Assembly (NCBI RefSeq): GCF_008520305.1
Contig: NZ_ML703263.1
Location: 400,100 to 464,099 of the forward strand
Length of the DNA: 64,000 nucleotides
Source of the DNA: Mesorhizobium sp. SARCC-RB16n
GTDB lineage: Bacteria; Pseudomonadota; Alphaproteobacteria; Rhizobiales; Rhizobiaceae
Direction: 5' to 3'
Of the stretch, positions 1 to 64,000 are shown one piece after another (within the stretch, counting starts at the first letter, position 1; each line of letters starts with the position of its first letter). The position numbers were made by a program, and so were the translations under genes. The notes below the pieces were generated by a model that searched no databases, had not been told where the DNA came from, and was given only the letters and a program-made list of their open reading frames with translations.

Positions 1-635
1 AGCTCAAGATCCCGTCCTTTCTGGTGACGCTCGGCATGCTGCTCGTGGTGCGCGGCAGCGCGCTTTTCATTACCGACGGTTTTCCGCAACGCACCTGGAG
101 CGCCGAAGGCAGCTGGCTGGCGGAGGCTCTGGTCGGCGACTTCTTCGTCGGGCCGTTCCGCATCTACATGTCGCTGTTCTGGTTCATCGCCGCGGCGATC
201 GCTCTCGGCTATGTCTTGACGCAAAGCCGGACCGGCAACTGGATCCAGGCGGCGGGCGGCAATCCCAACGCGGCGCGCGCCCGCGGCGTCAATGTCAACC
301 GCGTCAAGGTCGGCCTGTTCGTCCTGTCGTCGCTCATGGCCTCGCTTGCCGGCGTCATCTCCTCGCTGCGCACATCCGCCGCCAACCCCAACAGCGGCAC
401 CGGCTACGAGCTCGAGGTGATCGCCATGGTGGTGATCGGCGGCACGGCGCTGACCGGCGGGCGCGGCACCATCATCGGCACCGTGCTCGGCATCCTGATC
501 CTGCGCGTGATGCGCAACGGCATCGTGCTGATCGGCGTGCCCGGCCTTGCCTACAACATCTTCATCGGCGCGATCATCCTTGGCATGATGGCGTTGCATT
601 CATGGCTGGAACGCCGGCACCAGGCGGGGACTTGA
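1..635 (+). CDS. Ribose-type sugar ABC transporter permease, 5' end outside window
   Basis: The open frame runs in from the left edge (codons from base 3, LKIPSFLVTLG) and ends at TGA 633-635, so the N-terminus is missing. The visible 210 residues are strongly hydrophobic and carry the family's conserved stretch ARARGVNVNRVK followed by AMVVIGGTALTGGRGT, typical of the RbsC/FrcC permeases of the CUT2 sugar importers. It would form the inner-membrane channel for a monosaccharide. The ATPase gene begins 3 bases downstream and a LacI regulator follows, so the order is permease-ATPase-regulator; the binding protein presumably lies to the left. The substrate cannot be read from the sequence; fructose, ribose or a sugar alcohol are all possible. 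Confidence 0.9.
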   Translation, partial: LKIPSFLVTLGMLLVVRGSALFITDGFPQRTWSAEGSWLAEALVGDFFVGPFRIYMSLFWFIAAAIALGYVLTQSRTGNWIQAAGGNPNAARARGVNVNRVKVGLFVLSSLMASLAGVISSLRTSAANPNSGTGYELEVIAMVVIGGTALTGGRGTIIGTVLGILILRVMRNGIVLIGVPGLAYNIFIGAIILGMMALHSWLERRHQAGT

Positions 636-638
636 ACC

Positions 639-1430
639 ATGGCCGAGCCATTGATCCGCATGCAGAACATCCGCAAGTCCTATGGGCGCGTGCAAGCGTT
701 GGTGGATGCCAATTTCCATGTCAACGAGCGTGAGATCGTCGGCCTGCTGGGCGACAATGGCGCCGGCAAATCGACGCTGATCAAGGTTCTCTCCGGCGCG
801 GTGCCGCTGACCAGCGGCGACATCTTCATCCGCGGCAGGAAGGTCACCTTGCGCAGCACCAGCGACGCCATCGCCCATGGCATCGAGACCATCTACCAGG
901 ACTCCGCCCTGGTCACGCAATTGTCGATCGCGCGCAACCTGTTCCTGGGTCGCGAGCCGATCAAGCCGCCGCGCTTCCTCAACCGCATGGACCAGGAGGC
1001 GATGAACACGGTCGCCCGCGATCTGCTCAAACAGGTCGGCATCTCGAAGAACATCCCGCCGACGACGCCGATCGGCTCGCTCTCCGGCGGTGAGCGGCAG
1101 GCGGTCGCGATCGCGCGTGCCATGCATTTCGACAGCGACCTGATCATCCTCGACGAGCCGACCAACAATCTGGGCGTCGCCGAAACACAAGGGGTGCTCA
1201 GTTTCGTGCGCAACGCGCGAGACTCCGGCCATTCCTGCATCTTCATCGCGCACAACATCCACCATGTCTTCCAGGTGGTCGACCGCATCGTCGTCATGCG
1301 CAGGGGCAAGGTGGTCGCCGACGACATCGATCCAAAGACGACGACCGTGACGGAAGTCGAGCGCATCATCACCGGCATGTCGGACAAGGACATCCGCGAC
1401 GCCCTCGCCGACGGCAAGGCCGGGCACTGA
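639..1430 (+). CDS. Sugar ABC transporter ATP-binding protein (FrcA/RbsA-like, single domain)
   Basis: The 263-residue protein has one nucleotide-binding domain: Walker A GDNGAGKST near residues 38-46, signature LSGGERQ near 148-154, and Walker B LIILDEPTNN near 168-177. It energises sugar import with the permease just upstream. Its single domain of about 260 residues matches the FrcA type rather than the duplicated RbsA type of about 500 residues. The ATG lies 3 bases after the permease stop, showing translational coupling. The family assignment is firm; the transported sugar is unknown. Confidence 0.93.
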   Translation: MAEPLIRMQNIRKSYGRVQALVDANFHVNEREIVGLLGDNGAGKSTLIKVLSGAVPLTSGDIFIRGRKVTLRSTSDAIAHGIETIYQDSALVTQLSIARNLFLGREPIKPPRFLNRMDQEAMNTVARDLLKQVGISKNIPPTTPIGSLSGGERQAVAIARAMHFDSDLIILDEPTNNLGVAETQGVLSFVRNARDSGHSCIFIAHNIHHVFQVVDRIVVMRRGKVVADDIDPKTTTVTEVERIITGMSDKDIRDALADGKAGH

Positions 1431-1460
1431 GGAGCGCGCATCGACGCATAGGGTCACGGC

Positions 1461-2483
1461 ATGAAGGCCACCGTCTCCGACATCGCCAGGAACTGCGGGC
1501 TGTCGACCGCAACGGTCGACAGGGTGCTCAACAATCGGGCCGGAGCAAGTGCCGCCAACAGGCAACGCGTCCTGGAGGCCGCCAAGCAACTCGGCTATCT
1601 GCCGGTCGCCGACCAGGTGACGCTTCCCTCCAAGCCCGCAAACCTCGAATTCTTCCTGCCGATCGGCCGCAACGCCTTCATGCAGGACCTGGCAAAGCAT
1701 ATCGAGGACTACGCCTCGCGCCTGCCGCTGGTGGCGTCCTGCCGGATCCACAATCTTGCCGGCATCTCGCCCAATGCCCTGCAGACAGCGGCCGAAGAAC
1801 TGTCGCTGCGCGCCAACGGCGTTGGCGTCATCGCGGTCGATCATCCCAGGACACGCAACGTCCTGCGCGACATGGTCGAGGCCGGGCTCCGCCTGGTGAC
1901 GCTGGTGTCCGATATTCCGGCCGCACCCCGCTCGGCCTATGTCGGGATCGACAACCGCGTGGCGGGGCGGACGGCAGCACTCTTGATGGGACGCTTCCTC
2001 GGCGGCCGCGAGGGGCAGCTGGCGATGGTCGTCGGCTCGCGTTCCTATCGCGGCCATGAGGAGCGCGAAATGGGCTTCCGCTCGGTGCTTGGCGAGGAGT
2101 TTCCCAACCTCACCGTCAGCAGCGCCGTCGAGATCAACGACGAGCCGGACGCAAGCTATGCCGAGACCATGAAGGCGCTGCACAACGAACCGGAACTGCT
2201 CGGCATCTATTGCGTCGGCGCCGGGCGCTCCGGCATTGCCAAGGCAATCCGGGAAGCCAGGCCCAATCGCAAACCGGTGTTCATCTGCCACGACCTGACA
2301 AGGGAGACACGCGGCTATCTTGTCGACGACCTCGCCGACGTCGTCATCGATCAGAATGCCAGGCTGATCGCGGAGCAGTCGGTGATCCAACTGCTCGGCT
2401 CGATCGCATCGTCGGCGCCTTATCTCACGCGCAAATTCATCGAGCCGCGACTGATTTTCAGGGAAAACGTGCCGGTGCAGTGA
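1461..2483 (+). CDS. LacI-family transcriptional regulator
   Basis: This 340-residue protein starts with a LacI helix-turn-helix (VSDIARNCGLSTATVDRVLNN, residues about 5-25, with the hinge region after it) and continues with a periplasmic-binding-protein-like effector domain. It lies 30 bases after the ATPase gene on the same strand and is followed by a strong terminator, so it is probably the last gene of the sugar operon. By analogy it represses or modulates that operon in response to the sugar or its phosphate. Its operator would lie outside the window, upstream of the operon. Confidence 0.92.
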   Translation: MKATVSDIARNCGLSTATVDRVLNNRAGASAANRQRVLEAAKQLGYLPVADQVTLPSKPANLEFFLPIGRNAFMQDLAKHIEDYASRLPLVASCRIHNLAGISPNALQTAAEELSLRANGVGVIAVDHPRTRNVLRDMVEAGLRLVTLVSDIPAAPRSAYVGIDNRVAGRTAALLMGRFLGGREGQLAMVVGSRSYRGHEEREMGFRSVLGEEFPNLTVSSAVEINDEPDASYAETMKALHNEPELLGIYCVGAGRSGIAKAIREARPNRKPVFICHDLTRETRGYLVDDLADVVIDQNARLIAEQSVIQLLGSIASSAPYLTRKFIEPRLIFRENVPVQ

Positions 2484-2661
2484 GGTCGCACTTCCTGAAT
2501 TCACGCGGCGTCACGGCAAATCTGCACAGCAGCTATGCACAATTCATTGTTGCCGAATCATTGGGCAACTCGTAGCTTCTGGTTGTCGGCCATCTACTCC
2601 TCCCAGATGCGATGCCGGCCTTGAATGGGGTGCACCTCCTCCCGCGCCACATTCGAAATCG

Positions 2662-2699
2662 AGCCCGCTGCCACCTCCTCCCGGCAGCGGGCTTTTTTT
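2662..2699 (+). terminator. Rho-independent terminator of the sugar ABC/lacI operon
   Basis: A perfect 11-bp stem (AGCCCGCTGCC at 2662-2672 with GGCAGCGGGCT at 2683-2693) has a 10-base loop and is followed by a run of seven T (2693-2699). It lies inside the 309-base gap between the LacI and TetR genes; I see no coding signal in the rest of that gap. The T run places the terminator on the plus strand. Confidence 0.9.
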
Positions 2700-2792
2700 G
2701 TTCCGGTCAGCGACAATCGCGCCGCCGCCAGGACGCGAAGTTCCGTGGCCTCTGTTGAATATCGCGTAAAGCTGTCGACTATCCGGCAGATG

Positions 2793-3386
2793 TCAGCCTG
2801 CCGCAGTGCCCCTGAAGGAAACGATCAGCCCTTCGGCCATCCGCACGAACTGCGTGCTCGGGCCTTCGGCACCGACGGTCTGCACGCTGACGCGCGCGCC
2901 TTCAAACAGCAGCGACAGCGTATCGGCGAGAAGTTCGGCCTGGCCGATGCCGGCATCCCGGCAGAGCCCGACCAGGCGTTCGCGCTGGGCTTCCTTGAGT
3001 TCCTTGATCACGCGCCTTGCCGGGTGATCGGGTTCGGTCAGTTCGGCGGCGGCGTTGGCCATGTCGCAGCCGCGGCCGTCAGTGTTGAGCATGGCGGCGG
3101 CCTTGCGAACCCAGGCATGAAGCTGGGCAAGCTTGTCGCCCGGATGCTCGGCCTCGAACGTATCCCACATCGCGCCAGCCTTGGCCGCATTGGCGCGCAG
3201 GCACTCGACGATGAGATCGTCCTTGGACTCGAAATGACGATAGAGCGTCATCTTGTTCGTGCCGGCAGCCTCGGTGATGGCGTCGACACCGACGCCCTTG
3301 ATGCCGTGCTTGTGGAACATGTCACGCGCCGTCTCCAGGATCCGATCCCGGGGACGAGAGCGCTCCACGACGCCGTCTGTCATCAT
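2793..3386 (-). CDS. TetR-family regulator of the adjacent RND efflux operon
   Basis: A 197-residue protein with an N-terminal TetR helix-turn-helix (GVDAITEAAGTNKMTLYRHF, about residues 32-51) and an unrelated C-terminal ligand domain. The start is chosen at the doubled ATG (3381-3386) because AAGGAG sits a few bases upstream. It is divergent from the RND permease and adaptor genes, and the shared intergenic region carries two matched GTTAC-N6-GTAAC palindromes. It most likely represses the pump and itself until a toxic ligand binds. The ligand is not predictable. Confidence 0.93.
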   Translation of the reverse strand: MMTDGVVERSRPRDRILETARDMFHKHGIKGVGVDAITEAAGTNKMTLYRHFESKDDLIVECLRANAAKAGAMWDTFEAEHPGDKLAQLHAWVRKAAAMLNTDGRGCDMANAAAELTEPDHPARRVIKELKEAQRERLVGLCRDAGIGQAELLADTLSLLFEGARVSVQTVGAEGPSTQFVRMAEGLIVSFRGTAAG

Positions 3387-3434
3387 GATCTCCTTTCGTT
3401 TCCAAAAAACCCTCGGCCACCTCTTGACTAGGGT

Positions 3435-3475
3435 GTTACCGGTCTGTAACTTCCAGCATGTTACTTACTAGTAAC
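3435..3475. promoter_or_regulatory. Tandem TetR operators GTTAC-N6-GTAAC
   Basis: Two identical-format inverted repeats, GTTAC-N6-GTAAC, occupy 3435-3450 and 3460-3475. Their starts are exactly 25 bp apart. They lie 49-89 bp upstream of the tetR start and upstream of the small gene and RND pump. A TTGACT hexamer at 3424-3429 could be a -35 box for the rightward promoter, with the operators over the -10 region. Two equal copies are what a TetR dimer-pair site looks like; binding itself is inferred. Confidence 0.72.
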
Positions 3476-3629
3476 ACCTATAACGTCCGTCGTCAATAAC
3501 AAGGTCGTGAACTGGTCCTACCAGACCGAGATGGACGAAAAGATTGCAAATCATGCGGCTTCGGCCGGTGAAGAGATGAAAAGCGGTTCGCGAGCATGGG
3601 CTGCGAATCGACAGACAAGGAGCCGGCCA

Positions 3630-3881
3630 ATGCCACAGCGCCGCGATCTTACCATAGATGAGGCCGTCCGGGATCCGATGATCCGGCTGGTCATGAAAGC
3701 AGATGGGGTCGACCCCCGCGCATTCGAGAACATGTTGCGCTCGCTTGCCGATGGGCAGCGTCGCGAGGTGCCGTTGCTGCGTTCACAGGAAGGGTCCCGT
3801 GACGGGCACGGCCAGTTGTCCAAGGTTGCCAGCGCCTTCGGGCGGGCGAGAGCGGCTGGAGAGGCGTGCGTGTCGTGGTAA
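3630..3881 (+). CDS. Small hypothetical protein leading into the RND pump gene
   Basis: This 83-residue frame begins MPQRRDLTIDEAVRDPMIRL and has an excellent AAGGAG (3617-3622) 7 bases before the ATG, so I reject the longer upstream start at 3507. The N-terminal half (LTIDEA..DPMIRLVMKADGVDP..FENMLRSLA) resembles short uncharacterised proteins I recall from rhizobia. The second half looks low in information. There is no signal peptide or membrane segment. Its last codons overlap the start of the RND permease by 16 bases, so translation of the two may be coupled. The function is unknown. Confidence 0.6.
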   Translation: MPQRRDLTIDEAVRDPMIRLVMKADGVDPRAFENMLRSLADGQRREVPLLRSQEGSRDGHGQLSKVASAFGRARAAGEACVSW

Positions 3882-6800
3882 ACTTCTTCATCCACCGTCC
3901 GATCTTCGCCTCGGCGATCGCCATCATCATGGTGCTCGCCGGGACCATTTGTTATTTCCTGCTGCCCGTCTCGCAGTTTCCCGACATCACACCACCGCAG
4001 GTCGTGGTCAGCGCCCACTATCCGGGCGCCAGCGCGCAAGTGGTGGCGGACACGGTGACGACGCCGCTGGAGCAGCAGATCAACGGCGTGCAAGGCATGA
4101 CCTACATGTCGTCGACGAGCTCCAATGACGGCTCCTCGACCATCACCATCACCTTCGATGTCGGCTATTCCCTGAGCACCGCCGCCGTCGACGTGCAGAA
4201 CCGCGTCTCGCAGGCGGCCTCGTCGCTGCCGGCGATCGTCAACCAGGGCGGCGTGACGATCAAGAAGCAGAACCCGAACTTCGTGCTGATCGTCAACCTG
4301 ACCTCGCCCGACCATTCCGTCGACCCGGTGGCGCTCTCCAACCTTGCCTATCTGCAGGTGGTGGATCCGCTGAAGCGGCTGCCTGGTGTCGGCGACGTGC
4401 AGATCTTCGGCGAACGCCGCTACTCGATGCGCGTCTGGCTCGATCCCGACAAGCTCGCCAATCTCGGCATCACCGCGGTCGACGTCCAGAACGCGATCGC
4501 CGAACAAAACGTCCAGGTGGCGGCCGGCAAGATCGGCCAATCGCCGGCGCCGGCCGGCACCGCCTTCGAGATGCAGGTCAACGCCGTCGGCCGGTTGAGC
4601 GACCCGAAGGAATTCGGCGACATCGTCGTGCGTGCCAACACGAATACGGGTTCGCTGGTGCGGCTGCGCGACGTTGCCCGTATCGAACTCGGCGCCCTGC
4701 AATATTCGTCCTCCGCCTTCTTCGGCAAGGACCCGACGGTGGTGCTCGCCGTCTACCAGATGCCCGGCTCCAACGCGCTCGATCTGCAGCAGCGCGTCAA
4801 GGACAAGATGCAGGAACTGTCGGCGCGTTTCCCAAAGGGCGTCGACTATGCGATGCACTATGACACGACGCGCTTCGTGTCGGCCTCGATGCATGACGTG
4901 CTGATCACGCTCGGCGAAGCTATCGTGCTCGTCGTGGCAGTGGTGTTCATCTTCCTGCAGAGCTGGCGCACGACCATCATTCCGACCATAGCCATTCCGG
5001 TGTCGCTGGTGGCGACACTCGTCATCATGGAGATGATGGGTTTCTCGCTCAACATGCTCTCGCTGCTCGGCATGGTGCTGGCGATCGGCCTGGTCGTCGA
5101 CGACGCCATCGTCGTGGTCGAGAATGTCGAGCGACAGCTCGAGGCCGGGCTGAAACCATTGGCGGCGACAAAAGCCGCCATGGCCGAGGTCACGGGCCCG
5201 ATTATCGCCACCACCGCCGTGCTCATGGCCGTGTTCGTGCCGGTTGCCTTCATCCCCGGCGTCTCCGGAAAGCTCTACAACCAGTTCGCGCTGACGGTGG
5301 CGATCTCCGTCGGTATCTCCGCCTTTAATTCGCTGACGCTCAGCCCGGCGCTCAGTGCCGCCTTCCTGCGCCATCGCGGCGAGACACAGTTCTTCCTGTT
5401 CCGCTGGTTCAATACAGGCTTCGACAGGCTGTCGCATGCCTACGCCCATGGTGTGCGCATCTTGATCCGGCTGCGCTGGATCATGCTCGGCCTGTTCGCG
5501 GCTGGTCTGGTAGCCACCTATTTCGTCTGGCAAAAGCTGCCCTCGACCTTCCTTCCGGTCGAGGACCAGGGTTATTTCTTCGTCGTCATCCAGCTGCCGG
5601 ACGGCGCTTCGCTGGAGCGCACCGATGCGGTGGCACAGAAGGCGCGCGACATCCTGCAGGCGACGCCCGGCGTCGACATAGTCGGTTCGATCAGCGGCCT
5701 GAATTTCCTGACCAGTGCGGCGCAGTCGAATTCGGCTGTCGAATTCGCCATCCTCAAGCCGTGGGAACAGCGTGGTCCCGACCAGAGCGCCTCCAAGTTG
5801 GTCGCCGACGTGCGCATGAAGCTGCTGCAGATCCCGGAGGCCTTCGCGCTCTCCTTCGATCCGCCGTCCATCCCTGGCATCGGTACGACAGGCGGCTTCG
5901 AATTCGTCGTCGAGGACCTCACCGGCCGCGGCAGCACGGCCCTCAACGACGCCACGCAAGCGGTCATCGCCGAGGCGCGCAAGCAGCCGGAAATCAATCC
6001 GCAGCAGCTGTTCTCGCCGTTCTCGACCTCGACGCCGCAGTTCAACTACGATCTCGACCGCGCCAAGGCGAAGCTGCTCGGCCTCAACCTGCCCGACGTC
6101 TTCAACACGCTGCAGATCTATCTCGGCTCGCTCTACGTGAACGACTTCAACCTGTTCGGCCGCACCTTCCGGGTGACCATCCAGGCCGACAAGGATTCTC
6201 GTGCGGGTGCCGCCGATATTTCGCGGCTCTATGTGCGCAATGCCTCCGGCGGCATGGTGCCGCTCAGCACGCTGGGCAAGCTGGTGCCGTTCGTCGGCCC
6301 GGAAACCGTGCCGCACTACAACAACAACGCCTCGGCCACCATCAATGGCGGCGCCGCGCCCGGCTTCTCGTCGGGCCAGGCGGTCGCAGCCATGGAACGG
6401 GCCGCGGCGACCGCGCTGCCCAGGGATTTCGGTTTCGAATGGACCGGCATCACCTTCCAGGAGCTCAAGGCAGGATCGATCGCGTCGGTGGTCTTCGCCC
6501 TCGCCATCGTCTTCGTCTTCCTGATCCTGGCGGCGCAATACGAGAGCTGGGCGATGCCGTTCATGGTGCTGCTGGCGGTGCCGCTCGCCCTGTTCGGCGC
6601 GTTCGCCGCACTTTGGGCGCGCGGCATGCAGATCGACGTCTATTCGCAGATCGGCTTCGTCATGCTGATCGGCCTGGCCGCCAAGAACGCGATCCTGATC
6701 GTCGAGTTTGCAAGACGGCGGCGCGAGGAAGGCCTCAGCATCGTCGAGGCATCGATGGAGGCCGCGAGGCTGAGACTGCGGCCGATCCTGATGACGGCGT

Positions 6801-7051
6801 TTGCCTTCATCCTTGGCGTGGTGCCGCTGATGATCGCCACCGGCGCGGGTGCGGCAAGCCGTCAGTCGATCGGCACCACCGTGTTTGGCGGCATGGTCGC
6901 GGCGACCATCCTGTCGCTGGTGTTCGTGCCTGTCTTCTACGCGGTCATCGAACAGCTGCGCGAACGGCGCGGCGGCGACGAGCCCGCCTCTCAACACACT
7001 GAACCAACGGCCAAACCCGCCTTCCCTCCCCTGGCGGAAGCGGCCGAATAA
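3866..7051 (+). CDS. RND efflux transporter permease, HAE1 (AcrB-like) family
   Basis: This 1061-residue inner-membrane proton-drug antiporter has the full AcrB layout: N-terminal helix (FFIHRPIFASAIAI), large periplasmic loop, and the TM4 motif GLVVDDAIVVVENVE with the conserved Asp pair near residues 412-413. A second periplasmic loop and the C-terminal helix set (GLAAKNAILIVEFARRRREEG) follow. The start is uncertain: GTG 3866 sits very close to GGAGAGG (3858-3864), while the in-frame GTG 3875 has better spacing, which would shorten the protein by three residues. The adaptor gene follows after 15 bases. No TolC-type outer-membrane gene is adjacent, so that partner must be encoded elsewhere. 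Confidence 0.95.
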   Translation: MRVVVNFFIHRPIFASAIAIIMVLAGTICYFLLPVSQFPDITPPQVVVSAHYPGASAQVVADTVTTPLEQQINGVQGMTYMSSTSSNDGSSTITITFDVGYSLSTAAVDVQNRVSQAASSLPAIVNQGGVTIKKQNPNFVLIVNLTSPDHSVDPVALSNLAYLQVVDPLKRLPGVGDVQIFGERRYSMRVWLDPDKLANLGITAVDVQNAIAEQNVQVAAGKIGQSPAPAGTAFEMQVNAVGRLSDPKEFGDIVVRANTNTGSLVRLRDVARIELGALQYSSSAFFGKDPTVVLAVYQMPGSNALDLQQRVKDKMQELSARFPKGVDYAMHYDTTRFVSASMHDVLITLGEAIVLVVAVVFIFLQSWRTTIIPTIAIPVSLVATLVIMEMMGFSLNMLSLLGMVLAIGLVVDDAIVVVENVERQLEAGLKPLAATKAAMAEVTGPIIATTAVLMAVFVPVAFIPGVSGKLYNQFALTVAISVGISAFNSLTLSPALSAAFLRHRGETQFFLFRWFNTGFDRLSHAYAHGVRILIRLRWIMLGLFAAGLVATYFVWQKLPSTFLPVEDQGYFFVVIQLPDGASLERTDAVAQKARDILQATPGVDIVGSISGLNFLTSAAQSNSAVEFAILKPWEQRGPDQSASKLVADVRMKLLQIPEAFALSFDPPSIPGIGTTGGFEFVVEDLTGRGSTALNDATQAVIAEARKQPEINPQQLFSPFSTSTPQFNYDLDRAKAKLLGLNLPDVFNTLQIYLGSLYVNDFNLFGRTFRVTIQADKDSRAGAADISRLYVRNASGGMVPLSTLGKLVPFVGPETVPHYNNNASATINGGAAPGFSSGQAVAAMERAAATALPRDFGFEWTGITFQELKAGSIASVVFALAIVFVFLILAAQYESWAMPFMVLLAVPLALFGAFAALWARGMQIDVYSQIGFVMLIGLAAKNAILIVEFARRRREEGLSIVEASMEAARLRLRPILMTAFAFILGVVPLMIATGAGAASRQSIGTTVFGGMVAATILSLVFVPVFYAVIEQLRERRGGDEPASQHTEPTAKPAFPPLAEAAE

Positions 7052-7066
7052 GATTGGAGAATCATT

Positions 7067-8218
7067 ATGCGTAAATGGAAAATCGCGTTGGGAACGGCTG
7101 TCGCGCTGGGTGCGATCTCGGTGGCCAGCGTCCACCTGCTGGACATGGGCAATCTCAGCCTGAATGCCGGAACGGCCGGGGCCGCGCCCGCTCCAGCCGC
7201 GTTCGTCATGCCGGTGCCGGTGGCGAGCGTCGTCAAGAAGACGATCCCGATCTACCTCGACTATGCCGCGCGGACCGAGCCGATCCGCAGCATCACGCTG
7301 CAGGCGCGCGTCCCGGGCTACCTGCAGGAACAGACGGCGCAAGACGGCGCCGACGTGCGGCAGGGCGACCTGCTCTACAAGATCTCGCCTGACGATTTCC
7401 AGGCCGCGCTCGACCAGGCGAAAGCCCAGGTGCAGCGCGATACGGCGACGCTCGATTATGCGCGTTCCAATCTCGGCCGCGGTACCGAGCTTGCCAAGAG
7501 CGGTTACCTGGACAAGGACAGCTTCGACCAGCGCACCAGCACCTTGCGCGGGGCGCAGGCGTCGCTGGCGCTCAACCAGGCTGCCGTGCGCACGGCCGAG
7601 CTCAATCTGAGCTATGCTGAAATCCACGCACCCTTCCCCGGACGCCTGGGCCGTAACCAGGCTTCGGTGGGAACGCTGGTCAGCGTTGCCGGCACGGTGC
7701 TCAACACGCTGGTGCAGCTCGATCCGATCTACGTCACCTTCAATCCGAGCGAGACGGATCTGGCGCAGATCGAGGAGGCTCGCGCCGCCGGCCCGATCGA
7801 GGTCGAGATCCTGCTTCCAGGTGAGACCGAGGCCCACCAGAAGGGCGAGCTCACCTTCATCGACAACACGATCGATCACTCGACCGGCACGATCACCGCG
7901 CGCGCCACCATCGGCAACGCCAAGTTCACGCTCTTGCCAGGCCAATATGTTCGCGTGCGGCTGCACGTCAAACAACAGCCCGATGCGCTGATGGTGCCGC
8001 AGGTCGCGCTGGGATCAAGCCAGCTCGGCAAATATCTCTACGTCGTCGGCAAGGGCAATACGGTCGACCAGCGGCTGGTTTCGCTGGGGCCGACCAGTGG
8101 CGACATGGTCGCCATCCTCAGCGGCGTCGCCGAAGGCGACCAGGTGATCACAGGCAATCTGCAGAAGATCGGCCCCGGAATGCCGATTTCGCCCCTCCCA
8201 CAGAAACCGGCTACCTGA
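7067..8218 (+). CDS. RND efflux periplasmic adaptor (membrane fusion protein)
   Basis: A 383-residue protein with an N-terminal membrane anchor or signal (residues about 5-25), a lipoyl-type half-motif (ITLQARVPGYLQEQTAQDGADVRQGD), a coiled-coil hairpin and a beta-barrel/membrane-proximal region. It is the HlyD/AcrA-type partner of the RND permease encoded 15 bases upstream, bridging it to an outer-membrane channel. There is no lipobox cysteine, unlike the adaptor of the second pump at 54945-56081. The permease-first gene order is less common than adaptor-first but frequent in rhizobia. Confidence 0.94.
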   Translation: MRKWKIALGTAVALGAISVASVHLLDMGNLSLNAGTAGAAPAPAAFVMPVPVASVVKKTIPIYLDYAARTEPIRSITLQARVPGYLQEQTAQDGADVRQGDLLYKISPDDFQAALDQAKAQVQRDTATLDYARSNLGRGTELAKSGYLDKDSFDQRTSTLRGAQASLALNQAAVRTAELNLSYAEIHAPFPGRLGRNQASVGTLVSVAGTVLNTLVQLDPIYVTFNPSETDLAQIEEARAAGPIEVEILLPGETEAHQKGELTFIDNTIDHSTGTITARATIGNAKFTLLPGQYVRVRLHVKQQPDALMVPQVALGSSQLGKYLYVVGKGNTVDQRLVSLGPTSGDMVAILSGVAEGDQVITGNLQKIGPGMPISPLPQKPAT

Positions 8219-8244
8219 CTCCCCCGCAGGCCCGGTTTCCGCGC

Positions 8245-8283
8245 GGCGCCCTCGACCTTTTCTCAGGTCGCGGGCGCCGTTTT
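8245..8283 (+). terminator. Terminator of the RND operon, overlapping the lysR 3' end
   Basis: GGCGCCC (8245-8251) and CGACCT (8253-8258) pair with AGGTCG (8265-8270) and GGGCGCC (8272-8278) across one mismatch, with a 6-base loop. TTTT follows at 8280-8283. The 3' arm lies within the last codons of the convergent LysR gene. Confidence 0.7.
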
Positions 8284-9183
8284 CACGAGCAGGCCGACCA
8301 GAGCGGCGACGTCGGCCCGGTCTGCCTTTGCCGGCGGCATGAAGGCGCAATAGGGGTGCCCCAGGCGCACCGAGACGGAAGAAAGCGCAATCAGCCGGCC
8401 CGAATCCAGATCGGCTTGGGACATCACCCGCTGTCCAAGGGCAATGCCGAGGCCCAGCCGCGCCGAGGCTATCGCCAGGCTTGACAGGCCGACGCGGCGC
8501 CCATGCGACGGGTCGGGCGACCGGCTGCCGCCGCATGCCGCGAACCAATCGGCCCAGGTTGGGTGCGAGGCATAGTTCGGCCCCCAATTGGTGTGGATGA
8601 ACAGGCTCTCATGCAGATCGGTGAGGCCCATATCGCCATTGCCGTGCCGCTGCCAGAATTCCGGCGCGCAGACCGGCAGGACATCATCATGGACCAGGCG
8701 GATCATCCGCAGGCCGGGATAGTGATAGTCGCCATAGCTGATGCGCACGTCGACATTCTGGCGCATGAGGTCGATCGGATCGTCCTCGGCGCGCACGTCG
8801 ATCGCCATGTGCGGGAAGGCATCGAGAAGCACGGCCAGTCTCGGCGCCAACCACAACTCGGCCAGAGAGAACGGCACGCTGACGACAAGGCGCGTCCGCA
8901 AGCCGCCTTCCAGCATGCGCTGGCCGATGGCGGCGATATCGCCGAGTGCCCGCGCGGTCTGGGGATAGATGGCGTGGCCGGCGTCGGTGAGCGTGATGCG
9001 GTTGCCCGTGCGCACGAACAACTGCTTGCCGAACCAGCTTTCGAGATTGCGTATCTGCTGGCTGACCGCCGCCGAGGAGACACCAAGCTCGCTCGCGGCC
9101 AAGGTGAAGCTGCCGGCGCGGGCGGCGACCTCGAAGGCCTTGATCGCATTCAGCGGCGGCAACCTTACCACGCCCATCTCCAT
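8263..9183 (-). CDS. LysR-family regulator (GcvA-like), divergent from the oxygenase gene
   Basis: With the start at ATG 9181-9183 the product is 306 residues, the usual LysR length. The winged helix lies near residues 9-60 (PPLNAIKAFEVAARAGSFTLAASELGVSSAAVSQQI) and a LysR substrate-binding fold follows. The frame stays open to 9540, but that upstream part is antisense to the oxygenase gene. ATG 9175-9177 is an alternative two codons in. LysR regulators usually act on the divergent gene, which here is the HalD/BesD-like oxygenase starting 102 bases away. The effector is unknown, though the GcvA-like N-terminus fits amino-acid control. Confidence 0.9.
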   Translation of the reverse strand: MEMGVVRLPPLNAIKAFEVAARAGSFTLAASELGVSSAAVSQQIRNLESWFGKQLFVRTGNRITLTDAGHAIYPQTARALGDIAAIGQRMLEGGLRTRLVVSVPFSLAELWLAPRLAVLLDAFPHMAIDVRAEDDPIDLMRQNVDVRISYGDYHYPGLRMIRLVHDDVLPVCAPEFWQRHGNGDMGLTDLHESLFIHTNWGPNYASHPTWADWFAACGGSRSPDPSHGRRVGLSSLAIASARLGLGIALGQRVMSQADLDSGRLIALSSVSVRLGHPYCAFMPPAKADRADVAALVGLLVKTAPAT

Positions 9184-9285
9184 AAGCTTTTCTTGGTCAT
9201 TCCTAATAATTTTCGGCGTTGAGAGAAAGAATTTTTTGCCGTCTTCTGTGTCCAACCTTGGAGCACCCCGATTGGAGCACGCGAC

Positions 9286-10074
9286 ATGAAAGACATTCTG
9301 GATCTCGACCGTTATCCGCTCGACCGCGAAGGCAGTCCCGAATGGAACCGCCTGGTCGAACAGTCGCTCGCCGCACTCGAAGCCGACGGCATGTTCAATC
9401 TCGAAGGCTTTCTGCGGCCCGGCGTCGCCGAACAAGCGGTGCGGGAAATCAAGCCGGTCATGGACACGCGGTCCCATGTCCACAAACGCATGCACAACAT
9501 CTACTTCAAGCCCAGCATTCCCGAGCTCGCGCCTGACCATCCTGCCCTACGCCAGGTCGAAACCGTCAGCCACACGGTCTGCGCGGACCAGATTGCGGGC
9601 AGCGCGGTGATGGCGATCTACGAATACGAACCGCTCGTGCGTTTCCTCGCCGCCACGATGGGCAAGGCAAAGCTGCACGTCATGCAGGATCCGCTGGCCC
9701 GCACCAATGTCATGGCCTATCGCGCCGGCGAAGCGCTGAACTGGCACTTCGACCGCTCGGAATTCACCACCACGCTTCTGCTGCAACAGGCAGAGCGCGG
9801 CGGCGACCTCGAATACCGCACCGATCTCAGATCGGACGACAACCCGAATTACGAAGGCGTTGCAAGGCTACTCGAGGGGCGTGATCCCGAGGCCAGGATC
9901 CTGCGCATGAGGCCGGGCACGCTAAACGTGTTTCGCGGCAAGAACACCGCGCACCGCGTCACCACGGTGGAAGGGGTACGCGAACGGATGATCGCGGTGT
10001 TCTCCTACTATGAGAAGCCAGGCGTCATGTTCAGCGAGGAGGAGCGCGTCGGCTTCTATGGCCGCGCGGCTTGA
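9286..10074 (+). CDS. HalD/BesD-like Fe(II)/2-oxoglutarate oxygenase with HxD triad (probable amino-acid hydroxylase)
   Basis: A 262-residue protein whose sequence matches the ArpA/HalD/BesD family as I remember it. The iron site is visible: His154-Phe-Asp156 (NWHFDRSEF), His223 (TAHRVTTVEG) and a likely 2-oxoglutarate-binding Arg near 232-234. Radical halogenases of this family replace the Asp with Gly or Ala to make room for chloride; the Asp is retained here, so hydroxylation is the expected chemistry. Known members act on free amino acids such as lysine. The gene lies between a divergent LysR and a GntR regulator, and is followed by two enolase-superfamily genes and a peptide-type importer. 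That suggests a catabolic role on an imported amino acid or betaine. The substrate is not determined. Confidence 0.75.
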   Translation: MKDILDLDRYPLDREGSPEWNRLVEQSLAALEADGMFNLEGFLRPGVAEQAVREIKPVMDTRSHVHKRMHNIYFKPSIPELAPDHPALRQVETVSHTVCADQIAGSAVMAIYEYEPLVRFLAATMGKAKLHVMQDPLARTNVMAYRAGEALNWHFDRSEFTTTLLLQQAERGGDLEYRTDLRSDDNPNYEGVARLLEGRDPEARILRMRPGTLNVFRGKNTAHRVTTVEGVRERMIAVFSYYEKPGVMFSEEERVGFYGRAA

Positions 10075-10139
10075 CCCAGCCCAGCCGAATTCGGCCGGGC
10101 TGCCAAGCGAGATAAGAAATTCGAGCATGGCCACTTGTT

Positions 10140-10155
10140 AGATTGTCGACAATCT
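10140..10155. promoter_or_regulatory. 16-bp perfect palindrome, probable GntR autoregulatory operator
   Basis: AGATTGTCGACAATCT reads identically on both strands. It lies 37 bases before the GntR start codon. The TTGT-CG-ACAA core agrees with the TNGTNNNACNA style of sites bound by FadR/FCD-type GntR regulators. The match to the family site is knowledge-based; binding is inferred. Confidence 0.65.
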
Positions 10156-10191
10156 GATTGTCTTGCCATCTGTTCTCGATGGAGTGGCCGG

Positions 10192-10884
10192 ATGGTGAAA
10201 ACGGAGTTCAGCCCGATTGCCGACACGACGCGCCGTGCCGAAATCGTGGCACTGCTGCGGCGCGCGATCCTGACGGGTCAGCTCGAGCCCGGCCAGAAGC
10301 TCAACGAGCTCAGGATTTCCGAACAGATGCGGGTCAGCCGCGCGCCGCTGCGCGAGGCGATGCGCGAGCTTGTGCAGGAAGGTATCCTGACGAGCATCCC
10401 CTATGCCGGGACCTTCGTCATCAATGTCACCGCCAAGGATATCGACGACGCCTATTCGCTCAACAAGGTGCTGGACGAGTTCGCCATCGAGCGGATGTGG
10501 AAGCAGCGCGACCAGCGTTTCTTCGACGAGCTTGACCGCCGCCACGATGCGGTGAAGCAGGCGACGCGCGACCGCGACACCACAAGGCAGATCGAAACCG
10601 CCCTGCAACTGCATGGTCTGATCCATGAATGGGCCGACAATTCGGTGCTCCTGGAAACCTGGCAAAGGCTGACCAGCCGTTTGCAGATGTACTTCGCCCT
10701 TCACCAGCAGGCGCGTAGGGAAGCCGTACCGGCCGAAGATGTTCATGAAACCTATGTGGCGCTGCTCAAGGGCGGCGACATGCGTGCCGCCCAGCGCCAT
10801 GCCCGCGAGCATATCGACCTCGATTTCGAAGAGCTTCTTGCCTATGCGCGCGACCTCGAAAGGCGCCCGTCGAAAGGCTCCTGA
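10192..10884 (+). CDS. GntR-family (FCD subgroup) transcriptional regulator
   Basis: A 230-residue regulator with an N-terminal winged helix (LNELRISEQMRVSRAPLREAM, about residues 33-53) and an all-helical FCD ligand domain. I place the start at ATG 10192 because GGAG (10181-10184) is 7 bases upstream; the frame itself opens at 10135, inside the palindromic operator. It immediately precedes the first enolase-superfamily gene (20 bases), so it probably controls the enolase and importer genes 10.9-19 kb. FCD regulators usually sense small carboxylates, often the substrate of the neighbouring dehydratase. Confidence 0.92.
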   Translation: MVKTEFSPIADTTRRAEIVALLRRAILTGQLEPGQKLNELRISEQMRVSRAPLREAMRELVQEGILTSIPYAGTFVINVTAKDIDDAYSLNKVLDEFAIERMWKQRDQRFFDELDRRHDAVKQATRDRDTTRQIETALQLHGLIHEWADNSVLLETWQRLTSRLQMYFALHQQARREAVPAEDVHETYVALLKGGDMRAAQRHAREHIDLDFEELLAYARDLERRPSKGS

Positions 10885-10904
10885 CCCTGCCCTCATCGCT
10901 GATA

Positions 10905-12023
10905 ATGGATACCCACGTGCAGATCGAAACCATCAAAGCCTATCACGTCGTGCAGCCCTTCGTGGACGGCCCCTACCGCATGTCCAAGGGGCGCGTGGCC
11001 GACTGCTTCGACGCCGTGATCGTCTCCATCGCCTCCGACAGCGGCATCACCGGATGGGGTGAGATGGCACCGCTCGGCAATTTCTACTCGGCCGCCTTCC
11101 CGGCCGGCACCCGGGCCGGCGTGCCGGAGATCGCGCCACACCTTATCGGCCAGGACCCGCGCGGGCTGGCCAGCATCGGCCGGCTGATGGACACCGTGTT
11201 CAAAGGCCATCCTTACATCAAGGCCGCGCTCGACATGGCCTGCTGGGATCTGGCGGCGCGCGCGGCCGGCGTGCCGCTGGTGACGCTGCTGGGCGGCAAG
11301 GAAAGCGACACGGCGGAACTCTACAAGGTCGTCACCCATGGCACGGTCGATCAAATGGCCGCACTTGCCAGGCGCATCGTCGAGGACGGCTTCCACCGGC
11401 TGCAGGTCAAGATCGGCGGCAATGTCCATGACGACATCGAACGCGTTACGGCGGTCGCAGCCTCGGTGCCGAAAGGCACGGTCATTTTCTGCGACGCCAA
11501 TGCCGGCTGGACGCCGTACCAGGCGCGGCAGTTCGCCGATGCCACGCGGGCGATCGACTATACGTTCGAGCAGCCCTGTACGACGATCGACGAGAACATG
11601 TCGGTGCGCCGCATGCTCGACAAGCCGATGGTGCTTGACGAATCCGTCACCTCGCTCGAGGCGATGCTGGAAATCCATCGGCTCGGCGCGGCGGATGGGC
11701 TGACGCTGAAGATCTCGCGGCTCGGCGGCGTCACCAAGACCCGGCTGATCCGTGACGTAGCCGTCGATCTCGGTTTCATGATCACGGTCGAGGACACTGG
11801 CGGCGCCGAGATCGACACCTCCGCAATGGCGCATCTGTCGCTGTCGACGCCGGAGGAGCGCCGGCTGCATGCTATCGCCTTCCATGAATGGGTGACGGTG
11901 CGCACCGCATCGAACGCGCCGCCAGTGACCGGCAGCCGCATGGGTATTCCCGCCGGGCCGGGCCTTGGCATCGACGTCGTTCCCGACCTGCTCGGCGAAC
12001 CCTTCTTCGAGGTTGGCCGCTGA
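10905..12023 (+). CDS. Enolase-superfamily enzyme, hydroxyproline-betaine epimerase / cis-3-hydroxyproline dehydratase type
   Basis: A 372-residue muconate-lactonizing-type barrel. Visible active-site residues are Lys169 (LQVKIGG, with Gln at the usual first Lys of KxK), metal ligands Asp197 (CDANAGW), Glu222 (FEQPC) and Asp245 (VLDES), and Lys269 (LKISRLGG) on the opposite face. The same pattern, including LQ-KIGG, GH-Y-KAA-D and a D--GG loop, is what I recall from 4-hydroxyproline-betaine 2-epimerase (HpbJ) and cis-3-hydroxy-L-proline dehydratase. Two opposed lysines allow racemisation or dehydration. A proline-derived betaine or hydroxyproline substrate is therefore plausible, but the exact reaction is not settled. 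The stop is one base from the next gene's start. Confidence 0.75.
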   Translation: MDTHVQIETIKAYHVVQPFVDGPYRMSKGRVADCFDAVIVSIASDSGITGWGEMAPLGNFYSAAFPAGTRAGVPEIAPHLIGQDPRGLASIGRLMDTVFKGHPYIKAALDMACWDLAARAAGVPLVTLLGGKESDTAELYKVVTHGTVDQMAALARRIVEDGFHRLQVKIGGNVHDDIERVTAVAASVPKGTVIFCDANAGWTPYQARQFADATRAIDYTFEQPCTTIDENMSVRRMLDKPMVLDESVTSLEAMLEIHRLGAADGLTLKISRLGGVTKTRLIRDVAVDLGFMITVEDTGGAEIDTSAMAHLSLSTPEERRLHAIAFHEWVTVRTASNAPPVTGSRMGIPAGPGLGIDVVPDLLGEPFFEVGR

Positions 12024-12024
12024 G

Positions 12025-13209
12025 ATGAAGATCCGCGGCATCAAGGCCACGCCGATCAATCTTCGCCTCGAAGCGCCCTATGCCTGGGTGTTCGGCGAGC
12101 TCGACGGGTTTTCGCCGACCATCGTCGAAGTCGAGACCGAGGACGGCCTTGTCGGGCTGGGCGAAGCGCCGACGCCGGCGGCGGCCGCCATCGTCAATGA
12201 AGTGCTCGCCCAACGGCTGGTCGGCCGCGACGCCTTCGACATTGCCGGCGCCGAACATGTCTGCCTGCCCTTCTGGACCGGCGTGCAGTCGATCAACGAC
12301 CGCACCCGCATCATGGCCTTCGGCGCCATCGAAATGGCGCTGTGGGACCTGCGCGGCAAGGCATGGAACCAGCCGCTCTACCAGTTGCTTGGCGGCGCCG
12401 TGCGCAAGGACATCCCGTTTACCGACTACTTCTCGCTGCGCGGTAATGGGGCTGACGTAAAGGGCGAGACGACGCCGGAAGAAGTCGCCGACTATTGCGT
12501 GGAACTGCACGAGACGCATGGAACGACCTTCTTCGAAGGCAAATTCTCGACCGATGACCCAAAAATCTCGCTGAGAATGGTCGAGCTGATCCGCAAGAGG
12601 CTCGGCGACGATGCCATGATCCGCATCGATTCCAATCAGGCTTATTCACTTGCCTCCGCCCGGCGGCTGGCGCGGCCGCTTGAAGACCTCGGCGTGCGCA
12701 ACTGGGAGGATCCGGTGGCGACGATCGAGGAGATGCGCGAACTGCGCCGTCATTGCTCGATCCCGTTCTCGACCCACAACATCGACATTGCGCGCGCCAT
12801 GGACCTGAAGGTACCGGACGCCTTCGTCGGCAACCCGACGGCGCATGGCGGCATCGGCCGGATGCTGCGGTTCGTCGGCGCCTGCGAACACGCGGGCATC
12901 GATTTCTGGTGCTACAGCGGCGACAGCGGCATCGGCAGCGCGGCCTACCTGCATCTGTGCGCGGCACTCGGCTGGATCCGGGAACCGAACCAGTCGCTGT
13001 TTCGCATGCAACCGATGGATATCACCGAAGAAGGGCCGTTTTGTCCGAAGAACAATGTCGTGCGCGTGCCGGAAGGCCCGGGTCTCGGCGTCACGTTGTC
13101 GCGGCGGAACCTTGAAGCCTGCCATCGCGACTTCGCCGAGAACGGTCCCTGCAACAAATATCACGACCCGGCCAAGCCCGGGACATATCGCCGTTTGCCG
13201 CTGAACTAG
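12025..13209 (+). CDS. Enolase-superfamily dehydratase-like protein, substrate unknown
   Basis: A 394-residue protein of the mandelate racemase/muconate lactonizing family. Probable metal ligands are Asp202 (IDSNQAY) and Glu228 (NWEDP); the third may be His251 or Asn252 (FSTHNID). Lys173 (EGKFS) could be a catalytic base. The His-Asp dyad of glucarate dehydratases, which this protein otherwise resembles in overall pattern, is not obvious: the expected region reads VGNP and CYSGDSG. The start at ATG 12025 follows the previous stop by one base, so the two enolase-type enzymes are surely co-translated and may act in sequence. The C-terminus (CNKYHDP..PGTYRRLP) is longer than in the first enzyme. 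Confidence 0.72.
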   Translation: MKIRGIKATPINLRLEAPYAWVFGELDGFSPTIVEVETEDGLVGLGEAPTPAAAAIVNEVLAQRLVGRDAFDIAGAEHVCLPFWTGVQSINDRTRIMAFGAIEMALWDLRGKAWNQPLYQLLGGAVRKDIPFTDYFSLRGNGADVKGETTPEEVADYCVELHETHGTTFFEGKFSTDDPKISLRMVELIRKRLGDDAMIRIDSNQAYSLASARRLARPLEDLGVRNWEDPVATIEEMRELRRHCSIPFSTHNIDIARAMDLKVPDAFVGNPTAHGGIGRMLRFVGACEHAGIDFWCYSGDSGIGSAAYLHLCAALGWIREPNQSLFRMQPMDITEEGPFCPKNNVVRVPEGPGLGVTLSRRNLEACHRDFAENGPCNKYHDPAKPGTYRRLPLN

Positions 13210-13473
13210 GAAAACGAGACGGGAAGGAGAGGTATTCAAGAATAAGAATCCGCCGCCGCGATCGGATGGCGACGGCAGGACCGGACGGATGGAAGCATTG
13301 CCTCAAGAAAATCTGACCACCGCGCCGCAGGGATCGGATGGACCAGAAAAAACCGCATGCTACAGTCCCAATCGACTGACATCGTTGATGGCCGGGACGG
13401 GAGAACTCCACGGAATTTCGTCAACTGAAAACGCATTCGTCAACCATAAGAAACAGGGGAAAGGGTTAAACCC

Positions 13474-15138
13474 ATGAGCAAGAACTACCGCATTCTCGAC
13501 CTGATCCGGCGCAATCGTTCGCCGCTCGAAAATCACCTGATCGATGGTCTCGTCGACGGCCGTGTCAGCCGCCGCGACTTCATCCGCCATGGCAGCCTGC
13601 TCGGCCTGTCGCTGCCGCTGCTGGGCGGCATCACCACGGCCGCCGGCTTCGGCGGCATGCCATCGCTCGCCCGTGCCGCTGGTGCGGCCGGCGCTACCAT
13701 CCGCGTCGCCAGCAGCGTGCCGGCGGCTACGATCGACCCGGTTACCATCGCCGACGCCGGCGGCCTTGTGGTCATGCAACAGGTTGCCGAGTTTCTTTGT
13801 GTCGACGGCCCCGACCTTGTGCTGCAGCCCGCTCTCGCCGAGAGCTGGAAGCCAAACGACAACGGTACGGTATGGACCTTCAAGCTGCGCAAGGGCGTGA
13901 AATTCCACAGCGGTGGCGAGATGAAGGCCGACGACGTGGTGGCCAGCATCGACCGCCTTGCCGACCCGGCGAACTCGTCCAATGCGCTGTCGGTGTTCAC
14001 CGGCATCCTGCAGAAGGGCGCCACCAAGAAGGTCGACGACTATACGGTGGAGTTCCACCTCGACGCCCCGAATGGCAACTTCCCCTACATGGTCTCGTCC
14101 GACAACTACAACGCCGTCATCATCCCGGCGAGCTACAAAGGCGACTACGAAAAGAGCTTCGACGGCACAGGCCCGTTCAAAGTCGAGAAATACACGGCAA
14201 AAGTCGGCGCTTCCTTCGTTCGTAACGACGACTATTGGGGCCCGAAGGCGTTGCCTGACCGTACCGAGTTCACGTTCTTCACCGACGTGCAGCCGATGAT
14301 CCTGGCGCTGCAAGGCGGCCAGGTCGACATCATCAACCAGATGCCGGTGCTGGCCGGTGTGGCCCTGCTCAACGATCCGAGCTTCGAAATCATCAGCTTG
14401 AAGTCGTCGGCTCACCAGCAATTGCATATGCGCTGCGACGACGGCCCGTTGAAGGACGCGCGCGTACGCCGCGCCATCGCGCTTTGCCTCGATCGAGACA
14501 AGCTCGTGGCCGGCCTGATGAAGGGACGCTCGGCGCTCGGCAATGACAGCCCGTTCGCACCGGTCTATCCTTCGACCGATTCCAGCGTGCCACAGCGCAA
14601 GCAGGACATCGCGCAGGCCAAGCAGCTCATGGAAGCAGCCGGTGCCGGCAAGGGCTTCAAGATAACGCTGACCACCGAACGCTATCTCGAAATCCCTGAA
14701 TATGCCCAGCTCATCCAGAACTGGGTCAAGGAGATCGGCGTCGAACTCGAGCTCAACATCCTCGACCAGAGCGCCTATTACGGAGACGCTGTGTTCGGCA
14801 AATCGAACTGGCTGGATTCGGTGATGGGCATCACCGACTACGGTCACCGCGGCGTGCCGAATGTCTATCTCGCAGCGCCACTGAAGAGCGACGGCACCTG
14901 GAACGCGGCGCATTTCAAGAACAAGGACTACGACGCGCTGGCAAGCAGCTATATCGCCGCGCTCGATCTCGAAGCGCAGAAGGCGACAGCGGGCAAGATC
15001 CAGAAGCTTCTGCTCGAGGAAACGCCTGTCATCTTCGGCTATTTCTACGACTACCTGACGGCTACGGCGAAGGGCGTGGCCGGCGTGCAACCGACCGCCA
15101 TGTCGCAGCTGTTCCTCGAAAAGGCATCGAAGGCCTGA
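13474..15138 (+). CDS. ABC transporter substrate-binding protein, peptide/opine/nickel family (SBP family 5)
   Basis: A 554-residue periplasmic protein with a twin-arginine-type leader (SRRDFIRHGS then a hydrophobic stretch and ARAAGAAG cleavage region), so it probably exports folded through Tat. The SBP_bac_5 fold shows in LAESWKPNDNGTVWTFKLRKG and VKFHSGG. It delivers substrate to the OppBC/DF-type membrane complex encoded just downstream. A close paralogue lies at 20114-21769. A stem-loop between this gene and the permease fits higher expression of the binding protein. The 264 bases upstream hold no gene I can support. Confidence 0.92.
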   Translation: MSKNYRILDLIRRNRSPLENHLIDGLVDGRVSRRDFIRHGSLLGLSLPLLGGITTAAGFGGMPSLARAAGAAGATIRVASSVPAATIDPVTIADAGGLVVMQQVAEFLCVDGPDLVLQPALAESWKPNDNGTVWTFKLRKGVKFHSGGEMKADDVVASIDRLADPANSSNALSVFTGILQKGATKKVDDYTVEFHLDAPNGNFPYMVSSDNYNAVIIPASYKGDYEKSFDGTGPFKVEKYTAKVGASFVRNDDYWGPKALPDRTEFTFFTDVQPMILALQGGQVDIINQMPVLAGVALLNDPSFEIISLKSSAHQQLHMRCDDGPLKDARVRRAIALCLDRDKLVAGLMKGRSALGNDSPFAPVYPSTDSSVPQRKQDIAQAKQLMEAAGAGKGFKITLTTERYLEIPEYAQLIQNWVKEIGVELELNILDQSAYYGDAVFGKSNWLDSVMGITDYGHRGVPNVYLAAPLKSDGTWNAAHFKNKDYDALASSYIAALDLEAQKATAGKIQKLLLEETPVIFGYFYDYLTATAKGVAGVQPTAMSQLFLEKASKA

Positions 15139-15150
15139 GCAAAAAGGGAA

Positions 15151-15192
15151 AACCAATCCTCTAACAGCCAGCTCCCGCAAAGAGGGCTGGTT
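15151..15192 (+). other. Intercistronic stem-loop between binding protein and permease genes
   Basis: AACCAATCCTCT (15151-15162) pairs with AGAGGGCTGGTT (15181-15192), leaving one mismatch and one G-U pair, with an 18-base loop. It lies between the highly expressed binding-protein gene and the permease gene. It could be an mRNA stabiliser or attenuator. It also ends close to the AGGGAGG ribosome-binding site at 15197-15203. Confidence 0.5.
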
Positions 15193-15210
15193 CCATAGGG
15201 AGGCTTAGCC

Positions 15211-16164
15211 ATTCTCTCCTTCTTCGCCCGGCGCGTATCCCTGTCGCTGGTGACGCTGTTCCTGCTCAGCATCATGGTGTTCCTGGGTGGTCAGGTTCTG
15301 CCCGGCAATGTCGGGCGCGCGATCCTAGGCCCGTTCGCCGACCAGCGCGCGGTGGACGCGCTCAATCACACGCTCGGCGTCGATCGCCCGCTGCTTACCC
15401 AGTACTGGAGCTGGATCTCCAACTTCGTCCAGGGCGACATGGGCACCTCATACATCTTCCGCTCGCCGGTGGCGCCCTTCGTCATCGATGCGCTCGGCAA
15501 TTCGATGAAGCTGGCGGCAGTCGCCTTCGTGCTGGTGGTGCCGATCGGCATCCTCGGCGGCGTCATTGCCGCGCTCAACCTCAACCGCCCGCTCGACCGC
15601 ATCATCAGCCTCGGCGGCCTGTCGGTAACGGTGCTGCCCGAATTCGTCACCGGCATCATCCTGATCCTGATCTTCGGCGTGTGGCTGCGCTGGCTGCCGA
15701 TTTCGGCCGCATGGCCCAAGGATGCCGGCTTCTTCATCCAGCTCTATTACCTCATCCTGCCATCGCTGCCGCTGTTCCTGGTGCTGTTCGGCTACATCGC
15801 GCGCATGGCGCGCTCCGGCATGATCGAGGCGCTCGATTCCGACTATACGCGGACAGCCGTGCTCAAGGGCCTGCCGTGGCGCACGGTGATCTGGCGCCAT
15901 GTGCTGCGCAATGCGCTGCTGCCGACCATCACGGTCATCGCGACGCAGACCGGCTATCTCATCGGCGGGCTTGTCGTTATCGAGACGCTGTTCCGCTACC
16001 AAGGCATTGGCTCGCTGATCTTCACCGCCGCGCGCGGCAAGGACTTTCCGATGCTGGAATCCGGCATCCTCACCATCGGCATCGTCTATGCCGTGGCGAC
16101 ATTGATTGCCGATTTCCTCTATTCCGTGCTCAATCCGCGCATCCGCCTGGGGTCAGACCAATGA
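15211..16164 (+). CDS. Peptide-type ABC transporter permease, OppB/DppB family (probable ATT start)
   Basis: The only annotatable standard start (GTG 15250) would cut off the conserved N-terminus. The upstream in-frame codons read ILSFFARRVSLSLVTLFLLS, the typical first segment of DppB-like permeases. A near-ideal AGGGAGG (15197-15203) lies 7 bases before the ATT at 15211, and a stop codon at 15196 leaves no ATG, GTG or TTG upstream. I therefore infer initiation at ATT, giving 317 residues with about six membrane helices and the EAA-type loop (VLKGLPWRTVIWRHVLRNAL). It overlaps the next permease gene by ATGA. A base difference at this codon in the strain or assembly is the alternative. Confidence 0.85.
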   Translation: MLSFFARRVSLSLVTLFLLSIMVFLGGQVLPGNVGRAILGPFADQRAVDALNHTLGVDRPLLTQYWSWISNFVQGDMGTSYIFRSPVAPFVIDALGNSMKLAAVAFVLVVPIGILGGVIAALNLNRPLDRIISLGGLSVTVLPEFVTGIILILIFGVWLRWLPISAAWPKDAGFFIQLYYLILPSLPLFLVLFGYIARMARSGMIEALDSDYTRTAVLKGLPWRTVIWRHVLRNALLPTITVIATQTGYLIGGLVVIETLFRYQGIGSLIFTAARGKDFPMLESGILTIGIVYAVATLIADFLYSVLNPRIRLGSDQ

Positions 16165-17039
16165 GCGCCGTTCAGACCGCCTCTCCGCCGCAAGAAGACG
16201 TGCGCCGGCGCAGTCCCATGGCGGAAGTCCTTTTCTCTCTGCTTCGCTCCCGAACCTTCCTCGTCGGTCTTGCCATCGTGCTGTTCTGGGTTGCCTGCGC
16301 GCTGTTCGGCGAACATTTCGCGCCCTACGATCCGCTCGCCGACGACATCATCAACGCGCTGGCGCCGCCTTCGCGTGAACACTGGTTCGGCACCGACCAG
16401 ATCGGCCGCGACGTGTTCTCGCGCGTCATCGTCGGCTCGCGCGATATCCTGACGGTCGCCCCGCTGGCGACCTTGCTGGCAACGGTCGCCGGCACCGCGC
16501 TCGGCCTGCTCACCGGCTATTTCCGCGGTATCGTCGACGATGTCGTCAGCCGCATCCTGGAAGCCTTCATGGCCATCCCCGTGGTCATCGTGGCGCTGCT
16601 CGCCATCGTCGCGCTCGGCACCTCCAAGACCACGGTCATCGTCGTCATCGGGCTGAGCTTCGCGCCGATCATCGCGCGCACCGTGCGCTCGGCCGTGCTG
16701 GCCGAACGTGAGCTCGATTACGTCGCGGCGGCACAGCTCAGGCACGAAAGTGCGCTGCATACGATGTTCGTCGAGATCCTGCCCAACATCATCCCGCCGA
16801 TCCTGGTCGAGACCACCGTGCGGCTGGGCTATGCCATCTTCGCCGTCGCCACGCTCTCCTTCATGGGCTTTGGCATCCAGCCGCCGTCACCCGACTGGGG
16901 GCTCTCGATCTCCAGCAATTACGGCATGATCGGCGGCGGCTTCTGGTGGACCGTGCTGTTCGACGCGCTTGCCATCGCTTCGCTGGTGATCGGCGTCAAC
17001 CTGGCCGCCGACGGCGTGCATGGGGCCTTCAATGACTGA
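16161..17039 (+). CDS. Peptide-type ABC transporter permease, OppC/DppC family
   Basis: A 292-residue inner-membrane protein starting at ATG 16161, overlapping the OppB stop as ATGA. It has the OppC N-terminal helix and PYDPLADD / HWFGTDQIGRDVFSR motif (about residues 54-93) that marks the second permease of dipeptide-type importers. The cytoplasmic loop for ATPase contact follows (YVAAAQLRHESALHTMFVEI). The open frame extends far upstream, but the overlap and motif position fix this start. It pairs with OppB to form the channel. Confidence 0.94.
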   Translation: MSAVQTASPPQEDVRRRSPMAEVLFSLLRSRTFLVGLAIVLFWVACALFGEHFAPYDPLADDIINALAPPSREHWFGTDQIGRDVFSRVIVGSRDILTVAPLATLLATVAGTALGLLTGYFRGIVDDVVSRILEAFMAIPVVIVALLAIVALGTSKTTVIVVIGLSFAPIIARTVRSAVLAERELDYVAAAQLRHESALHTMFVEILPNIIPPILVETTVRLGYAIFAVATLSFMGFGIQPPSPDWGLSISSNYGMIGGGFWWTVLFDALAIASLVIGVNLAADGVHGAFND

Positions 17040-19080
17040 ACCCGCAAAAGCAAAAAACGCGCTCGAGCTCAAGGACCTGTCGGTCGCCTACCGGGTCGCC
17101 GGCCGCAATCGCGCGGTGCTGCGCAACCTCAGCCTCACCATCGGCCAGGGCGAGGCCTACGGACTGGTCGGAGAATCCGGCTGCGGCAAGTCCACCGTGG
17201 CGCTCACCGTGGTGCGCTATCTCCCTCGCAACGGCTTGATATCGGGCGGCGCCATCTCGCTCGACGGCCAGGACGTCATGAAGCTCGACGCGGAGGCGCT
17301 GCGGCGCGCCAGGGCCGAAAGCGTCTCCATGGTCTATCAGGATCCGGGCAAGGCGCTGAACCCGTCGATCCGCATCGGCCGGCAATTGACCGAGATCTTC
17401 GAACTGGGCGGCATAACGGGCCAAGCAGCCACCGATCGCGCCGTCGCCATGCTCAACCGGGTGCGCATCTCCGATCCGCCAAGCGTCATGCAGCGCTATC
17501 CGCACCAGTTGTCGGGTGGCATGCAGCAGCGTGTGGCGATTGCCATGGCGCTGGCCAACGATCCCTCGATGCTGATCCTCGACGAGCCGACCACTGGGCT
17601 GGATGCGACGGTCGAAGCGGAAGTGCTCGACCTCATCGCGCAGCTCAGGCAGGAACTATCGGCCTCGATCCTGTTCATCAGCCACAACCTCGCCGTCGTC
17701 TCCAACATGTGCGACCGGGTCGGCGTGCTCTATGCCGGCATGCTGGTCGAGGAGGGACCGACGGAGGTTGTCTTCAACGATCCCCGCCACCCCTATACAG
17801 TGGCGCTGCTGCGCTGCCTGCCGCGCGGCGGCCAGCGCAAGGACCAGGGGCGGCTCGACACCATTCCGGGTTTCTTGCCCGGCATCGGCGCCACCATCAA
17901 GGGCTGCGCCTTCGCCGACCGCTGCGCGCTCGCCGACGATCGCTGCCGCACCGAATTGCCTCCGCTCTATGAGTTGAGCGACGAACGGGGAAAACGGCTG
18001 TCGCGCTGCTTCCATCACGACAAGGCGCAGGCCTTGCCGCGCGCCACGCCCGCCGACGTGGCGCCAGCACCAAAGCCGGCAGCAGTACCGGTGCTGCGGG
18101 TCGCCGGGCTGAACAAGACCTATGCCAGCCACGGCCACCCCTTGCGCGCCGTCAAGGATGTGTCGCTCGATCTCAGGCCCGGCGAGACGCTCGGGCTGGT
18201 CGGCGAATCGGGTTCGGGCAAGACCACTTTCGCCAGACTGCTGCTCGGCCTGGTGCCGCCGGACGCCGGCGGCACCATCGAACTCGAGGGCAAGGCGCTG
18301 GCGCCGAAGCTGGAGAACCGCGGCGACGACCAGGTCAAGGCGATGCAGATCGTCTTCCAGAACCCGGACTCCGCCCTCAACCGGTCGCATTCGATCCGCC
18401 ATCTGATCGGCCGCGCGCTGAAGCGGCTGGCGGGGCTTAGAGGTGCCGCCTTGGAGGCGCGTCTCAACGATCTCGTCCGCTCGGTGCGGCTCACCGACCG
18501 GCATCTGGCGGTCAAGCCGCGCCAGCTTTCGGGCGGACTGAAGCAGCGCGTCGCCATTGCGCGCGCCTTCGCCGGCGATCCGCGCATCGTCGTCTGCGAC
18601 GAGCCGACCTCGGCGCTCGACGTCTCCGTCCAAGCGGCGATCCTCAATTTGCTCGCCGACCTGCAGGCCAAGGAAGACGTCAGCTATATCTTCATCTCGC
18701 ATGACCTCGGCGTGGTGCGTTACCTCTCGGACAAGATCGCCGTGCTCTATCTCGGCCGCATCATGGAGATCGGCCCATCGGAAGAGGTCTTCTCCGGGCC
18801 GCACCATCCCTACACCGAAGCCCTTCTCTCGGCCGTTCCCAAGCTCGACCAGACCGAGACGGCGCGCATTCGGCTAGACGGTGAAATCCCCAGCGCCACC
18901 AACCCGCCCTCGGGCTGCGTCTTCCACACGCGCTGCCCGCGCAAGATCGGCCCGATCTGCGAGCAGCAGGAGCCGCCATTGGCCGAGGCGCAGCCAGGAC
19001 ACTCGATCCGCTGCCATATTCCCTATGCGGAACTGAGGCGGCTGCAGAAACCGGCGGCGGCCGCAACCGTGCCGGCGTAG
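17032..19080 (+). CDS. Peptide-type ABC transporter ATPase, DppD-DppF fusion
   Basis: A 682-residue protein holding two complete ABC domains: Walker A GESGCGKST near residue 47 and GESGSGKTT near 390, each followed by LSGG-type signatures (LSGGMQQR, LSGGLKQR) and Walker B with DEPT. Each domain ends in the oligopeptide-transporter C-terminal cysteine region (GCAFADRC.., GCVFHTRC..), which in DppD/DppF can bind an iron-sulfur cluster. It powers the OppBC-type channel. ATG 17032 overlaps the permease stop by 8 bases. Its 3' end faces the convergent LysR gene, 13 bases away. Confidence 0.95.
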   Translation: MTEPAKAKNALELKDLSVAYRVAGRNRAVLRNLSLTIGQGEAYGLVGESGCGKSTVALTVVRYLPRNGLISGGAISLDGQDVMKLDAEALRRARAESVSMVYQDPGKALNPSIRIGRQLTEIFELGGITGQAATDRAVAMLNRVRISDPPSVMQRYPHQLSGGMQQRVAIAMALANDPSMLILDEPTTGLDATVEAEVLDLIAQLRQELSASILFISHNLAVVSNMCDRVGVLYAGMLVEEGPTEVVFNDPRHPYTVALLRCLPRGGQRKDQGRLDTIPGFLPGIGATIKGCAFADRCALADDRCRTELPPLYELSDERGKRLSRCFHHDKAQALPRATPADVAPAPKPAAVPVLRVAGLNKTYASHGHPLRAVKDVSLDLRPGETLGLVGESGSGKTTFARLLLGLVPPDAGGTIELEGKALAPKLENRGDDQVKAMQIVFQNPDSALNRSHSIRHLIGRALKRLAGLRGAALEARLNDLVRSVRLTDRHLAVKPRQLSGGLKQRVAIARAFAGDPRIVVCDEPTSALDVSVQAAILNLLADLQAKEDVSYIFISHDLGVVRYLSDKIAVLYLGRIMEIGPSEEVFSGPHHPYTEALLSAVPKLDQTETARIRLDGEIPSATNPPSGCVFHTRCPRKIGPICEQQEPPLAEAQPGHSIRCHIPYAELRRLQKPAAAATVPA

Positions 19081-19093
19081 CGGCCCCTATCCG

Positions 19094-19996
19094 TCACGCC
19101 TTACCGGCCATGCCGAACGAGCGGTCGCCTTCGGCAAAGCCCCGATCACCGGTCCATTCTTTTGCCAGCATCCGCAATCCCGTCAACGCGACGTCGAGCG
19201 TGTCGGACGAGACTGGATTGCTGGGATAGGCGAGATAGATAGGCCGCTGGAACACAGGTGTATCCTTGATGCGCCGCATTTCGCCCCGTTCGATGTAGCC
19301 GCTGACGGCACTGAGCGGCAGGTAAGCCGCGGCCTTTTGCGACAGCACATGCTGCAGGCCGATGAAGACCAGGCCGGCCGAGATTGCCGGCTGCACCATT
19401 CCAGCGAAGGCACGATCGTGCTCGATACGGAATTCGAGCCCCCAATCCATCAGGATGTAGTTTTCGGTCCACGGCTCCGTCTGCGCGGCATGCTGGACAA
19501 GCACGACCCGATCGACGGCCAGCGTCTCGTAGACGATGCCGGGATGCGGCCGCGGTAGATAGAGAACACAGATGTCGAGCAGCCCTTCGGCCAGTTGGTC
19601 TATCGCCAGGTCGGGAAAACTGCCTTCGAGCCGCAACGCCACGTTCGGCCGCCGGGTCCTCATCCACGCGATCCATGGCGAGGTGACGCGGTCCCAGAGA
19701 TAGGCGGGCGCGGTGAAGCGCAATAGCGTCTCATAGCCATCGGGAACGGCAATGTCCTGCCTGGATTGCTCCCAGGTGCGGGTGATGGAGGAGGCGTGCG
19801 GGAGGAACTGCCGGCCGGCCGGCGTGAGGGTGACACCGTCGCGGTCACGGACAAAGAGCCGGCGCCCCAACTGCTCCTCCAATCCCCTTATCCGCGCACT
19901 GACGGTGGATTGTGCGAGATTGAGCCGGTTGGCGGCGACAGTGAAGCTGCCATGTTCGGCGACTTCGAGGAAGCTGCGCAGGTTTTCGGTATCCAT
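19094..19996 (-). CDS. LysR-family regulator between the ABC operon and the second binding protein
   Basis: A 300-residue LysR protein (start ATG 19994-19996 with AGGAG 7 bases upstream). The winged helix is MDTENLRSFLEVAEHGSFTV..LNLAQSTVSARIRGLEEQLG, and an effector domain follows. The open frame continues upstream only as antisense to the binding-protein gene. It is divergent from that gene (117 bases between starts) and convergent with the ATPase gene, which makes it the likely regulator of the second binding protein and perhaps of the whole importer. The effector is unknown. Confidence 0.9.
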   Translation of the reverse strand: MDTENLRSFLEVAEHGSFTVAANRLNLAQSTVSARIRGLEEQLGRRLFVRDRDGVTLTPAGRQFLPHASSITRTWEQSRQDIAVPDGYETLLRFTAPAYLWDRVTSPWIAWMRTRRPNVALRLEGSFPDLAIDQLAEGLLDICVLYLPRPHPGIVYETLAVDRVVLVQHAAQTEPWTENYILMDWGLEFRIEHDRAFAGMVQPAISAGLVFIGLQHVLSQKAAAYLPLSAVSGYIERGEMRRIKDTPVFQRPIYLAYPSNPVSSDTLDVALTGLRMLAKEWTGDRGFAEGDRSFGMAGKA

Positions 19997-20113
19997 GCCA
20001 TCACTCCTCACATCGAAAATTTCGATGGACCCCATCAAAAAATATCGCTTTCCGGTCGCGGTCAACAATGACCTAAATGGCCGATCCCCCAAGGGCAAGC
20101 GAGGAATGCAGCC

Positions 20114-21769
20114 ATGCCAAGGCATTTCATGACGATTGACGCCGCCCGCAAAAGCCTGACCGCAATCGAAAATTCCGCTGTCGACGAATTGCTGGCCGGC
20201 AGACTCGACCGGCGTGATTTCCTGCGCCACGGCAGCGTGCTTGGCCTGTCGCTGCCGTTGCTTGGCGGCATTTTGGGAGCAGCCGGGTTTGGTACGCAGA
20301 AGGCCCGCGCCGAGGGCAAGCCGGGCGGTACCGTGCGCGCAGGTGTCGCCACTCCCGGCGGCGCCATCGACCCCGTCACCTTCTATGACAGCGGCAGCTA
20401 TCAACTGGTTTTCCAGACCGCCGAATTCCTCTGCATCACCCAACCGGATCTGACCCTGAAACCGGTGCTCGCGGAAAGCTGGTCGCCCAACGAAGACGGC
20501 AGCGTGTGGACCTTCAAGCTGCGCAAGGGCGTGAAATTCCATAATGGCGAGGACTTCAAGGCCGACGATGTCGTGGCGACCTTCGACCGGTTGGCCGACC
20601 CGAAGGGCGCCTCCAACGCGCTGTCGGTGTTCAAGGGCCTGCTGTCGAAAGGCGGCACTCAGAAGGTCGACGAACACACCGTCGCCTTCCATCTCGATGC
20701 GCCGAACGGCAGCTTTCCCTATTCGGTGTCGATCGACAATTACAACGCCGTCATCCTGCCGGCGAGCTACAAGGGCGACTACGAAAAGACCTTTGAGGGC
20801 ACCGGCCCATTCCGGATGGAGACCTACACGCCCAAGGTCGGCGCAACCTTCGTGCGCAATCCCGACTATTGGGGCGAGAAGGCATTGCCCGACCGGCTCG
20901 AATTCAAATTCTACGGCGACGTGCAGCCGCGCATCCTGGCGCTGCAGGCCGGCGAGGTCGACATTCTCGACGCGGTCCCCCTCGATGTCAGCCAGGTGGT
21001 GCTGAACAGCCCCGACATCACGGTGCTGCGTGTCGCCTCGACCGCGCATCGCCAGTTGCACATGCGCTGCGACATGGCGCCGTTCACCGACAAGCGCGTA
21101 CGCCAGGCGCTGGCGCTCAGCATCGATCGTTCCAAGCTGGTCGACGGCCTGTGCCGGGGCATGGCGGCAACCGGCAATGACAGCCCGTTCGCGCCGGCCT
21201 TCCCCGCCACCGACAAGTCGGTGCCGCAGCGCACCCAGGATATCGCCAAGGCCAAGCAGCTCATGGAAGCGGCTGGCCTCGCCAACGGCTTCGACATCAC
21301 GCTGACGACGCTGCGCTATTCCGACATTCCCGGATACGCGCAGCTGTTCCAGAATTTCGCCAAGGCGATCGGCGCCCGCATCTCGCTCAACATCGAGGAC
21401 CAGGACAAATATTACGGCAAGGCGGTGTTCGGCCAATCGGACTGGCTGGACAGCCCGCTCGGCATCACCGACTACGCGCATCGCAGCGTGCCGAATGTCT
21501 TTCTCAAGAGCCCGCTGGTCAGCGACGGCCCGTGGAACGCGGCGCATTTCAAGAGCCCTGCCTATGACGGCATGGTCGCCAACTATCTCAAGGCGCTCGA
21601 CATCGGCGCGCAGCGCGCGGCCGCCTCCGATATCCAGAAACTGCTGCTGGACGAGACACCCGTGATCTTCAGCTACTTCCCCGATCTCCTGGTGCCGGTG
21701 CGCAAGAATGTCAGCGGCCTGCCGCCGATCGCCGCCGGGCTGCTGCTCGATCGGGTGTCGCTGGCATAG
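20114..21769 (+). CDS. Second ABC substrate-binding protein, peptide family, paralogue of 13474-15138
   Basis: A 551-residue protein closely similar along its length to the binding protein at 13474-15138: both share RRDF..HGS.LGLSLPLLGGI, the LAESW-WTFKLRKGVKFH block, SYKGDYEK and DETPVIF near the end. It also has a twin-arginine-type leader. It probably feeds the same OppBCDF-type complex with a different substrate, as no second permease set is present. ATG 20114 has GAGGA 8 bases upstream; ATG 20129 is a possible alternative. It is divergent from the LysR gene. Confidence 0.92.
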   Translation: MPRHFMTIDAARKSLTAIENSAVDELLAGRLDRRDFLRHGSVLGLSLPLLGGILGAAGFGTQKARAEGKPGGTVRAGVATPGGAIDPVTFYDSGSYQLVFQTAEFLCITQPDLTLKPVLAESWSPNEDGSVWTFKLRKGVKFHNGEDFKADDVVATFDRLADPKGASNALSVFKGLLSKGGTQKVDEHTVAFHLDAPNGSFPYSVSIDNYNAVILPASYKGDYEKTFEGTGPFRMETYTPKVGATFVRNPDYWGEKALPDRLEFKFYGDVQPRILALQAGEVDILDAVPLDVSQVVLNSPDITVLRVASTAHRQLHMRCDMAPFTDKRVRQALALSIDRSKLVDGLCRGMAATGNDSPFAPAFPATDKSVPQRTQDIAKAKQLMEAAGLANGFDITLTTLRYSDIPGYAQLFQNFAKAIGARISLNIEDQDKYYGKAVFGQSDWLDSPLGITDYAHRSVPNVFLKSPLVSDGPWNAAHFKSPAYDGMVANYLKALDIGAQRAAASDIQKLLLDETPVIFSYFPDLLVPVRKNVSGLPPIAAGLLLDRVSLA

Positions 21770-21957
21770 GCTGCAAAGATCATGCTCGAACAGGCAGAGG
21801 CCAGATCGGACCGCTCCGTGTTTCGGGCGGTGAGGCTATCCGGCAGCAGGGCCGCGACGAACGATGGGGGGCCATCGTTCCAGCGGTTCGACACCGGCAA
21901 CGCTCGCCGCCCGGAAGCCCTCGCCGGCCATCGGCCCAGCCTCATATCGCCCTAGCC

Positions 21958-22842
21958 ATGCGCCCTCGTCCGGCCCCGACAGACAAGAAACGGGAGACTA
22001 CCATTCGCAAGCCTCATCTGCGCGGTCGCGGACCGCATTTCCCCTTGCTCGACACTATCGTGCAGTACGAGTTCGAGCCCGGCTATGTCGCCTTCACCAT
22101 GCCGTCACTGAAACGGCTGCGGGTCCAGGTCGGCTCGATGACCGTTGCCGACACCACCAGGGCACTGGTTTTGTACGAATCCGACCATCTGCCGGTCTAC
22201 TATTTCCCGATCGAGGACGTGCGCGAGGAATTCCTGCTGCCCTCAAAGACGACCACGGAAGACCCATACAAGGGCGTCGCCACGTACTATTCGCTCAATA
22301 CAGGCATCACCCTGGTCGAGGATGGTGCATGGCGCTACCTCGATCCCGTCAAAGGTTGCCCGCCGATCTCAGGCTACATGTCGTTCGTGTGGAGCAAGAT
22401 GGGCCACTGGTTCGAGGAGGACGAGGAGATCTTCGTTCACGCCCGCGATCCATTCCGCCGCGTCGACTGCCTGCCCTCCTCACGACGTGTACAGGTCATC
22501 CTCGACGGCGAGCAGGTCGCCGATTCACGGCGCGGCGTATTCCTGTTCGAGACCGGGCATCCGGTGCGTCATTATCTGCCCATTTCGGACACGCGGCTCG
22601 ATATGTTTGCGGCCAGCCGCTACATTTCGCGCTGCCCCTACAAGGGCATTTCCAACTATTATCACGTGACGACCGCCAAGAAGCGCCATGAGAACATGGT
22701 CTGGTATTATCCGGAGCCGGTCCATGAAGCAGAACGCATCAAGGGGCTGGTCTGCTTCCACCACGAACTGGTCGACAAGATCCTGGTCGACGGCGTCGAA
22801 ATCCCGAAGGAGGCCACGGCGGCGTCAGACGGGTATTTCTGA
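21958..22842 (+). CDS. Tandem DUF427 protein
   Basis: A 294-residue protein with two copies of the DUF427 fold. The first has YESDHLPVYYFPIEDV..DPYKGVATYYS (about residues 73-112) and the second FETGHPVRHYLPISDT..CPYKGISNYYHV (about 195-235). There is no signal peptide or membrane segment. DUF427 proteins are common in actinobacteria and rhizobia but have no established activity. It lies 188 bases after the second binding-protein gene on the same strand. I cannot say whether it belongs to that unit. Confidence 0.85.
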   Translation: MRPRPAPTDKKRETTIRKPHLRGRGPHFPLLDTIVQYEFEPGYVAFTMPSLKRLRVQVGSMTVADTTRALVLYESDHLPVYYFPIEDVREEFLLPSKTTTEDPYKGVATYYSLNTGITLVEDGAWRYLDPVKGCPPISGYMSFVWSKMGHWFEEDEEIFVHARDPFRRVDCLPSSRRVQVILDGEQVADSRRGVFLFETGHPVRHYLPISDTRLDMFAASRYISRCPYKGISNYYHVTTAKKRHENMVWYYPEPVHEAERIKGLVCFHHELVDKILVDGVEIPKEATAASDGYF

Positions 22843-22930
22843 GCGACGGCGAACAACTTCGCCTGCAGTCTGAAATTCCGCCGCGCTCGTGGCGTTAGTC
22901 GTTGCGCGGCATGAACGTTGGTATATATAA

Positions 22931-22945
22931 TTTCATCCTATGAAA
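22931..22945. promoter_or_regulatory. Palindrome TTTCAT-CCT-ATGAAA upstream of the betaine/TMAO importer
   Basis: A perfect 6-bp inverted repeat with a 3-base centre directly follows an A/T-rich TATATATAA stretch (22922-22930). It is the only structured element I see in the 422-base gap 22843-23264, which has no gene I can support. It belongs to the TTTCA...TGAAA group of elements found before most methylated-amine genes, but with a 5-base rather than 6-base spacer. It is 320 bases from the tmoX start. Confidence 0.5.
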
Positions 22946-23264
22946 CGGCGCTGGCGGGACGGGGCTTGCCGGGCCTATAGCCGAAAGCATGGGATCTTGA
23001 TGGCTCGCACCTTGCAGGGCGCCGAAGGACTGGCATTTGATCCGCGGATGATCGCTATCGCGGCGATCCACCGGCCATGAGACTGGCCGCCTCGGCAGCA
23101 TCCGTCCGTCATCATCGAAATCGAGTATCATCGCGCCTGCGCCGGCCTTGCCGGCGACATGGCGACAATGGCCTTGCGCAACAGCCAGTCTTTCCAACAC
23201 AATCAAGAAAAGACGCAAGAAGGGAACGACCGATAACCGTCACAGCTTGAAGGAGAACCAAGCA

Positions 23265-24239
23265 ATGCCATTTCGCAGTGTGATTTCGAAATTCTCAATG
23301 GGAGCTTTTGTATTTGCCGCGGCAAGTGTCCTGACGCCAACAGCGCAGGCAGCGGCACCGGAATCCAACGACCCGATCAAGATCGCGCTGTTCGACTGGA
23401 CCAGCGTCAATCTCAACGCCAAGATCCTCGGCGGCATCCTGGCAAAGCTCGGCTATACCGTCGAATATCCGACCGCGGACTACCTCTCCAGCCTGACCAC
23501 CGGCCTCACGAACGGCGATCTCGACGTCGGCCTGGAGTTCTGGGACACGACGGCGGGCGAAGCCATGAAAGCATCGGATGCGACGGGCCAGACCGAACGG
23601 CTCGGCAAGCTCGGCCCGAAGGCCAAGGAAGAGTGGTGGTTTCCCGAATATATGAAGGAAAAGTGCCCGACCTTGCCGGACTGGCACGCGATGCTCGACG
23701 CCACCTGCGCGGCATCGTTCTCGACCGCCGAGACGGCGCCGAAGGGACGTTATCTCGGTGGCCCGGTGACCTGGGAAGGGTTTGACGACGAACGCGTCGC
23801 GGCCCTGAAACTGCCTTTCACGGTCATCCATGCCGGCACAGATGCGGCGATGTTCGCCGAACTCGATTCAGCCTATCAGCGCAAGGCGCCGATCATGCTG
23901 TGGATCTACTCGCCGCATTGGGCGCCTGCAAAATACAAGGGCGAATGGGTGCAATTCCCCGAATACACGCCTGAGTGCTACAACGACCCGAAATGGGGCG
24001 TGAACCCGGACGCCAAATACGACTGCGGCAAGCCGCATGGCGAGATCTGGAAATACTCCTGGAACGGCATGAAGGACAAATGGCCGGTCGCCTACAAGGT
24101 GGCCAAGGCCTACACGATCGACACCGACGAGTTGAACAAGATGAGCGGTGAGATCGACCTCGACGGCAAGACACCGGAAGACGTCGCCGCCGCCTGGATC
24201 GCCGCGCACGAGGCCGACTGGAAAGCCTGGGCGAAGTGA
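23265..24239 (+). CDS. tmoX: Betaine/TMAO-type ABC substrate-binding protein (TmoX/ProX family)
   Basis: A 324-residue periplasmic protein with a signal peptide ending at AQAAA (about residue 27) and an OpuAC-type fold. The many Trp and Tyr residues (FDWTS, LEFWD, EEWWFPEY, DWHAM) are what an aromatic cage for a quaternary amine or N-oxide needs. The order LPDW..CAA.F.T...KGR.L.GP..W parallels the TMAO-binding TmoX of marine rhodobacters as I recall it. The start is ATG 23265 with AGGAG 9 bases upstream. It is followed by a palindromic hairpin, the ATPase and the permease. Its position beside tmm supports TMAO or a methylated amine; choline or glycine betaine remain possible. Confidence 0.78.
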   Translation: MPFRSVISKFSMGAFVFAAASVLTPTAQAAAPESNDPIKIALFDWTSVNLNAKILGGILAKLGYTVEYPTADYLSSLTTGLTNGDLDVGLEFWDTTAGEAMKASDATGQTERLGKLGPKAKEEWWFPEYMKEKCPTLPDWHAMLDATCAASFSTAETAPKGRYLGGPVTWEGFDDERVAALKLPFTVIHAGTDAAMFAELDSAYQRKAPIMLWIYSPHWAPAKYKGEWVQFPEYTPECYNDPKWGVNPDAKYDCGKPHGEIWKYSWNGMKDKWPVAYKVAKAYTIDTDELNKMSGEIDLDGKTPEDVAAAWIAAHEADWKAWAK

Positions 24240-24262
24240 TCGCTCCGACTGGAAAAGGGAGG

Positions 24263-24282
24263 CCCGGCTGGTACCAGCCGGG
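24263..24282 (+). other. Intercistronic hairpin between tmoX and tmoV
   Basis: A 20-bp perfect palindrome (CCCGGCTGGT then its complement) lies in the 76-base gap between the binding-protein and ATPase genes. No T run follows. It fits partial termination or mRNA protection that keeps binding-protein levels above those of the membrane components. Confidence 0.6.
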
Positions 24283-24315
24283 TCTCAATTCCTGGTATTC
24301 CAGAAGGACGACTGA

Positions 24316-25389
24316 ATGACGGAAACTATGGAACAGGCATCGAATGCGATGGGAAAAGATCCCCGTCCGATAAAACTTGCCTGCCGCAATGTCTGGAAAC
24401 TGTTTGGGGCAAACGCCGCCAATTTCATCCGCGAGCGCGACGGCAAGGCCAGCACGGCCGACATAGCCGCGGCCGGGCTGGTCGGCGCGGTGCGCGCCGT
24501 CGATCTGGAGATCCGGCAGGGCGAGATCTTTATCATCATGGGCCTGTCAGGATCCGGCAAGTCGACGCTGGTGCGCTGCATGTCGCGGCTGGTCGAACCG
24601 ACACATGGCAAGGTGGAATTCGAAGGCAAGGACCTGCTCAAGATTTCCGATGCCGCGCTGATAGAACTCAGGCGCCACCGCATGGGCATGGTGTTCCAGA
24701 ACTTTGCCCTGCTGCCGCATCTCAACGTGCTCGATAACATCGCCTTCCCGCTCAGCATCCAGGGCCAGGATCGTTCGACACGTGAGGCGCGCGCCCGGGA
24801 AGTCATCGAACTCGTCGGCCTGCGTGGGCGCGAGCATTTCTATCCGCGCGAATTGTCCGGCGGCCAGCAGCAGCGTGTCGGCATCGCACGCAGTCTCGCC
24901 ACCAAGCCGGAGATCTGGTTCCTCGACGAGCCGTTCTCTGCGTTGGACCCATTGATCCGTCGCGAAATGCAGGACGAGCTGATGCGGCTGCAGACCATGC
25001 TGCACAAGACCATCGTCTTCATCACCCATGATTTCGACGAGGCGATAAGGCTCGCCGACCGCATCGCCATCATGAAGGACGGCGAGGTCATCCAGATCGG
25101 CACGCCGGAGCAACTCGTAGTCAATCCCGCGACCGACTATGTCGCCGAGTTCACCCGCGATGTCGACCGCGCCAAGGTGATTTCGGCGCGCAGCCTGATG
25201 CGCGCCTGCGACGGCGCCGAGCACGGCGGCACGGTGGCGCCGGAAGCCAAGATTGCGAGTTTCTCGGCCAGCATCGTTTCAGCCGGCAAGCCGTTTGCGG
25301 TGATCAACGGCACCGGCAAGCCGATCGGCGAAGTGACGCCGCAAGCGGTGATCGATCTGCTGGCCGGCATCGAACGAGCCGGCGCATGA
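24316..25389 (+). CDS. tmoV: Betaine/TMAO-type ABC transporter ATPase (ProV/TmoV family)
   Basis: A 357-residue ATPase with the ProV-specific N-terminal extension (CRNVWKLFGANAANFI), Walker A GLSGSGKST (about 76-84), the QNFALLPH Q-loop, signature LSGGQQQRVGIARSLA and Walker B IWFLDEPFSALDP. The C-terminal 90 residues are a weak CBS-like regulatory region. It overlaps the permease by ATGA. With the neighbours it forms a quaternary-amine importer; the assignment to TMAO rests on context. Confidence 0.85.
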   Translation: MTETMEQASNAMGKDPRPIKLACRNVWKLFGANAANFIRERDGKASTADIAAAGLVGAVRAVDLEIRQGEIFIIMGLSGSGKSTLVRCMSRLVEPTHGKVEFEGKDLLKISDAALIELRRHRMGMVFQNFALLPHLNVLDNIAFPLSIQGQDRSTREARAREVIELVGLRGREHFYPRELSGGQQQRVGIARSLATKPEIWFLDEPFSALDPLIRREMQDELMRLQTMLHKTIVFITHDFDEAIRLADRIAIMKDGEVIQIGTPEQLVVNPATDYVAEFTRDVDRAKVISARSLMRACDGAEHGGTVAPEAKIASFSASIVSAGKPFAVINGTGKPIGEVTPQAVIDLLAGIERAGA

Positions 25390-27365
25390 CGGTAACGGCA
25401 AGGGCCAGCCGGGCAAGGCCGCCGATTCAACGGTGGCTGGTGATCTGGGTGCTCGCGCTTGCCGTCGTGCTGGTGGTGTTCCTGCTGCAGGAAAGGCTGC
25501 CATGGGCCGTCAACTATCCTGCCGAGGCGGTCGTCCCCGTCGCAGACTGGGTCAGCGCATTGATGGGCTGGATCAAGTCGAACCTGTCCTGGTTGACCCG
25601 CTCTATCACGGCGGTGCTCAGCGTGCCGCTCGACTTCGCCCTCAATCTCTTGGCCAAGAATTTCAAGTTCGGCCATGGCGCCGACGCTTTCGTGCTGCCG
25701 CGCCTGTCCTGGGTTGGCGTCTGCGCGGCGGCCTTCCTTGCCGGCTATTCGGCCGGTGGCAGAAAACTCGGCATGCTGGTCGGGGGCTGTTTCCTCTACA
25801 TCGCGCTGTTCGGCCAATGGACCAGCGCCATGCTGACATTGGCGCTGATCTCGATCGCGGTGCCGTTTTGCATTCTCACCGGGCTGTTCGCCGGCATCTG
25901 GGCCTGGCGCAAGCCGCGGGCGGAGCGGCTGGTGGTCTCCCCGGCGCTTGACCTGATGCAGACCATCCCGACCTTCGCCTATCTCATCCCGATGCTGCTC
26001 CTGTTCGGCAATAGCCCGGTCTCGGCGATGATCGCCACCGCCATCTTCGCCACCCCGCCGATGGTGCGAGCAACGATGCTCGGGCTGTCGCGCGTGCCCT
26101 TGGAGATCGGCGAGTTCAGCGACATGGCCGGCTGCACCGCACGGCAGAAGCTGTGGCGCGTGCTGCTGCCCTCGGCCCGACCGACGCTGATGGTCGGCGT
26201 CAACCAGGTGATCATGCTGGCGCTCAACATGGTGATCATCGCCTCTATGATCGGCGCCGGCGGGCTAGGCTACGATGTGCTGCTCGCATTGCGCGCGCTG
26301 AAGGTCGGCGAAGCGATGGAAGCCGGTCTTGCCATCGTTGCACTCGCCATCGCGCTCGACCGGCTGAGCCAGGCCATTGCCCACAAGCAGGCAAAGGGCA
26401 ATGTCCACGGGTCCGCGAGCCCGGGCTTCTGGCGGCGCTACCCCAATCTGACGCTGGCCATTGTGATTCTTGTGGTCACCACGCTGCTTGGCGTGTTCGT
26501 GCCGGCCTTCGCGGCCGTGCCGAAGGCGATCACCTTCACCACCGCGCCATTGTGGAAAGCGGCGGTGAACTGGGTGACGATCAACTTCTTCGACATCATC
26601 GAAGCGTTTCGCGTGGCGCTGATCCTCAATGTACTCAACCCGCTGCGCGCCTTCTGCGAGGGATTTCCGTGGCTGGGCGCGGTGTTCCTGCTCGGCCTTG
26701 CCGGCTACCAGCTCTCAGGTTTGCGGCTGGCCGCACTTGTCGCGGGACTCACCGCCTTCTGCGCCATCACAGGCCTTTGGGAAAAGACCATGGCGACGGT
26801 CTATCTCTGCGGCATCTCGGCCTTCATAGCCTGCCTGATCGGCATTCCGATCGGCCTTGCGGCGGCGCGCAGCGACCGTTTCGAAAAGATCGTCACGCCT
26901 GTCATCGACACGCTGCAGGTGCTGCCGTCCTTCTGCTTCATCATTCCCGTGGTGATGCTGTTCCGTGTCGGCGACGTCACCGCGATGATCGCCACGGTCG
27001 CCTTCGCCGTGGTGCCGGCAATCCGCTACACCAATCACGGCATCCGGCAGGTGCCGCCGGCGCTGATCGAGGCGGCAAAGGTTTCGGGCTGCACCCCGCG
27101 CCAGACATTTTTCCGGGTGCAGTTGGCGCTGGCGCTGCCGGAGATCATGCTCGGTGTGAACCAGACCATCCTGATGGCGCTGGCGATGATCATCATCTGC
27201 GCCATGGTCGGCACCCGCGATCTCGGCCAGGAAGTGTTCATCGCGCTGTCGAAAGCCGATTCCGGCCGCGGTATCGTCGCGGGCCTGGCCATCGCTTTCA
27301 TCGGCATCGTCGCCGACCGGCTGTTCAATGCCTGGACGGCGAAGGCGCGGGCAAGGCTCGGATAG
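25386..27365 (+). CDS. tmoW: Betaine/TMAO-type ABC permease with two fused permease domains (ProW/TmoW family)
   Basis: A 659-residue membrane protein carrying two consecutive ProW-type permease domains. Each has the characteristic D/F-stretch (LDLMQTIPTFAYLIPMLLLF and IDTLQVLPSFCFIIPVVMLF) and the ATPase-contact loop (VPLEIGEFSDMAGCTARQKLWRV... and VPPALIEAAKVSGCTPRQTFFRV). Most ProW proteins have one such domain and work as homodimers; here one chain supplies both halves. Long fused permeases are known from choline and TMAO importers. It starts inside the ATPase stop (ATGA) and its 3' end faces tmm, 19 bases away. Confidence 0.88.
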   Translation: MTVTARASRARPPIQRWLVIWVLALAVVLVVFLLQERLPWAVNYPAEAVVPVADWVSALMGWIKSNLSWLTRSITAVLSVPLDFALNLLAKNFKFGHGADAFVLPRLSWVGVCAAAFLAGYSAGGRKLGMLVGGCFLYIALFGQWTSAMLTLALISIAVPFCILTGLFAGIWAWRKPRAERLVVSPALDLMQTIPTFAYLIPMLLLFGNSPVSAMIATAIFATPPMVRATMLGLSRVPLEIGEFSDMAGCTARQKLWRVLLPSARPTLMVGVNQVIMLALNMVIIASMIGAGGLGYDVLLALRALKVGEAMEAGLAIVALAIALDRLSQAIAHKQAKGNVHGSASPGFWRRYPNLTLAIVILVVTTLLGVFVPAFAAVPKAITFTTAPLWKAAVNWVTINFFDIIEAFRVALILNVLNPLRAFCEGFPWLGAVFLLGLAGYQLSGLRLAALVAGLTAFCAITGLWEKTMATVYLCGISAFIACLIGIPIGLAAARSDRFEKIVTPVIDTLQVLPSFCFIIPVVMLFRVGDVTAMIATVAFAVVPAIRYTNHGIRQVPPALIEAAKVSGCTPRQTFFRVQLALALPEIMLGVNQTILMALAMIIICAMVGTRDLGQEVFIALSKADSGRGIVAGLAIAFIGIVADRLFNAWTAKARARLG

Positions 27366-27384
27366 TACTGAAGATGCGCCGCGG

Positions 27385-28743
27385 CTACTCGGCCGCGACG
27401 CCCTTCACCTCAAGGTAACTCTCCATCGAATCGTCCAGCGCCTGTAGCCAGGGCGTGTGGTGTAGCGGCGCCATGGTGCCGGTCATCAGCGAGCGGTAGG
27501 CGTGGTCGCGGAAGCTCATGATGTCTTCCGCCTTGTGATGCTCCCACTCCATGAAGGTCTGGTTGACCGCTTCGACGTCGAACCCGGGATAGTCGGTCTG
27601 GTCCATCAATTCCTTGGTGTAGTCGCCCTGGAACCAGATCATCTGCTCGGCGTCCTCGAGGGTCTCCTCGCGGGCGCGCCATTTGGCGCCATGCGCCGCC
27701 ATCGCCTCGGCGGAGGGCAGCTTGATGCGGCCCATGATGACGTCGCGCGCGAACCAGGCCTGCGCGTCGAACATGTTGAAAGTATAGAACTGGTCCTGCA
27801 TGCCGATGTAGGACAGCTTGGGGTTCTTCTCCCAGACTACGCCCTCGTAGAGCGAGTCCGGCCACATGCGATTGGCGGTCTTGAGCTTGAGATCGTCGGT
27901 GAGGAAAGGGAAGGAATGGAGATAGCCGGTGCACAGAATGATGGCATCGACATCCTTGGTCGTGCCATCCTTGAAATGGGCCGTCTTGCCGACGACCTTC
28001 TGCAGCAGTGGCACTTCCTTCCAGTTCTCCGGCCATTTGAAACCCATCGGCTTCGAGCGGTAGCTGGAGGTGATCGATTTGGCGCCGTATTTGTAGCATT
28101 GCGAGCCGATGTCCTCGGCCGAATAGGAGCGGCCGATGATCAGGATGTCCTTGCCCTTGAACTCCATCGCGTCGCGGAAATCGTGGCTGTGCAGGATGCG
28201 GCCGTTGAAGGTCGAGAAGCCCTCGAAATAGGGCACGTTAGGCACCGAGAAGTGCCCGGAGGCGACGACGACATTGTCGAACTCTTCCGAATAGGTCACG
28301 TCGTTGGTGCGGTCATGCGCGGTGACGGTGAATTTCTTCGTCTCGTCGGAGAAGGTGACCATGCGCACCGGGCTGTTGAAGCGCACCCATTTGCGCAGGC
28401 CCGACTTCTCGACGCGGCCCTTGATGTAGTCCCACAGTACGGCGCGTGGCGGATAGGAGCCGATCGGCCGGCCGAAATGCTCCTCGAACGTGTAGTCGGC
28501 GAATTCGAGGCATTCCTTCGGCCCGTTCGACCAGAGGTAGCGGTACATCGAGCCGTGCACCGGATCGCCATGTTCGTCGAGGCCCGTGCGCCAGGTGTAG
28601 TTCCACAGGCCGCCCCAGTCCGACTGCTTTTCGAAGCAGACGATTTCGGGAATCTCGGCGCCCTTGTCGGCTGCCGACTTGAAGGCCCTGAGCTGTGCCA
28701 GACCGGACGGTCCGGCCCCGATGACGGCAACGCGAGTTTTCAT
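27385..28743 (-). CDS. tmm: Trimethylamine monooxygenase (flavin-containing monooxygenase)
   Basis: A 452-residue class B flavoprotein that oxidises trimethylamine to TMAO with NADPH and oxygen. The start is ATG 28741-28743 with GGAGG 7 bases upstream. Visible motifs are the FAD GAGPSG (residues 9-14), the FMO fingerprint [11 protein letters not shown] (about 178-188) and the NADPH-binding GRSYSAED (about 204-211). Blocks such as [19 protein letters not shown] and [12 protein letters not shown] are near-identical to bacterial Tmm sequences I recall, which separates it from Baeyer-Villiger enzymes. It is divergent from the XRE-cupin regulator; an operator-like element lies 41-56 bases upstream. 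Confidence 0.9.
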
Positions 28744-28783
28744 TTCCGGGCCTCCATTTTTTTGATTTCCCCAGCGAAACAAA

Positions 28784-28799
28784 TTTCACTGACAGGACA
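28784..28799. promoter_or_regulatory. TTTCA-N6-GGACA element between tmm and the XRE-cupin regulator
   Basis: TTTCA-CTGACA-GGACA, preceded by AA(A/T), is the tmm copy of the imperfect inverted repeat seen before several units of this island. AATTTCA-TG-CAGG here is shared almost base for base with the dmm element at 33672. It lies 41 bases upstream of tmm. Regulator binding is inferred from recurrence. Confidence 0.5.
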
Positions 28800-28962
28800 G
28801 TAATTGGCCCTTCGGTGCTGTCAACAACCAACTGCGTGAACGGCATTTGCGCGCGATGGATTCCTGGCGAAAAACCAGCAGCCAATGCGATCGCCGAGCC
28901 GGCCTATGCGATGTAAGATCGCTTGCCGTCGCGGTTGCGCTGTTGTATCGGCACCTGACATG

Positions 28963-28977
28963 TTCACCGTAGGTGAA
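28963..28977. promoter_or_regulatory. 15-bp palindrome TTCACC-GTA-GGTGAA before the XRE-cupin gene
   Basis: A perfect inverted repeat with 6-bp arms ends 26 bases before the regulator's ATG. It has the same TTCA...TGAA outline as the other elements in the island but with a 7-base spacer. Its position suits autoregulation by the XRE-cupin protein. Confidence 0.5.
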
Positions 28978-29003
28978 ATAAATCCTGCGAATTCGGGGGC
29001 GAG

Positions 29004-29723
29004 ATGGCGAAGACAATTTCCGATCCCAAGGCCGGCCCCGCTGGCGCCAAGCCAAAGCCGCAGCTGAAGGTCTCGGCCGATGGAAAGACCATCCGGGCGC
29101 CGCTGACGCAGAACCCGCACGCCATTCGCGACACCCGCGAAAAAGTGCTGGAGGTCGCGATCGGCCGCGAGGTGCGGGCGTTCCGCAAGAAGCTCGGCAT
29201 CACCGTCGCCGATCTCGCGGTCGCCACCGACATTTCGCTGGGCATGCTGTCGAAGATCGAGAACGGCATCACCTCACCGTCGCTCACCACCTTGCAGGCA
29301 CTGTCGCGGGCGCTGGGTGTTCCCGTCACTGCCTTCTTCCGCCGTTTCGAGGAAGAACGCAGCGCCGTCTTCGTCAAGGCAGGCCAGGGCCTCGATGTCG
29401 AACGCCGCGGCACGCGCGCCGGCCACCAGTACAACCTGCTCGGCCATATCGGTTCCAACACCAGCGGTGTCGTCGTCGAGCCCTATTTGATCACGCTGAC
29501 CGAAGATTCCGACGTGTTCCCGACCTTCCAGCATGAGGGCATGGAGTTCCTGTACATGCTCGAAGGCGAGGTCGTTTACCGGCACGGCAGTAATCTCTAC
29601 CCGATGAAGCCCGGCGACAGCCTGTTCTTCGACGCCGATGCGCCGCATGGGCCGGAGCAACTGACAAAACTGCCGATGCGCTATTTGTCGATTATCTGCT
29701 ATCCGCAGAACAGCGCGGGTTGA
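29004..29723 (+). CDS. XRE-family regulator with C-terminal cupin domain
   Basis: A 239-residue protein with an unusual 50-residue Lys/Pro-rich N-terminal extension and an XRE helix-turn-helix at about residues 53-108 (FRKKLGITVADLAVATDISLGMLSKIENG). The cupin sensor lies at about 155-230 (HEGMEFLYMLEGEVVYRHG..Y.MKPGDSLFFDADAPHGP). Relatives control polyamine, betaine and amino-acid catabolism. It is divergent from tmm and convergent with dmmC, and is the only regulator inside the 23-51 kb methylated-amine region. It is therefore the best candidate to bind the recurring TTTCA-type elements. Confidence 0.9.
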   Translation: MAKTISDPKAGPAGAKPKPQLKVSADGKTIRAPLTQNPHAIRDTREKVLEVAIGREVRAFRKKLGITVADLAVATDISLGMLSKIENGITSPSLTTLQALSRALGVPVTAFFRRFEEERSAVFVKAGQGLDVERRGTRAGHQYNLLGHIGSNTSGVVVEPYLITLTEDSDVFPTFQHEGMEFLYMLEGEVVYRHGSNLYPMKPGDSLFFDADAPHGPEQLTKLPMRYLSIICYPQNSAG

Positions 29724-29729
29724 GGTGTG

Positions 29730-29760
29730 GCCAATCTCCCTCCTCGTAGGGGAGATTGGC
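29730..29760. repeat. Palindromic intergenic repeat between the regulator and dmmC
   Basis: GCCAATCTCCC (29730-29740) and its exact complement GGGAGATTGGC (29750-29760) enclose a 9-base loop. It resembles a short palindrome that I recall as frequent between Mesorhizobium genes. It lies between two convergent genes and could also act as a weak two-way terminator, though it has no T run. Confidence 0.6.
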
Positions 29761-29770
29761 AGCTTCACCT

Positions 29771-30811
29771 TCAGTCCGGCCCAAAGCCCGGGCTCGTCGG
29801 GCTGCCGTCATCCAGCTTCGACAGCCATTCGACCAATGTCGGCCGATAGCGCGTCAGGCCTTTGTAGTTGGCGAGTTCTTCGGGCAGATCGCGGATCACC
29901 CGGTGCAGGCGCCGTGCCCATTTCGGCTGCGTCACCAGTTCGTCCATCTTGATCAGGTAGCAGCGGATCGGAAAGACGATGCCGTTGGAACGCGGCAGCC
30001 GCCAGAAGCTTTGCAACTCGACCCGCAGATGCACCTTGTCGCCGACATTTTCGGGCGTCACCGTCGCCCGGTCCGGTCCCCATTTGTGGTAGTTTTCGGG
30101 GCTGGTGTCGAGGCGCGGATTGATGGTCATCGTCCAGTTCAGCCGCCGTGCCGGCTTGCCCTGCTGGATGTTGGTGAGGAACTTCAGCGCCCTGACGAAA
30201 ATCCCCTTCTCATGCGCCAGCGGCACCGGCGCATGCCACTCGAAGAAATTCATGCCGATGTCGAAATCGAGCGACCAGTCGGCCTGGGTAGTGACCATGC
30301 CGGCATCCATCCACAGATTGCCGTCGCGCTGGTCGAGGATGCAGAAATCGCCCTGGCTCTGGCGGGTGATGTATTCCACCGGCCCGTAAGGCAAAGTCGA
30401 GGTATCGCCGAAGGTGAAGGTGTCGTCGATGCCGAGCGGCCGGTTGATCCAACGCCAGCGATCGCCATCACGCGTCAGCGTGAAATGCTCGGGATAGCCC
30501 AGCGCCTGCTGCTCCATCAAAAGTTCCAGCAGGTCCCAGCCGGCGAGCGTCATGTGCGGCAGCGACTGGCAACGCAGCGGATCCTCGGCCAGCACCATCG
30601 CGCGATCCTGCATCTCGGCGACATAGTGTTCGTCGACGTCGATCAGGTTCTCGAGCACGCTGCCTTTCGGGCCGACGACATGCGGCTCGATGTTGACCGC
30701 ATACATGTAGCTGTCTTCGTGGAACGGAAACGGAAACCGCCTGATGTGCTCAGGGCTGTTCCTGAAGGTGAAATCGTCGCGGAACGTTTCCTTGCGAAAG
30801 GTGATGCCCAT
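29771..30811 (-). CDS. dmmC: Heme-dependent oxidative N-demethylase (DUF3445), dimethylamine monooxygenase component
   Basis: A 346-residue soluble protein of the DUF3445 heme-dependent oxidative N-demethylase family (FPFHEDSYMYAVNIEPHVVG, FCILDQRDGNLWMDAGMVTTQADWSLDFDIG). As the fourth gene of a GcvT-like / zinc-ribbon / ferredoxin-reductase / DUF3445 operon it matches the dmmDABC order of dimethylamine monooxygenase as I recall it. It would carry the heme where dimethylamine is oxidised to monomethylamine plus formaldehyde, using electrons from DmmB. The heme ligand is not identified here. It starts 9 bases after dmmB. The letter assignment is less certain than the function. Confidence 0.82.
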   Translation of the reverse strand: MGITFRKETFRDDFTFRNSPEHIRRFPFPFHEDSYMYAVNIEPHVVGPKGSVLENLIDVDEHYVAEMQDRAMVLAEDPLRCQSLPHMTLAGWDLLELLMEQQALGYPEHFTLTRDGDRWRWINRPLGIDDTFTFGDTSTLPYGPVEYITRQSQGDFCILDQRDGNLWMDAGMVTTQADWSLDFDIGMNFFEWHAPVPLAHEKGIFVRALKFLTNIQQGKPARRLNWTMTINPRLDTSPENYHKWGPDRATVTPENVGDKVHLRVELQSFWRLPRSNGIVFPIRCYLIKMDELVTQPKWARRLHRVIRDLPEELANYKGLTRYRPTLVEWLSKLDDGSPTSPGFGPD

Positions 30812-30820
30812 GATTTCCTC

Positions 30821-31786
30821 CTACCGTTCCAGCACCAGCGACCGGCCTTCGAAGCGCGAGACGCACGGCATGATCTTCCTGCCGGAACGGTGCTCTTCCG
30901 CGCTCAGCCAATGGTCGTTGTGGATGAACTTGCCGTCACACGAGATGACGTTGGTCTCGCATTGACCGCAGACGCCGCCACGGCAGAGATAGGGCGGATC
31001 GACGCCGGCTGCCTCGATGGCTTCCAGCAGGCTCTGCTGCTCGCCAACGCGGATGGTCTTGCCGCTGACGGCAAGTGTCACTTCGAATGGCAGACCGGGC
31101 TGGGGCGCCGCGAAATGCTCGAAATGCACGGTTTCCGGCGGCCAGCCGAGCGCGGCGGCGCGGTCGCGCACCCAGTTGATCATGCCGGCAGGGCCGCAGA
31201 CATAGAGATGCGTGCCGAGCGGTTGCGAGGACAAGAGCCGGTCGAGATCGATGCGCTCCTCACGGTCATCGTGATAGAGCCTGACGCGACGGCCGTAGCG
31301 TTCGCTCAGCACATCGGCATAGGTGCCGAGCGAAGCGGTGCGGCAGGTGTAGTGCAGTTCGAAATTGCCGCCCTCCCCCGCCAGTTGCGCGGTCTGCGCC
31401 ATGAACGGCGTTATGCCGATGCCGCCAGCAAGCATCAGGTGCTTTTTGGCGCGCAGGTCGAGTGAGAACAGATTGACCGGATAGCTCACCACCATCTCCA
31501 GCCCCGGCCGGACCTGGTTGTGCATGAACAGCGAGCCGCCACGGCCGACATCGTCGCGCCGCACCGAGATCGTATATTCGCGCGTGTCGAGCGGCGAGCC
31601 CATCAGCGAATAGGGATTGAGCCTTGTGCGCTCGCCATCGCGCATCTCGACCACGACATGGGCGCCGCCGGAAAAGGTCGGCAACAGCCCGCCGTCACGC
31701 CGGCGGAAATGGAAGCGAGTGACCAGGTCGTTGACCGTGACGACATCGCTGACGACGACGTCGAGCTTGGTGGTGCCGGTGCTCAT
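30821..31786 (-). CDS. dmmB: Dimethylamine monooxygenase reductase, PDR/VanB-type ferredoxin-reductase
   Basis: A 321-residue protein with a flavin-binding barrel (RLNPYSLMGSP), an NAD-binding domain (LMLAGGIGITPFMAQ; YVCGPAGMINWV) and a C-terminal plant-type 2Fe-2S domain. The cluster ligands are visible as CRGGVCGQC plus a later Cys in KIMPCVS. It passes NAD(P)H electrons to the heme component. The ATG overlaps the dmmA stop as ATGA, and dmmC follows after 9 bases. The family is certain; its role in dimethylamine oxidation rests on the operon. Confidence 0.85.
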   Translation of the reverse strand: MSTGTTKLDVVVSDVVTVNDLVTRFHFRRRDGGLLPTFSGGAHVVVEMRDGERTRLNPYSLMGSPLDTREYTISVRRDDVGRGGSLFMHNQVRPGLEMVVSYPVNLFSLDLRAKKHLMLAGGIGITPFMAQTAQLAGEGGNFELHYTCRTASLGTYADVLSERYGRRVRLYHDDREERIDLDRLLSSQPLGTHLYVCGPAGMINWVRDRAAALGWPPETVHFEHFAAPQPGLPFEVTLAVSGKTIRVGEQQSLLEAIEAAGVDPPYLCRGGVCGQCETNVISCDGKFIHNDHWLSAEEHRSGRKIMPCVSRFEGRSLVLER

Positions 31787-32379
31787 GGGAAGGCCTCCTC
31801 GATCGGAGGAATTTCGCTGCGGTCTTCGGCATTGATGCAGACGCCCTGGAACGCGGCGAGGCGCCGGGAATAGTGGTCACGCACCAGCAGAAGCAGGCCG
31901 CAATGCGAACAGGTCGCCGGCTGCGTCGTCACGTTTTCAGTGATGCCCTTGCAGTGCACACACTGCATGCGCCGCGCCAGCGAGCCGCGATGCTCGGTCT
32001 GCATGGAGGTGTGGTCGATGCCGGCTTCGAGGGCCACCTGCATGGCCTGGCCGATCAGACCTTCGGTACCGGCGAGATAGAGGCGCAGCCCCATATGAGC
32101 GTTGGTCAGCGTCTGCTTCAGACGCGGCAGCAAGCTGGCGAACGACGGCGCGATGTGCAGTTGCGCCGGCTTCAACGCTTCGAGAGCGGCAACGTATTTG
32201 CCTTCAGGACCGGGAATGAAGACGATTTCGGCCCCGTCGAAGAACCCGGCCGGAGCCCTGGCGGCCATGTCCGTTATCGCGAGTGCGCCTTCCGCATCCG
32301 CCAGGAAAAGATGATGCTTGCCGGGCTGCGGAGACAGCGTCCCGTAAATGGGCCGGCTGATGATGGTCTTGGCTGCCAT
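31783..32379 (-). CDS. dmmA: Dimethylamine monooxygenase subunit, DmmA family (double CxxC)
   Basis: A 198-residue protein whose C-terminal third has CVHC and CSHC pairs (QCVHCKGITENVTTQPATC) followed by LLLVRDHYSRRLAAFQGV, a signature I associate with the DmmA family. The N-terminal part has no recognised catalytic motif. The four cysteines probably hold zinc or a rubredoxin-like iron. I choose ATG 32377-32379, although the only purine-rich site (GAGG) is about 12 bases upstream; the frame extends much further but only as antisense to dmmD. It is translationally coupled to dmmB. Confidence 0.8.
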   Translation of the reverse strand: MAAKTIISRPIYGTLSPQPGKHHLFLADAEGALAITDMAARAPAGFFDGAEIVFIPGPEGKYVAALEALKPAQLHIAPSFASLLPRLKQTLTNAHMGLRLYLAGTEGLIGQAMQVALEAGIDHTSMQTEHRGSLARRMQCVHCKGITENVTTQPATCSHCGLLLLVRDHYSRRLAAFQGVCINAEDRSEIPPIEEAFP

Positions 32380-32420
32380 TCTGTCTTTGTGCCTCGAAAC
32401 CCCTCGCTGTCGATTATGCC

Positions 32421-33554
32421 TCAGCCTTTCGCCGTGCGCTTGGTCTTCTTGGGATCGTCGAACGGCAAGGGCTGCGCCGTCGCCTTGATGGAACCGCTCT
32501 TGTTGCGGATTTCGAGCTTGGTGTCCTTGACCGCGCAGTCGACGTCGAGCCGGGCGATGCCCATCGATTTCTGGACCAGCGGCGAATACATGGCGCAGGT
32601 CACCACGCCGACCTTTTTGCCGTCGCGATAGATCGGAGCGCCCTCGTCCGCCGGCTCCTTGCCGTCGAGCAGGACGCCGTAAATCTTGAAGCGCTCCTTG
32701 CCTTTCAGACGGTAGTGCTCCTCGGCACCGCGAAAACCGGTCTTGCCGGGGCTGACGGTGAAGTCGAGGCCGAGTTCCCACAGCGTGTCGCCGGGGCCCT
32801 CGGTCTCGAACGGATATTTCTGCGAATTGTCGTAGGGATAGAACAAGAGGTAGCTCTCGACGCGCAGCATATCGAGCGTGGTGAAGCGGCACGGAATGAT
32901 GCCGGCGCCCTTGCCCTCGTCGAGGATCCTGTCCCAGATCGTGCCGGCATCCTGGCCACGGCAGAATATCTCGTAGCCGCGCTCGCCGGTATAGCCGGTG
33001 CGCGAGATCATGACGGGGAAGCCGAACAACTGCGTCTGCGTGTGATGGAAGTAATTGAGGTCGCGGATGCCGGGCACGTGCTTGGCGAGATAGTCGACCG
33101 CCGCCGGCCCCTGCAGCGACAAATCGTGCAGATTGTCGTCGAAGCGCAGCGATACGTCCCGGCCCATCGCCGCCCGCTGCAGTTCCTCGTGGCCGGTGCC
33201 CGAGCCGTGCACCACCATCCAGGAATTCGGCCCCATGCGGTAGAGGATGCAATCGTCGGTGAATTTTCCCGCCTCGTTCAGCATGCAGGCATAGGCCGAC
33301 TTGCCGGGATAGATTTTTTCAACGTCACGCGTTGTGGCGAGGTCGATCAGGTGCGAGGCGTGCGGCCCTGTGATGTGAACCTTCTTCAGGCCGGAAACAT
33401 CCATGAGCCCGGCCCTGGTGCGGATGGCGATATATTCCTCATCGGCATCCTTGTCGTAAGTCCAGGCGGTGCCCATACCGCTCCAGTCTTCGAGTTTCGA
33501 CCCCAGGGCGCGATGGCGATCCGCCAGGGTTGAAAATCTCCAGGATGCCGTCAT
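32421..33554 (-). CDS. dmmD: GcvT-like tetrahydrofolate aminomethyltransferase of the dimethylamine operon
   Basis: A 377-residue protein of the glycine-cleavage T-protein/dimethylglycine-dehydrogenase C-terminal family (AGLMDVSGLKKVHITGP, MISRTGYTGERGYEIF, GVVTCAMYSP). Start ATG 33552-33554 has GGAGG 8 bases upstream. As the first gene of the dmm operon it probably captures formaldehyde released by demethylation as 5,10-methylene-tetrahydrofolate. It is divergent from the operon of small membrane proteins at 33842. Related folds recur in tdm, mgdC and mgdD nearby. Confidence 0.82.
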   Translation of the reverse strand: MTASWRFSTLADRHRALGSKLEDWSGMGTAWTYDKDADEEYIAIRTRAGLMDVSGLKKVHITGPHASHLIDLATTRDVEKIYPGKSAYACMLNEAGKFTDDCILYRMGPNSWMVVHGSGTGHEELQRAAMGRDVSLRFDDNLHDLSLQGPAAVDYLAKHVPGIRDLNYFHHTQTQLFGFPVMISRTGYTGERGYEIFCRGQDAGTIWDRILDEGKGAGIIPCRFTTLDMLRVESYLLFYPYDNSQKYPFETEGPGDTLWELGLDFTVSPGKTGFRGAEEHYRLKGKERFKIYGVLLDGKEPADEGAPIYRDGKKVGVVTCAMYSPLVQKSMGIARLDVDCAVKDTKLEIRNKSGSIKATAQPLPFDDPKKTKRTAKG

Positions 33555-33671
33555 CCGCTCGTCCTCCGTTCGAAAATGCTGCTGTTCCCTGCTCCTTTGC
33601 CTGAGGCCGGAGCTTTGGATGGAATATTGACCGCAAACGCGGCAAGCCTGCAATCCCCTTGAAGCAAATAA

Positions 33672-33687
33672 TTTCATTGTCAGGCAA
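33672..33687. promoter_or_regulatory. TTTCA-N6-GGCAA element upstream of dmmD
   Basis: TTTCA-TTGTCA-GGCAA lies about 118 bases upstream of dmmD. Its flanks AAATAA on the left and AA-TTGTT..CTCGAA on the right recur, with few changes, at the tdm element (47094). Similarity over more than 30 bases between two distant promoters is hard to explain by base composition alone. Confidence 0.55.
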
Positions 33688-33731
33688 AATTGTTCACTCG
33701 AAGCGAGCGGTTAACCCGACGTAAATTCGTC

Positions 33732-33786
33732 TTGACAAGTCCGGGATTCGAGTGGAACTTATGAAAAAAATTTCACTCTCTTGAAA
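33732..33786 (+). promoter_or_regulatory. Promoter and TTTCA-CTCTCT-TGAAA operator of the small-membrane-protein/permease operon
   Basis: A consensus -35 TTGACA is at 33732-33737. Downstream, TTTCA-CTCTCT-TGAAA (33771-33786) is the best-formed copy of the island's inverted repeat, and TGAAA-AAAA-TTTCA (33762-33775) overlaps it. The -10 box is unclear (AACTTA near 33756). The element ends 55 bases before the first ATG. Confidence 0.55.
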
Positions 33787-33841
33787 GAGAGCGGCGAGCG
33801 GTGGATTCGGAACCGGGCGTCGGCAAAGAAGGGGAAAACCG

Positions 33842-34129
33842 ATGTCAGACCTGCAGCAGCGCATCGAGGCGCTATATCGCTCCGACTTGCGCGGATCCGC
33901 GCTCCTGATCCTCTGCCTATGGGCGACGATCCTCTTCGTCCTCTTCATGACATGGCCCTACATCCCGCACAGCGGCATCAAAGCCGTGGTGGCGATTGCC
34001 GCCGGCGCGGTGCTGATCTTCAACACGGCTGCCATCCTGGCGATGGTCAAGCACTACAAGGAAGACAAGGAGTTCATCTACGGGCTCGACATCAAGAACG
34101 CCGACGCGTTCCGCAACCGCGAATCCTGA
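33842..34129 (+). CDS. Small two-helix membrane protein, first of three before an APC permease
   Basis: A 95-residue protein with two membrane helices (about residues 18-40 and 45-68) and a charged C-terminal tail (KHYKEDKEFIYGLDIKNADAF). A purine-rich GGGGA lies about 7 bases before the ATG. It is followed by two more small membrane proteins with gaps of 10 and 32 bases, then an APC-type permease. I do not recognise a family. The tight operon suggests accessory subunits of that permease or of a dehydrogenase-like complex. Placement in the methylated-amine island suggests substrate uptake or energy coupling. Confidence 0.75.
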   Translation: MSDLQQRIEALYRSDLRGSALLILCLWATILFVLFMTWPYIPHSGIKAVVAIAAGAVLIFNTAAILAMVKHYKEDKEFIYGLDIKNADAFRNRES

Positions 34130-34139
34130 GGATAAAAGC

Positions 34140-34517
34140 ATGTCCCGTTACACGCCTCCGGAGCAGAGCAAGGCCGGCCAGGTCTTCGATATCGCCGTCG
34201 TCGTGGTCGCCATCTTCGTGGCGCTATGGCTGCCATTGAAGCTCGGCCTTGCCGGGGCGGCGAAATCCATCGACGCGCTCGACGCCAAAACCTGGGAAGC
34301 GCTTGGCCAGAACCCGACCATGGCCTCGATCTGGGAAAAGCTCGGCTACACGCCGGAGACCGCGCACGACGTCATCCAGAACCGCTTTCACTACATCATC
34401 GACTGGCCGACGCTGATCATCATGGCAGTCGTGCTGATCGGCTATTTCGTCTTCCTTTTTCGCGCATCCGACCGCGAATATCGCGACGTCATCAACGAAA
34501 AGTTCGACGACAAATAA
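34140..34517 (+). CDS. Small two-helix membrane protein, second of three
   Basis: A 125-residue protein with a helix at about 15-37 (VFDIAVVVVAIFVALWLPLKLG), a soluble loop of about 50 residues (KTWEALGQNPTMASIWEKLG..), a second helix at about 88-106 (DWPTLIIMAVVLIGYFVFLF) and a charged tail. No known domain is evident. The start follows the previous stop by 10 bases. The loop between the helices probably lies outside the cytoplasm, if the charged tail is inside; this is an inference from the positive-inside rule. Confidence 0.75.
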   Translation: MSRYTPPEQSKAGQVFDIAVVVVAIFVALWLPLKLGLAGAAKSIDALDAKTWEALGQNPTMASIWEKLGYTPETAHDVIQNRFHYIIDWPTLIIMAVVLIGYFVFLFRASDREYRDVINEKFDDK

Positions 34518-34549
34518 AGTCTGACGACGAAGAATTTGAGGACACGATC

Positions 34550-34711
34550 ATGTGGGTGGCACTCTCTTACGCATGCTGGGGTATCTCGATCGTGCTCGCG
34601 CTGTGGATGCTCTACGACTGGTTCCAGGTCGACACGACCTATACCGAGGACGTTTTGACCTCCTCGCGCGAAGGCGAACTTGAAGCCGTTTCCGAAAAAC
34701 ACCGGATCTAA
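34550..34711 (+). CDS. Small single-helix membrane protein, third of three
   Basis: A 53-residue protein with one helix (SYACWGISIVLALWMLYDWF, residues 5-24) and a polar acidic C-terminal tail. The start at ATG 34550 has GAGGA 8 bases upstream, and a permease gene begins 14 bases after its stop. Proteins this short with a good ribosome-binding site inside a membrane operon are often regulatory or structural subunits. No family is recognised. Confidence 0.7.
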   Translation: MWVALSYACWGISIVLALWMLYDWFQVDTTYTEDVLTSSREGELEAVSEKHRI

Positions 34712-34725
34712 GTGAGGATTGAACG

Positions 34726-36129
34726 ATGACGGTCGCGGTTGAATCGACGGGAACGGCTGTAAATGGCGACAGGGTGTCGCTGCTCAGGGTGCTCGGCCCC
34801 GCCCATGTCTGGGCGCTCGGCGTTGGCATCGTCCTGGTCGGCGAGTTCACCGGCTGGAATTTCTCCGCCGACAAGGGCGGCACGCTGGCGGCCCTTATCG
34901 TCTGCTGGGTGGTCGGTCTGCTCTACACATCCGTCGCCATGATCGATTCCGAGGTGACGTCCACCGTTGCCGCGGCGGGCGGCCAATACGCCCAGGCCAA
35001 GCACATTGTGGGGCCGCTGATGGCCTTCAACGTCGCGCTGTTCCTGGTCTTTGCCTACACGATGCTCGAAGTGTCCGACGCCATCCTGCTTGGCGACACC
35101 ATCGTCGCCAAGGCCGGAGTCGACGGGCTCACCCACAATTCCTTCATCGCCGCCACCATCGTGGTGCTGGCATGGCTCAACTATCGCGGCGTGCTGATGA
35201 CGCTCAACGTCAACTTCGTCATCACCGCGATCGCCTATGTCTCGATCGTCATCCTGTTCTTCTCGGTCAGCCCGTGGACGCAAGGCGCGGTGCTGAAGCT
35301 CAACGAGTTGGTGACGCCAGGCAATGCGCTGCCCTATGGCTGGATCGGTGTGATCGCCGCGTTCCAGTTCGGTATCTGGTACTATCTCGGCATCGAAGGG
35401 ACCACGCAGGCCGCCGAGGAAGTGCGCTCTCCAGCGCGCTCGCTGCCCTATGGCACGATGGCCGGCATGATCACGCTGCTGATCGCCGCCGCCATGACCT
35501 GGTATGTCTGCGCCTCTCTGATGCCATGGGAATATCTCGGCATCACGCCCTATCCGCTTTGGGACGCGGGCAAGCTGACCGGCAGCCCGCTGCTCGAAAA
35601 TCTCCTGTTCATCGCCACGTTGCTGGCAGCCATCGCCTCTGCCAATGGCTGTATCAATGATGCCGCGCGCGCCTGGTTCTCGCTTGGCCGCGACCGTTAT
35701 CTGCCGAGCTGGTTTTCGGCGGTGCATCCGAAATACCGCACACCCTACCGCTCGATCCTGTTCCTGCTGCCGATCGCGCTGGCCTTCGCCTTCATCGCCG
35801 ATCTCAATCAGGCGATCACCTTCTCGATCCTGTCGGGCGTGCTGCAATATACTTTCATGAGCATCAACATCATGATGTTCCGCAAGAAATGGCCGCTCGG
35901 CACAATCCGCCGCGGCTACACCCACCCTTTCCATCCGCTGCCGGCGATCGTGCTGTTCTGCCTCTGCGTGGTGACCTTCTTCGCCATCTTCCTCGGCTTC
36001 GGTTCGCAACTGAGCGCCATGGTCGCCTTCTATTTCCTGATCTCCGTGTGGTTCCATTTTTACCGCTACAAATTCGTGCGACGCGGCGACCAGTTCACCA
36101 TGCCGTGGCCGAAACCGCAGGGTTATTGA
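34726..36129 (+). CDS. APC-superfamily amino acid/amine permease
   Basis: A 467-residue transporter with about 12 membrane helices and the APC N-terminal signature (LGPAHVWALGVGIVLVGEFTGWNF). It resembles ethanolamine and amino-acid permeases. The conserved patch EGTTQAAEEVRSPARSLPYG lies in the middle. The three small membrane protein genes upstream are on the same transcript. Given the neighbours, monomethylamine, dimethylamine or an N-methylated amino acid are plausible substrates, but the sequence does not prove this. A GC-rich hairpin follows the stop. Confidence 0.88.
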   Translation: MTVAVESTGTAVNGDRVSLLRVLGPAHVWALGVGIVLVGEFTGWNFSADKGGTLAALIVCWVVGLLYTSVAMIDSEVTSTVAAAGGQYAQAKHIVGPLMAFNVALFLVFAYTMLEVSDAILLGDTIVAKAGVDGLTHNSFIAATIVVLAWLNYRGVLMTLNVNFVITAIAYVSIVILFFSVSPWTQGAVLKLNELVTPGNALPYGWIGVIAAFQFGIWYYLGIEGTTQAAEEVRSPARSLPYGTMAGMITLLIAAAMTWYVCASLMPWEYLGITPYPLWDAGKLTGSPLLENLLFIATLLAAIASANGCINDAARAWFSLGRDRYLPSWFSAVHPKYRTPYRSILFLLPIALAFAFIADLNQAITFSILSGVLQYTFMSINIMMFRKKWPLGTIRRGYTHPFHPLPAIVLFCLCVVTFFAIFLGFGSQLSAMVAFYFLISVWFHFYRYKFVRRGDQFTMPWPKPQGY

Positions 36130-36137
36130 TGGGAGTA

Positions 36138-36162
36138 GGCCCGTCCAGGATCTGGACGGGCC
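36138..36162 (+). terminator. GC-rich hairpin after the APC permease gene
   Basis: GGCCCGTCCAG (36138-36148) pairs perfectly with CTGGACGGGCC (36152-36162) around a 3-base loop. Only TT follows, so this is a partial terminator or stabilising stem. The next gene starts 13 bases further on. Confidence 0.6.
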
Positions 36163-36174
36163 TTGCACGATAAA

Positions 36175-36864
36175 ATGTCCGAGGTGACATCAGCACTGTT
36201 TGCCGGGACAATTGTCCTGGCTCTCGCCCTTCACTTTGCGTGGCTGGCACGCCGCAGCCGCGACAGGGCGTCGGCAGCACTCGTCGCCGATGAGGCCGGC
36301 ATTCGCACCGTCGTCGCGGACGCGGCCAATGTCTCCGATGGCACCGCTGGCGTCATCACCTGGGAAGGATCGTGGAACGGCCAGCGTGTCCAGCTGCGCA
36401 CCATCGTCGATACGCTGGCGACGCGAAAGCTGCCAGCACGCTGGCTCAGCGTTTCGGTGACCGAGAAGGTCGCGGTACCCGCGATCTTCGACATGATGAT
36501 GCGGCCCGGCTCGCCGACGACATTCTCCAACTTCGACCATCTCCAGCATACGCTGCCGAAAGCGCCCGGCTTTCCTGCCGAAGCGGTGCTGCGGACAGAC
36601 CGCCGGGGCACACGTTTCCCGCAAGGCATCATCGCCGGTCATCTCGAAGCCTTTTCGGATGGCCGCGCCAAGGAGCTGTTGATCACGCCAAACGGAGTAC
36701 GCATCGTGTGGCTGCTGGCGGAAGCCGAACGGGCACGCTACGGCGTGTTCCGGCAGGCGGCGTTCGGCGAGGCGCGGATTGATCCGGCGGTGATCGAACG
36801 GCTGCTCGTCTCTCTCTCGGAGCTGCGCGACGCCATCAACCATAGCGAACGGCAGGTCGCATGA
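36175..36864 (+). CDS. Hypothetical membrane-anchored protein
   Basis: A 229-residue protein with one N-terminal helix (ALFAGTIVLALALHFAWLA, about 6-24) and a soluble domain of about 200 residues (ITWEGSWNGQRVQLRTIVDTLATRKLPARWLSV...) that I do not recognise. The start at ATG 36175 is preferred over TTG 36163, which lies at the edge of the hairpin. The next gene overlaps its stop as ATGA, so the pair forms a unit. The location between the permease operon and mgs genes suggests a role linked to methylated-amine metabolism, but nothing in the sequence states it. Confidence 0.65.
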   Translation: MSEVTSALFAGTIVLALALHFAWLARRSRDRASAALVADEAGIRTVVADAANVSDGTAGVITWEGSWNGQRVQLRTIVDTLATRKLPARWLSVSVTEKVAVPAIFDMMMRPGSPTTFSNFDHLQHTLPKAPGFPAEAVLRTDRRGTRFPQGIIAGHLEAFSDGRAKELLITPNGVRIVWLLAEAERARYGVFRQAAFGEARIDPAVIERLLVSLSELRDAINHSERQVA

Positions 36865-37190
36865 GCAGTTCAAACACTTTGCCGGCACCAGTGAACCCTT
36901 ATCTCGTCTTGGGCGCGGCAATCGTGCTGCCGGCAAGCGGGCACGTCATTCTGGGTGTACCGGTGCGTGGCTTGCAGTTTCTTTTCTTCATGGTCATCCT
37001 GGCGTGGGTTACCGCCAAGATCGCGCCGCCCGACGCCAGCTTCGTCGGCCGCCATGCCGGCGGCTTCCTGATCTACGCACTGTCGATCCTCGACGCCTAC
37101 AAGCTCGCCCGCATCCGCAGCGCCAAATGGGTTCACAATGTCAGGCGGGACGGTGATGATGTGCCCGGCGACATCGGGCCGCACACGTAA
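36861..37190 (+). CDS. Hypothetical small membrane protein
   Basis: A 109-residue protein with two or three helices (PYLVLGAAIVLPASGHVILG; GLQFLFFMVILAWVTAKI; FLIYALSILDAYKL) and a positively charged C-terminus. It is coupled by ATGA overlap to the hypothetical protein upstream. No family is recognised. The pair could be an envelope or sensing module. An operator-like element and the mgs promoter region follow. Confidence 0.68.
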   Translation: MSSSNTLPAPVNPYLVLGAAIVLPASGHVILGVPVRGLQFLFFMVILAWVTAKIAPPDASFVGRHAGGFLIYALSILDAYKLARIRSAKWVHNVRRDGDDVPGDIGPHT

Positions 37191-37205
37191 CCAGAGGAAA
37201 ATTTT

Positions 37206-37221
37206 TTTCATACCATTGAAT
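37206..37221. promoter_or_regulatory. TTTCA-TACCAT-TGAAT element upstream of the mgs-gmaS operon
   Basis: This imperfect inverted repeat with a 6-base spacer follows a run of A and T (37197-37205) and lies 54 bases before mgsA. TTGAATTCAA (37217-37226), a 10-bp palindrome, overlaps its right half. It is one of seven related elements in the island. Confidence 0.5.
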
Positions 37222-37274
37222 TCAAGGATTTCATTCGGTACATCATATCTGGTCACAAACGTCGGGAGGCTGAC

Positions 37275-38171
37275 ATGTGCGGAATCGTTGGACTTTTCCT
37301 GAAGGACAAGGCGCTTGAGCCGAAGCTCGGCGCGATGCTGTCGGAGATGCTGGTATCGCTCAGCGACCGCGGCCCTGACAGCGCCGGCATCGCCATCTAT
37401 GGCGCGACCGCCGGGAACGAGGCCAAGATCACCATCCAGTCGCCGAAGCCGGAACGCGATTTCCGCGGCCTGGACGCCGAACTCGCCAAGGCCCTCGGAG
37501 CGCCAGTGAGCATTGCGGTGAAATCGACACACGCGGTGATCAGGACCACGCCCGACAAGGTCGACGCGGCGCGTGAAGCCCTCCAGTCGCTCAGGCCCGA
37601 CGTCCGCGTCATGGGCGCCGGCGAAGCGGTTGAGATCTACAAGGAAGTCGGCCTGCCGGAAGCTGTCGTCGATCGCTTCGACGTGCGCAAGATGACCGGC
37701 ACGCATGGCATCGGCCACACCCGCATGGCCACGGAATCGGCGGTGACGACGATGGGCGCGCATCCGTTCTCGACCGGCGCCGACCAGTGCCTGGTGCACA
37801 ATGGATCGTTGTCCAACCACAACAATGTCCGCCGCGAGCTGGTGCGCGAAGGCATGAAATTCGAAACCGAGAACGATACCGAGGTCGCCGCCGCCTATCT
37901 CTCCTCGCAGATCGCGCATGGCAAGAATCTCGGCGAAGCGCTGGAAGGCACGCTGTCCGACCTCGACGGCTTCTTCACCTTCGTCGTCGGCACCAAGAAC
38001 GGTTTTGGCGTGGTGCGCGATCCGATCGCCTGCAAGCCCGCAGTGATGGCCGAGACCGACCAGTATGTCGCCTTCGGCTCGGAATATCGCGCGCTCACCA
38101 AACTGCCCGGCATCGACAATGCGAGGGTCTGGGAACCGGAGCCCGCAACCGTTTATTTCTGGGAGCATTGA
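37275..38171 (+). CDS. mgsA: N-methylglutamate synthase subunit A, class II glutamine amidotransferase (GlxB-like)
   Basis: A 298-residue Ntn-type amidotransferase with the catalytic Cys2 exposed after Met removal (MCGIVGLF) and the conserved SDRGPDSAGIAIYG, GHTRMATES and HNGSLSNHNNVRREL motifs. With MgsB and MgsC it makes N-methylglutamate from glutamate and methylamine, the methylamine being carried as gamma-glutamylmethylamide. The order A-B-C-glutamine-synthetase-like is the rhizobial glxBCD-glnT arrangement. It starts the unit, with an operator-like element 54 bases upstream. Confidence 0.87.
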   Translation: MCGIVGLFLKDKALEPKLGAMLSEMLVSLSDRGPDSAGIAIYGATAGNEAKITIQSPKPERDFRGLDAELAKALGAPVSIAVKSTHAVIRTTPDKVDAAREALQSLRPDVRVMGAGEAVEIYKEVGLPEAVVDRFDVRKMTGTHGIGHTRMATESAVTTMGAHPFSTGADQCLVHNGSLSNHNNVRRELVREGMKFETENDTEVAAAYLSSQIAHGKNLGEALEGTLSDLDGFFTFVVGTKNGFGVVRDPIACKPAVMAETDQYVAFGSEYRALTKLPGIDNARVWEPEPATVYFWEH

Positions 38172-38175
38172 GTTC

Positions 38176-38898
38176 ATGCCGGCAACCTCCAAGGCCACGC
38201 GCGAAAGCCATGCGCGCGTCTTCGACCTCGATGTGTCGTCGCTGCGCGAGCTCAACCAGGCGCTCCACAACCTGACCCCCGGTTCGAACGAGACGGCATG
38301 GGAAGTGCTCAACCCGAAAGGCAACCATTCGGTCGCCGTCGGTGTCGACCAGCCCGTCAGCATCGATGTGCGCGGCAGCGTCGGCTATTACTGCGGCGGG
38401 ATGAATTCGGGCAGCACGATCACCGTGCACGGCTCGGCCGGCCCGGGCGTCGGCGAGAACATGATGTCGGGTTCCATCGTCATCAAGGGCGACGCCAGCC
38501 AGTATGCCGGCGCCACCGGCAAGGGCGGGCTGCTGGTCATCGAGGGCAATGCCTCGTCGCGTTGCGGCATCTCGATGAAGGGCATCGATATTGTCGTGCA
38601 CGGCAATATCGGCCACATGTCGGCCTTCATGGCGCAGTCCGGCAATCTGGTGGTGCTGGGCGATGCCGGCGACGCGCTGGGCGATTCCATCTATGAGGCG
38701 CGCCTCTTCGTGCGCGGCAAGGTCGACAGCCTGGGCGCCGACTGCATTGCCAAGGAAATGCGGCCCGAACATCTGGAGTTGCTGCAGGGTCTTCTTGACC
38801 GCGCCGGCCTGACCGGCGTCAAGCCGTCGGAGTTCAAGCGCTACGGCTCGGCGCGCACGCTCTACAATTTCAATATCGACAACGCCGACGCGTATTGA
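38176..38898 (+). CDS. mgsB: N-methylglutamate synthase subunit B, GXGXG domain (GlxC-like)
   Basis: A 240-residue protein built almost wholly of the glutamate-synthase GXGXG beta-helix domain: DVRGSVGYYCGGMNSG, VHGSAGPGVGENMMSG, KGDASQYAGATGKGG and HGNIGHMSAFMAQSG. It is the structural linker that in large glutamate synthases joins the amidotransferase and FMN domains, here as a separate chain. Start ATG 38176 is 4 bases after the mgsA stop with GGGAG upstream; mgsC follows after 6 bases. Confidence 0.87.
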   Translation: MPATSKATRESHARVFDLDVSSLRELNQALHNLTPGSNETAWEVLNPKGNHSVAVGVDQPVSIDVRGSVGYYCGGMNSGSTITVHGSAGPGVGENMMSGSIVIKGDASQYAGATGKGGLLVIEGNASSRCGISMKGIDIVVHGNIGHMSAFMAQSGNLVVLGDAGDALGDSIYEARLFVRGKVDSLGADCIAKEMRPEHLELLQGLLDRAGLTGVKPSEFKRYGSARTLYNFNIDNADAY

Positions 38899-38904
38899 GG
38901 CAAG

Positions 38905-40233
38905 ATGACGTACCGCAACCCGCCGACGACGCCGCGCAAATCCGCGACCTTCGACGACTACACGCTTTCCGAAATCCGCCGCGCCGCGGCGACCGGCATC
39001 TACGATATCAGAGGGGCCGGCGCCAAGCGCAAGCTGCCGCATTTCGATGACCTTTTGTTCCTCGGCGCCTCGATCTCGCGCTATCCGCTGGAAGGTTATC
39101 GCGAGCGGTGCGACACATCCGTGGTGCTGGGATCACGCCATGCCAAGAAGCCGATCGAGCTGAAGATCCCGATCACCATTGCCGGCATGAGCTTCGGCTC
39201 GTTGTCCGGCCCGGCCAAGGAAGCGCTCGGGCGCGGCGCGACGCTTTCTGGCACTTCGACCACGACCGGCGATGGCGGCATGACCGAGGAAGAGCGCGGC
39301 CATTCCAAGCAACTGGTCTATCAGTACCTGCCGTCGCGCTATGGCATGAACCTGCGTGACCTGCGCCGCGCCGATGCCATCGAAGTGGTCGTCGGCCAGG
39401 GCGCCAAGCCCGGCGGTGGCGGAATGCTGCTCGGCCAGAAGATTTCCGACCGCGTCGCCGAAATGCGCACGCTGCCCAAAGGCATCGACCAACGCTCGGC
39501 CTCGCGCCACCCCGACTGGACCGGTCCGGATGATCTCGAGATCAAGATCCTCGAATTGCGTGAAATCACCGACTGGGAAAAACCGATCTACGTCAAGGTC
39601 GGCGGCGCCCGCCCCTACTACGATACAGCACTCGCGGTGAAGGCCGGCGCCGATGTTGTCGTCGTCGACGGCATGCAGGGCGGCACGGCAGCGACGCAGG
39701 AAGTGTTCATCGAAAATGTCGGCCAGCCGACGCTCGCCTGCATAAGGCCGGCCGTGCAGGCCCTGCAGGATCTCGGCATGCACCGCAAGGTGCAACTGAT
39801 CGTCTCCGGCGGCATCCGCAACGGCGCCGATGTCGCCAAGGCGCTGGCACTCGGCGTTGACGCGGTATCGATCGGCACGGCGGCACTCGTGGCGCTCGGC
39901 GACAATGATCCCCGCTGGGAGGCGGAGTACAATGAACTCGGCACTACGTCAGGCGCCTATGACGACTGGCATGAGGGCAAAGACCCCGCCGGCATCACCA
40001 CGCAGGACCCGGAACTGATGAAGCGGGTCGACCCCGTGGCCGCCGGGCGCCGGCTGGCGAACTATTTGAAGGTGATGACGCTGGAGGCGCAGACGATCGC
40101 CCGCGCCTGCGGCAAGAACAGCCTGCACAATCTCGAACCCGAGGACCTCGTCGCTTTGACGATCGAGGCAGCCGCCATGGCTGGCGTGCCGCTGGCCGGC
40201 ACCAACTGGATACCGGGGAAGAACGGCTTCTAG
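38905..40233 (+). CDS. mgsC: N-methylglutamate synthase subunit C, FMN-binding glutamate synthase domain (GlxD-like)
   Basis: A 442-residue protein with the glutamate-synthase alpha FMN barrel: ITIAGMSFGSLSGPAKEALG, GQGAKPGGGGMLLGQKIS, DGMQGGTAATQEVFIENVG and SGGIRNGADVAKALALGVDAVSIGTAAL. Together with MgsA and MgsB it carries out the transfer that forms N-methylglutamate. The C-terminal CGKNSLHNLEPEDL lies where the Fe-S segment is in related proteins. The gmaS gene begins 32 bases downstream. Confidence 0.9.
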   Translation: MTYRNPPTTPRKSATFDDYTLSEIRRAAATGIYDIRGAGAKRKLPHFDDLLFLGASISRYPLEGYRERCDTSVVLGSRHAKKPIELKIPITIAGMSFGSLSGPAKEALGRGATLSGTSTTTGDGGMTEEERGHSKQLVYQYLPSRYGMNLRDLRRADAIEVVVGQGAKPGGGGMLLGQKISDRVAEMRTLPKGIDQRSASRHPDWTGPDDLEIKILELREITDWEKPIYVKVGGARPYYDTALAVKAGADVVVVDGMQGGTAATQEVFIENVGQPTLACIRPAVQALQDLGMHRKVQLIVSGGIRNGADVAKALALGVDAVSIGTAALVALGDNDPRWEAEYNELGTTSGAYDDWHEGKDPAGITTQDPELMKRVDPVAAGRRLANYLKVMTLEAQTIARACGKNSLHNLEPEDLVALTIEAAAMAGVPLAGTNWIPGKNGF

Positions 40234-40265
40234 AACACATCCAAAGACATAAGCGAGGAACTATA

Positions 40266-41573
40266 ATGGGGAACGATCTCGCCGCATTCGCCAAAGAGCA
40301 CGGCGTCAAATATTTCATGATTTCCTACACTGACCTGTTCAGTGGCCAGCGTGCCAAGCTGGTGCCAGCGCAGGCGATATCAGACATGCAGAAGGACGGT
40401 GCCGGCTTTGCCGGATTCGCCACCTGGCTCGATCTGACGCCGGCGCATCCGGACATGCTGGCGGTGCCGGATCCGGACTCGGTCATCCAGCTGCCATGGA
40501 AACCTGAAGTCGCCTGGGTTGCCGCCACCTGCATCATGGATGACAAGGAGGTCGACCAGGCGCCGCGCAACACGCTGAAGCGTCTGATCGCCGAGGCCGC
40601 CGCCGACGGCATGCATGTCAAGACCGGCGTCGAGGCCGAGTTCTTCCTGATCTCGCCGGACGGCAAGGCGATCTCCGACGAATACGACACGGCATCGAAG
40701 CCTTGCTACGACCAGCAAGCCGTGATGCGCCGCTACGATGTCATCGCCGAGATCTGCGACCACATGCTGGCGCTCGGCTGGGGCGCCTACCAGAACGACC
40801 ACGAGGACGCCAACGGCCAGTTCGAGATGAACTGGGCCTTCGACGACGCGCTGCCGACCGCCGACAAGCATTCCTTCTTCAAGTTCATGGTCAAGTCGAT
40901 CGCGGAAAAGCATGGGCTACGCGCCACCTTCATGCCCAAACCCTTCCAGGGCCTGACCGGCAATGGCTGCCATGCTCATATCTCAGTCTGGGACAAATCG
41001 GGCAAGACCAATGTCTTCGCCGACAATTCGATGGAGCTCGGTCTTTCTGCCAAGGGCAAGAACTTCCTCGGCGGCATCATGAAGCATGCTTCGGCGCTCG
41101 CCGCGATCACCAACCCGACGGTGAATTCCTACAAGCGCATCAACGCGCCGCGCACCATTTCGGGCGCTACCTGGGCGCCGAACACGGTGACCTGGACCGG
41201 CAACAACCGCACCCACATGGTGCGAGTGCCTGGCCCCGGCCGCTTCGAATTGCGCCTGCCGGATGGCGCCGCCAACCCTTATCTCTTGCAGGCAGTCATC
41301 ATCGCCGCCGGCCTCGACGGCATCCGCTCGAAGGCCGATCCGGGCAAGCGCTACGACATCGACATGTACCAACACGGCCACACGGTGAAGGGCGCACCGA
41401 AGCTGCCGCTCAACCTGCTCGATGCGCTGCGCGAGTTCGACAAGGACAAATCGCTTAAGGCGGCGCTGGGTGAGGAATTCTCGTCGGCATATCTAAAGCT
41501 CAAGCATCAGGAATGGAATTCCTATGCTTCGCACTTCACGCAATGGGAGCGCGACCACACGCTGGACATCTAG
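40266..41573 (+). CDS. gmaS: Gamma-glutamylmethylamide synthetase (glutamine-synthetase-like, GlnT)
   Basis: A 435-residue member of the glutamine synthetase fold: VEAEFFLISPDGK, GQFEMNW, GNGCHAHISVWDKSG, NSYKRINAPRTISGATWAPN and the Arg-rich RFELRLPDGAANPYL block. In this setting it ligates glutamate and monomethylamine with ATP to gamma-glutamylmethylamide. Rhizobial literature calls it GlnT; methylotroph literature calls it GmaS. It ends the mgsABC-gmaS unit and is followed by an intergenic repeat. Residual ammonia-dependent glutamine synthesis cannot be excluded. Confidence 0.88.
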   Translation: MGNDLAAFAKEHGVKYFMISYTDLFSGQRAKLVPAQAISDMQKDGAGFAGFATWLDLTPAHPDMLAVPDPDSVIQLPWKPEVAWVAATCIMDDKEVDQAPRNTLKRLIAEAAADGMHVKTGVEAEFFLISPDGKAISDEYDTASKPCYDQQAVMRRYDVIAEICDHMLALGWGAYQNDHEDANGQFEMNWAFDDALPTADKHSFFKFMVKSIAEKHGLRATFMPKPFQGLTGNGCHAHISVWDKSGKTNVFADNSMELGLSAKGKNFLGGIMKHASALAAITNPTVNSYKRINAPRTISGATWAPNTVTWTGNNRTHMVRVPGPGRFELRLPDGAANPYLLQAVIIAAGLDGIRSKADPGKRYDIDMYQHGHTVKGAPKLPLNLLDALREFDKDKSLKAALGEEFSSAYLKLKHQEWNSYASHFTQWERDHTLDI

Positions 41574-41574
41574 A

Positions 41575-41619
41575 GCATCGGACCGAAAAGTGTGACACGG
41601 TTTTCGGCGAATCCGATGC
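41575..41619. repeat. Rhizobial intergenic palindromic repeat
   Basis: GCATCGGA (41575-41582) and CCGAAAA (41583-41589) pair with TTTTCGG (41601-41607) and TCCGATGC (41612-41619). The sequence around it, GAGCATCGGACCGAAAAGTG, is one I recall as scattered between genes in Mesorhizobium genomes. It begins at the last base of gmaS's stop region and separates gmaS from mgdA. Confidence 0.65.
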
Positions 41620-41664
41620 GTCAGGAAAGTTCCTGTTTGGGGCGAGCGACCTCGGAATGAACGT

Positions 41665-42918
41665 ATGAAATACTCGATCTTCTCGCTCGCCCGCGCCGCT
41701 CTTTCCGGCCACAAGAACTGGCAACGCACTTGGCGCGACGCCGCCCCGAAGGACCGCTACGATGTGGTGATCATCGGTGGCGGCGGCCATGGGCTCGCCA
41801 CCGCCTGGTTCCTGGCCAGCGAGTTCGGCATCAAAAATGTCGCCGTGCTGGAAAAGGGCTGGATCGGCTCCGGCAATGCTGGCCGCAACACCACCATCAT
41901 CCGCTCCAATTACGGCCTGCCCGGCAATACCGGCTTCTACGAATTGTCGATGAAGTTGTGGGAGCGGATGGAGCAGGATCTCAATTACAATGCGATGGTC
42001 AGCCAGCGCGGCGTCATCAACCTCTACCATTCCGACGCGCAGCGCGACGCCTATGCGCGGCGCGGCAACACCATGCGCATCAACGGCATCGACGCCGAAC
42101 TGCTCGACCTGGCGGCGGTCAAGAAGATGATCCCGTTCCTGAACTTCGACAATGCGCGCTTTCCCGTGCAGGGCGGATTGCTGCAGCGGCGCGGCGGCAC
42201 GGCGCGGCATGATGCCGTGGCCTGGGGCTATGCCCACGCTGCCAGCGAACTTGGCGTCGACATCATCCAGAATTGCGAAGTCACCGGCTTTGTCAGGGAC
42301 GCGAACGGCAAGGTGACCGGCGTCGAGACCTCGCGCGGCAGGATCGGCGCCGGCAAGGTCGGCATGGCGGTGGCCGGCTCCTCGTCGCGGGTCGCTGCAA
42401 TGGCCGGCCTGCGGTTGCCGATCGAAAGCCATGTGCTGCAGGCCTTCGTCTCGGAGGCGATCAAGCCGCTCATCCCCGGCGTCATGACGTTTGGGGCCGG
42501 CCATTTCTATGTCAGCCAATCCGACAAGGGCGGGCTGGTCTTCGGCGGCGACATCGATGGCTACAATTCCTACGCCCAGCGCGGCAATATGCCTGTCATG
42601 GAAGATGTCTGCGAGGGCGGCATGGCACTGATGCCGATGATCGGCCGCGTGCGCCTGTTGCGCCAATGGGGCGGCATCATGGACATGTCGATGGACGGCT
42701 CGCCGATCATCGACAAGACACCGGTGGACGGGCTCTATCTCAATGCCGGCTGGTGCTATGGCGGCTTCAAGGCGACGCCGGGTTCGGGCTTTGTCTTCGC
42801 CCATCTGCTTGCCCGCGACGAATCGCACGAGGAAGCTGCAAGGTTTCGCCTGGACCGATTCCGGACTGGCGCCATGATCGACGAAAAGGGCCAGGGCGCC
42901 CAACCGAACCTGCACTGA
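41665..42918 (+). CDS. mgdA: N-methylglutamate dehydrogenase subunit A, sarcosine-oxidase beta-like (SoxB family)
   Basis: A 417-residue FAD protein with GGGGHG at residues 38-43, the SoxB patch NAGRNTTIIRSNYGLPGNT, and RGGTARHDAVAWGY (His183). In heterotetrameric sarcosine oxidase a His in this neighbourhood holds covalent FMN. It carries the amine-oxidising active site. The gene order B-D-A-G next to gmaS and mgsABC points to N-methylglutamate rather than sarcosine as substrate, although sarcosine oxidase activity is the alternative. No strong ribosome-binding site is seen. Confidence 0.85.
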   Translation: MKYSIFSLARAALSGHKNWQRTWRDAAPKDRYDVVIIGGGGHGLATAWFLASEFGIKNVAVLEKGWIGSGNAGRNTTIIRSNYGLPGNTGFYELSMKLWERMEQDLNYNAMVSQRGVINLYHSDAQRDAYARRGNTMRINGIDAELLDLAAVKKMIPFLNFDNARFPVQGGLLQRRGGTARHDAVAWGYAHAASELGVDIIQNCEVTGFVRDANGKVTGVETSRGRIGAGKVGMAVAGSSSRVAAMAGLRLPIESHVLQAFVSEAIKPLIPGVMTFGAGHFYVSQSDKGGLVFGGDIDGYNSYAQRGNMPVMEDVCEGGMALMPMIGRVRLLRQWGGIMDMSMDGSPIIDKTPVDGLYLNAGWCYGGFKATPGSGFVFAHLLARDESHEEAARFRLDRFRTGAMIDEKGQGAQPNLH

Positions 42919-42928
42919 GGACGGTCAC

Positions 42929-43204
42929 ATGCGCATTGTCTGTCCCTTCTGCGGCGAACGCGAACTCGGCGAATTCACCTATCTCGGCGACGCCAAGCCG
43001 GTGCGGCCGGCACCTGGAGCATCCGAAGACGAGGTCTACGATTACGTCTATCTGCGCGACAACATCGCCGGTGTGATGGATGAGAACTGGTACCATGGCG
43101 GCGGCTGCCGGGCCTGGCTGAAGGTCACTCGCAACACGCTGACGCACGAGATTTCAGCGGTCGAACCGGCGGCGGGTGCCGGGGCCAGGCAGGTTGCGAA
43201 ATGA
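42929..43204 (+). CDS. mgdB: N-methylglutamate dehydrogenase subunit B, sarcosine-oxidase delta-like (SoxD family)
   Basis: A 91-residue zinc-binding subunit. It begins with the CPFCGERELGEF motif, then YVYLRDNIAGVMDENWYHGGGCRAWL, which supplies the His and last Cys ligands. Start ATG 42929 has GAGGA upstream. In the tetramer the delta subunit is structural. The coding region ends abruptly at 43204, and 226 bases of repeat-rich DNA separate it from mgdC. Confidence 0.87.
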   Translation: MRIVCPFCGERELGEFTYLGDAKPVRPAPGASEDEVYDYVYLRDNIAGVMDENWYHGGGCRAWLKVTRNTLTHEISAVEPAAGAGARQVAK

Positions 43205-43250
43205 ATATCTTCTGTCAACTCGGCGTCGCCCCTCACCTGCCTGCCGGCAT

Positions 43251-43375
43251 CCTCTCCCCGTATAGGGACGGGGAGAGGGGTGCTGCCGTCGCCGATTTCG
43301 CCAATCGCCAACGTTGCAAGAAGGGAGCCGGCGTTGCGGCCAGCCCCCTTCTCCCCGTCACTATACGGGGAGAAG
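43251..43375. repeat. Pair of inverted REP-like hairpins between mgdB and mgdC
   Basis: The first hairpin pairs CCTCTCCCCGT (43251-43261) with ACGGGGAGAGG (43268-43278). The second pairs CTTCTCCCCGT (43348-43358) with ACGGGGAGAAG (43365-43375). The reverse complement of the second differs from the first at about three of 28 positions, so the two copies face each other across 69 bases. That is the form of a REP doublet (REPIN) or short MITE. Both hairpins lie in the non-coding gap 43205-43430. Confidence 0.75.
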
Positions 43376-43430
43376 TGCACGGCAGGGCGATGAGGGACGG
43401 CGCAAGCCTTCCGATTGTGAGGCGTGCATC

Positions 43431-46412
43431 GTGACTTCCTTTCAATCCAATCGCCTGGCCAACGGCGGTCTCGTCGACCGCTCCGCGCCGTTCAACTTCC
43501 GCTTCGACGGCAAGAGCTTCTCCGGTTTCAAAGGCGACACGCTTGCCTCGGCATTGGTTGCCAACGGCGTCAAGCTGGTCGGCCGCTCGTTCAAATATCA
43601 CCGCCCGCGCGGCATCCTGACGGCCGGGTCGGAAGAGCCCAACGCACTGGTGGAACTGCGCAGCGGTGCACGGCGCGAGCCGAACACCAAGGCGACGACG
43701 GCAGAGCTCTATGACGGGCTCGTCGCCGCCAGCCAGAACCGTTGGCCGTCGCTCGACTTCGACGTGATGTCGGTCAACCAACTGTTCGCGCCGATCTTCG
43801 TCGCCGGCTTCTACTACAAGACCTTCATGTGGCCGGCGAAGTTCTGGGAGGCGATCTACGAACCGGCGATCCGCCGCGCCGCCGGCCTCGGCCGCGCAGC
43901 GGGCATCGCCGATCCCGACCATTACGACAAGGCTTGGGCGCATTGCGACGTGCTGATCGCCGGATCCGGCCCGACGGGCCTCGCGGCCGCTCTCGCGGCA
44001 GGCCGCAGCGGCGCCCGCGTCCTGTTGTGCGAAGAGGATTTTATCCTCGGCGGGCGTCTGCTTTCGGATGGCGGCACGATCGACGGAATGCCGGCGGCCG
44101 AATGGCTTTCACGGACGCTCGACGAGCTTGTCGCGATGCCTGATGTCCGCATCATGACGCGCACGACGCTGTTCGGCGTCTATGATGGCGGCACCTATGG
44201 CGCGATCGAGCGCGTCAGCGACCACCTGCCCTCGCCGCCGGAGTACCAGGTGCGCCAGCGACTGTGGCGGATCGTGGCCAAGCGCTGCGTCGTCGCGGCA
44301 GGCGCGCTCGAACGGCCAATCGTCTTTGCCGGCAACGACACGCCGGGCGTGATGATGGCGTCCGCGATGCGCAGCTATATCGCACGTTACGCTGCGGCAC
44401 CGGCCAAGCGCATCGCGCTGTTCACCAACAATGAGGACGGATGGCGCACGGTCGAGGCAGCACTCGGCGCCGGGCTGCAGGTTGCGGCCGTGATCGACGC
44501 GCGCGCGGAAATCTCGCCCGAGCACCGCTCGCTTGCCAGCAAGGGCGGCTTTCCCGTTCTGCATGGCTCCGTCAGCGGCATCGATGGTGGCAAGAATGGC
44601 GTGCGCAGGATTTCCGTCTCGCTCACCGGCGGCGCGCGTGCCGAAGTGGAAGCCGACGGACTTGCCGTTTCGGGCGGATGGAACCCGGCGGTCGGGCTCA
44701 CCTCCTATCATCGCGGCCGGCCGAAATGGCGCGACGATATCGCCGCCTTCGTGCCCGATGGCGCGCCTCCGGGAATGGTTGCGGCTGGTGCCGCCAACGG
44801 CGCCTTCGGGCTTGGCGCCTGCCTGCGCGAAGGATTTGCGGCGGGCGCGGCGGCTGCACGTGATGCCGGACATGGCAATGGTTCAGGCTCCACGCCGGTG
44901 GCCGACGACGAGGCGTTTTCGCTCACACCGCTCTGGCATGTTGCCGGCAAGGGTAAAGCCTTCGTCGACCAGCAGCATGATGTCACCGCATCCGATATCG
45001 AGCTGGCGCAGCGCGAAGGTTTTGAATCGGTCGAGCACCTGAAGCGCTACACCACGCTCGGCATGGCGACCGACCAGGGCAAGACCTCGAACGTCGCCGG
45101 CCTCGCCATCATGGCGGTGGTCACTGGCAAGTCCATTCCCGAGACCGGCACGACAATCTACCGGCCACCTTATGTGCCGGTCGCCATCGGCGCCTTCGCC
45201 GGCCATCATCGCGACGAGAATTTTCATGCGACGCGGCTGACGCCGTCGCATCATTGGGCCGTCGAACAGGGCGCGGTGTTCGTCGACACCGGGCTGTGGA
45301 AGCGCGCGCAATGGTATCCGCGCGCCGGCGAGAAGGACTGGCTGGAGTCCGTAACCCGCGAGGTCAAGGCGGTGCGCGGCGGTGTCGGCTTCTGCGATGT
45401 CTCGACACTCGGCAAGATCGACGTGCACGGCGCGGACGCCGGCGCCTTCCTCGACCGCGTCTACATCAACACCTTCTCCAACCTCGCGGTGGGAAAGGCG
45501 CGCTATGGGCTTATGCTGCGCGAGGACGGCATCGTCTACGACGACGGCACGACGTCGCGGCTGGCCGAGGACCACTATTTCCTGACCACCACCACGGCCA
45601 AGGCCGGGCTGGTGATGCAGCATCTCGAATTCTGCCGGCAGGTGTTGTTTCCGGAGCTCGATGTCCAGTTGACGTCGGTCTCCGACCAGTGGGCGCAATT
45701 TTCGATCGCCGGACCCAAAACCCGCGACCTGTTGAAAGAGATCGTCGATCCTTCGGAAGACCTTTCCAACGAGGGTTTTCCCTTCATGGGCGCACGCGAA
45801 GTCGCGTTGCGCGGCGGCGTCAGGGCGCGGCTGTTCCGCATCTCCTTCTCCGGCGAAATGGCGTTCGAGATTTCGGTGCCGGCGCGCTACGGCGAGGCGA
45901 TGGCCCGCAATCTGATGATTGCGGGCAAGCCGTTCGGCGTGACGCCTTACGGCACCGAGGCGCTCGGCGTCATGCGTATCGAAAAGGGTCATGTCGCCGG
46001 ACCGGAACTCAGCGGCACGACCACCGCCGCCGATCTCGGCCTCGGCAAGATGATGTCGACCAAGAAGGATTTCATCGGCCGCGTCATGGCCGGCCGGGAG
46101 GCGCTGGTGGCAGCGGATCGGCAGGTCGTCGTCGGCGTCAAGCCGGTCGACAAGGCACACCGCTTGCGCTCCGGCGCGCATATCATTCCGAAGGGGCAGA
46201 CACCTGGACCCAGCAATGACCAAGGCTATGTCACCTCGGTCTGCTTCTCGCCGACGGTTGATCAGTGGATCGGGCTCGCCCTCGTCGAACGCGGCCGCGA
46301 GCGCATTGGCGAGATCGTGAACGCACATGATCCGCTGCGCGGCGAGGACTACGATGCCGTGATTTGCAATCCCGTCTTCTACGATCCGGATGGAGGGCGC
46401 CAGCGTGGCTGA
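43431..46412 (+). CDS. mgdC: N-methylglutamate dehydrogenase subunit C, sarcosine-oxidase alpha-like (SoxA family)
   Basis: A 993-residue protein with an N-terminal Fer2-type region (DGKSFSGFKGDTLASALVANG), a dinucleotide-binding fold with GSGPTGLAAAL near residues 178-188, and a C-terminal GcvT-like folate domain (about 600-990; VGFCDVSTLGKIDVHG, FSGEMAFEISVP). It binds NAD and tetrahydrofolate and releases the methyl carbon as methylene-folate. I choose GTG 43431, with GAGG 8 bases upstream; the frame opens earlier, but that part runs through the repeat. Length fits the family (about 990). Confidence 0.88.
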   Translation: MTSFQSNRLANGGLVDRSAPFNFRFDGKSFSGFKGDTLASALVANGVKLVGRSFKYHRPRGILTAGSEEPNALVELRSGARREPNTKATTAELYDGLVAASQNRWPSLDFDVMSVNQLFAPIFVAGFYYKTFMWPAKFWEAIYEPAIRRAAGLGRAAGIADPDHYDKAWAHCDVLIAGSGPTGLAAALAAGRSGARVLLCEEDFILGGRLLSDGGTIDGMPAAEWLSRTLDELVAMPDVRIMTRTTLFGVYDGGTYGAIERVSDHLPSPPEYQVRQRLWRIVAKRCVVAAGALERPIVFAGNDTPGVMMASAMRSYIARYAAAPAKRIALFTNNEDGWRTVEAALGAGLQVAAVIDARAEISPEHRSLASKGGFPVLHGSVSGIDGGKNGVRRISVSLTGGARAEVEADGLAVSGGWNPAVGLTSYHRGRPKWRDDIAAFVPDGAPPGMVAAGAANGAFGLGACLREGFAAGAAAARDAGHGNGSGSTPVADDEAFSLTPLWHVAGKGKAFVDQQHDVTASDIELAQREGFESVEHLKRYTTLGMATDQGKTSNVAGLAIMAVVTGKSIPETGTTIYRPPYVPVAIGAFAGHHRDENFHATRLTPSHHWAVEQGAVFVDTGLWKRAQWYPRAGEKDWLESVTREVKAVRGGVGFCDVSTLGKIDVHGADAGAFLDRVYINTFSNLAVGKARYGLMLREDGIVYDDGTTSRLAEDHYFLTTTTAKAGLVMQHLEFCRQVLFPELDVQLTSVSDQWAQFSIAGPKTRDLLKEIVDPSEDLSNEGFPFMGAREVALRGGVRARLFRISFSGEMAFEISVPARYGEAMARNLMIAGKPFGVTPYGTEALGVMRIEKGHVAGPELSGTTTAADLGLGKMMSTKKDFIGRVMAGREALVAADRQVVVGVKPVDKAHRLRSGAHIIPKGQTPGPSNDQGYVTSVCFSPTVDQWIGLALVERGRERIGEIVNAHDPLRGEDYDAVICNPVFYDPDGGRQRG

Positions 46413-47031
46413 GTTTTCGTGGGAAACCCGCAGTCCGCTCGATCGCGCGCTTGTCGGCGGCGCCCACGGTGCGCAAGGCGAAGTCGGCGTGGCGCTGACC
46501 GAGATCCGCAATTTCGACCTCGTCCAGGTTATTGCGCGGCGCGGCAGGGCGCCTGATATGGCGAGCGCCGCTCGTGCGCATTTCGGCGTTGCGGTTCCGG
46601 AAACGCCGAAGGCAGTCCGGGCTTCGGACGCCACGCTGATCTGGTCGGGACCGGACCAGTTCTTCGTCCTGTCGAATGGCGGCAAGCATGGGATGGACGC
46701 GCTCGGCCAGGCGTTTTCGTCCTCAGCTTCGCTGTCGGACCAGTCACATGCGCGGGTGTTGATCAGCATTTCCGGCGACAAGGCGCGCGCCCTGCTCGCC
46801 AAGCTGTCGTCGATCGATCTGTATCCGGCGGCGTTCCCTGTCGGAGCCGCGGCAGCCACCTCGATGGACCACACCAGCGTCATGCTGTGGCGCGGCAATG
46901 ATGCGCCGGACGAACAGGCTGTGTTCAACGTTCTGGTGTTCGCGACCTTCGCCGAAAGCCTGTGGCACACGATGCTGGACTCGGGTGCCGAATATGGTGT
47001 CGAGATCGGGCATTCGGAGGACCTGGCATAG
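46405..47031 (+). CDS. mgdD: N-methylglutamate dehydrogenase subunit D, sarcosine-oxidase gamma-like (SoxG family)
   Basis: A 208-residue protein with the gamma-subunit pattern (SPLDRALVGGAHGA, ALTEIRNFDLVQVIAR, DQSHARVLISISGDKARALLAKLSSIDLYP, FAESLWHTMLDSGAEYGVEI), a shortened GcvT fold. The start at GTG 46405 has GGAGGG 7 bases upstream and overlaps the mgdC stop by 8 bases. It completes the four-subunit dehydrogenase. The next gene, tdm, has its own operator-like element. Confidence 0.83.
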   Translation: MAEFSWETRSPLDRALVGGAHGAQGEVGVALTEIRNFDLVQVIARRGRAPDMASAARAHFGVAVPETPKAVRASDATLIWSGPDQFFVLSNGGKHGMDALGQAFSSSASLSDQSHARVLISISGDKARALLAKLSSIDLYPAAFPVGAAAATSMDHTSVMLWRGNDAPDEQAVFNVLVFATFAESLWHTMLDSGAEYGVEIGHSEDLA

Positions 47032-47093
47032 CTGTGCGCTTCTTCCCTGCCTTGCCAAACTCCGCTCCGCTGCTATTCTTGCTGCTAAAATAA

Positions 47094-47109
47094 TTTTACA
47101 CACAGGCAA
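47094..47109. promoter_or_regulatory. TTTTA-N6-GGCAA element upstream of tdm
   Basis: TTTTA-CACACA-GGCAA sits inside AAATAATTTTA and is followed by ACTTGTTTCTCGAA. The segment 47088-47123 matches the region 33666-33702 before dmmD in roughly 30 of 36 aligned positions by eye, with one gap. It lies 26 bases before the tdm start. Confidence 0.55.
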
Positions 47110-47135
47110 ACTTGTTTCTCGAACCTCGAGTTGAG

Positions 47136-49505
47136 ATGAGCCAGTCGCCCTACCCCGCCGTGACAGCCGGACCGCCCAGGCCAAGCCTGATCCTGCGGCC
47201 CGGCCAGATCGCGCTGCCGGCCGGCGTGGAGCGCTATACCGTACAGGGCAATGGCGCGGTCCTGATCGAGGTCGAGGCCGGCGACACGATCACGGTTCGC
47301 AATGTCGAGGGTGGCCAGGCCTGCGAATTGCTGGCCTGGGACAAGTCGGGCGTCACCGACCCCAGCATTCTCGGCGAAAAATCCAATAGCAATGCCGCCG
47401 GCGTCAAGGCGCTGCTCGCCGAGGGCGACGACAGTCTCGGCACACTGCGCCGCGGACTCGAACGTCGCCAGGTTCAGCTTGACCAGGCCAAGGCGGTGCG
47501 CGTGTTTGGCGGCGCCACTCCGGCCGGTACCGAGCAGGCATTCGCGATAGCGCGCGATGGTGCGATGCTGATTGGCGCGCCCGGCGGACCGATGCTGGTC
47601 GATGGCCACGACACGGCGACGCCACTCAGCGTCATCGTGCGGCGAAACACGATCCGCCTGAAGGCAAAATCCCGGCTTGCCGATCCACTGGCCGATCCGG
47701 TGCTCGATCTGCGCGTCCATTCGGCGACGGCGGAATCCTATTTCGTCAAGGCGGGCGACTATCTGCAGATCATCGATGTCGACGGGCGCCAGTGCACCGA
47801 CTTCCAGTGTTTCTCGGCGCGCAAGCTGGACAAGGGGCTCGACCATCCGCTCGACGTCACGACGACGCGCACGCTGATGGGCGCGAGCTATCCGATGCCC
47901 GGCCTGCATTCGAAATATTATGACCAGGACATGGAGCCGTTGGTCGAGGTGGTGCAGGACACGTGCGGCCGGCACGACGCTTTCGCGCTCGCCTGCGCTG
48001 CCAAATATTACGACGATATCGGCTATCCCGGCCACACCAACTGCTCTGAGAATTTCAACCGTGCGCTGGACGGCAAGGGCGTCAATCCCCGCGCCGGCTG
48101 GATGGCGATCAATTTCTTCTTCAACACGGCGATCGACGCGCATGGCGTCATGGTGTCGGACGAGCCATGGTCGCGGGCCGGCGACTATGTGCTGCTCAGG
48201 GCGCTGACCGACATCGTCTGCGTCTCCTCCGCCTGCCCCGACGACACGACGCCGGCCAATGGCTGGGACCTGACCGACATCCACGTGCGGACCTATTCCG
48301 GCCAGCACAAATTCTCGCGAGCGATCGCCAGACGCATGACGCCCGATTCGGAACCGAAAATGACCCGCGAGACAGCCTTTCACCAGAGCTTTGCCAAGCA
48401 CACGCGCGACTTCGTCGAGTACAGGGGCTATTGGCTGGCCAATTCCTTCGCCAGGGAAGGAGCCATCGCCGAATACTGGGCCTGCCGGCAAGACGCGGTG
48501 ATCATGGACCTGTCGCCGCTGCGCAAATTCGAGGTCACCGGCCCGGATTCGGAAGCGCTGCTGCAATACACGCTGACCCGTGACGTCAAGAAACTCGGCA
48601 TCGGCCAGGTCGTCTACTCCGCCATGTGCTACGAGCATGGCGGCATGATCGACGACGGCACGCTGCTGCGGCTCGGCAAGGATAATTTCCGCTGGGTCGG
48701 CGGCGACGACCTGTCCGGCGAATGGCTGCGCGAGACGGCGACAAAGCTCGGCCTCAACGTGCTGGTGCGCTCGTCCACCGACCAGATGCACAATATCGCC
48801 GTGCAGGGGCCAAAGAGCCGCGACATCTTGAAAGAGGTGATCTGGACTTCACCCTTACAGCCGTCGATCGAGGAACTTGAATGGTTCCGTTTCGCGGTCG
48901 CCCGCATTGGTGGGGGCAATGGCATTCCCGTCGTCGTCTCTCGCACCGGCTACACGGGCGAACTCGGCTACGAGATCTGGTGCCATCCGCGCGACGCCGA
49001 AAAGGTGTTCGACGCGATATGGGCAGCCGGCCAGCCGCACGGACTGAAGCCGATGGGCTTGCAGGCGCTCGACATGGTGCGCATCGAGGCCGGGCTGATC
49101 TTCGCCGGTTACGAATTTTCCGACCAGACCGATCCGTTCGAGGCCGGCATCGGCTTCACCGTGCCGCTCAAGAGCAAGACCGACGATTTCATCGGCCGCG
49201 AGGCGCTGATCCGGCGCAAGGACCATCCGCAGACGAAACTGGTCGGCCTCGACATCGACGGCAATGTCGCCGTCGGCCATGGCGACTGCGTCCATGTCGG
49301 CCGTGCCCAGATCGGCGTCGTCACCTCGGGCATGCGCTCGCCTGTGCTGAGCAAGAACATCGCTCTGGCGCGGCTCGACGTCACCCACGCCGCCATCGGC
49401 ACGGAGGTCGAGATCGGCAAGCTCGACGGCCATGCCAAGCGGCTGCCGGCGCGGGTCGTTGCCTTTGCCCACTACGATCCGCAAAAGACCAAACCACGTT
49501 CCTGA
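47136..49505 (+). CDS. tdm: Trimethylamine-N-oxide demethylase (DUF1989-GcvT fusion)
   Basis: A 789-residue protein with an N-terminal DUF1989 metal domain and a C-terminal GcvT folate domain (about 410-780; VIMDLSPLRKFEVTGPDSEALL, SRTGYTGELGYEIWC). Likely metal cysteines are in RQCTDFQCFSARKL and CVSSACPDD. The same two-domain make-up is known from the methylotroph Tdm, which splits TMAO into dimethylamine and formaldehyde; the folate domain then captures the formaldehyde. The ATG at 47136 has only a weak GAG upstream; TTG 47112 is a less likely alternative because it lies in the operator-like element. A strong hairpin ends the gene. Confidence 0.87.
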   Translation: MSQSPYPAVTAGPPRPSLILRPGQIALPAGVERYTVQGNGAVLIEVEAGDTITVRNVEGGQACELLAWDKSGVTDPSILGEKSNSNAAGVKALLAEGDDSLGTLRRGLERRQVQLDQAKAVRVFGGATPAGTEQAFAIARDGAMLIGAPGGPMLVDGHDTATPLSVIVRRNTIRLKAKSRLADPLADPVLDLRVHSATAESYFVKAGDYLQIIDVDGRQCTDFQCFSARKLDKGLDHPLDVTTTRTLMGASYPMPGLHSKYYDQDMEPLVEVVQDTCGRHDAFALACAAKYYDDIGYPGHTNCSENFNRALDGKGVNPRAGWMAINFFFNTAIDAHGVMVSDEPWSRAGDYVLLRALTDIVCVSSACPDDTTPANGWDLTDIHVRTYSGQHKFSRAIARRMTPDSEPKMTRETAFHQSFAKHTRDFVEYRGYWLANSFAREGAIAEYWACRQDAVIMDLSPLRKFEVTGPDSEALLQYTLTRDVKKLGIGQVVYSAMCYEHGGMIDDGTLLRLGKDNFRWVGGDDLSGEWLRETATKLGLNVLVRSSTDQMHNIAVQGPKSRDILKEVIWTSPLQPSIEELEWFRFAVARIGGGNGIPVVVSRTGYTGELGYEIWCHPRDAEKVFDAIWAAGQPHGLKPMGLQALDMVRIEAGLIFAGYEFSDQTDPFEAGIGFTVPLKSKTDDFIGREALIRRKDHPQTKLVGLDIDGNVAVGHGDCVHVGRAQIGVVTSGMRSPVLSKNIALARLDVTHAAIGTEVEIGKLDGHAKRLPARVVAFAHYDPQKTKPRS

Positions 49506-49524
49506 GCTGCCCTTTTGGGATCAC

Positions 49525-49557
49525 AAAGCCTCCGTCGTCGACGCCGACGGAGGCTTT
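49525..49557 (+). terminator. Terminator after tdm
   Basis: AAAGCCTCCGTCG (49525-49537) pairs perfectly over 13 bp with CGACGGAGGCTTT (49545-49557), with a 7-base loop. The T stretch is short (three), but A/T ends and stem strength fit an intrinsic terminator 20 bases after the tdm stop. Confidence 0.8.
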
Positions 49558-49648
49558 GCCGTTCGCGCGCGTAAGCGTGATGTGCATGGCTTCACAAATC
49601 GCTTGACGTGAAAGCGCGCCGGATCAATCTTCACTCTTAAGAAAAAAA

Positions 49649-49664
49649 TACGACTGAGTGGAAA
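49649..49664. promoter_or_regulatory. TACGA-CTGAGT-GGAAA element upstream of the second APC permease
   Basis: The region TTAAGAAAAAAAT followed by ACTGAGTGGAAA (from 49638) parallels TTATGAAAAAAAT followed by ACTCTCTTGAAA at 33759-33786, although the left half-site is degenerate. It lies about 94 bases before the permease start. It is the weakest member of the element group. Confidence 0.4.
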
Positions 49665-49757
49665 CACTGCGGCCGGAACAATCATTTGCCGGGGAGCAAG
49701 CTTCGCGTAGCCGAGGCATCGCTGGCGGGGAACATCGAAAAAGGGGAACTCATCGAC

Positions 49758-51467
49758 ATGAGCACGATAAGTACGGTCCTGGACCAGCCTGCCGAAAGCA
49801 AGCTGCTCAGGCATATCGACTGGCGCGGCGCCTTCTGGGTGGCGAGCGGCGTTCCGGCGCTGGTTCTGTTCTCGATCGGCGGCATTGCCGGCACGACGGG
49901 AAAGCTGGCCTTCCTGATCTGGACGGTGTCCATGATCATGGGCTTCCTGCAGTCCTTTACCTATGCCGAGATCGCCGGCCTGTTTCCGAACAAGTCTGGT
50001 GGCGCCTCGATCTACGGCGCCACGGCCTGGCTGCGCTATTCCAAGTTCATCGCGCCGCTGTCGGTGTGGTGCAACTGGTTCGCCTGGTCGCCGGTGCTGT
50101 CGCTCGGCTGTTCGATCGCCGCCGCCTACATCCTCAACGCGCTGGCGCCGGTGCCGCTGTTCACCGAAACCTCGCCCGATGTCGTCGCCTACATCGCCGC
50201 GCATGCCGGAACGAGTGCCGCCGATGCCATCACGGCGGTGACGGCCGCGGCGACGCCGGCGATCCGCAACTGGACGCTGTGGAGCCACACGCTGGGACCG
50301 GTTTCGTTCACGCTCAACGCCACCTTCTTCATCGGCGCGGTGCTGATGCTGATCATCTTCTCGATCCAGCATCGCGGCATCCTGGGCACCGCCAGCGTGC
50401 AGAAATATATCGGCCTGCTGGTCATCATCCCGATGCTGATCGTGGGCGTGGTGCCGATCTTCACCGGTCAGATCGACTGGTCGAACTTTTCGCCGCTGGT
50501 GCCGCTCGCCGCCGCTTACGCACCCGAGCCCGGATCCTGGAACATCGCCGGCTGGACATTGGCGCTCGGCGGCATGTTCATCGCCGCGTGGTCGACCTAT
50601 GGTTTTGAGACCGCCGTCTGCTACACGTCGGAATTCAAGAACCCCGGCACCGATACGTTCAAGGCGATCTTCTATTCCGGCCTGCTCTGCATGCTCCTCT
50701 TCATCCTGGTGCCCTTCACCTTCCAGGGCGTGCTGGGCCTGAACGGCATGCTGGCGACGCCGATCGTCGATGGCTCCGGCGTGGCCGATGCGCTGGCCGG
50801 CATGGTCGGCGGCGGCAAGCTCATCCACAGTCTGCTTGTGATGCTGATGATCCTGGCGCTGGTGCTGTGCATCATGACAGCGATGGCCGGCTCCTCGCGC
50901 ACGCTCTACCAGGGCTCGGTCGATGGCTGGCTGCCGCGCTATCTCAGTCACGTCAACGAGCATGGCGCGCCGACGCGGGCCATGTGGACCGACCTCTGCT
51001 TCAATCTGGTCGTGCTGGCCATCGCCTCGGCCGACGCGACGAGCTTCTTCTTCATCCTCGCCGTGTCGAACTGCGGCTACATCATCTTCAACTTCCTCAA
51101 CCTCAATGCCGGCTGGATCCACCGCATCGACAACGGTCATATCGTACGGCCATGGAAAGCGCCGAGCTGGCTCTTGGGGATCGGGGCGATCTTCGCCTAT
51201 GTCAACGCCATCTTCATGGGCGCAGGCGCCAAGGTGTGGAACCCGATGGCGCTGTGGGCGGGGCTGATCACGGCCGCGCTGATCATCCCGGTGTTCTGCT
51301 TCCGCCACTATATCCAGGACAAGGGCAAATTCCCCGATCATATGCTGGCCGACCTCGGCATGGCGGGAGCCGACCTTTCGGTCAAAAAGGCGGGCATGCT
51401 GCCCTATCTGACGCTGGTCGCCGGCGTGGCGGTCATGCTCATCGCCAATTGGGTATTCGTCATCTGA
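49758..51467 (+). CDS. APC-superfamily permease, second of the island
   Basis: A 569-residue membrane protein with 12 or more helices. APC features include the N-terminal GGIAGTTGKLAFLIWTVSMI helix, the PNKSGGASIYGATAWLR loop and YGFETAVCYTSEFKNPG, which resembles the family's helix-6 loop. The start at ATG 49758 has AAGGGGA about 10 bases upstream; the in-frame ATG-like start at 49686 lacks one. It is longer than the permease at 34726 and not closely similar to it. The substrate is probably an amine or amino acid by position. A strong two-way terminator follows. Confidence 0.87.
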   Translation: MSTISTVLDQPAESKLLRHIDWRGAFWVASGVPALVLFSIGGIAGTTGKLAFLIWTVSMIMGFLQSFTYAEIAGLFPNKSGGASIYGATAWLRYSKFIAPLSVWCNWFAWSPVLSLGCSIAAAYILNALAPVPLFTETSPDVVAYIAAHAGTSAADAITAVTAAATPAIRNWTLWSHTLGPVSFTLNATFFIGAVLMLIIFSIQHRGILGTASVQKYIGLLVIIPMLIVGVVPIFTGQIDWSNFSPLVPLAAAYAPEPGSWNIAGWTLALGGMFIAAWSTYGFETAVCYTSEFKNPGTDTFKAIFYSGLLCMLLFILVPFTFQGVLGLNGMLATPIVDGSGVADALAGMVGGGKLIHSLLVMLMILALVLCIMTAMAGSSRTLYQGSVDGWLPRYLSHVNEHGAPTRAMWTDLCFNLVVLAIASADATSFFFILAVSNCGYIIFNFLNLNAGWIHRIDNGHIVRPWKAPSWLLGIGAIFAYVNAIFMGAGAKVWNPMALWAGLITAALIIPVFCFRHYIQDKGKFPDHMLADLGMAGADLSVKKAGMLPYLTLVAGVAVMLIANWVFVI

Positions 51468-51501
51468 TGATCTGACCGCGGCCCAAGCCACTGCATCAAG
51501 G

Positions 51502-51538
51502 AAAACCGGCCGGTCGATTTGCGACCGGCCGGTTTTTT
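51502..51538. terminator. Bidirectional terminator between the APC permease and the second RND gene
   Basis: AAAACCGGCCGGTCG (51502-51516) pairs with CGACCGGCCGGTTTT (51522-51536) over 15 bp with a 5-base loop. There are T residues on the right (51533-51538) and A residues on the left, so both convergent genes can use it. Confidence 0.92.
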
Positions 51539-51539
51539 C

Positions 51540-54500
51540 TTATTCCGCCGCCAACGCCAATTGCGGCCGTTCGATGCCTTCGATCTCTCCTGGCTCCTGG
51601 GCCTGCTCGTCGGTCTTCGCCTTCTTCGGCTCGCGGCCGAAGAAGAGCGCATATCCCGCCGGCAGCACCAGGATGGTCAGCACGGTCGCGACCAGAATAC
51701 CGCCCATCATGGCGTAGGCGAGCGGGCCCCAGAACACGGCGCGCGAGATCGGGATCAGTGCCAGCACCGCGGTCATCGCCGTCAGCACGATCGGCCTGAA
51801 GCGGCGCACCGCCGAGCCGATGATCGCTTCGGAACGATCCATGCCCCTGGCAATGTCCTGGTCGATCTGGTCGACCAGGATGATCGAGTTGCGCATGATG
51901 ATGCCGAGCAGCGCGATGACGCCGAGGATGGCGACGAAGCCGAATGGCGCGCCGCTGATCAGCAGAGCCGCGGCAGCGCCGATGATGCCGAGCGGGCCGG
52001 TCGCCAGCACCAGCATCGCCTTGCCGAAGTTCTGTAGCTGGATCATCAGCAGCACGACGATGATGGCCAGCATGATCGGCGCCTTGGCGGCAATCGAAGC
52101 CTGGCTTTCGGCCGAATCCTCGGCCCCGCCCTGAATCTCGATCTTGTAACCGGGCGCCAGGCCGTCGCGCAGACCCTGCATGTCCTTGTACATCTTGGTG
52201 ACGACGTCGTTGGACTGCACGCCGTCGGGCAAAGTGGCGCGCACCGAGATGGTCGGCAGGCGGTCGCGGCGCCACTCTATGCCTTGCTCCAGCACAGGCA
52301 CCACCTTGGCGACCTGCGACAGCGGCACGAAGCCGCCGAAATCGGTCGGGATATAGACCGAGTCGACCGAGGACAGCAGGCTGCGGCTGGCATCCGGCTC
52401 GCGGGCGACGATGGACACCGTCTCCTCGCCGTCACGGAAATCGTCGAGCGGCGCGCCGGACATCGCGGCCTGCAGCATCTGGCGGATGCGCTGCGAGGTG
52501 ACGCCGAGCGCACGGGCGCGATCCTGGTCGATGACCAGCTTCATCGCCGGCACTGGCTCCAGCCAGTCGTCATGAACGGCGCCAAGCAGCGGATCCTCGC
52601 GGAACTTCGCCTTCACCTGGTCGGCGATGCGGCGCACCTCCTGACGATCCGGACCCATGACGCGCATCTGCACGGGCCAGCCCGTCGGCGGTCCGAGGAA
52701 CAGGCGGTCAACCTTGGCGCGGATCGACGGGAAATCCTGCGCCAGAACCGTGCGCAGCTTGACGATCAGCCGCTCGCGGGCCGGCTCGTCATTGGCCATG
52801 ACAAGCATCTGGGCGAAATTCGGGTTGCGCAGTTGCTGGTCGAGCGGCAGGAAGAAGCGCGGGGCGCCTTCGCCGATATAGGTGGCGATGAAACGCTTGT
52901 CCTTGTCGTCCATCATCTTGGCTTCCAGGGCCTTGGCCTGCGTCTCGACTTCCTTGATGCTGGTGCCTTCCGGCAGCCAGAGGTCGACGAGGATTTCGGG
53001 CCGAGACGATTGTGGGAAGAAGTTCTGCGGGATGAACTGGAAGGCCCACAGGCTGGTGCCGAAGGTCACCAGCGTCATGACCAGCACGATGATGCGGTGG
53101 CGCACCGCCCAGCCGACGGTCGAGCGAAGCCGGCGGTAGAAACGCGTGTCGAAGGCATCGTGGTGGGTGCCGGCATGCTTGCGCTGCTTGAGGATCATAT
53201 GCCCCAGCCACGGCGTGAAATAGACCGCCACGAACCACGACACGATCAGCGCGATGCCGACGACATAGAACAGGGTGCGCACATATTCGCCAGCCGTCGA
53301 GGCGGCGAAGCCGACCGGGATGAAGCCGGCGGTGGTGATCAGCGTGCCGGTCAGCATCGGGAAGGCGGTCGAGGAATAGGCGAAGCTCGCCGCCTCGATC
53401 TTGACCAACCCCTCCTCGAGCTTCCGCTCCATCATCTCGACGACGATCATGGCATCGTCGACGAGCAAGCCGAGCGCGATGATCAGCGCGCCCAGCGAGA
53501 TGCGCTGCAGGTCGATGCCGATTTCGTACATGATGGCGAATGTGGCGGCGAGCACCAGCGGTATGGCGATGGCGATCACCAGGCCCGAGCGCCAGCCGAT
53601 CGACAGGAACGAGACGACAAGCACGATCAGCAGCGCCTCGCCGAGCGCATGCATGAACTCGGCGACCGCGTCCGTGACGACGCCGGGCTGGTCGGAAATC
53701 TGGTCGACCGAAACGCCATAGGGAAGCGCTTCCTCGAAGTGCTTGTAGGTCGCCTCGACATCCTTGCCGACGTCGGTGACCTTAAAACCCTTGGCCATGA
53801 CGACGCCAAGCTGCACGCTGTCATGACCATTGAAGCGGTATTTGCGCTGGAAGGGATCTTCCAGCCCCGAAGTGACGGTGGCGATGTCGCCCAGCCGGGT
53901 GACCTGACCGCCGGCGCGCAGGCGCAGCTCGCGGATGTCGGCGGCCTTGGCGACGTCGCCTTCGACCGAAATGCGCACCGAATTGACGCCGGTATCGACG
54001 GAACCAGCCGGGTCGACGTTGTTCTGGCCCTTGATCGCGTTCTGCAGGTCGGTCAGCGTCAGGCCGCGTTCGGCCAGCGCCTTGGACGAGACGTCGATGT
54101 AGAGTTTTTCCGGCTGGTCGCCGATGATGACCGCCTTTTCGACGCCAGGCGTCGTCAAGAGCATATCGCGCGCCTGGATGGCGAACTTCTTCAGCTCCGG
54201 ATAGGAGAAGCCGTCGCCGCTGATCGAATGCAGCGTGATGAAGGTGTCACCGAATTCGTCGTTGAAATAGGGGCCGAGCAGGCCCTGCGGCAGGTCGCCC
54301 TGGATATCGCTGACCTTCTTGCGCACCTGATAGAAGGCGTCCTTGACTTCTTCGGCATTGGTGTCGCCCTTGATCTGGACGGTGATAATGGCGCTGCCGG
54401 CCCGGGTGAAGGAACGCACGAAGTCGAGATGCGGCGTCTCCTGCAGTTTGCGCTCGATCTTGTTGACGACCTGGTCTTCCATCTCCTGGATCGAGGAGCC

Positions 54501-54686
54501 CGGCCAGATCGCCTGCACGACCATGACGCGGAAGGTGAAGTCGGGATCTTCCTTCTGGCCCATGCGCATCAGGCCGAGCGCGCCGGCGATGATGATCAGC
54601 CCGAACAGGAACCGTGCGATGGAGGGATGGCCGATTGCCCAACGCGAGAGATTGAAGGGCCGCTTTTCTTCAGTGGAGGTCGTCAT
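51540..54686 (-). CDS. RND efflux permease, second system
   Basis: A 1048-residue AcrB-fold protein of a group distinct from the pump at 3866. Seen are FNLSRWAIGHPSIARFLFGL at the N-terminus, QKEDPDFTFRVMVVQAIWPG, the TM4 motif GLLVDDAMIVVEMME with the Asp pair, and the C-terminal TM10 patch (RNSIILVDQIDQDIA). I take ATG 54684-54686 as start; no clear ribosome-binding site precedes it, and the frame continues to 54773. The lipoprotein adaptor gene lies 258 bases upstream on the same strand. The substrate range is unknown and no outer-membrane partner is present. Confidence 0.93.
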   Translation of the reverse strand: MTTSTEEKRPFNLSRWAIGHPSIARFLFGLIIIAGALGLMRMGQKEDPDFTFRVMVVQAIWPGSSIQEMEDQVVNKIERKLQETPHLDFVRSFTRAGSAIITVQIKGDTNAEEVKDAFYQVRKKVSDIQGDLPQGLLGPYFNDEFGDTFITLHSISGDGFSYPELKKFAIQARDMLLTTPGVEKAVIIGDQPEKLYIDVSSKALAERGLTLTDLQNAIKGQNNVDPAGSVDTGVNSVRISVEGDVAKAADIRELRLRAGGQVTRLGDIATVTSGLEDPFQRKYRFNGHDSVQLGVVMAKGFKVTDVGKDVEATYKHFEEALPYGVSVDQISDQPGVVTDAVAEFMHALGEALLIVLVVSFLSIGWRSGLVIAIAIPLVLAATFAIMYEIGIDLQRISLGALIIALGLLVDDAMIVVEMMERKLEEGLVKIEAASFAYSSTAFPMLTGTLITTAGFIPVGFAASTAGEYVRTLFYVVGIALIVSWFVAVYFTPWLGHMILKQRKHAGTHHDAFDTRFYRRLRSTVGWAVRHRIIVLVMTLVTFGTSLWAFQFIPQNFFPQSSRPEILVDLWLPEGTSIKEVETQAKALEAKMMDDKDKRFIATYIGEGAPRFFLPLDQQLRNPNFAQMLVMANDEPARERLIVKLRTVLAQDFPSIRAKVDRLFLGPPTGWPVQMRVMGPDRQEVRRIADQVKAKFREDPLLGAVHDDWLEPVPAMKLVIDQDRARALGVTSQRIRQMLQAAMSGAPLDDFRDGEETVSIVAREPDASRSLLSSVDSVYIPTDFGGFVPLSQVAKVVPVLEQGIEWRRDRLPTISVRATLPDGVQSNDVVTKMYKDMQGLRDGLAPGYKIEIQGGAEDSAESQASIAAKAPIMLAIIVVLLMIQLQNFGKAMLVLATGPLGIIGAAAALLISGAPFGFVAILGVIALLGIIMRNSIILVDQIDQDIARGMDRSEAIIGSAVRRFRPIVLTAMTAVLALIPISRAVFWGPLAYAMMGGILVATVLTILVLPAGYALFFGREPKKAKTDEQAQEPGEIEGIERPQLALAAE

Positions 54687-54944
54687 CGGTGCTGGTCCAC
54701 TTTGCTTGGTTGCCGGCGCCCTGGTGCTTCGAGGATGTGCTTCGAAGAAGCCTGGCGCGCAAAACGAAATCATCTGCGTTCGATACTGGTTTCCGGGCGG
54801 CGTCGCTCTTCGAGCGGAGAGACACTCATCGCGGTGGGACGCGAGGATCGATGCGGGGGTACATCGGCCTTGACGTCTCGACCTTCGGGCGTGCGCCGCC
54901 CGGAAACCTGCGGCCGCGGGAACGCGCGGCCGACCTGTCTGTCG

Positions 54945-56081
54945 TCAGCGCAGCTGGCTGGCGCCCTCGGCCGAGGCGGACTGCTGTGTAACGCCGCCGG
55001 CGAGTTTTACCTTGAGGTTCTCGGTCATGAACTGTGTACCGGCGGCGACCACGACATCGCCCGGTTTCAATCCCTCCGCGACCCGCACGCCATCGGCGGC
55101 AAACTCTGCGACCTTGACCGGACGGGCATGAACCGTGTCGGCGCCACGATCGACGGTCCAGACGATCGACTGGCTGTCTTTCTCGGCGAGCGCGCTCAGT
55201 GGGATAGACACGAGCTGCTTTTCATTGGCTGCCGACGCTTCGATATTTGCGGTCATGCCGAGAAGCACGCGCGGGTCGTTGGGCAGGCTGACGCGGACGG
55301 CAAAGGTGCGCGACTGCGGATCGGCGCTGCCGGCGACCTCGCGAACCTTGCCGTCCAGCGCCAGAGCGGCATCGGACCAGAAGCCCGCCTTGACGTCCTT
55401 GCCCGGCTTGAATTGCGCGATCTCCATTTCCGGAACCGCGATCAGCACTTCCTTTTCGCCATCAACCGCGACGGTGACCACCGGCGTGCCCGACCCGACC
55501 ACCTGGCCGACATCGGCGTTGACCGCCGTGACGATGCCGTCCCTGTCGGCCTTGAGGTCGGTGTAGCCGACCTGGTTCCTAGCCTGGGCAAGCGTCGAGC
55601 GGGCGGAGTCGCGCGTGGCGACAGCCTGGTCATAAGTCAGCGTTGCCTGTTCGAGCTGCGATTTCGGCGCGAAGTTCTTGGCGAAAAGCTGCTCGGCGCG
55701 CTTGCGGGCGAGTTCGACGGTCTCGACCTGCCGTTCGGAGGCATCCAGCGCGGCCTGCGCGCTCTTGACCGACAGGTCATAGTCGGAGGGATCGATGCGG
55801 GCGAGCACATCGCCAGGCGCCACGCGCTGGCCGATGTCGACGAGACGTTCGGTGATCTTGCCGTTGACGCGGAAACCCAGCGTGCTCTCGGTCCGGGCAC
55901 GCACCGATCCGGAATAGGACAGCGTGCGGGTGTCATGCGCCTGGGCGATCTCGACTACCTTGACCGGGCGGATGATGTCCTTCACCTCCGCTTTTTCCTG
56001 CGAGCAGCCGGCAAGCCCAAGCGATGCGACGATCAGGCCGGCAGCTGGCAGCTTGCGAAGGATGGAACTGGGCAAAAACAT
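54945..56081 (-). CDS. RND periplasmic adaptor, lipoprotein
   Basis: A 378-residue membrane fusion protein with a lipoprotein signal peptide (lipobox LAGC, Cys near residue 26). It continues with the lipoyl half-motifs (GFRVNGKITERLVDIGQRVAPGD), a helical hairpin (about 100-160) and a barrel domain. It tethers to the inner membrane and bridges the pump encoded downstream to an outer-membrane channel. It is the first structural gene after the TetR regulator on this strand. Confidence 0.93.
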   Translation of the reverse strand: MFLPSSILRKLPAAGLIVASLGLAGCSQEKAEVKDIIRPVKVVEIAQAHDTRTLSYSGSVRARTESTLGFRVNGKITERLVDIGQRVAPGDVLARIDPSDYDLSVKSAQAALDASERQVETVELARKRAEQLFAKNFAPKSQLEQATLTYDQAVATRDSARSTLAQARNQVGYTDLKADRDGIVTAVNADVGQVVGSGTPVVTVAVDGEKEVLIAVPEMEIAQFKPGKDVKAGFWSDAALALDGKVREVAGSADPQSRTFAVRVSLPNDPRVLLGMTANIEASAANEKQLVSIPLSALAEKDSQSIVWTVDRGADTVHARPVKVAEFAADGVRVAEGLKPGDVVVAAGTQFMTENLKVKLAGGVTQQSASAEGASQLR

Positions 56082-56135
56082 CTTGATACTCCCGACTGGA
56101 GACGGACTGTCGACACCGGCACCGACTGGCGGCGG

Positions 56136-56741
56136 CTATTTCAAGGCTCTGATGGCATAATCGATGAGCTCTTCGGGCATCGCCCGATTGGTCTTTGCGA
56201 GGCACTGCGCCACCATCTGCGGATGGCACAGGATGACGGTGGCGGCACCGAAGCAACGCGACGCGGTCACCGGATCCTGCTTCCTGAACTCGCCGGCTTC
56301 GATGCCATCGCTGATCACTTCGGCGAAGAGATCGTGGATGCTGTCGACATGCTTGTCGATGACGCCCCAGTCGCGCTCGAGGGCGACGATGACCATCTCG
56401 TGGACCTTCTGGTCGTCGAGCATGACCTCCATCGTCATCTTGTACTGCGCATGCACGTAGCGCCGCAGCCGCTCCTCGGCGCTGATCGGCAGGTGCATGA
56501 TCTCGTAGGCCATCTTGTAGCTGGCGCCGAGCATCCGGCCACAGACGGCCTGGTGGATTTCGACCTTGGAAGCAAAGAAACGATAGATGTTGGCCGGCGA
56601 CATGCCGAGTTCGCGGGCAATGTCGGCGACGTTGGTCTTGCCGTAGCCATAGTGCCGGAACAGGCGCTCCGCACAATCGAGAATGCGCGTTACATTTTCC
56701 TGTCGGGCGACGTCGGCGACGATGTTGGCGGCTTCGGACAT
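56136..56741 (-). CDS. TetR-family regulator of the second RND system
   Basis: A 201-residue TetR protein: CAERLFRHYGYGKTNVADIARELGMSPANIYRFFASK makes the DNA-binding domain (about residues 22-58), and a helical ligand domain follows. It begins the minus-strand unit tetR-adaptor-pump, 54 bases before the adaptor. Two nested palindromes lie 22-56 bases upstream of its start, suited to autorepression and repression of the whole unit. The inducing ligand is unknown. Confidence 0.92.
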   Translation of the reverse strand: MSEAANIVADVARQENVTRILDCAERLFRHYGYGKTNVADIARELGMSPANIYRFFASKVEIHQAVCGRMLGASYKMAYEIMHLPISAEERLRRYVHAQYKMTMEVMLDDQKVHEMVIVALERDWGVIDKHVDSIHDLFAEVISDGIEAGEFRKQDPVTASRCFGAATVILCHPQMVAQCLAKTNRAMPEELIDYAIRALK

Positions 56742-56762
56742 AGCTCTCTGTCAAATAACGAG

Positions 56763-56797
56763 TGACGAATTTCGATTTTCGTCAGTCGTAAATCGAA
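56763..56797. promoter_or_regulatory. Nested palindromes upstream of the second tetR gene
   Basis: TGACGAA-N8-TTCGTCA (56763-56784) has 7-bp perfect arms. TTCGATTT-N11-AAATCGAA (56771-56797) overlaps it with 8-bp perfect arms. Such overlapping operators often let two dimers bind opposite faces. Binding by the adjacent TetR protein is inferred. Confidence 0.65.
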
Positions 56798-56927
56798 AAA
56801 GGCGGGATGTCAACGCGAATTCGACGTACGCGTACAATAGGTGACAGATGGTGACACCCCGTAGACGGAACCAGGCGGTCCAACGATGCGGGGCCACAAA
56901 AATATTTACGCTAAGCTGCGTGAGGCA

Positions 56928-58568
56928 TCAGGCGACCTTGGCCATTTCCCGCAGCCGGAACTTTTGGATCTTGCCGGTCGAGGTCTTCGGTATCTCGGCG
57001 AAGATCACCGCTTTCGGCACCTTGAAGCGGGCGAGTAGCGCCCGGCAGTGCTCGATGATCTCCGCTTCGCTCGCCTCCTTGCCCGGCTTCAGCTCGACAT
57101 AGGCGACAGGCACCTCGCCCCATTTGTCGTCATGACGCGCCACGACGCCGCAGGAGGCGACGGCGGGATGCTTGTAGAGCGCGTCCTCGACCTCGATCGA
57201 GGAAATGTTCTCGCCGCCGGAGATGATGATGTCCTTGGAGCGGTCCTTGAGCTGGATGTAGCCGTCGGGGTGCATGACCCCGAGATCGCCCGAGTGGAAC
57301 CAGCCGCCGGCGAAAGCCTCGTCCGTTGCCTTGCGGTTCTTCAGGTAGCCCTTCATGACAATGTTGCCACGGAACATCACCTCGCCGATGGTCTCGCCAT
57401 CGGCGGGCGTTTCGGCCATGGTCTCGGGATCCATCACCGTCAAGCCTTCGAGCGCGGCATAGCGCACGCCCTGCCGTGCCTTCTTGCCCGCCCTCGCCCC
57501 TTTGTCGAGTGCGTCCCAGCCATTATGCCATTCGTTGACGACAGCCGGACCGTAGGTTTCGGTCAATCCGTAGAGATGGGTGACGGCAAAGCCGGCGTCC
57601 GCCATGCCCGACAGCACGGCTTCGGGCGGCGGCGCGGCCGCCGTGTTGAAGGTGACCGTTTGCGCAAACGCGCGCTTGTCCTCCTCCCTGGCGTTGATCA
57701 GCACCGACATGACCACCGGCGCGCCGCATAGATGGGTGACGCCGTGATCGGCGATCGCGTCATAGATCGGCTTCGGCCGCACCCAGCGCAGGCAGACATG
57801 CGTGCCGGCCTGGACGGCGAGCGTCCAGGGAAAACACCAGCCATTGCAATGGAACATCGGCAGGGTCCAGAGATAGACCGCGTGCTTGGCCATGCCGGCA
57901 TGAATGGTGTTGGTGTAGGCCATCAGCGCGGCACCCCGGTGATGGTAGACGACGCCCTTGGGATTGCCTGTCGTGCCCGACGTGTAGTTGAGCGAGATGG
58001 CGTCCCATTCGTCGTCGGGCATCGACCACGTGAAATCCTCGTCGCCGCCAGCGACAAAATCCTCATAGTCTGATGTGCCGACCCGCTCGCCTTTCGGATA
58101 GGGCGCGTCAGCGGCGTAATCGGGATCGTCGTAGTCGATGACCAGCGGCTTGGCCTTGGCCAGACCGAGCGCCTCGCGCACGACTCCGGAAAACTCGCGA
58201 TCGACGATCAGCACCTTGGTCTCGGCATGATCGAGCTGAAAGGCGATGACCGCTGCATCAAGGCGCGTGTTGAGCGAGTGCAGCACCGCTTTGGTCATCG
58301 GCACGCCGAAATGCGCCTCCAGCATCGGCGGCGTGTTCGACAGCATGACCGTCACCGTATCGCCCTTGCCGATGCCGTGCTTGTGCAGCGCCGACGCGAG
58401 CTTCAGGGAGCAGCGCCAGAAATCGCGATAGCTGATGCGCTGTCCCCCATGGATGATGGCAATGCGGTCGGGATAGGTTCTTGCCGCGCGCTCCAGATAG
58501 GTGAGCGGCGTCAGCGGCTGGTGGTTGGCGGCGTTCCTGTCGAGATCCTGTTCGTAGGGATTGGCCAT
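56928..58568 (-). CDS. AMP-forming acyl-CoA synthetase
   Basis: A 546-residue member of the ANL family with the phosphate loop NYTSGTTGNPKGVVYHHRGA, the adenine motif YGLTETYGP, GGWFHSGDLGVMHPDGY, the hinge Asp in KDRSKDIIISGGENIS and the catalytic PKTSTGKIQK lysine near the C-terminus. It activates a fatty or aryl acid as the AMP ester and then the CoA thioester in the cytoplasm. The length and pattern fit the medium-chain/AlkK-like subgroup; chain length cannot be fixed from sequence. GGGAGGA lies 4 bases before the ATG. It stands alone, divergent from the SorC-type gene. Confidence 0.92.
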   Translation of the reverse strand: MANPYEQDLDRNAANHQPLTPLTYLERAARTYPDRIAIIHGGQRISYRDFWRCSLKLASALHKHGIGKGDTVTVMLSNTPPMLEAHFGVPMTKAVLHSLNTRLDAAVIAFQLDHAETKVLIVDREFSGVVREALGLAKAKPLVIDYDDPDYAADAPYPKGERVGTSDYEDFVAGGDEDFTWSMPDDEWDAISLNYTSGTTGNPKGVVYHHRGAALMAYTNTIHAGMAKHAVYLWTLPMFHCNGWCFPWTLAVQAGTHVCLRWVRPKPIYDAIADHGVTHLCGAPVVMSVLINAREEDKRAFAQTVTFNTAAAPPPEAVLSGMADAGFAVTHLYGLTETYGPAVVNEWHNGWDALDKGARAGKKARQGVRYAALEGLTVMDPETMAETPADGETIGEVMFRGNIVMKGYLKNRKATDEAFAGGWFHSGDLGVMHPDGYIQLKDRSKDIIISGGENISSIEVEDALYKHPAVASCGVVARHDDKWGEVPVAYVELKPGKEASEAEIIEHCRALLARFKVPKAVIFAEIPKTSTGKIQKFRLREMAKVA

Positions 58569-58771
58569 CCCGTCCTCCCCAAAGTCTTTTCGAGCGTTCT
58601 AACCCCAGGCTCGTCGTCACGCTATCCCCCCTGAAGGGCTGAGAATGCTATACTGCGCCGACTTGCTGGAATGGTGATCTCGATCGAGCCGCCCCGGCAG
58701 AAGATTCCTTCCTGTTCATCCAAATTTGACTTTTGTCGAGAGCCGTGACTATTGTCAGCCAAGGAGGCGGC

Positions 58772-59737
58772 ATGGCGATCCGACCGGCAGAACAGCTCAT
58801 CCACAAGGCGGCCTGGCTTTACTATGCCCATGGGCTTCGCCAGGACGAAGTGGCCAATCAACTCAACATTTCGCGCGCTTCCGTCGCCATGTATCTGCGC
58901 AAGGCGCGCGAGACAGGCATCGTCAACATTTCGACCTCGACGCAGCTCTTCACCGACGACGTCATGGCGCGCAGGCTGGAAGACGCGCTCAAGCTCGACG
59001 CCGTCTGGATCGCCCCGGAAAACGCCTATCTCGCCGACCCCTCGACCGATATCGCGGTGCTGGCGGCAAGCGTCTTCCTGGAACTCGTCAGAAAAGGCGA
59101 CCGCATCGGCGTCGCCTGGGGCCGCACCGTCTACACCATCGCCGACATCATGTCCTATGCCGACCTGCAGGACGTCACCGTGGTGCAGCTCTGCGGCAAT
59201 CTCGGCGCGCCCTATTCCTACCGGCCCGACCAGTGCACGATGGAAATCGCGCGGCGGCTTAACGCCAAGGGCCTGAACTTCTACGCGCCTCTGGTGCTGT
59301 CGACCGAGGACCTGGCGCAAGGCCTGCGCGCCGAGCCGGTGATCCGCGACCAGCTTGCCGGGATCAGCGACTGCGATCTCGCGCTCTATTCCATCGGCGC
59401 GGTCGATGCCGACAGCCATCTGGTGAAGTGCGGCGCGCTGACGGCAGCCGAGATGGCGGCACTGCGCAGGGAAGGTGCCGCCGGTGTCATTGCCGGGCAG
59501 ATCATCGATGCCGGTGGCGAGTTGCTCGACTGCAGCTACAACCGGCGGGTGATCTCGGCGGGGCTTGCTTCACTGCGCGTCATCGGGAAACGGCTGATGG
59601 TCGTGCAGGAAGACAGCAAGTTCGAGCCGCTGCTCGCGGCGATCGCCGGCGGCCTCTGCACGCATCTTGTGGTCGGCGCGCGCATGGCGCAGCGGCTGCT
59701 CGATCATGCTGGAACGTCAGCAGAAAAGGCATCCTGA
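58772..59737 (+). CDS. SorC/DeoR-type sugar-binding transcriptional regulator
   Basis: A 321-residue protein with an N-terminal helix-turn-helix (AWLYYAHGLRQDEVANQLNISRASVAMYLRKARE, about 12-45) and a C-terminal sugar-phosphate-binding domain (GDRIGVAWGRTVYTIADIM, RRVISAGLASLRVIGKRLMV). The start at ATG 58772 has AAGGAGG 4 bases upstream; an upstream in-frame start at 58733 lacks one. It precedes the aldolase/dehydrogenase gene by 89 bases and probably controls it and the convergent sugar importer. SorC-family regulators respond to phosphorylated sugars or polyols. Confidence 0.9.
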   Translation: MAIRPAEQLIHKAAWLYYAHGLRQDEVANQLNISRASVAMYLRKARETGIVNISTSTQLFTDDVMARRLEDALKLDAVWIAPENAYLADPSTDIAVLAASVFLELVRKGDRIGVAWGRTVYTIADIMSYADLQDVTVVQLCGNLGAPYSYRPDQCTMEIARRLNAKGLNFYAPLVLSTEDLAQGLRAEPVIRDQLAGISDCDLALYSIGAVDADSHLVKCGALTAAEMAALRREGAAGVIAGQIIDAGGELLDCSYNRRVISAGLASLRVIGKRLMVVQEDSKFEPLLAAIAGGLCTHLVVGARMAQRLLDHAGTSAEKAS

Positions 59738-59826
59738 AAAAACCAATCCTTTGCCGACGCATTGTCATCAAGGCGTCGCGGCATTCCTGTTTCACCACTC
59801 AAAGACAGCAACTGGACGAAGCGAAC

Positions 59827-61881
59827 ATGAAGAATCTGTGGAACGACGACGCGGCCGAAAAACTCGTTGCCGACTATGCAAAGAAGGGTGTCGGCCGCGA
59901 CCTGGCCTTGCGTGTCTACACGACGCGGCTTCTGGGCGGCGTGCCACAGCTGGTCCTGCACGGCGGCGGCAACACCTCCTGCAAGATCAAGGCGACCGAC
60001 CTCGTCGGCGACGAATGGGACGTGCTGTGTGTCAAGGGCAGCGGCTGGGACATGGCCGTCATCGAGCCGCAGGGCCTGCCCGCCGTCAAGATGGGCGCCC
60101 TGCTCAAGGCGCGTAAGCTGGACAGGCTTTCCGACGAGGATATGGTCGCGCTGCAGCGGGCGAACCTCATCGACCCCGCCTCGCCCAACCCTTCGGTCGA
60201 GACCCTGCTGCATGCCTTCCTGCCGCACAAATTCGTCGACCACACCCATTCGACCGCCATCCTGGCCATTGTCGACCAGGAAGACAGCAAGCCGCTGGTG
60301 GCAAAGGTGTTCGGAGCAAGGATGGGCTACGTACCCTACATCATGCCGGGCTTCGACCTCGCCAAGGCGGCGGCCGATGTCTTCGATGCCGATCCAGATG
60401 TCGAAGGCCTGATCCTCGACAAGCACGGCATCTTCACTTTCGGCGACGACGCCAGGCAGGCCTACGACCGGATGATCCACTATGTGAACGTCGCCGAGGA
60501 CTATGTAGCCAAGCACGCCAAGCCGCAGCCGGCCAAGGCGGCATTGCCGGCAAGGCTGGCGACGCCGGCTTCCATTGCGCCCATGCTGCGCGGCGCTGTC
60601 GCGGCGCCACGCGGCGAAGGCCGCTTCGACCGCATGATCAGCGATTTCCGCACCTCGGACGCGATCGTCGATTTCATCAACTCGACTGCGATCGCCGACT
60701 ATGCCGGACGCGGCGTGTCGACGCCGGATCTGTCGATCCGCATCAAGACAGGTCCGATGGCCGTGCCGGCACCCGATGCCGACAAGGTCGGCGACTACAA
60801 GGCGGTGATCAAGAGCCATGTCGACGCTTTCGCCAGCGTTTATCGCGCCTATTTCGAAACCAATGACGCGCTCGACGACGTCAAGCGCACCATGCTCGAT
60901 CCGATGCCGCGGCTGACGCTGGTGCCGGGGCTCGGCATGTTCGGTCATGGCCGCACGTTGAAGGATGCCAGGATCGCATCGGACGTCGGCGAGATGTGGA
61001 TCGAGGCCGTGCGCGGCGCCGAGGCGGTCGGGCGTTTCCACCCGTTGTCCAAGGCGGACCTGTTCCCACTCGAATACTGGTCGCTGGAACAGGCCAAGCT
61101 CGCCTCCAACAAGCCGAAGCCGCTGACCGGACAGGTGGTGCTGATCACCGGTGGCGCCGGCGCAATCGGTGCGGCGACCGCAAAACTGTTTGCCGACAAT
61201 GGCGCCCATGCCGTCGTCGTCGATCTCGACGCTGAAAAGGCCGCCGATGCCGCAAAAAAAGCCGGCAACAATTCGATCGGCGTTGGCGCCGACATCACCG
61301 ACCCCGCTCAGATGCGTGCCGCCTTCGACAAGGCGGTCGCCGTGTTCGGCGGCGTCGACATATTGGTGTCCAATGCGGGTGCTGCCTGGGAAGGCCGCAT
61401 CGGCGAGCTTGACGATGCGCTGCTGCGCAAGAGCTTCGAGCTCAATTTCTTCGCCCACCAGTCGGCGGCGCAGAACGCCGTGCGCATCATGCTCGAACAG
61501 GGCACCGGCGGCGCGCTGTTGTTCAACACCTCCAAGCAGGCGGTCAATCCGGGCCCGAAATTCGGCGCCTATGGTGTGCCGAAAGCGGCGACGCTGTTCC
61601 TGTCCAGGCAATACGCGCTCGACTACGGCGCCCATGGCATCCGCTCCAACGCGGTGAATGCCGATCGCATCCGCTCCGGGCTGTTGACCGACGCGATGAT
61701 CGCCAGCCGCTCGGGCGCGCGCGGCGTGTCGGAAAAGGAATACATGTCAGGCAATCTGCTCGGCCAGGAAGTGACGGCGCAGGATGTGGCACAGGCGTTC
61801 CTGCATCACGCACTGGCCGATCGCACCACCGCCGACGTGACGACGGTCGACGGCGGCAACATCGCCGCGGCGCTGCGGTAA
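59827..61881 (+). CDS. Bifunctional class II aldolase / short-chain dehydrogenase (RhaD-like)
   Basis: A 684-residue fusion. Residues about 1-400 are a class II aldolase domain with the zinc-site motif DHTHSTAI and a later KHGIF. Residues about 430-684 are a short-chain dehydrogenase with TGGAGAIG (cofactor site), SNAGAAW, NTSK and YGVPK (catalytic Tyr-Lys). The architecture is that of bifunctional rhamnulose-1-phosphate aldolase/lactaldehyde dehydrogenase. It would cleave a ketose phosphate and oxidise or reduce the aldehyde product. No rhamnose isomerase or kinase is in the window, so the actual sugar is open. A two-way terminator follows. Confidence 0.87.
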   Translation: MKNLWNDDAAEKLVADYAKKGVGRDLALRVYTTRLLGGVPQLVLHGGGNTSCKIKATDLVGDEWDVLCVKGSGWDMAVIEPQGLPAVKMGALLKARKLDRLSDEDMVALQRANLIDPASPNPSVETLLHAFLPHKFVDHTHSTAILAIVDQEDSKPLVAKVFGARMGYVPYIMPGFDLAKAAADVFDADPDVEGLILDKHGIFTFGDDARQAYDRMIHYVNVAEDYVAKHAKPQPAKAALPARLATPASIAPMLRGAVAAPRGEGRFDRMISDFRTSDAIVDFINSTAIADYAGRGVSTPDLSIRIKTGPMAVPAPDADKVGDYKAVIKSHVDAFASVYRAYFETNDALDDVKRTMLDPMPRLTLVPGLGMFGHGRTLKDARIASDVGEMWIEAVRGAEAVGRFHPLSKADLFPLEYWSLEQAKLASNKPKPLTGQVVLITGGAGAIGAATAKLFADNGAHAVVVDLDAEKAADAAKKAGNNSIGVGADITDPAQMRAAFDKAVAVFGGVDILVSNAGAAWEGRIGELDDALLRKSFELNFFAHQSAAQNAVRIMLEQGTGGALLFNTSKQAVNPGPKFGAYGVPKAATLFLSRQYALDYGAHGIRSNAVNADRIRSGLLTDAMIASRSGARGVSEKEYMSGNLLGQEVTAQDVAQAFLHHALADRTTADVTTVDGGNIAAALR

Positions 61882-61902
61882 GCATCTCCCGACAGGCAAC
61901 AA

Positions 61903-61930
61903 AAAAGGGCGGCTCACTGGCCGCCCTTTT
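61903..61930. terminator. Bidirectional terminator between the aldolase fusion and the sugar-binding protein gene
   Basis: AAAAGGGCGGC (61903-61913) pairs exactly with GCCGCCCTTTT (61920-61930) around a 6-base loop. The A run on the left and T run on the right serve both convergent genes. Confidence 0.9.
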
Positions 61931-61950
61931 CCGTCCTGTACTGGCGAGCC

Positions 61951-63000
61951 TTACTTCGCGTTCGGGTTCGGCATCCAGGCGGGCATGGCGACATCGGCAT
62001 GGGCGAACTGCGGCAGCTTGGCCGACAGGTCTTCCATGTTCTTGATGTCCTTGTCGATCAGCTCCTTCTGGGTGATCAGCGTCGGCGGCACGATGACGTT
62101 GTGGCCGGGATCTTCGCCGGCGAGCAGTTGCGCCAGCGCGCGCACCGAGACCTGGCCGACGACGGCCGGGTTGGTTGCCGCGGTCGCGGCCCAGGCACTG
62201 TCGGGCTCACGCATCGCCGCGATGTCGGACGTCGAAATGTCGGCCGAATAGATCTTGATCTTCTTGTTCAGGCCCGCTTCGTCGACGGCGATCTTCACGC
62301 CCTTGGCGAATTCGTCATAGGGGGCAAACATCACGTTGATGTCGGGGTGCGCCGACAGCACCGAGCGCGCCTGGTTGGCGACGGAGTTGGCGATCGGATT
62401 GTCGAGCGTGCCGAACATGGCGGCTTCCTTGATGCCGGCATATTTCTTCTTCACGTCGACCCAGGTTTCGTTGCGGCGGTCGAGCGGCGCAATGCCGGCG
62501 ACATAGACATAGCCGGCATTCCAGCTTTCGCCATTGTCCTTGACCGCCTGCTCGAGCGCCAGCCGCGCCAGGTCCTTGTCCGACTGTTCGACCTGCGGGA
62601 TTTTGGGGTTTTCTACATTGACGTCGAAAGCCACCACCTTGATGCCGGCGTCGACGGCGCGCTGGGCGGCATCCTTCATCGATTCCGTCAAGCCGTGCTG
62701 GATGATGATGCCCTGCACGCCGAGCGCGATGGCCTGGTCGACCATATCGGATTGAAGCGCGGCGTCCTGGCGGCTGTCGAGCACGCGCAGGTCGATGCCG
62801 AGCGCCTTCGACTGCGCCTCGACGCCCGAGAGATAGGCCTGGAAGAAGTAACCGGTCGAGAGATAACGCACCAGCGCGATCTTGACGCCGGGCTTGTCGA
62901 ATGGCGCCGGCTTGTCCGCGGCAAATGCCCCCTGCATCAGCATGGTTGCGCCGGCCAGCCCGAGCGCCACTTTCCCCAGAACTCTTCTTGTGATGTTCAC
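61951..63000 (-). CDS. Ribose-type sugar ABC transporter substrate-binding protein
   Basis: A 349-residue periplasmic binding protein (Peripla_BP_4 type) with a signal peptide (VNITRRVLGKVALGLAGATML..GAFAADK, cleavage near residue 27). Its core has the pattern VKIALVRYLSTGYFFQAYLSGVEAQ, QGIIIQHGL, FDVNVENPKI and PDINVMFAPYDEF. I set the start at GTG 62998-63000 because GGAGG is 8 bases upstream; the frame opens 90 bases earlier without such a site. It is followed (upstream in coordinates) by the permease, so the two are separate genes of one importer whose ATPase lies outside. Confidence 0.92.
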   Translation of the reverse strand: MNITRRVLGKVALGLAGATMLMQGAFAADKPAPFDKPGVKIALVRYLSTGYFFQAYLSGVEAQSKALGIDLRVLDSRQDAALQSDMVDQAIALGVQGIIIQHGLTESMKDAAQRAVDAGIKVVAFDVNVENPKIPQVEQSDKDLARLALEQAVKDNGESWNAGYVYVAGIAPLDRRNETWVDVKKKYAGIKEAAMFGTLDNPIANSVANQARSVLSAHPDINVMFAPYDEFAKGVKIAVDEAGLNKKIKIYSADISTSDIAAMREPDSAWAATAATNPAVVGQVSVRALAQLLAGEDPGHNVIVPPTLITQKELIDKDIKNMEDLSAKLPQFAHADVAMPAWMPNPNAK

Positions 63001-63049
63001 CTTGTTTTCCTCCACTTTTGTTGAACCCAAAATCCTGTCCGGCCGAATG

Positions 63050-64000
63050 CTAGCCCCTGTCCCTGCCCGAAAGGGCAAAGGTGAAGACAAGGGCGACGAC
63101 CAGAACCACGCCCTTGACGAAATCCTGCGTGTAGTAGGGCGCGTTCATCATCGTCAGGCCTTGCAGCAAGATGCCGACGAACAGCGCGCCGACGGCGGTA
63201 CCGAAGGCGTTCGGCTTGGCGGCGCCGAGCACCGCGTAGCCGATCAGCGCCGCGGCAACCGCATCGAGCAGCAGATTATTACCCGAGGCGATGTCGCCGC
63301 GTCCAAGCCGGGCGGCGAGCAAAATGCCGCCGATCGAGGCAAAAACTCCTGAAATAACGTAGGCCCAGATCTTGTATGCCTTGACAGGCGCTCCGGCGAG
63401 TTCGGCGGCGCGCTCATTGGAGCCGACGGCATACATCATGCGTCCGAAACGGGTGTATTCGAGGAAGAACCAGATAAGCAGCGCCAGCACCAGAAGCACG
63501 ACGACCGACACCGGAATGAGGTTCGGGATGAAGAAATCGAAGCGGTGGCGGCCAAGCGCCAGGAAGGCATCGGAGAATTTGCCGTTGGCGACCGAGCCGT
63601 CGGGCATGGTCATGCCGGTGGCGATCGAGCGGCCTTCTGTCGGGATGCGCTGCAGGCCGACCAGCAGGAACATCATGCCGAGCGTCGCCAAAAGGTCCGG
63701 CACGCGCATGTAGACGATCAGCCAGCCATTGATCAGGCCGACAAGGGCGCCGATCAACAGGCAGACGATGACCGCCACGAGCGCGTTCTGCTCCAGCACC
63801 ACCATGACATAGGCCGCCGCCATCATGGCCGAGGTCGCGACCGAGCCTATCGACAGGTCGAAACCGCCGACCACCAGGGTGGCGGTAACGCCGAGCGCCA
63901 GCACGCCGGTGATGGCGACCGACTGGAAGATGAAGACTGCACTTTGCGGCGAGACGAACCCGTCCGGCGGCGATCGCGAAATAGGCGACCAATCCGAACA
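63050..64000 (-). pseudogene. Ribose-type sugar ABC permease, 5' end outside window, with an apparent frameshift near 63960
   Basis: Residues upstream of TGA at 63050 read as an RbsC-type permease (VLALGVTATLVVGGFDLSIGS, VGSNERAAELAGAPVKAYKIWAYVISG, GRGDIASGNNLLLDAVAAALIGYAVLGAA). Continuing to the right edge in the same frame gives the non-hydrophobic SDWSPISRSPPDG. The neighbouring minus-strand frame gives FGLVAYFAIAAG, a normal first membrane segment. The two fit together as FAIAAG-GFVSPQSAVFIF if one base is dropped (or two are added) within about 63955-63970. The intact part is 285 residues; the gene could be a recent pseudogene or carry a sequencing error. It belongs with the binding protein 49 bases away. 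Confidence 0.65.

Follow-up and report, generated by a model that had tools for sequence, protein, structure and literature searches.

The promoters of a methylated-amine gene island share an inverted-repeat element that usually consists of two 15-bp palindromes with their centres 20 bp apart, and the XRE-cupin protein encoded within the island very likely binds these sites and controls the genes behind them as a regulon. The sites, their pairing, their conservation, the co-occurrence of the regulator gene and, in relatives, the genome-wide concentration of the sites before pathway genes were computed, and this comparison of sequences suggests that the breakdown of trimethylamine and its relatives is under a common switch that has not been described so far. 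That a recurring inverted repeat may tie the methylated-amine genes into one regulon had been proposed from the letters of this DNA (hereafter the original prediction); genome scans and orthologous promoters support this proposal, with corrections to its consensus, to one of its coordinates and to how far the regulon extends.

The methylated-amine island and its regulator gene

The window, i.e. the whole 64-kb stretch of DNA analysed, has a GC content of 63% and holds an island composed of tmoXVW, tmm, the XRE-cupin gene, dmmDABC, two small membrane proteins with an APC permease, mgsABC-gmaS, mgdABCD, tdm and tmoP. Curated cutoffs were passed by the trimethylamine monooxygenase (tmm; 27385-28743, minus strand; NF058570), by the DmmA family protein (NF041259, dmmA frame) of the dimethylamine monooxygenase genes dmmDABC (29771-33677, minus strand), whose other names are those of the original prediction, by the type III glutamate-ammonia ligase GmaS (TIGR03105) of mgsABC-gmaS (37275-41573, plus strand), by the TMAO demethylase (tdm; 47112-49505, plus strand; NF053776) and by the TMAO permease (tmoP; 49686-51467, plus strand; NF053774). 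Matches above cutoff were also obtained for mgdABCD (41665-47031, plus strand; TIGR01373 and TIGR01372) and for tmoV and tmoW (TIGR01186 and TIGR03416) of the TMAO ABC transporter genes tmoXVW (23265-27365, plus strand; start of tmoX approximate). For tmoX there was no NCBIfam match at 1e-10, and its name was taken from the original prediction and from its position.

The two small membrane proteins and the APC permease (33842-36129, plus strand; AA_permease for 34726-36129) form a candidate amine uptake system, in which the two small ORFs were without a family match in Pfam or NCBIfam (1e-5). Together with the ethanolamine-permease-like APC protein the small proteins recurred as a conserved unit in other loci (L055, L057, L062, L093, L103, L175, L194, L196), preceded in several loci by the operator described below, and this unit may take up methylated amines. 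The longest reading frame of dmmD (32421-33677) starts at 33677, within an operator; since homology starts about 32 residues later, the true start of this minus-strand gene probably lies downstream of, that is below, 33677. Outside the island, the last third of the frame 19094-21547 (about 19100-20000, minus strand) matched LysR-type regulators; the frame adjoins opp transporter genes.

The proposed binder (29004-29723, plus strand) has the XRE-cupin architecture, with an N-terminal HTH_3 domain at residues 57-109 (Pfam, 7e-16) and a C-terminal Cupin_2 domain at residues 166-230 (8.4e-14). Structure prediction gave helices at residues 48-112 and strands at residues 130-234 (mean pLDDT 77.7). 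The best PDB fold match of the model was 1y9q, an HTH_3 regulator, and because the TM-scores were low no ligand was inferred from folds. Further XRE-cupin homologues with 44 to 76% identity (L098, L104, L124, L125) had neither mgs nor tmm genes within the 20 kb retrieved, and three of the four were near ABC ATPases distantly like tmoV; the 25.6-bit site before the regulator gene of L098 suggests that XRE-cupin paralogues may run other systems.

Paired palindromes in the promoters of the island

The matrix for the element was learned from the promoters of orthologous genes around regulator homologues and not from the originally predicted sites. The input of the motif search comprised 86 promoters, from which the nearest genus was excluded by the genus labels of the tool; by these labels Mesorhizobium in the wide sense was not wholly excluded. 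The de novo search returned TTTCCTGAnAGTGAAATTTTTT, a better form of the element first described as TTTCA-N6-TGAAA; it is an inverted repeat whose presence goes with that of the XRE-cupin gene. Taken literally and with up to two mismatches, TTTCA-N6-TGAAA occurred 12 times in the window against 9.97 times expected by shuffling, and owing to this lack of excess it was rejected as a description of the element. With the 22-bp matrix, by comparison, the window held 8 matches that scored at least 16 bits, distributed over 6 places, where 0.085 were expected under a first-order Markov background. When the 64 kb were scanned with a symmetrised core of 15 columns, the eight best places were, in order, 49630, 28785, 33673, 22931, 37206, 47095, 33772 and 28963, at a thin margin between the eighth (11.7 bits) and the ninth (42589, inside mgdA; 11.5 bits). 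They are the eight sites of the original prediction, with a shift of 20 bp for one. The inverted repeats listed there are present at the positions given. The mgdABCD gap, for which no copy had been claimed, was absent from the best matches of both the 22-bp matrix and the 15-column core, and upstream of mgdA in relatives 15 of 19 regions were without a match at up to two mismatches, the other 4 having one.

When the core alone was used for scanning, 46 of the 69 promoters had a second palindrome 20 bp from the first (+20, towards the A/T side), and no other offset between -30 and +40, 0 being left out, was found in more than 4. Only 2 of the 15 columns of this second core lay in the matrix that had located the first palindrome. 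A/T-rich DNA does precede the repeats, as the original prediction held, and it is accounted for by the linker and the inner half-site of the second palindrome 20 bp away. A pair matrix of 39 columns, fitted on 132 promoters (some from genomes later scanned with the model R2, see below) and used to locate the sites for R2, had its five best places in the window at tmm/xre, dmmD, tdm, tmoP and mgsA. Exceptions to strict pairing were tmm, with a poor partner at 20 bp, and tmoX, with a single compact palindrome.

The best pair-matrix score in the window (28.0 bits) belonged to the putative tmm/xre operator at 28763-28801, which is composed of a main palindrome at 28785-28799 and a poorer partner to its left, whose core scored -1.1 at the strict 20-bp spacing. 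It overlaps a putative tmm -10 (TACTGT, 28797-28802, minus strand, assigned by eye), 16 bp from a putative -35 (TTGACA, 28819-28824, minus strand), and TTGACA was seen in 8 of the 9 tmm promoters listed. A separate palindrome at 28963-28977 precedes the XRE-cupin gene and may serve autoregulation. In the divergent gap between dmmD and the small membrane proteins (smp1), the putative operator pair at 33651-33689 (main palindrome 33673-33687; 25.4 bits with the pair matrix) was conserved before dmmD in L032, L034, L036, L042 and L044, and a further palindrome at 33772-33786 (core 12.1 bits, pair matrix 13.9) lies before the small membrane proteins. The putative mgsA operator pair at 37184-37222 scored 19.9 bits with the pair matrix, and its gene-proximal palindrome overlaps a possible -35.

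For tdm, the putative operator pair at 47073-47111 (23.2 bits, pair matrix) has a palindrome that follows a putative promoter assigned by eye (TTGCCA-N16-TATTCT, 47052-47079, plus strand); the orthologues L031, L033, L035 and L043 have TATTCT, preceded by TTGCCA in the first three and by TTGCCT in L043. The putative tmoP pair at 49628-49666 reached 21.3 bits with the pair matrix and consists of palindromes at 49630-49644 and 49650-49664 with cores of 17.3 and 7.3 bits. The weak copy originally placed at 49649 corresponds to the second and weaker of these two palindromes. The putative compact tmoX operator at 22931-22945 (core 13.9 bits, pair matrix 9.4) directly follows a TATAAT-like box, and with at most one mismatch it was kept before tmoX in five of the six relatives examined (L032, L034, L038, L039, L049). 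A generic sigma-70 scan gave no promoter in two of the gaps and did not detect the putative tmm -10.

Conservation, co-occurrence and genome-wide distribution

As the original prediction had required, orthologous promoters keep the sites in the tmm/xre gap, in held-out family promoters and in the class-wide mgsA test. For the tmm/xre gap 21 of the 23 fetched loci were aligned (L177 and L193 were left out), and they revealed two conserved islands at both sites, with 85% (28774-28802) and 83% mean identity to the window, separated by a divergent middle with 56%. The xre site was kept in all 21 relatives; the tmm site was present in 18 and absent in the 3 without tmm beside xre. Among promoters held out from training, taken from 26 further family loci, 16 of the 18 from mgsA had the site in the orthologous position (p at most 0.01). 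At the same threshold sites were found in 7/25 promoters of xre, 2/5 of tdm, 2/3 of tmoP, 2/2 of smp1, 1/5 of tmm and 0/2 of dmmD. The 4 tmm and 2 dmmD genes that lack a site lie behind co-directional dmm genes (L092, L093, L095, L099) and would thus not be expected to have separate promoters. At least 16 bits were reached by 38% of 60 held-out target promoters compared with 4.4% of 181 other promoters, a control made stricter by its inclusion of loci that had been fetched for matches of the single-palindrome model R1.

The survey of the family (199 genomes searched) identified the XRE-cupin gene in 65 genomes (E 1e-30), mgsA in 61 (E 1e-80) and tmm in 33 (E 1e-120). The regulator was present in 60 of the 61 mgsA genomes and in all 33 tmm genomes, with a Fisher value of 1e-43 for mgsA that, like the one given next, is overstated because species are not independent samples. 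In the class survey (308 genomes) mgsA and the regulator were each found in 42 genomes and both in 30. Outside the family the mgsA promoter had a site at shuffle p at most 0.01 in 24 of 28 regulator-positive genomes and in none of 11 regulator-negative ones (Fisher 8e-7), the site falling short of the 0.01 threshold in the other 4 of the 28. This test covered 39 of the 42 mgsA genomes, with G001 (nearest genus) and G491 and G263 (no upstream DNA) set aside, and no promoter from outside the family was used in training its matrix. Three families (f58, f69, f115) hold both regulator-positive and regulator-negative genomes, and the contrast of site and regulator agreed in all three. Among the best 80 of 576 regulator loci, which span Mesorhizobium, Sinorhizobium, Rhizobium, Agrobacterium, Thalassospira, Roseibium, Roseovarius and others, 70 had a sought pathway gene within about 3 kb.

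This co-occurrence bears on whether the sites might belong to another regulator, for example of nitrogen-control or AraC type, with the XRE-cupin gene as a passenger. Such a regulator is conceivable since binding by the XRE-cupin protein is predicted from sequence, since the AraC-type TmaR and the GntR-type TmoR run the same pathway in Ruegeria (available part of PMC13390433), and since one genome (G090, locus L175) has a good site upstream of mgsA and no XRE-cupin gene at E 1e-30; the assembly of G090 is split into about 770 contigs and may for that reason lack the gene. Site presence nevertheless tracks the XRE-cupin gene, also within the three families, and a site precedes the xre gene itself even in the three loci without tmm. 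We consider another regulator improbable, and the XRE-cupin protein, which the original prediction had named as the natural binder, continues to be the likeliest one given its near-constant company with mgsA and tmm and the lack of the site where the gene is absent.

Whole-genome scans were done in relatives. The single-palindrome model R1 placed 14 of 15 matches in four genomes within the island, but the sites it was built from include some of the window and of the loci of these four genomes. It did not separate genomes by regulator content, with 13 matches in 10 of 24 held-out positive genomes versus 13 matches in 4 of 16 negative ones, 10 of the latter from G027; 6 of the 13 matches in positive genomes precede tmoX or are no more than 700 bp from an xre gene. 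As a single palindrome is too short for use on whole genomes, R1 was dropped in favour of the pair model R2. The latter was built from 31 of 50 candidate sites from other genera, hand-picked for a clear pair with most xre-preceding sites omitted; it excludes the window and three nearest-genus genomes, and the scanned positive genomes contributed no site to it. R2 gave 63 matches in 26 of 30 regulator-positive genomes versus 7 in 6 of 30 negative ones; 5 of the 63 repeat a site already counted, read from the opposite strand. For 43 of these 63 matches the start of an xre, fhs or pathway gene was at most 400 bp away, as it was for 17 of the 18 with E below 0.05; the other 20 lay farther from any such anchor gene. 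At most 150 candidates per genome were scored, so that known sites were missed and absence proves little. The concentration of genome-wide hits before methylated-amine genes that was to be expected of a regulon was thus obtained with the pair model, the single palindrome being non-discriminating.

The original prediction had cautioned that A/T-rich patches can mimic such motifs in a GC-rich genome. Chance patches of this kind would agree with the unenriched literal repeat and with the failure of the single-palindrome scan to split positive from negative genomes; the composition-matched shuffles, the held-out promoters, the regulator-negative genomes and the 20-bp pairing of the palindromes argue otherwise, to the point that we regard chance as a vanishingly small prospect.

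The extent of the regulon is widened by fhs (formate-tetrahydrofolate ligase), which followed the best R2 match in each of three nearest-genus genomes, distant from the island. Sites before fhs away from the island were found in G001, G074, G156 and G070, one of which lies outside the nearest genus. At least 20 bits were reached by 6 of 25 fhs promoters in regulator-positive genomes and by 0 of 25 in negative ones (8 versus 1 at shuffle p 0.01) in a test of 50 of the 52 loci, L301 and L323 being skipped for want of upstream DNA. By these scores fhs is a predicted target in some lineages only. The methylated-amine pathway yields methylene-tetrahydrofolate (available part of PMC13390433), which makes a folate enzyme a sensible target. 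In G105 there are two copies of fhs (L280, L300), each 93% identical to the query; the island copy L300 has an operator-like site (13.2 bits) and L280 is without one. A further R2 match (L269, G085:C8:226646) lies before an AraC-type gene resembling, below cutoff, the choline metabolism regulator GbdR, and possibly links betaine and methylamine control.

Predicted mode of control and known systems

We infer that the protein binds the sites, does so as two dimers, represses its targets, regulates its own gene and responds to a ligand. The two dimers would probably sit side by side on the two 15-bp palindromes and on one face of the DNA, the centre spacing of 20 bp being about two helical turns. 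At tmm, tdm, tmoX and smp1 the bound dimers would cover the -10/start region, and at mgsA, as well as at fhs of relatives, a possible -35. Without methylated amines the bound regulator would block RNA polymerase until a metabolite of the methylamine branch in the cupin domain releases it from the DNA. Its site before its own gene would provide for autoregulation. Methylamine, gamma-glutamylmethylamide or N-methylglutamate would be the most likely ligand, a level in the pathway suggested by the tight tie of the regulator to mgs-gmaS rather than to tmm.

Repression is the probable sign of control at tmm, tdm and tmoX. The tmm palindrome covers its putative -10 (TTGACA-N16-TACTGT), and the tdm and tmoX palindromes follow their putative promoter elements; sites in core promoters fit a repressor, like the XRE-cupin proteins of Pseudomonas aeruginosa, for which the available part of PMC7901475 describes inhibitors that recognise palindromic motifs and bind core promoters adjoining their own genes. 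The same protein on the same sites could also activate transcription, be it from some of the promoters or from all of them, a variant compatible with the binding part of our explanation. At mgsA and fhs the pair lies in an activator-like place, upstream of and overlapping a possible -35, the TTGAc contained in the gene-proximal palindrome; behind this TTGAc no clear -10 was found, and 17 bp was no better than other spacings. TmaR of Ruegeria, moreover, activates tdm and downstream genes and mildly represses tmm (available part of PMC13390433). Activation is set against the tmm, tdm and tmoX sites, which cover or directly follow a putative -10, and against the studied members in P. aeruginosa, reported as inhibitors (PMC7901475, same part), and we consider it rather unlikely.

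The predicted repressor shares with PauR, PsdR and ErfA of P. aeruginosa the combination of HTH and cupin and, as far as its predicted sites go, palindromic motifs and a place at promoters and at its own gene (available part of PMC7901475); here, too, the predicted sites lie in core promoters, with hexamers assigned by eye, and beside the regulator gene. PauR controls a multi-locus gamma-glutamylation pathway (same source), and the gmaS product of the present island is a gamma-glutamyl ligase, too. The present regulator differs from the three in its predicted pathway, methylated-amine catabolism, and in operators that are usually pairs at a fixed 20 bp, of which the available part of PMC7901475 makes no mention; the terms "tetramer" and "cooperativ" are likewise absent from that part. 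The fixed double operator is the predicted distinctive feature of the present XRE-cupin system. PuuR of Escherichia coli, an XRE-cupin homologue of PauR, leaves its site on sensing putrescine (PMC7901475, same part). The present protein may work like PauR and PuuR, but identity with PuuR was rejected at 50.8 bits against the curated cutoff of 211 bits for the equivalog (NF007408), and substrate and pathway are different.

In Ruegeria pomeroyi, according to the available part of PMC13390433, TmaR (AraC) and TmoR (GntR) control tmm, tdm, dmm, gmaS-mgs and mgd, TmaR mainly as an activator and TmoR by acting on tmm. The pathway is the same and the protein families are unrelated; identity with TmaR or TmoR was rejected, Pfam at 1e-5 giving only HTH_3, HTH_31, HTH_26 and Cupin_2. 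An XRE-cupin regulator is not described in that part of PMC13390433, and the available part of PMC7574528 marks an XRE gene among the recurrent genes of such clusters and gives no function for it. A description of the regulon was not found in the open-licence literature searched, and an XRE-cupin regulator of methylated amines is not described in the available parts of PMC4653772, PMC8235418, PMC9800807, PMC5023235, PMC4744692, PMC9951944, PMC8153426 and PMC12565409.

A bolder reading, which we put forward tentatively and hold at somewhat less than an even chance, would see in this protein a third, evolutionarily independent master regulator across the Alphaproteobacteria, with double operators and co-operating dimers (20-bp period), which senses the gamma-glutamylmethylamide node and, by control of the distant fhs gene as well, couples the release of methylamine nitrogen to the disposal of one-carbon units via folate. 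In the dissolved organic nitrogen of the sea, methylated amines are an important component (available part of PMC13390433), and soil bacteria carry the same methylated-amine genes. Among the papers found, regulation of the pathway as a whole has been resolved for a single Roseobacter, where regulators of the AraC and GntR types are at work. Our analysis predicts a different switch in many Alphaproteobacteria, together with its DNA code, a target list at the level of promoters and fhs as a target away from the cluster.
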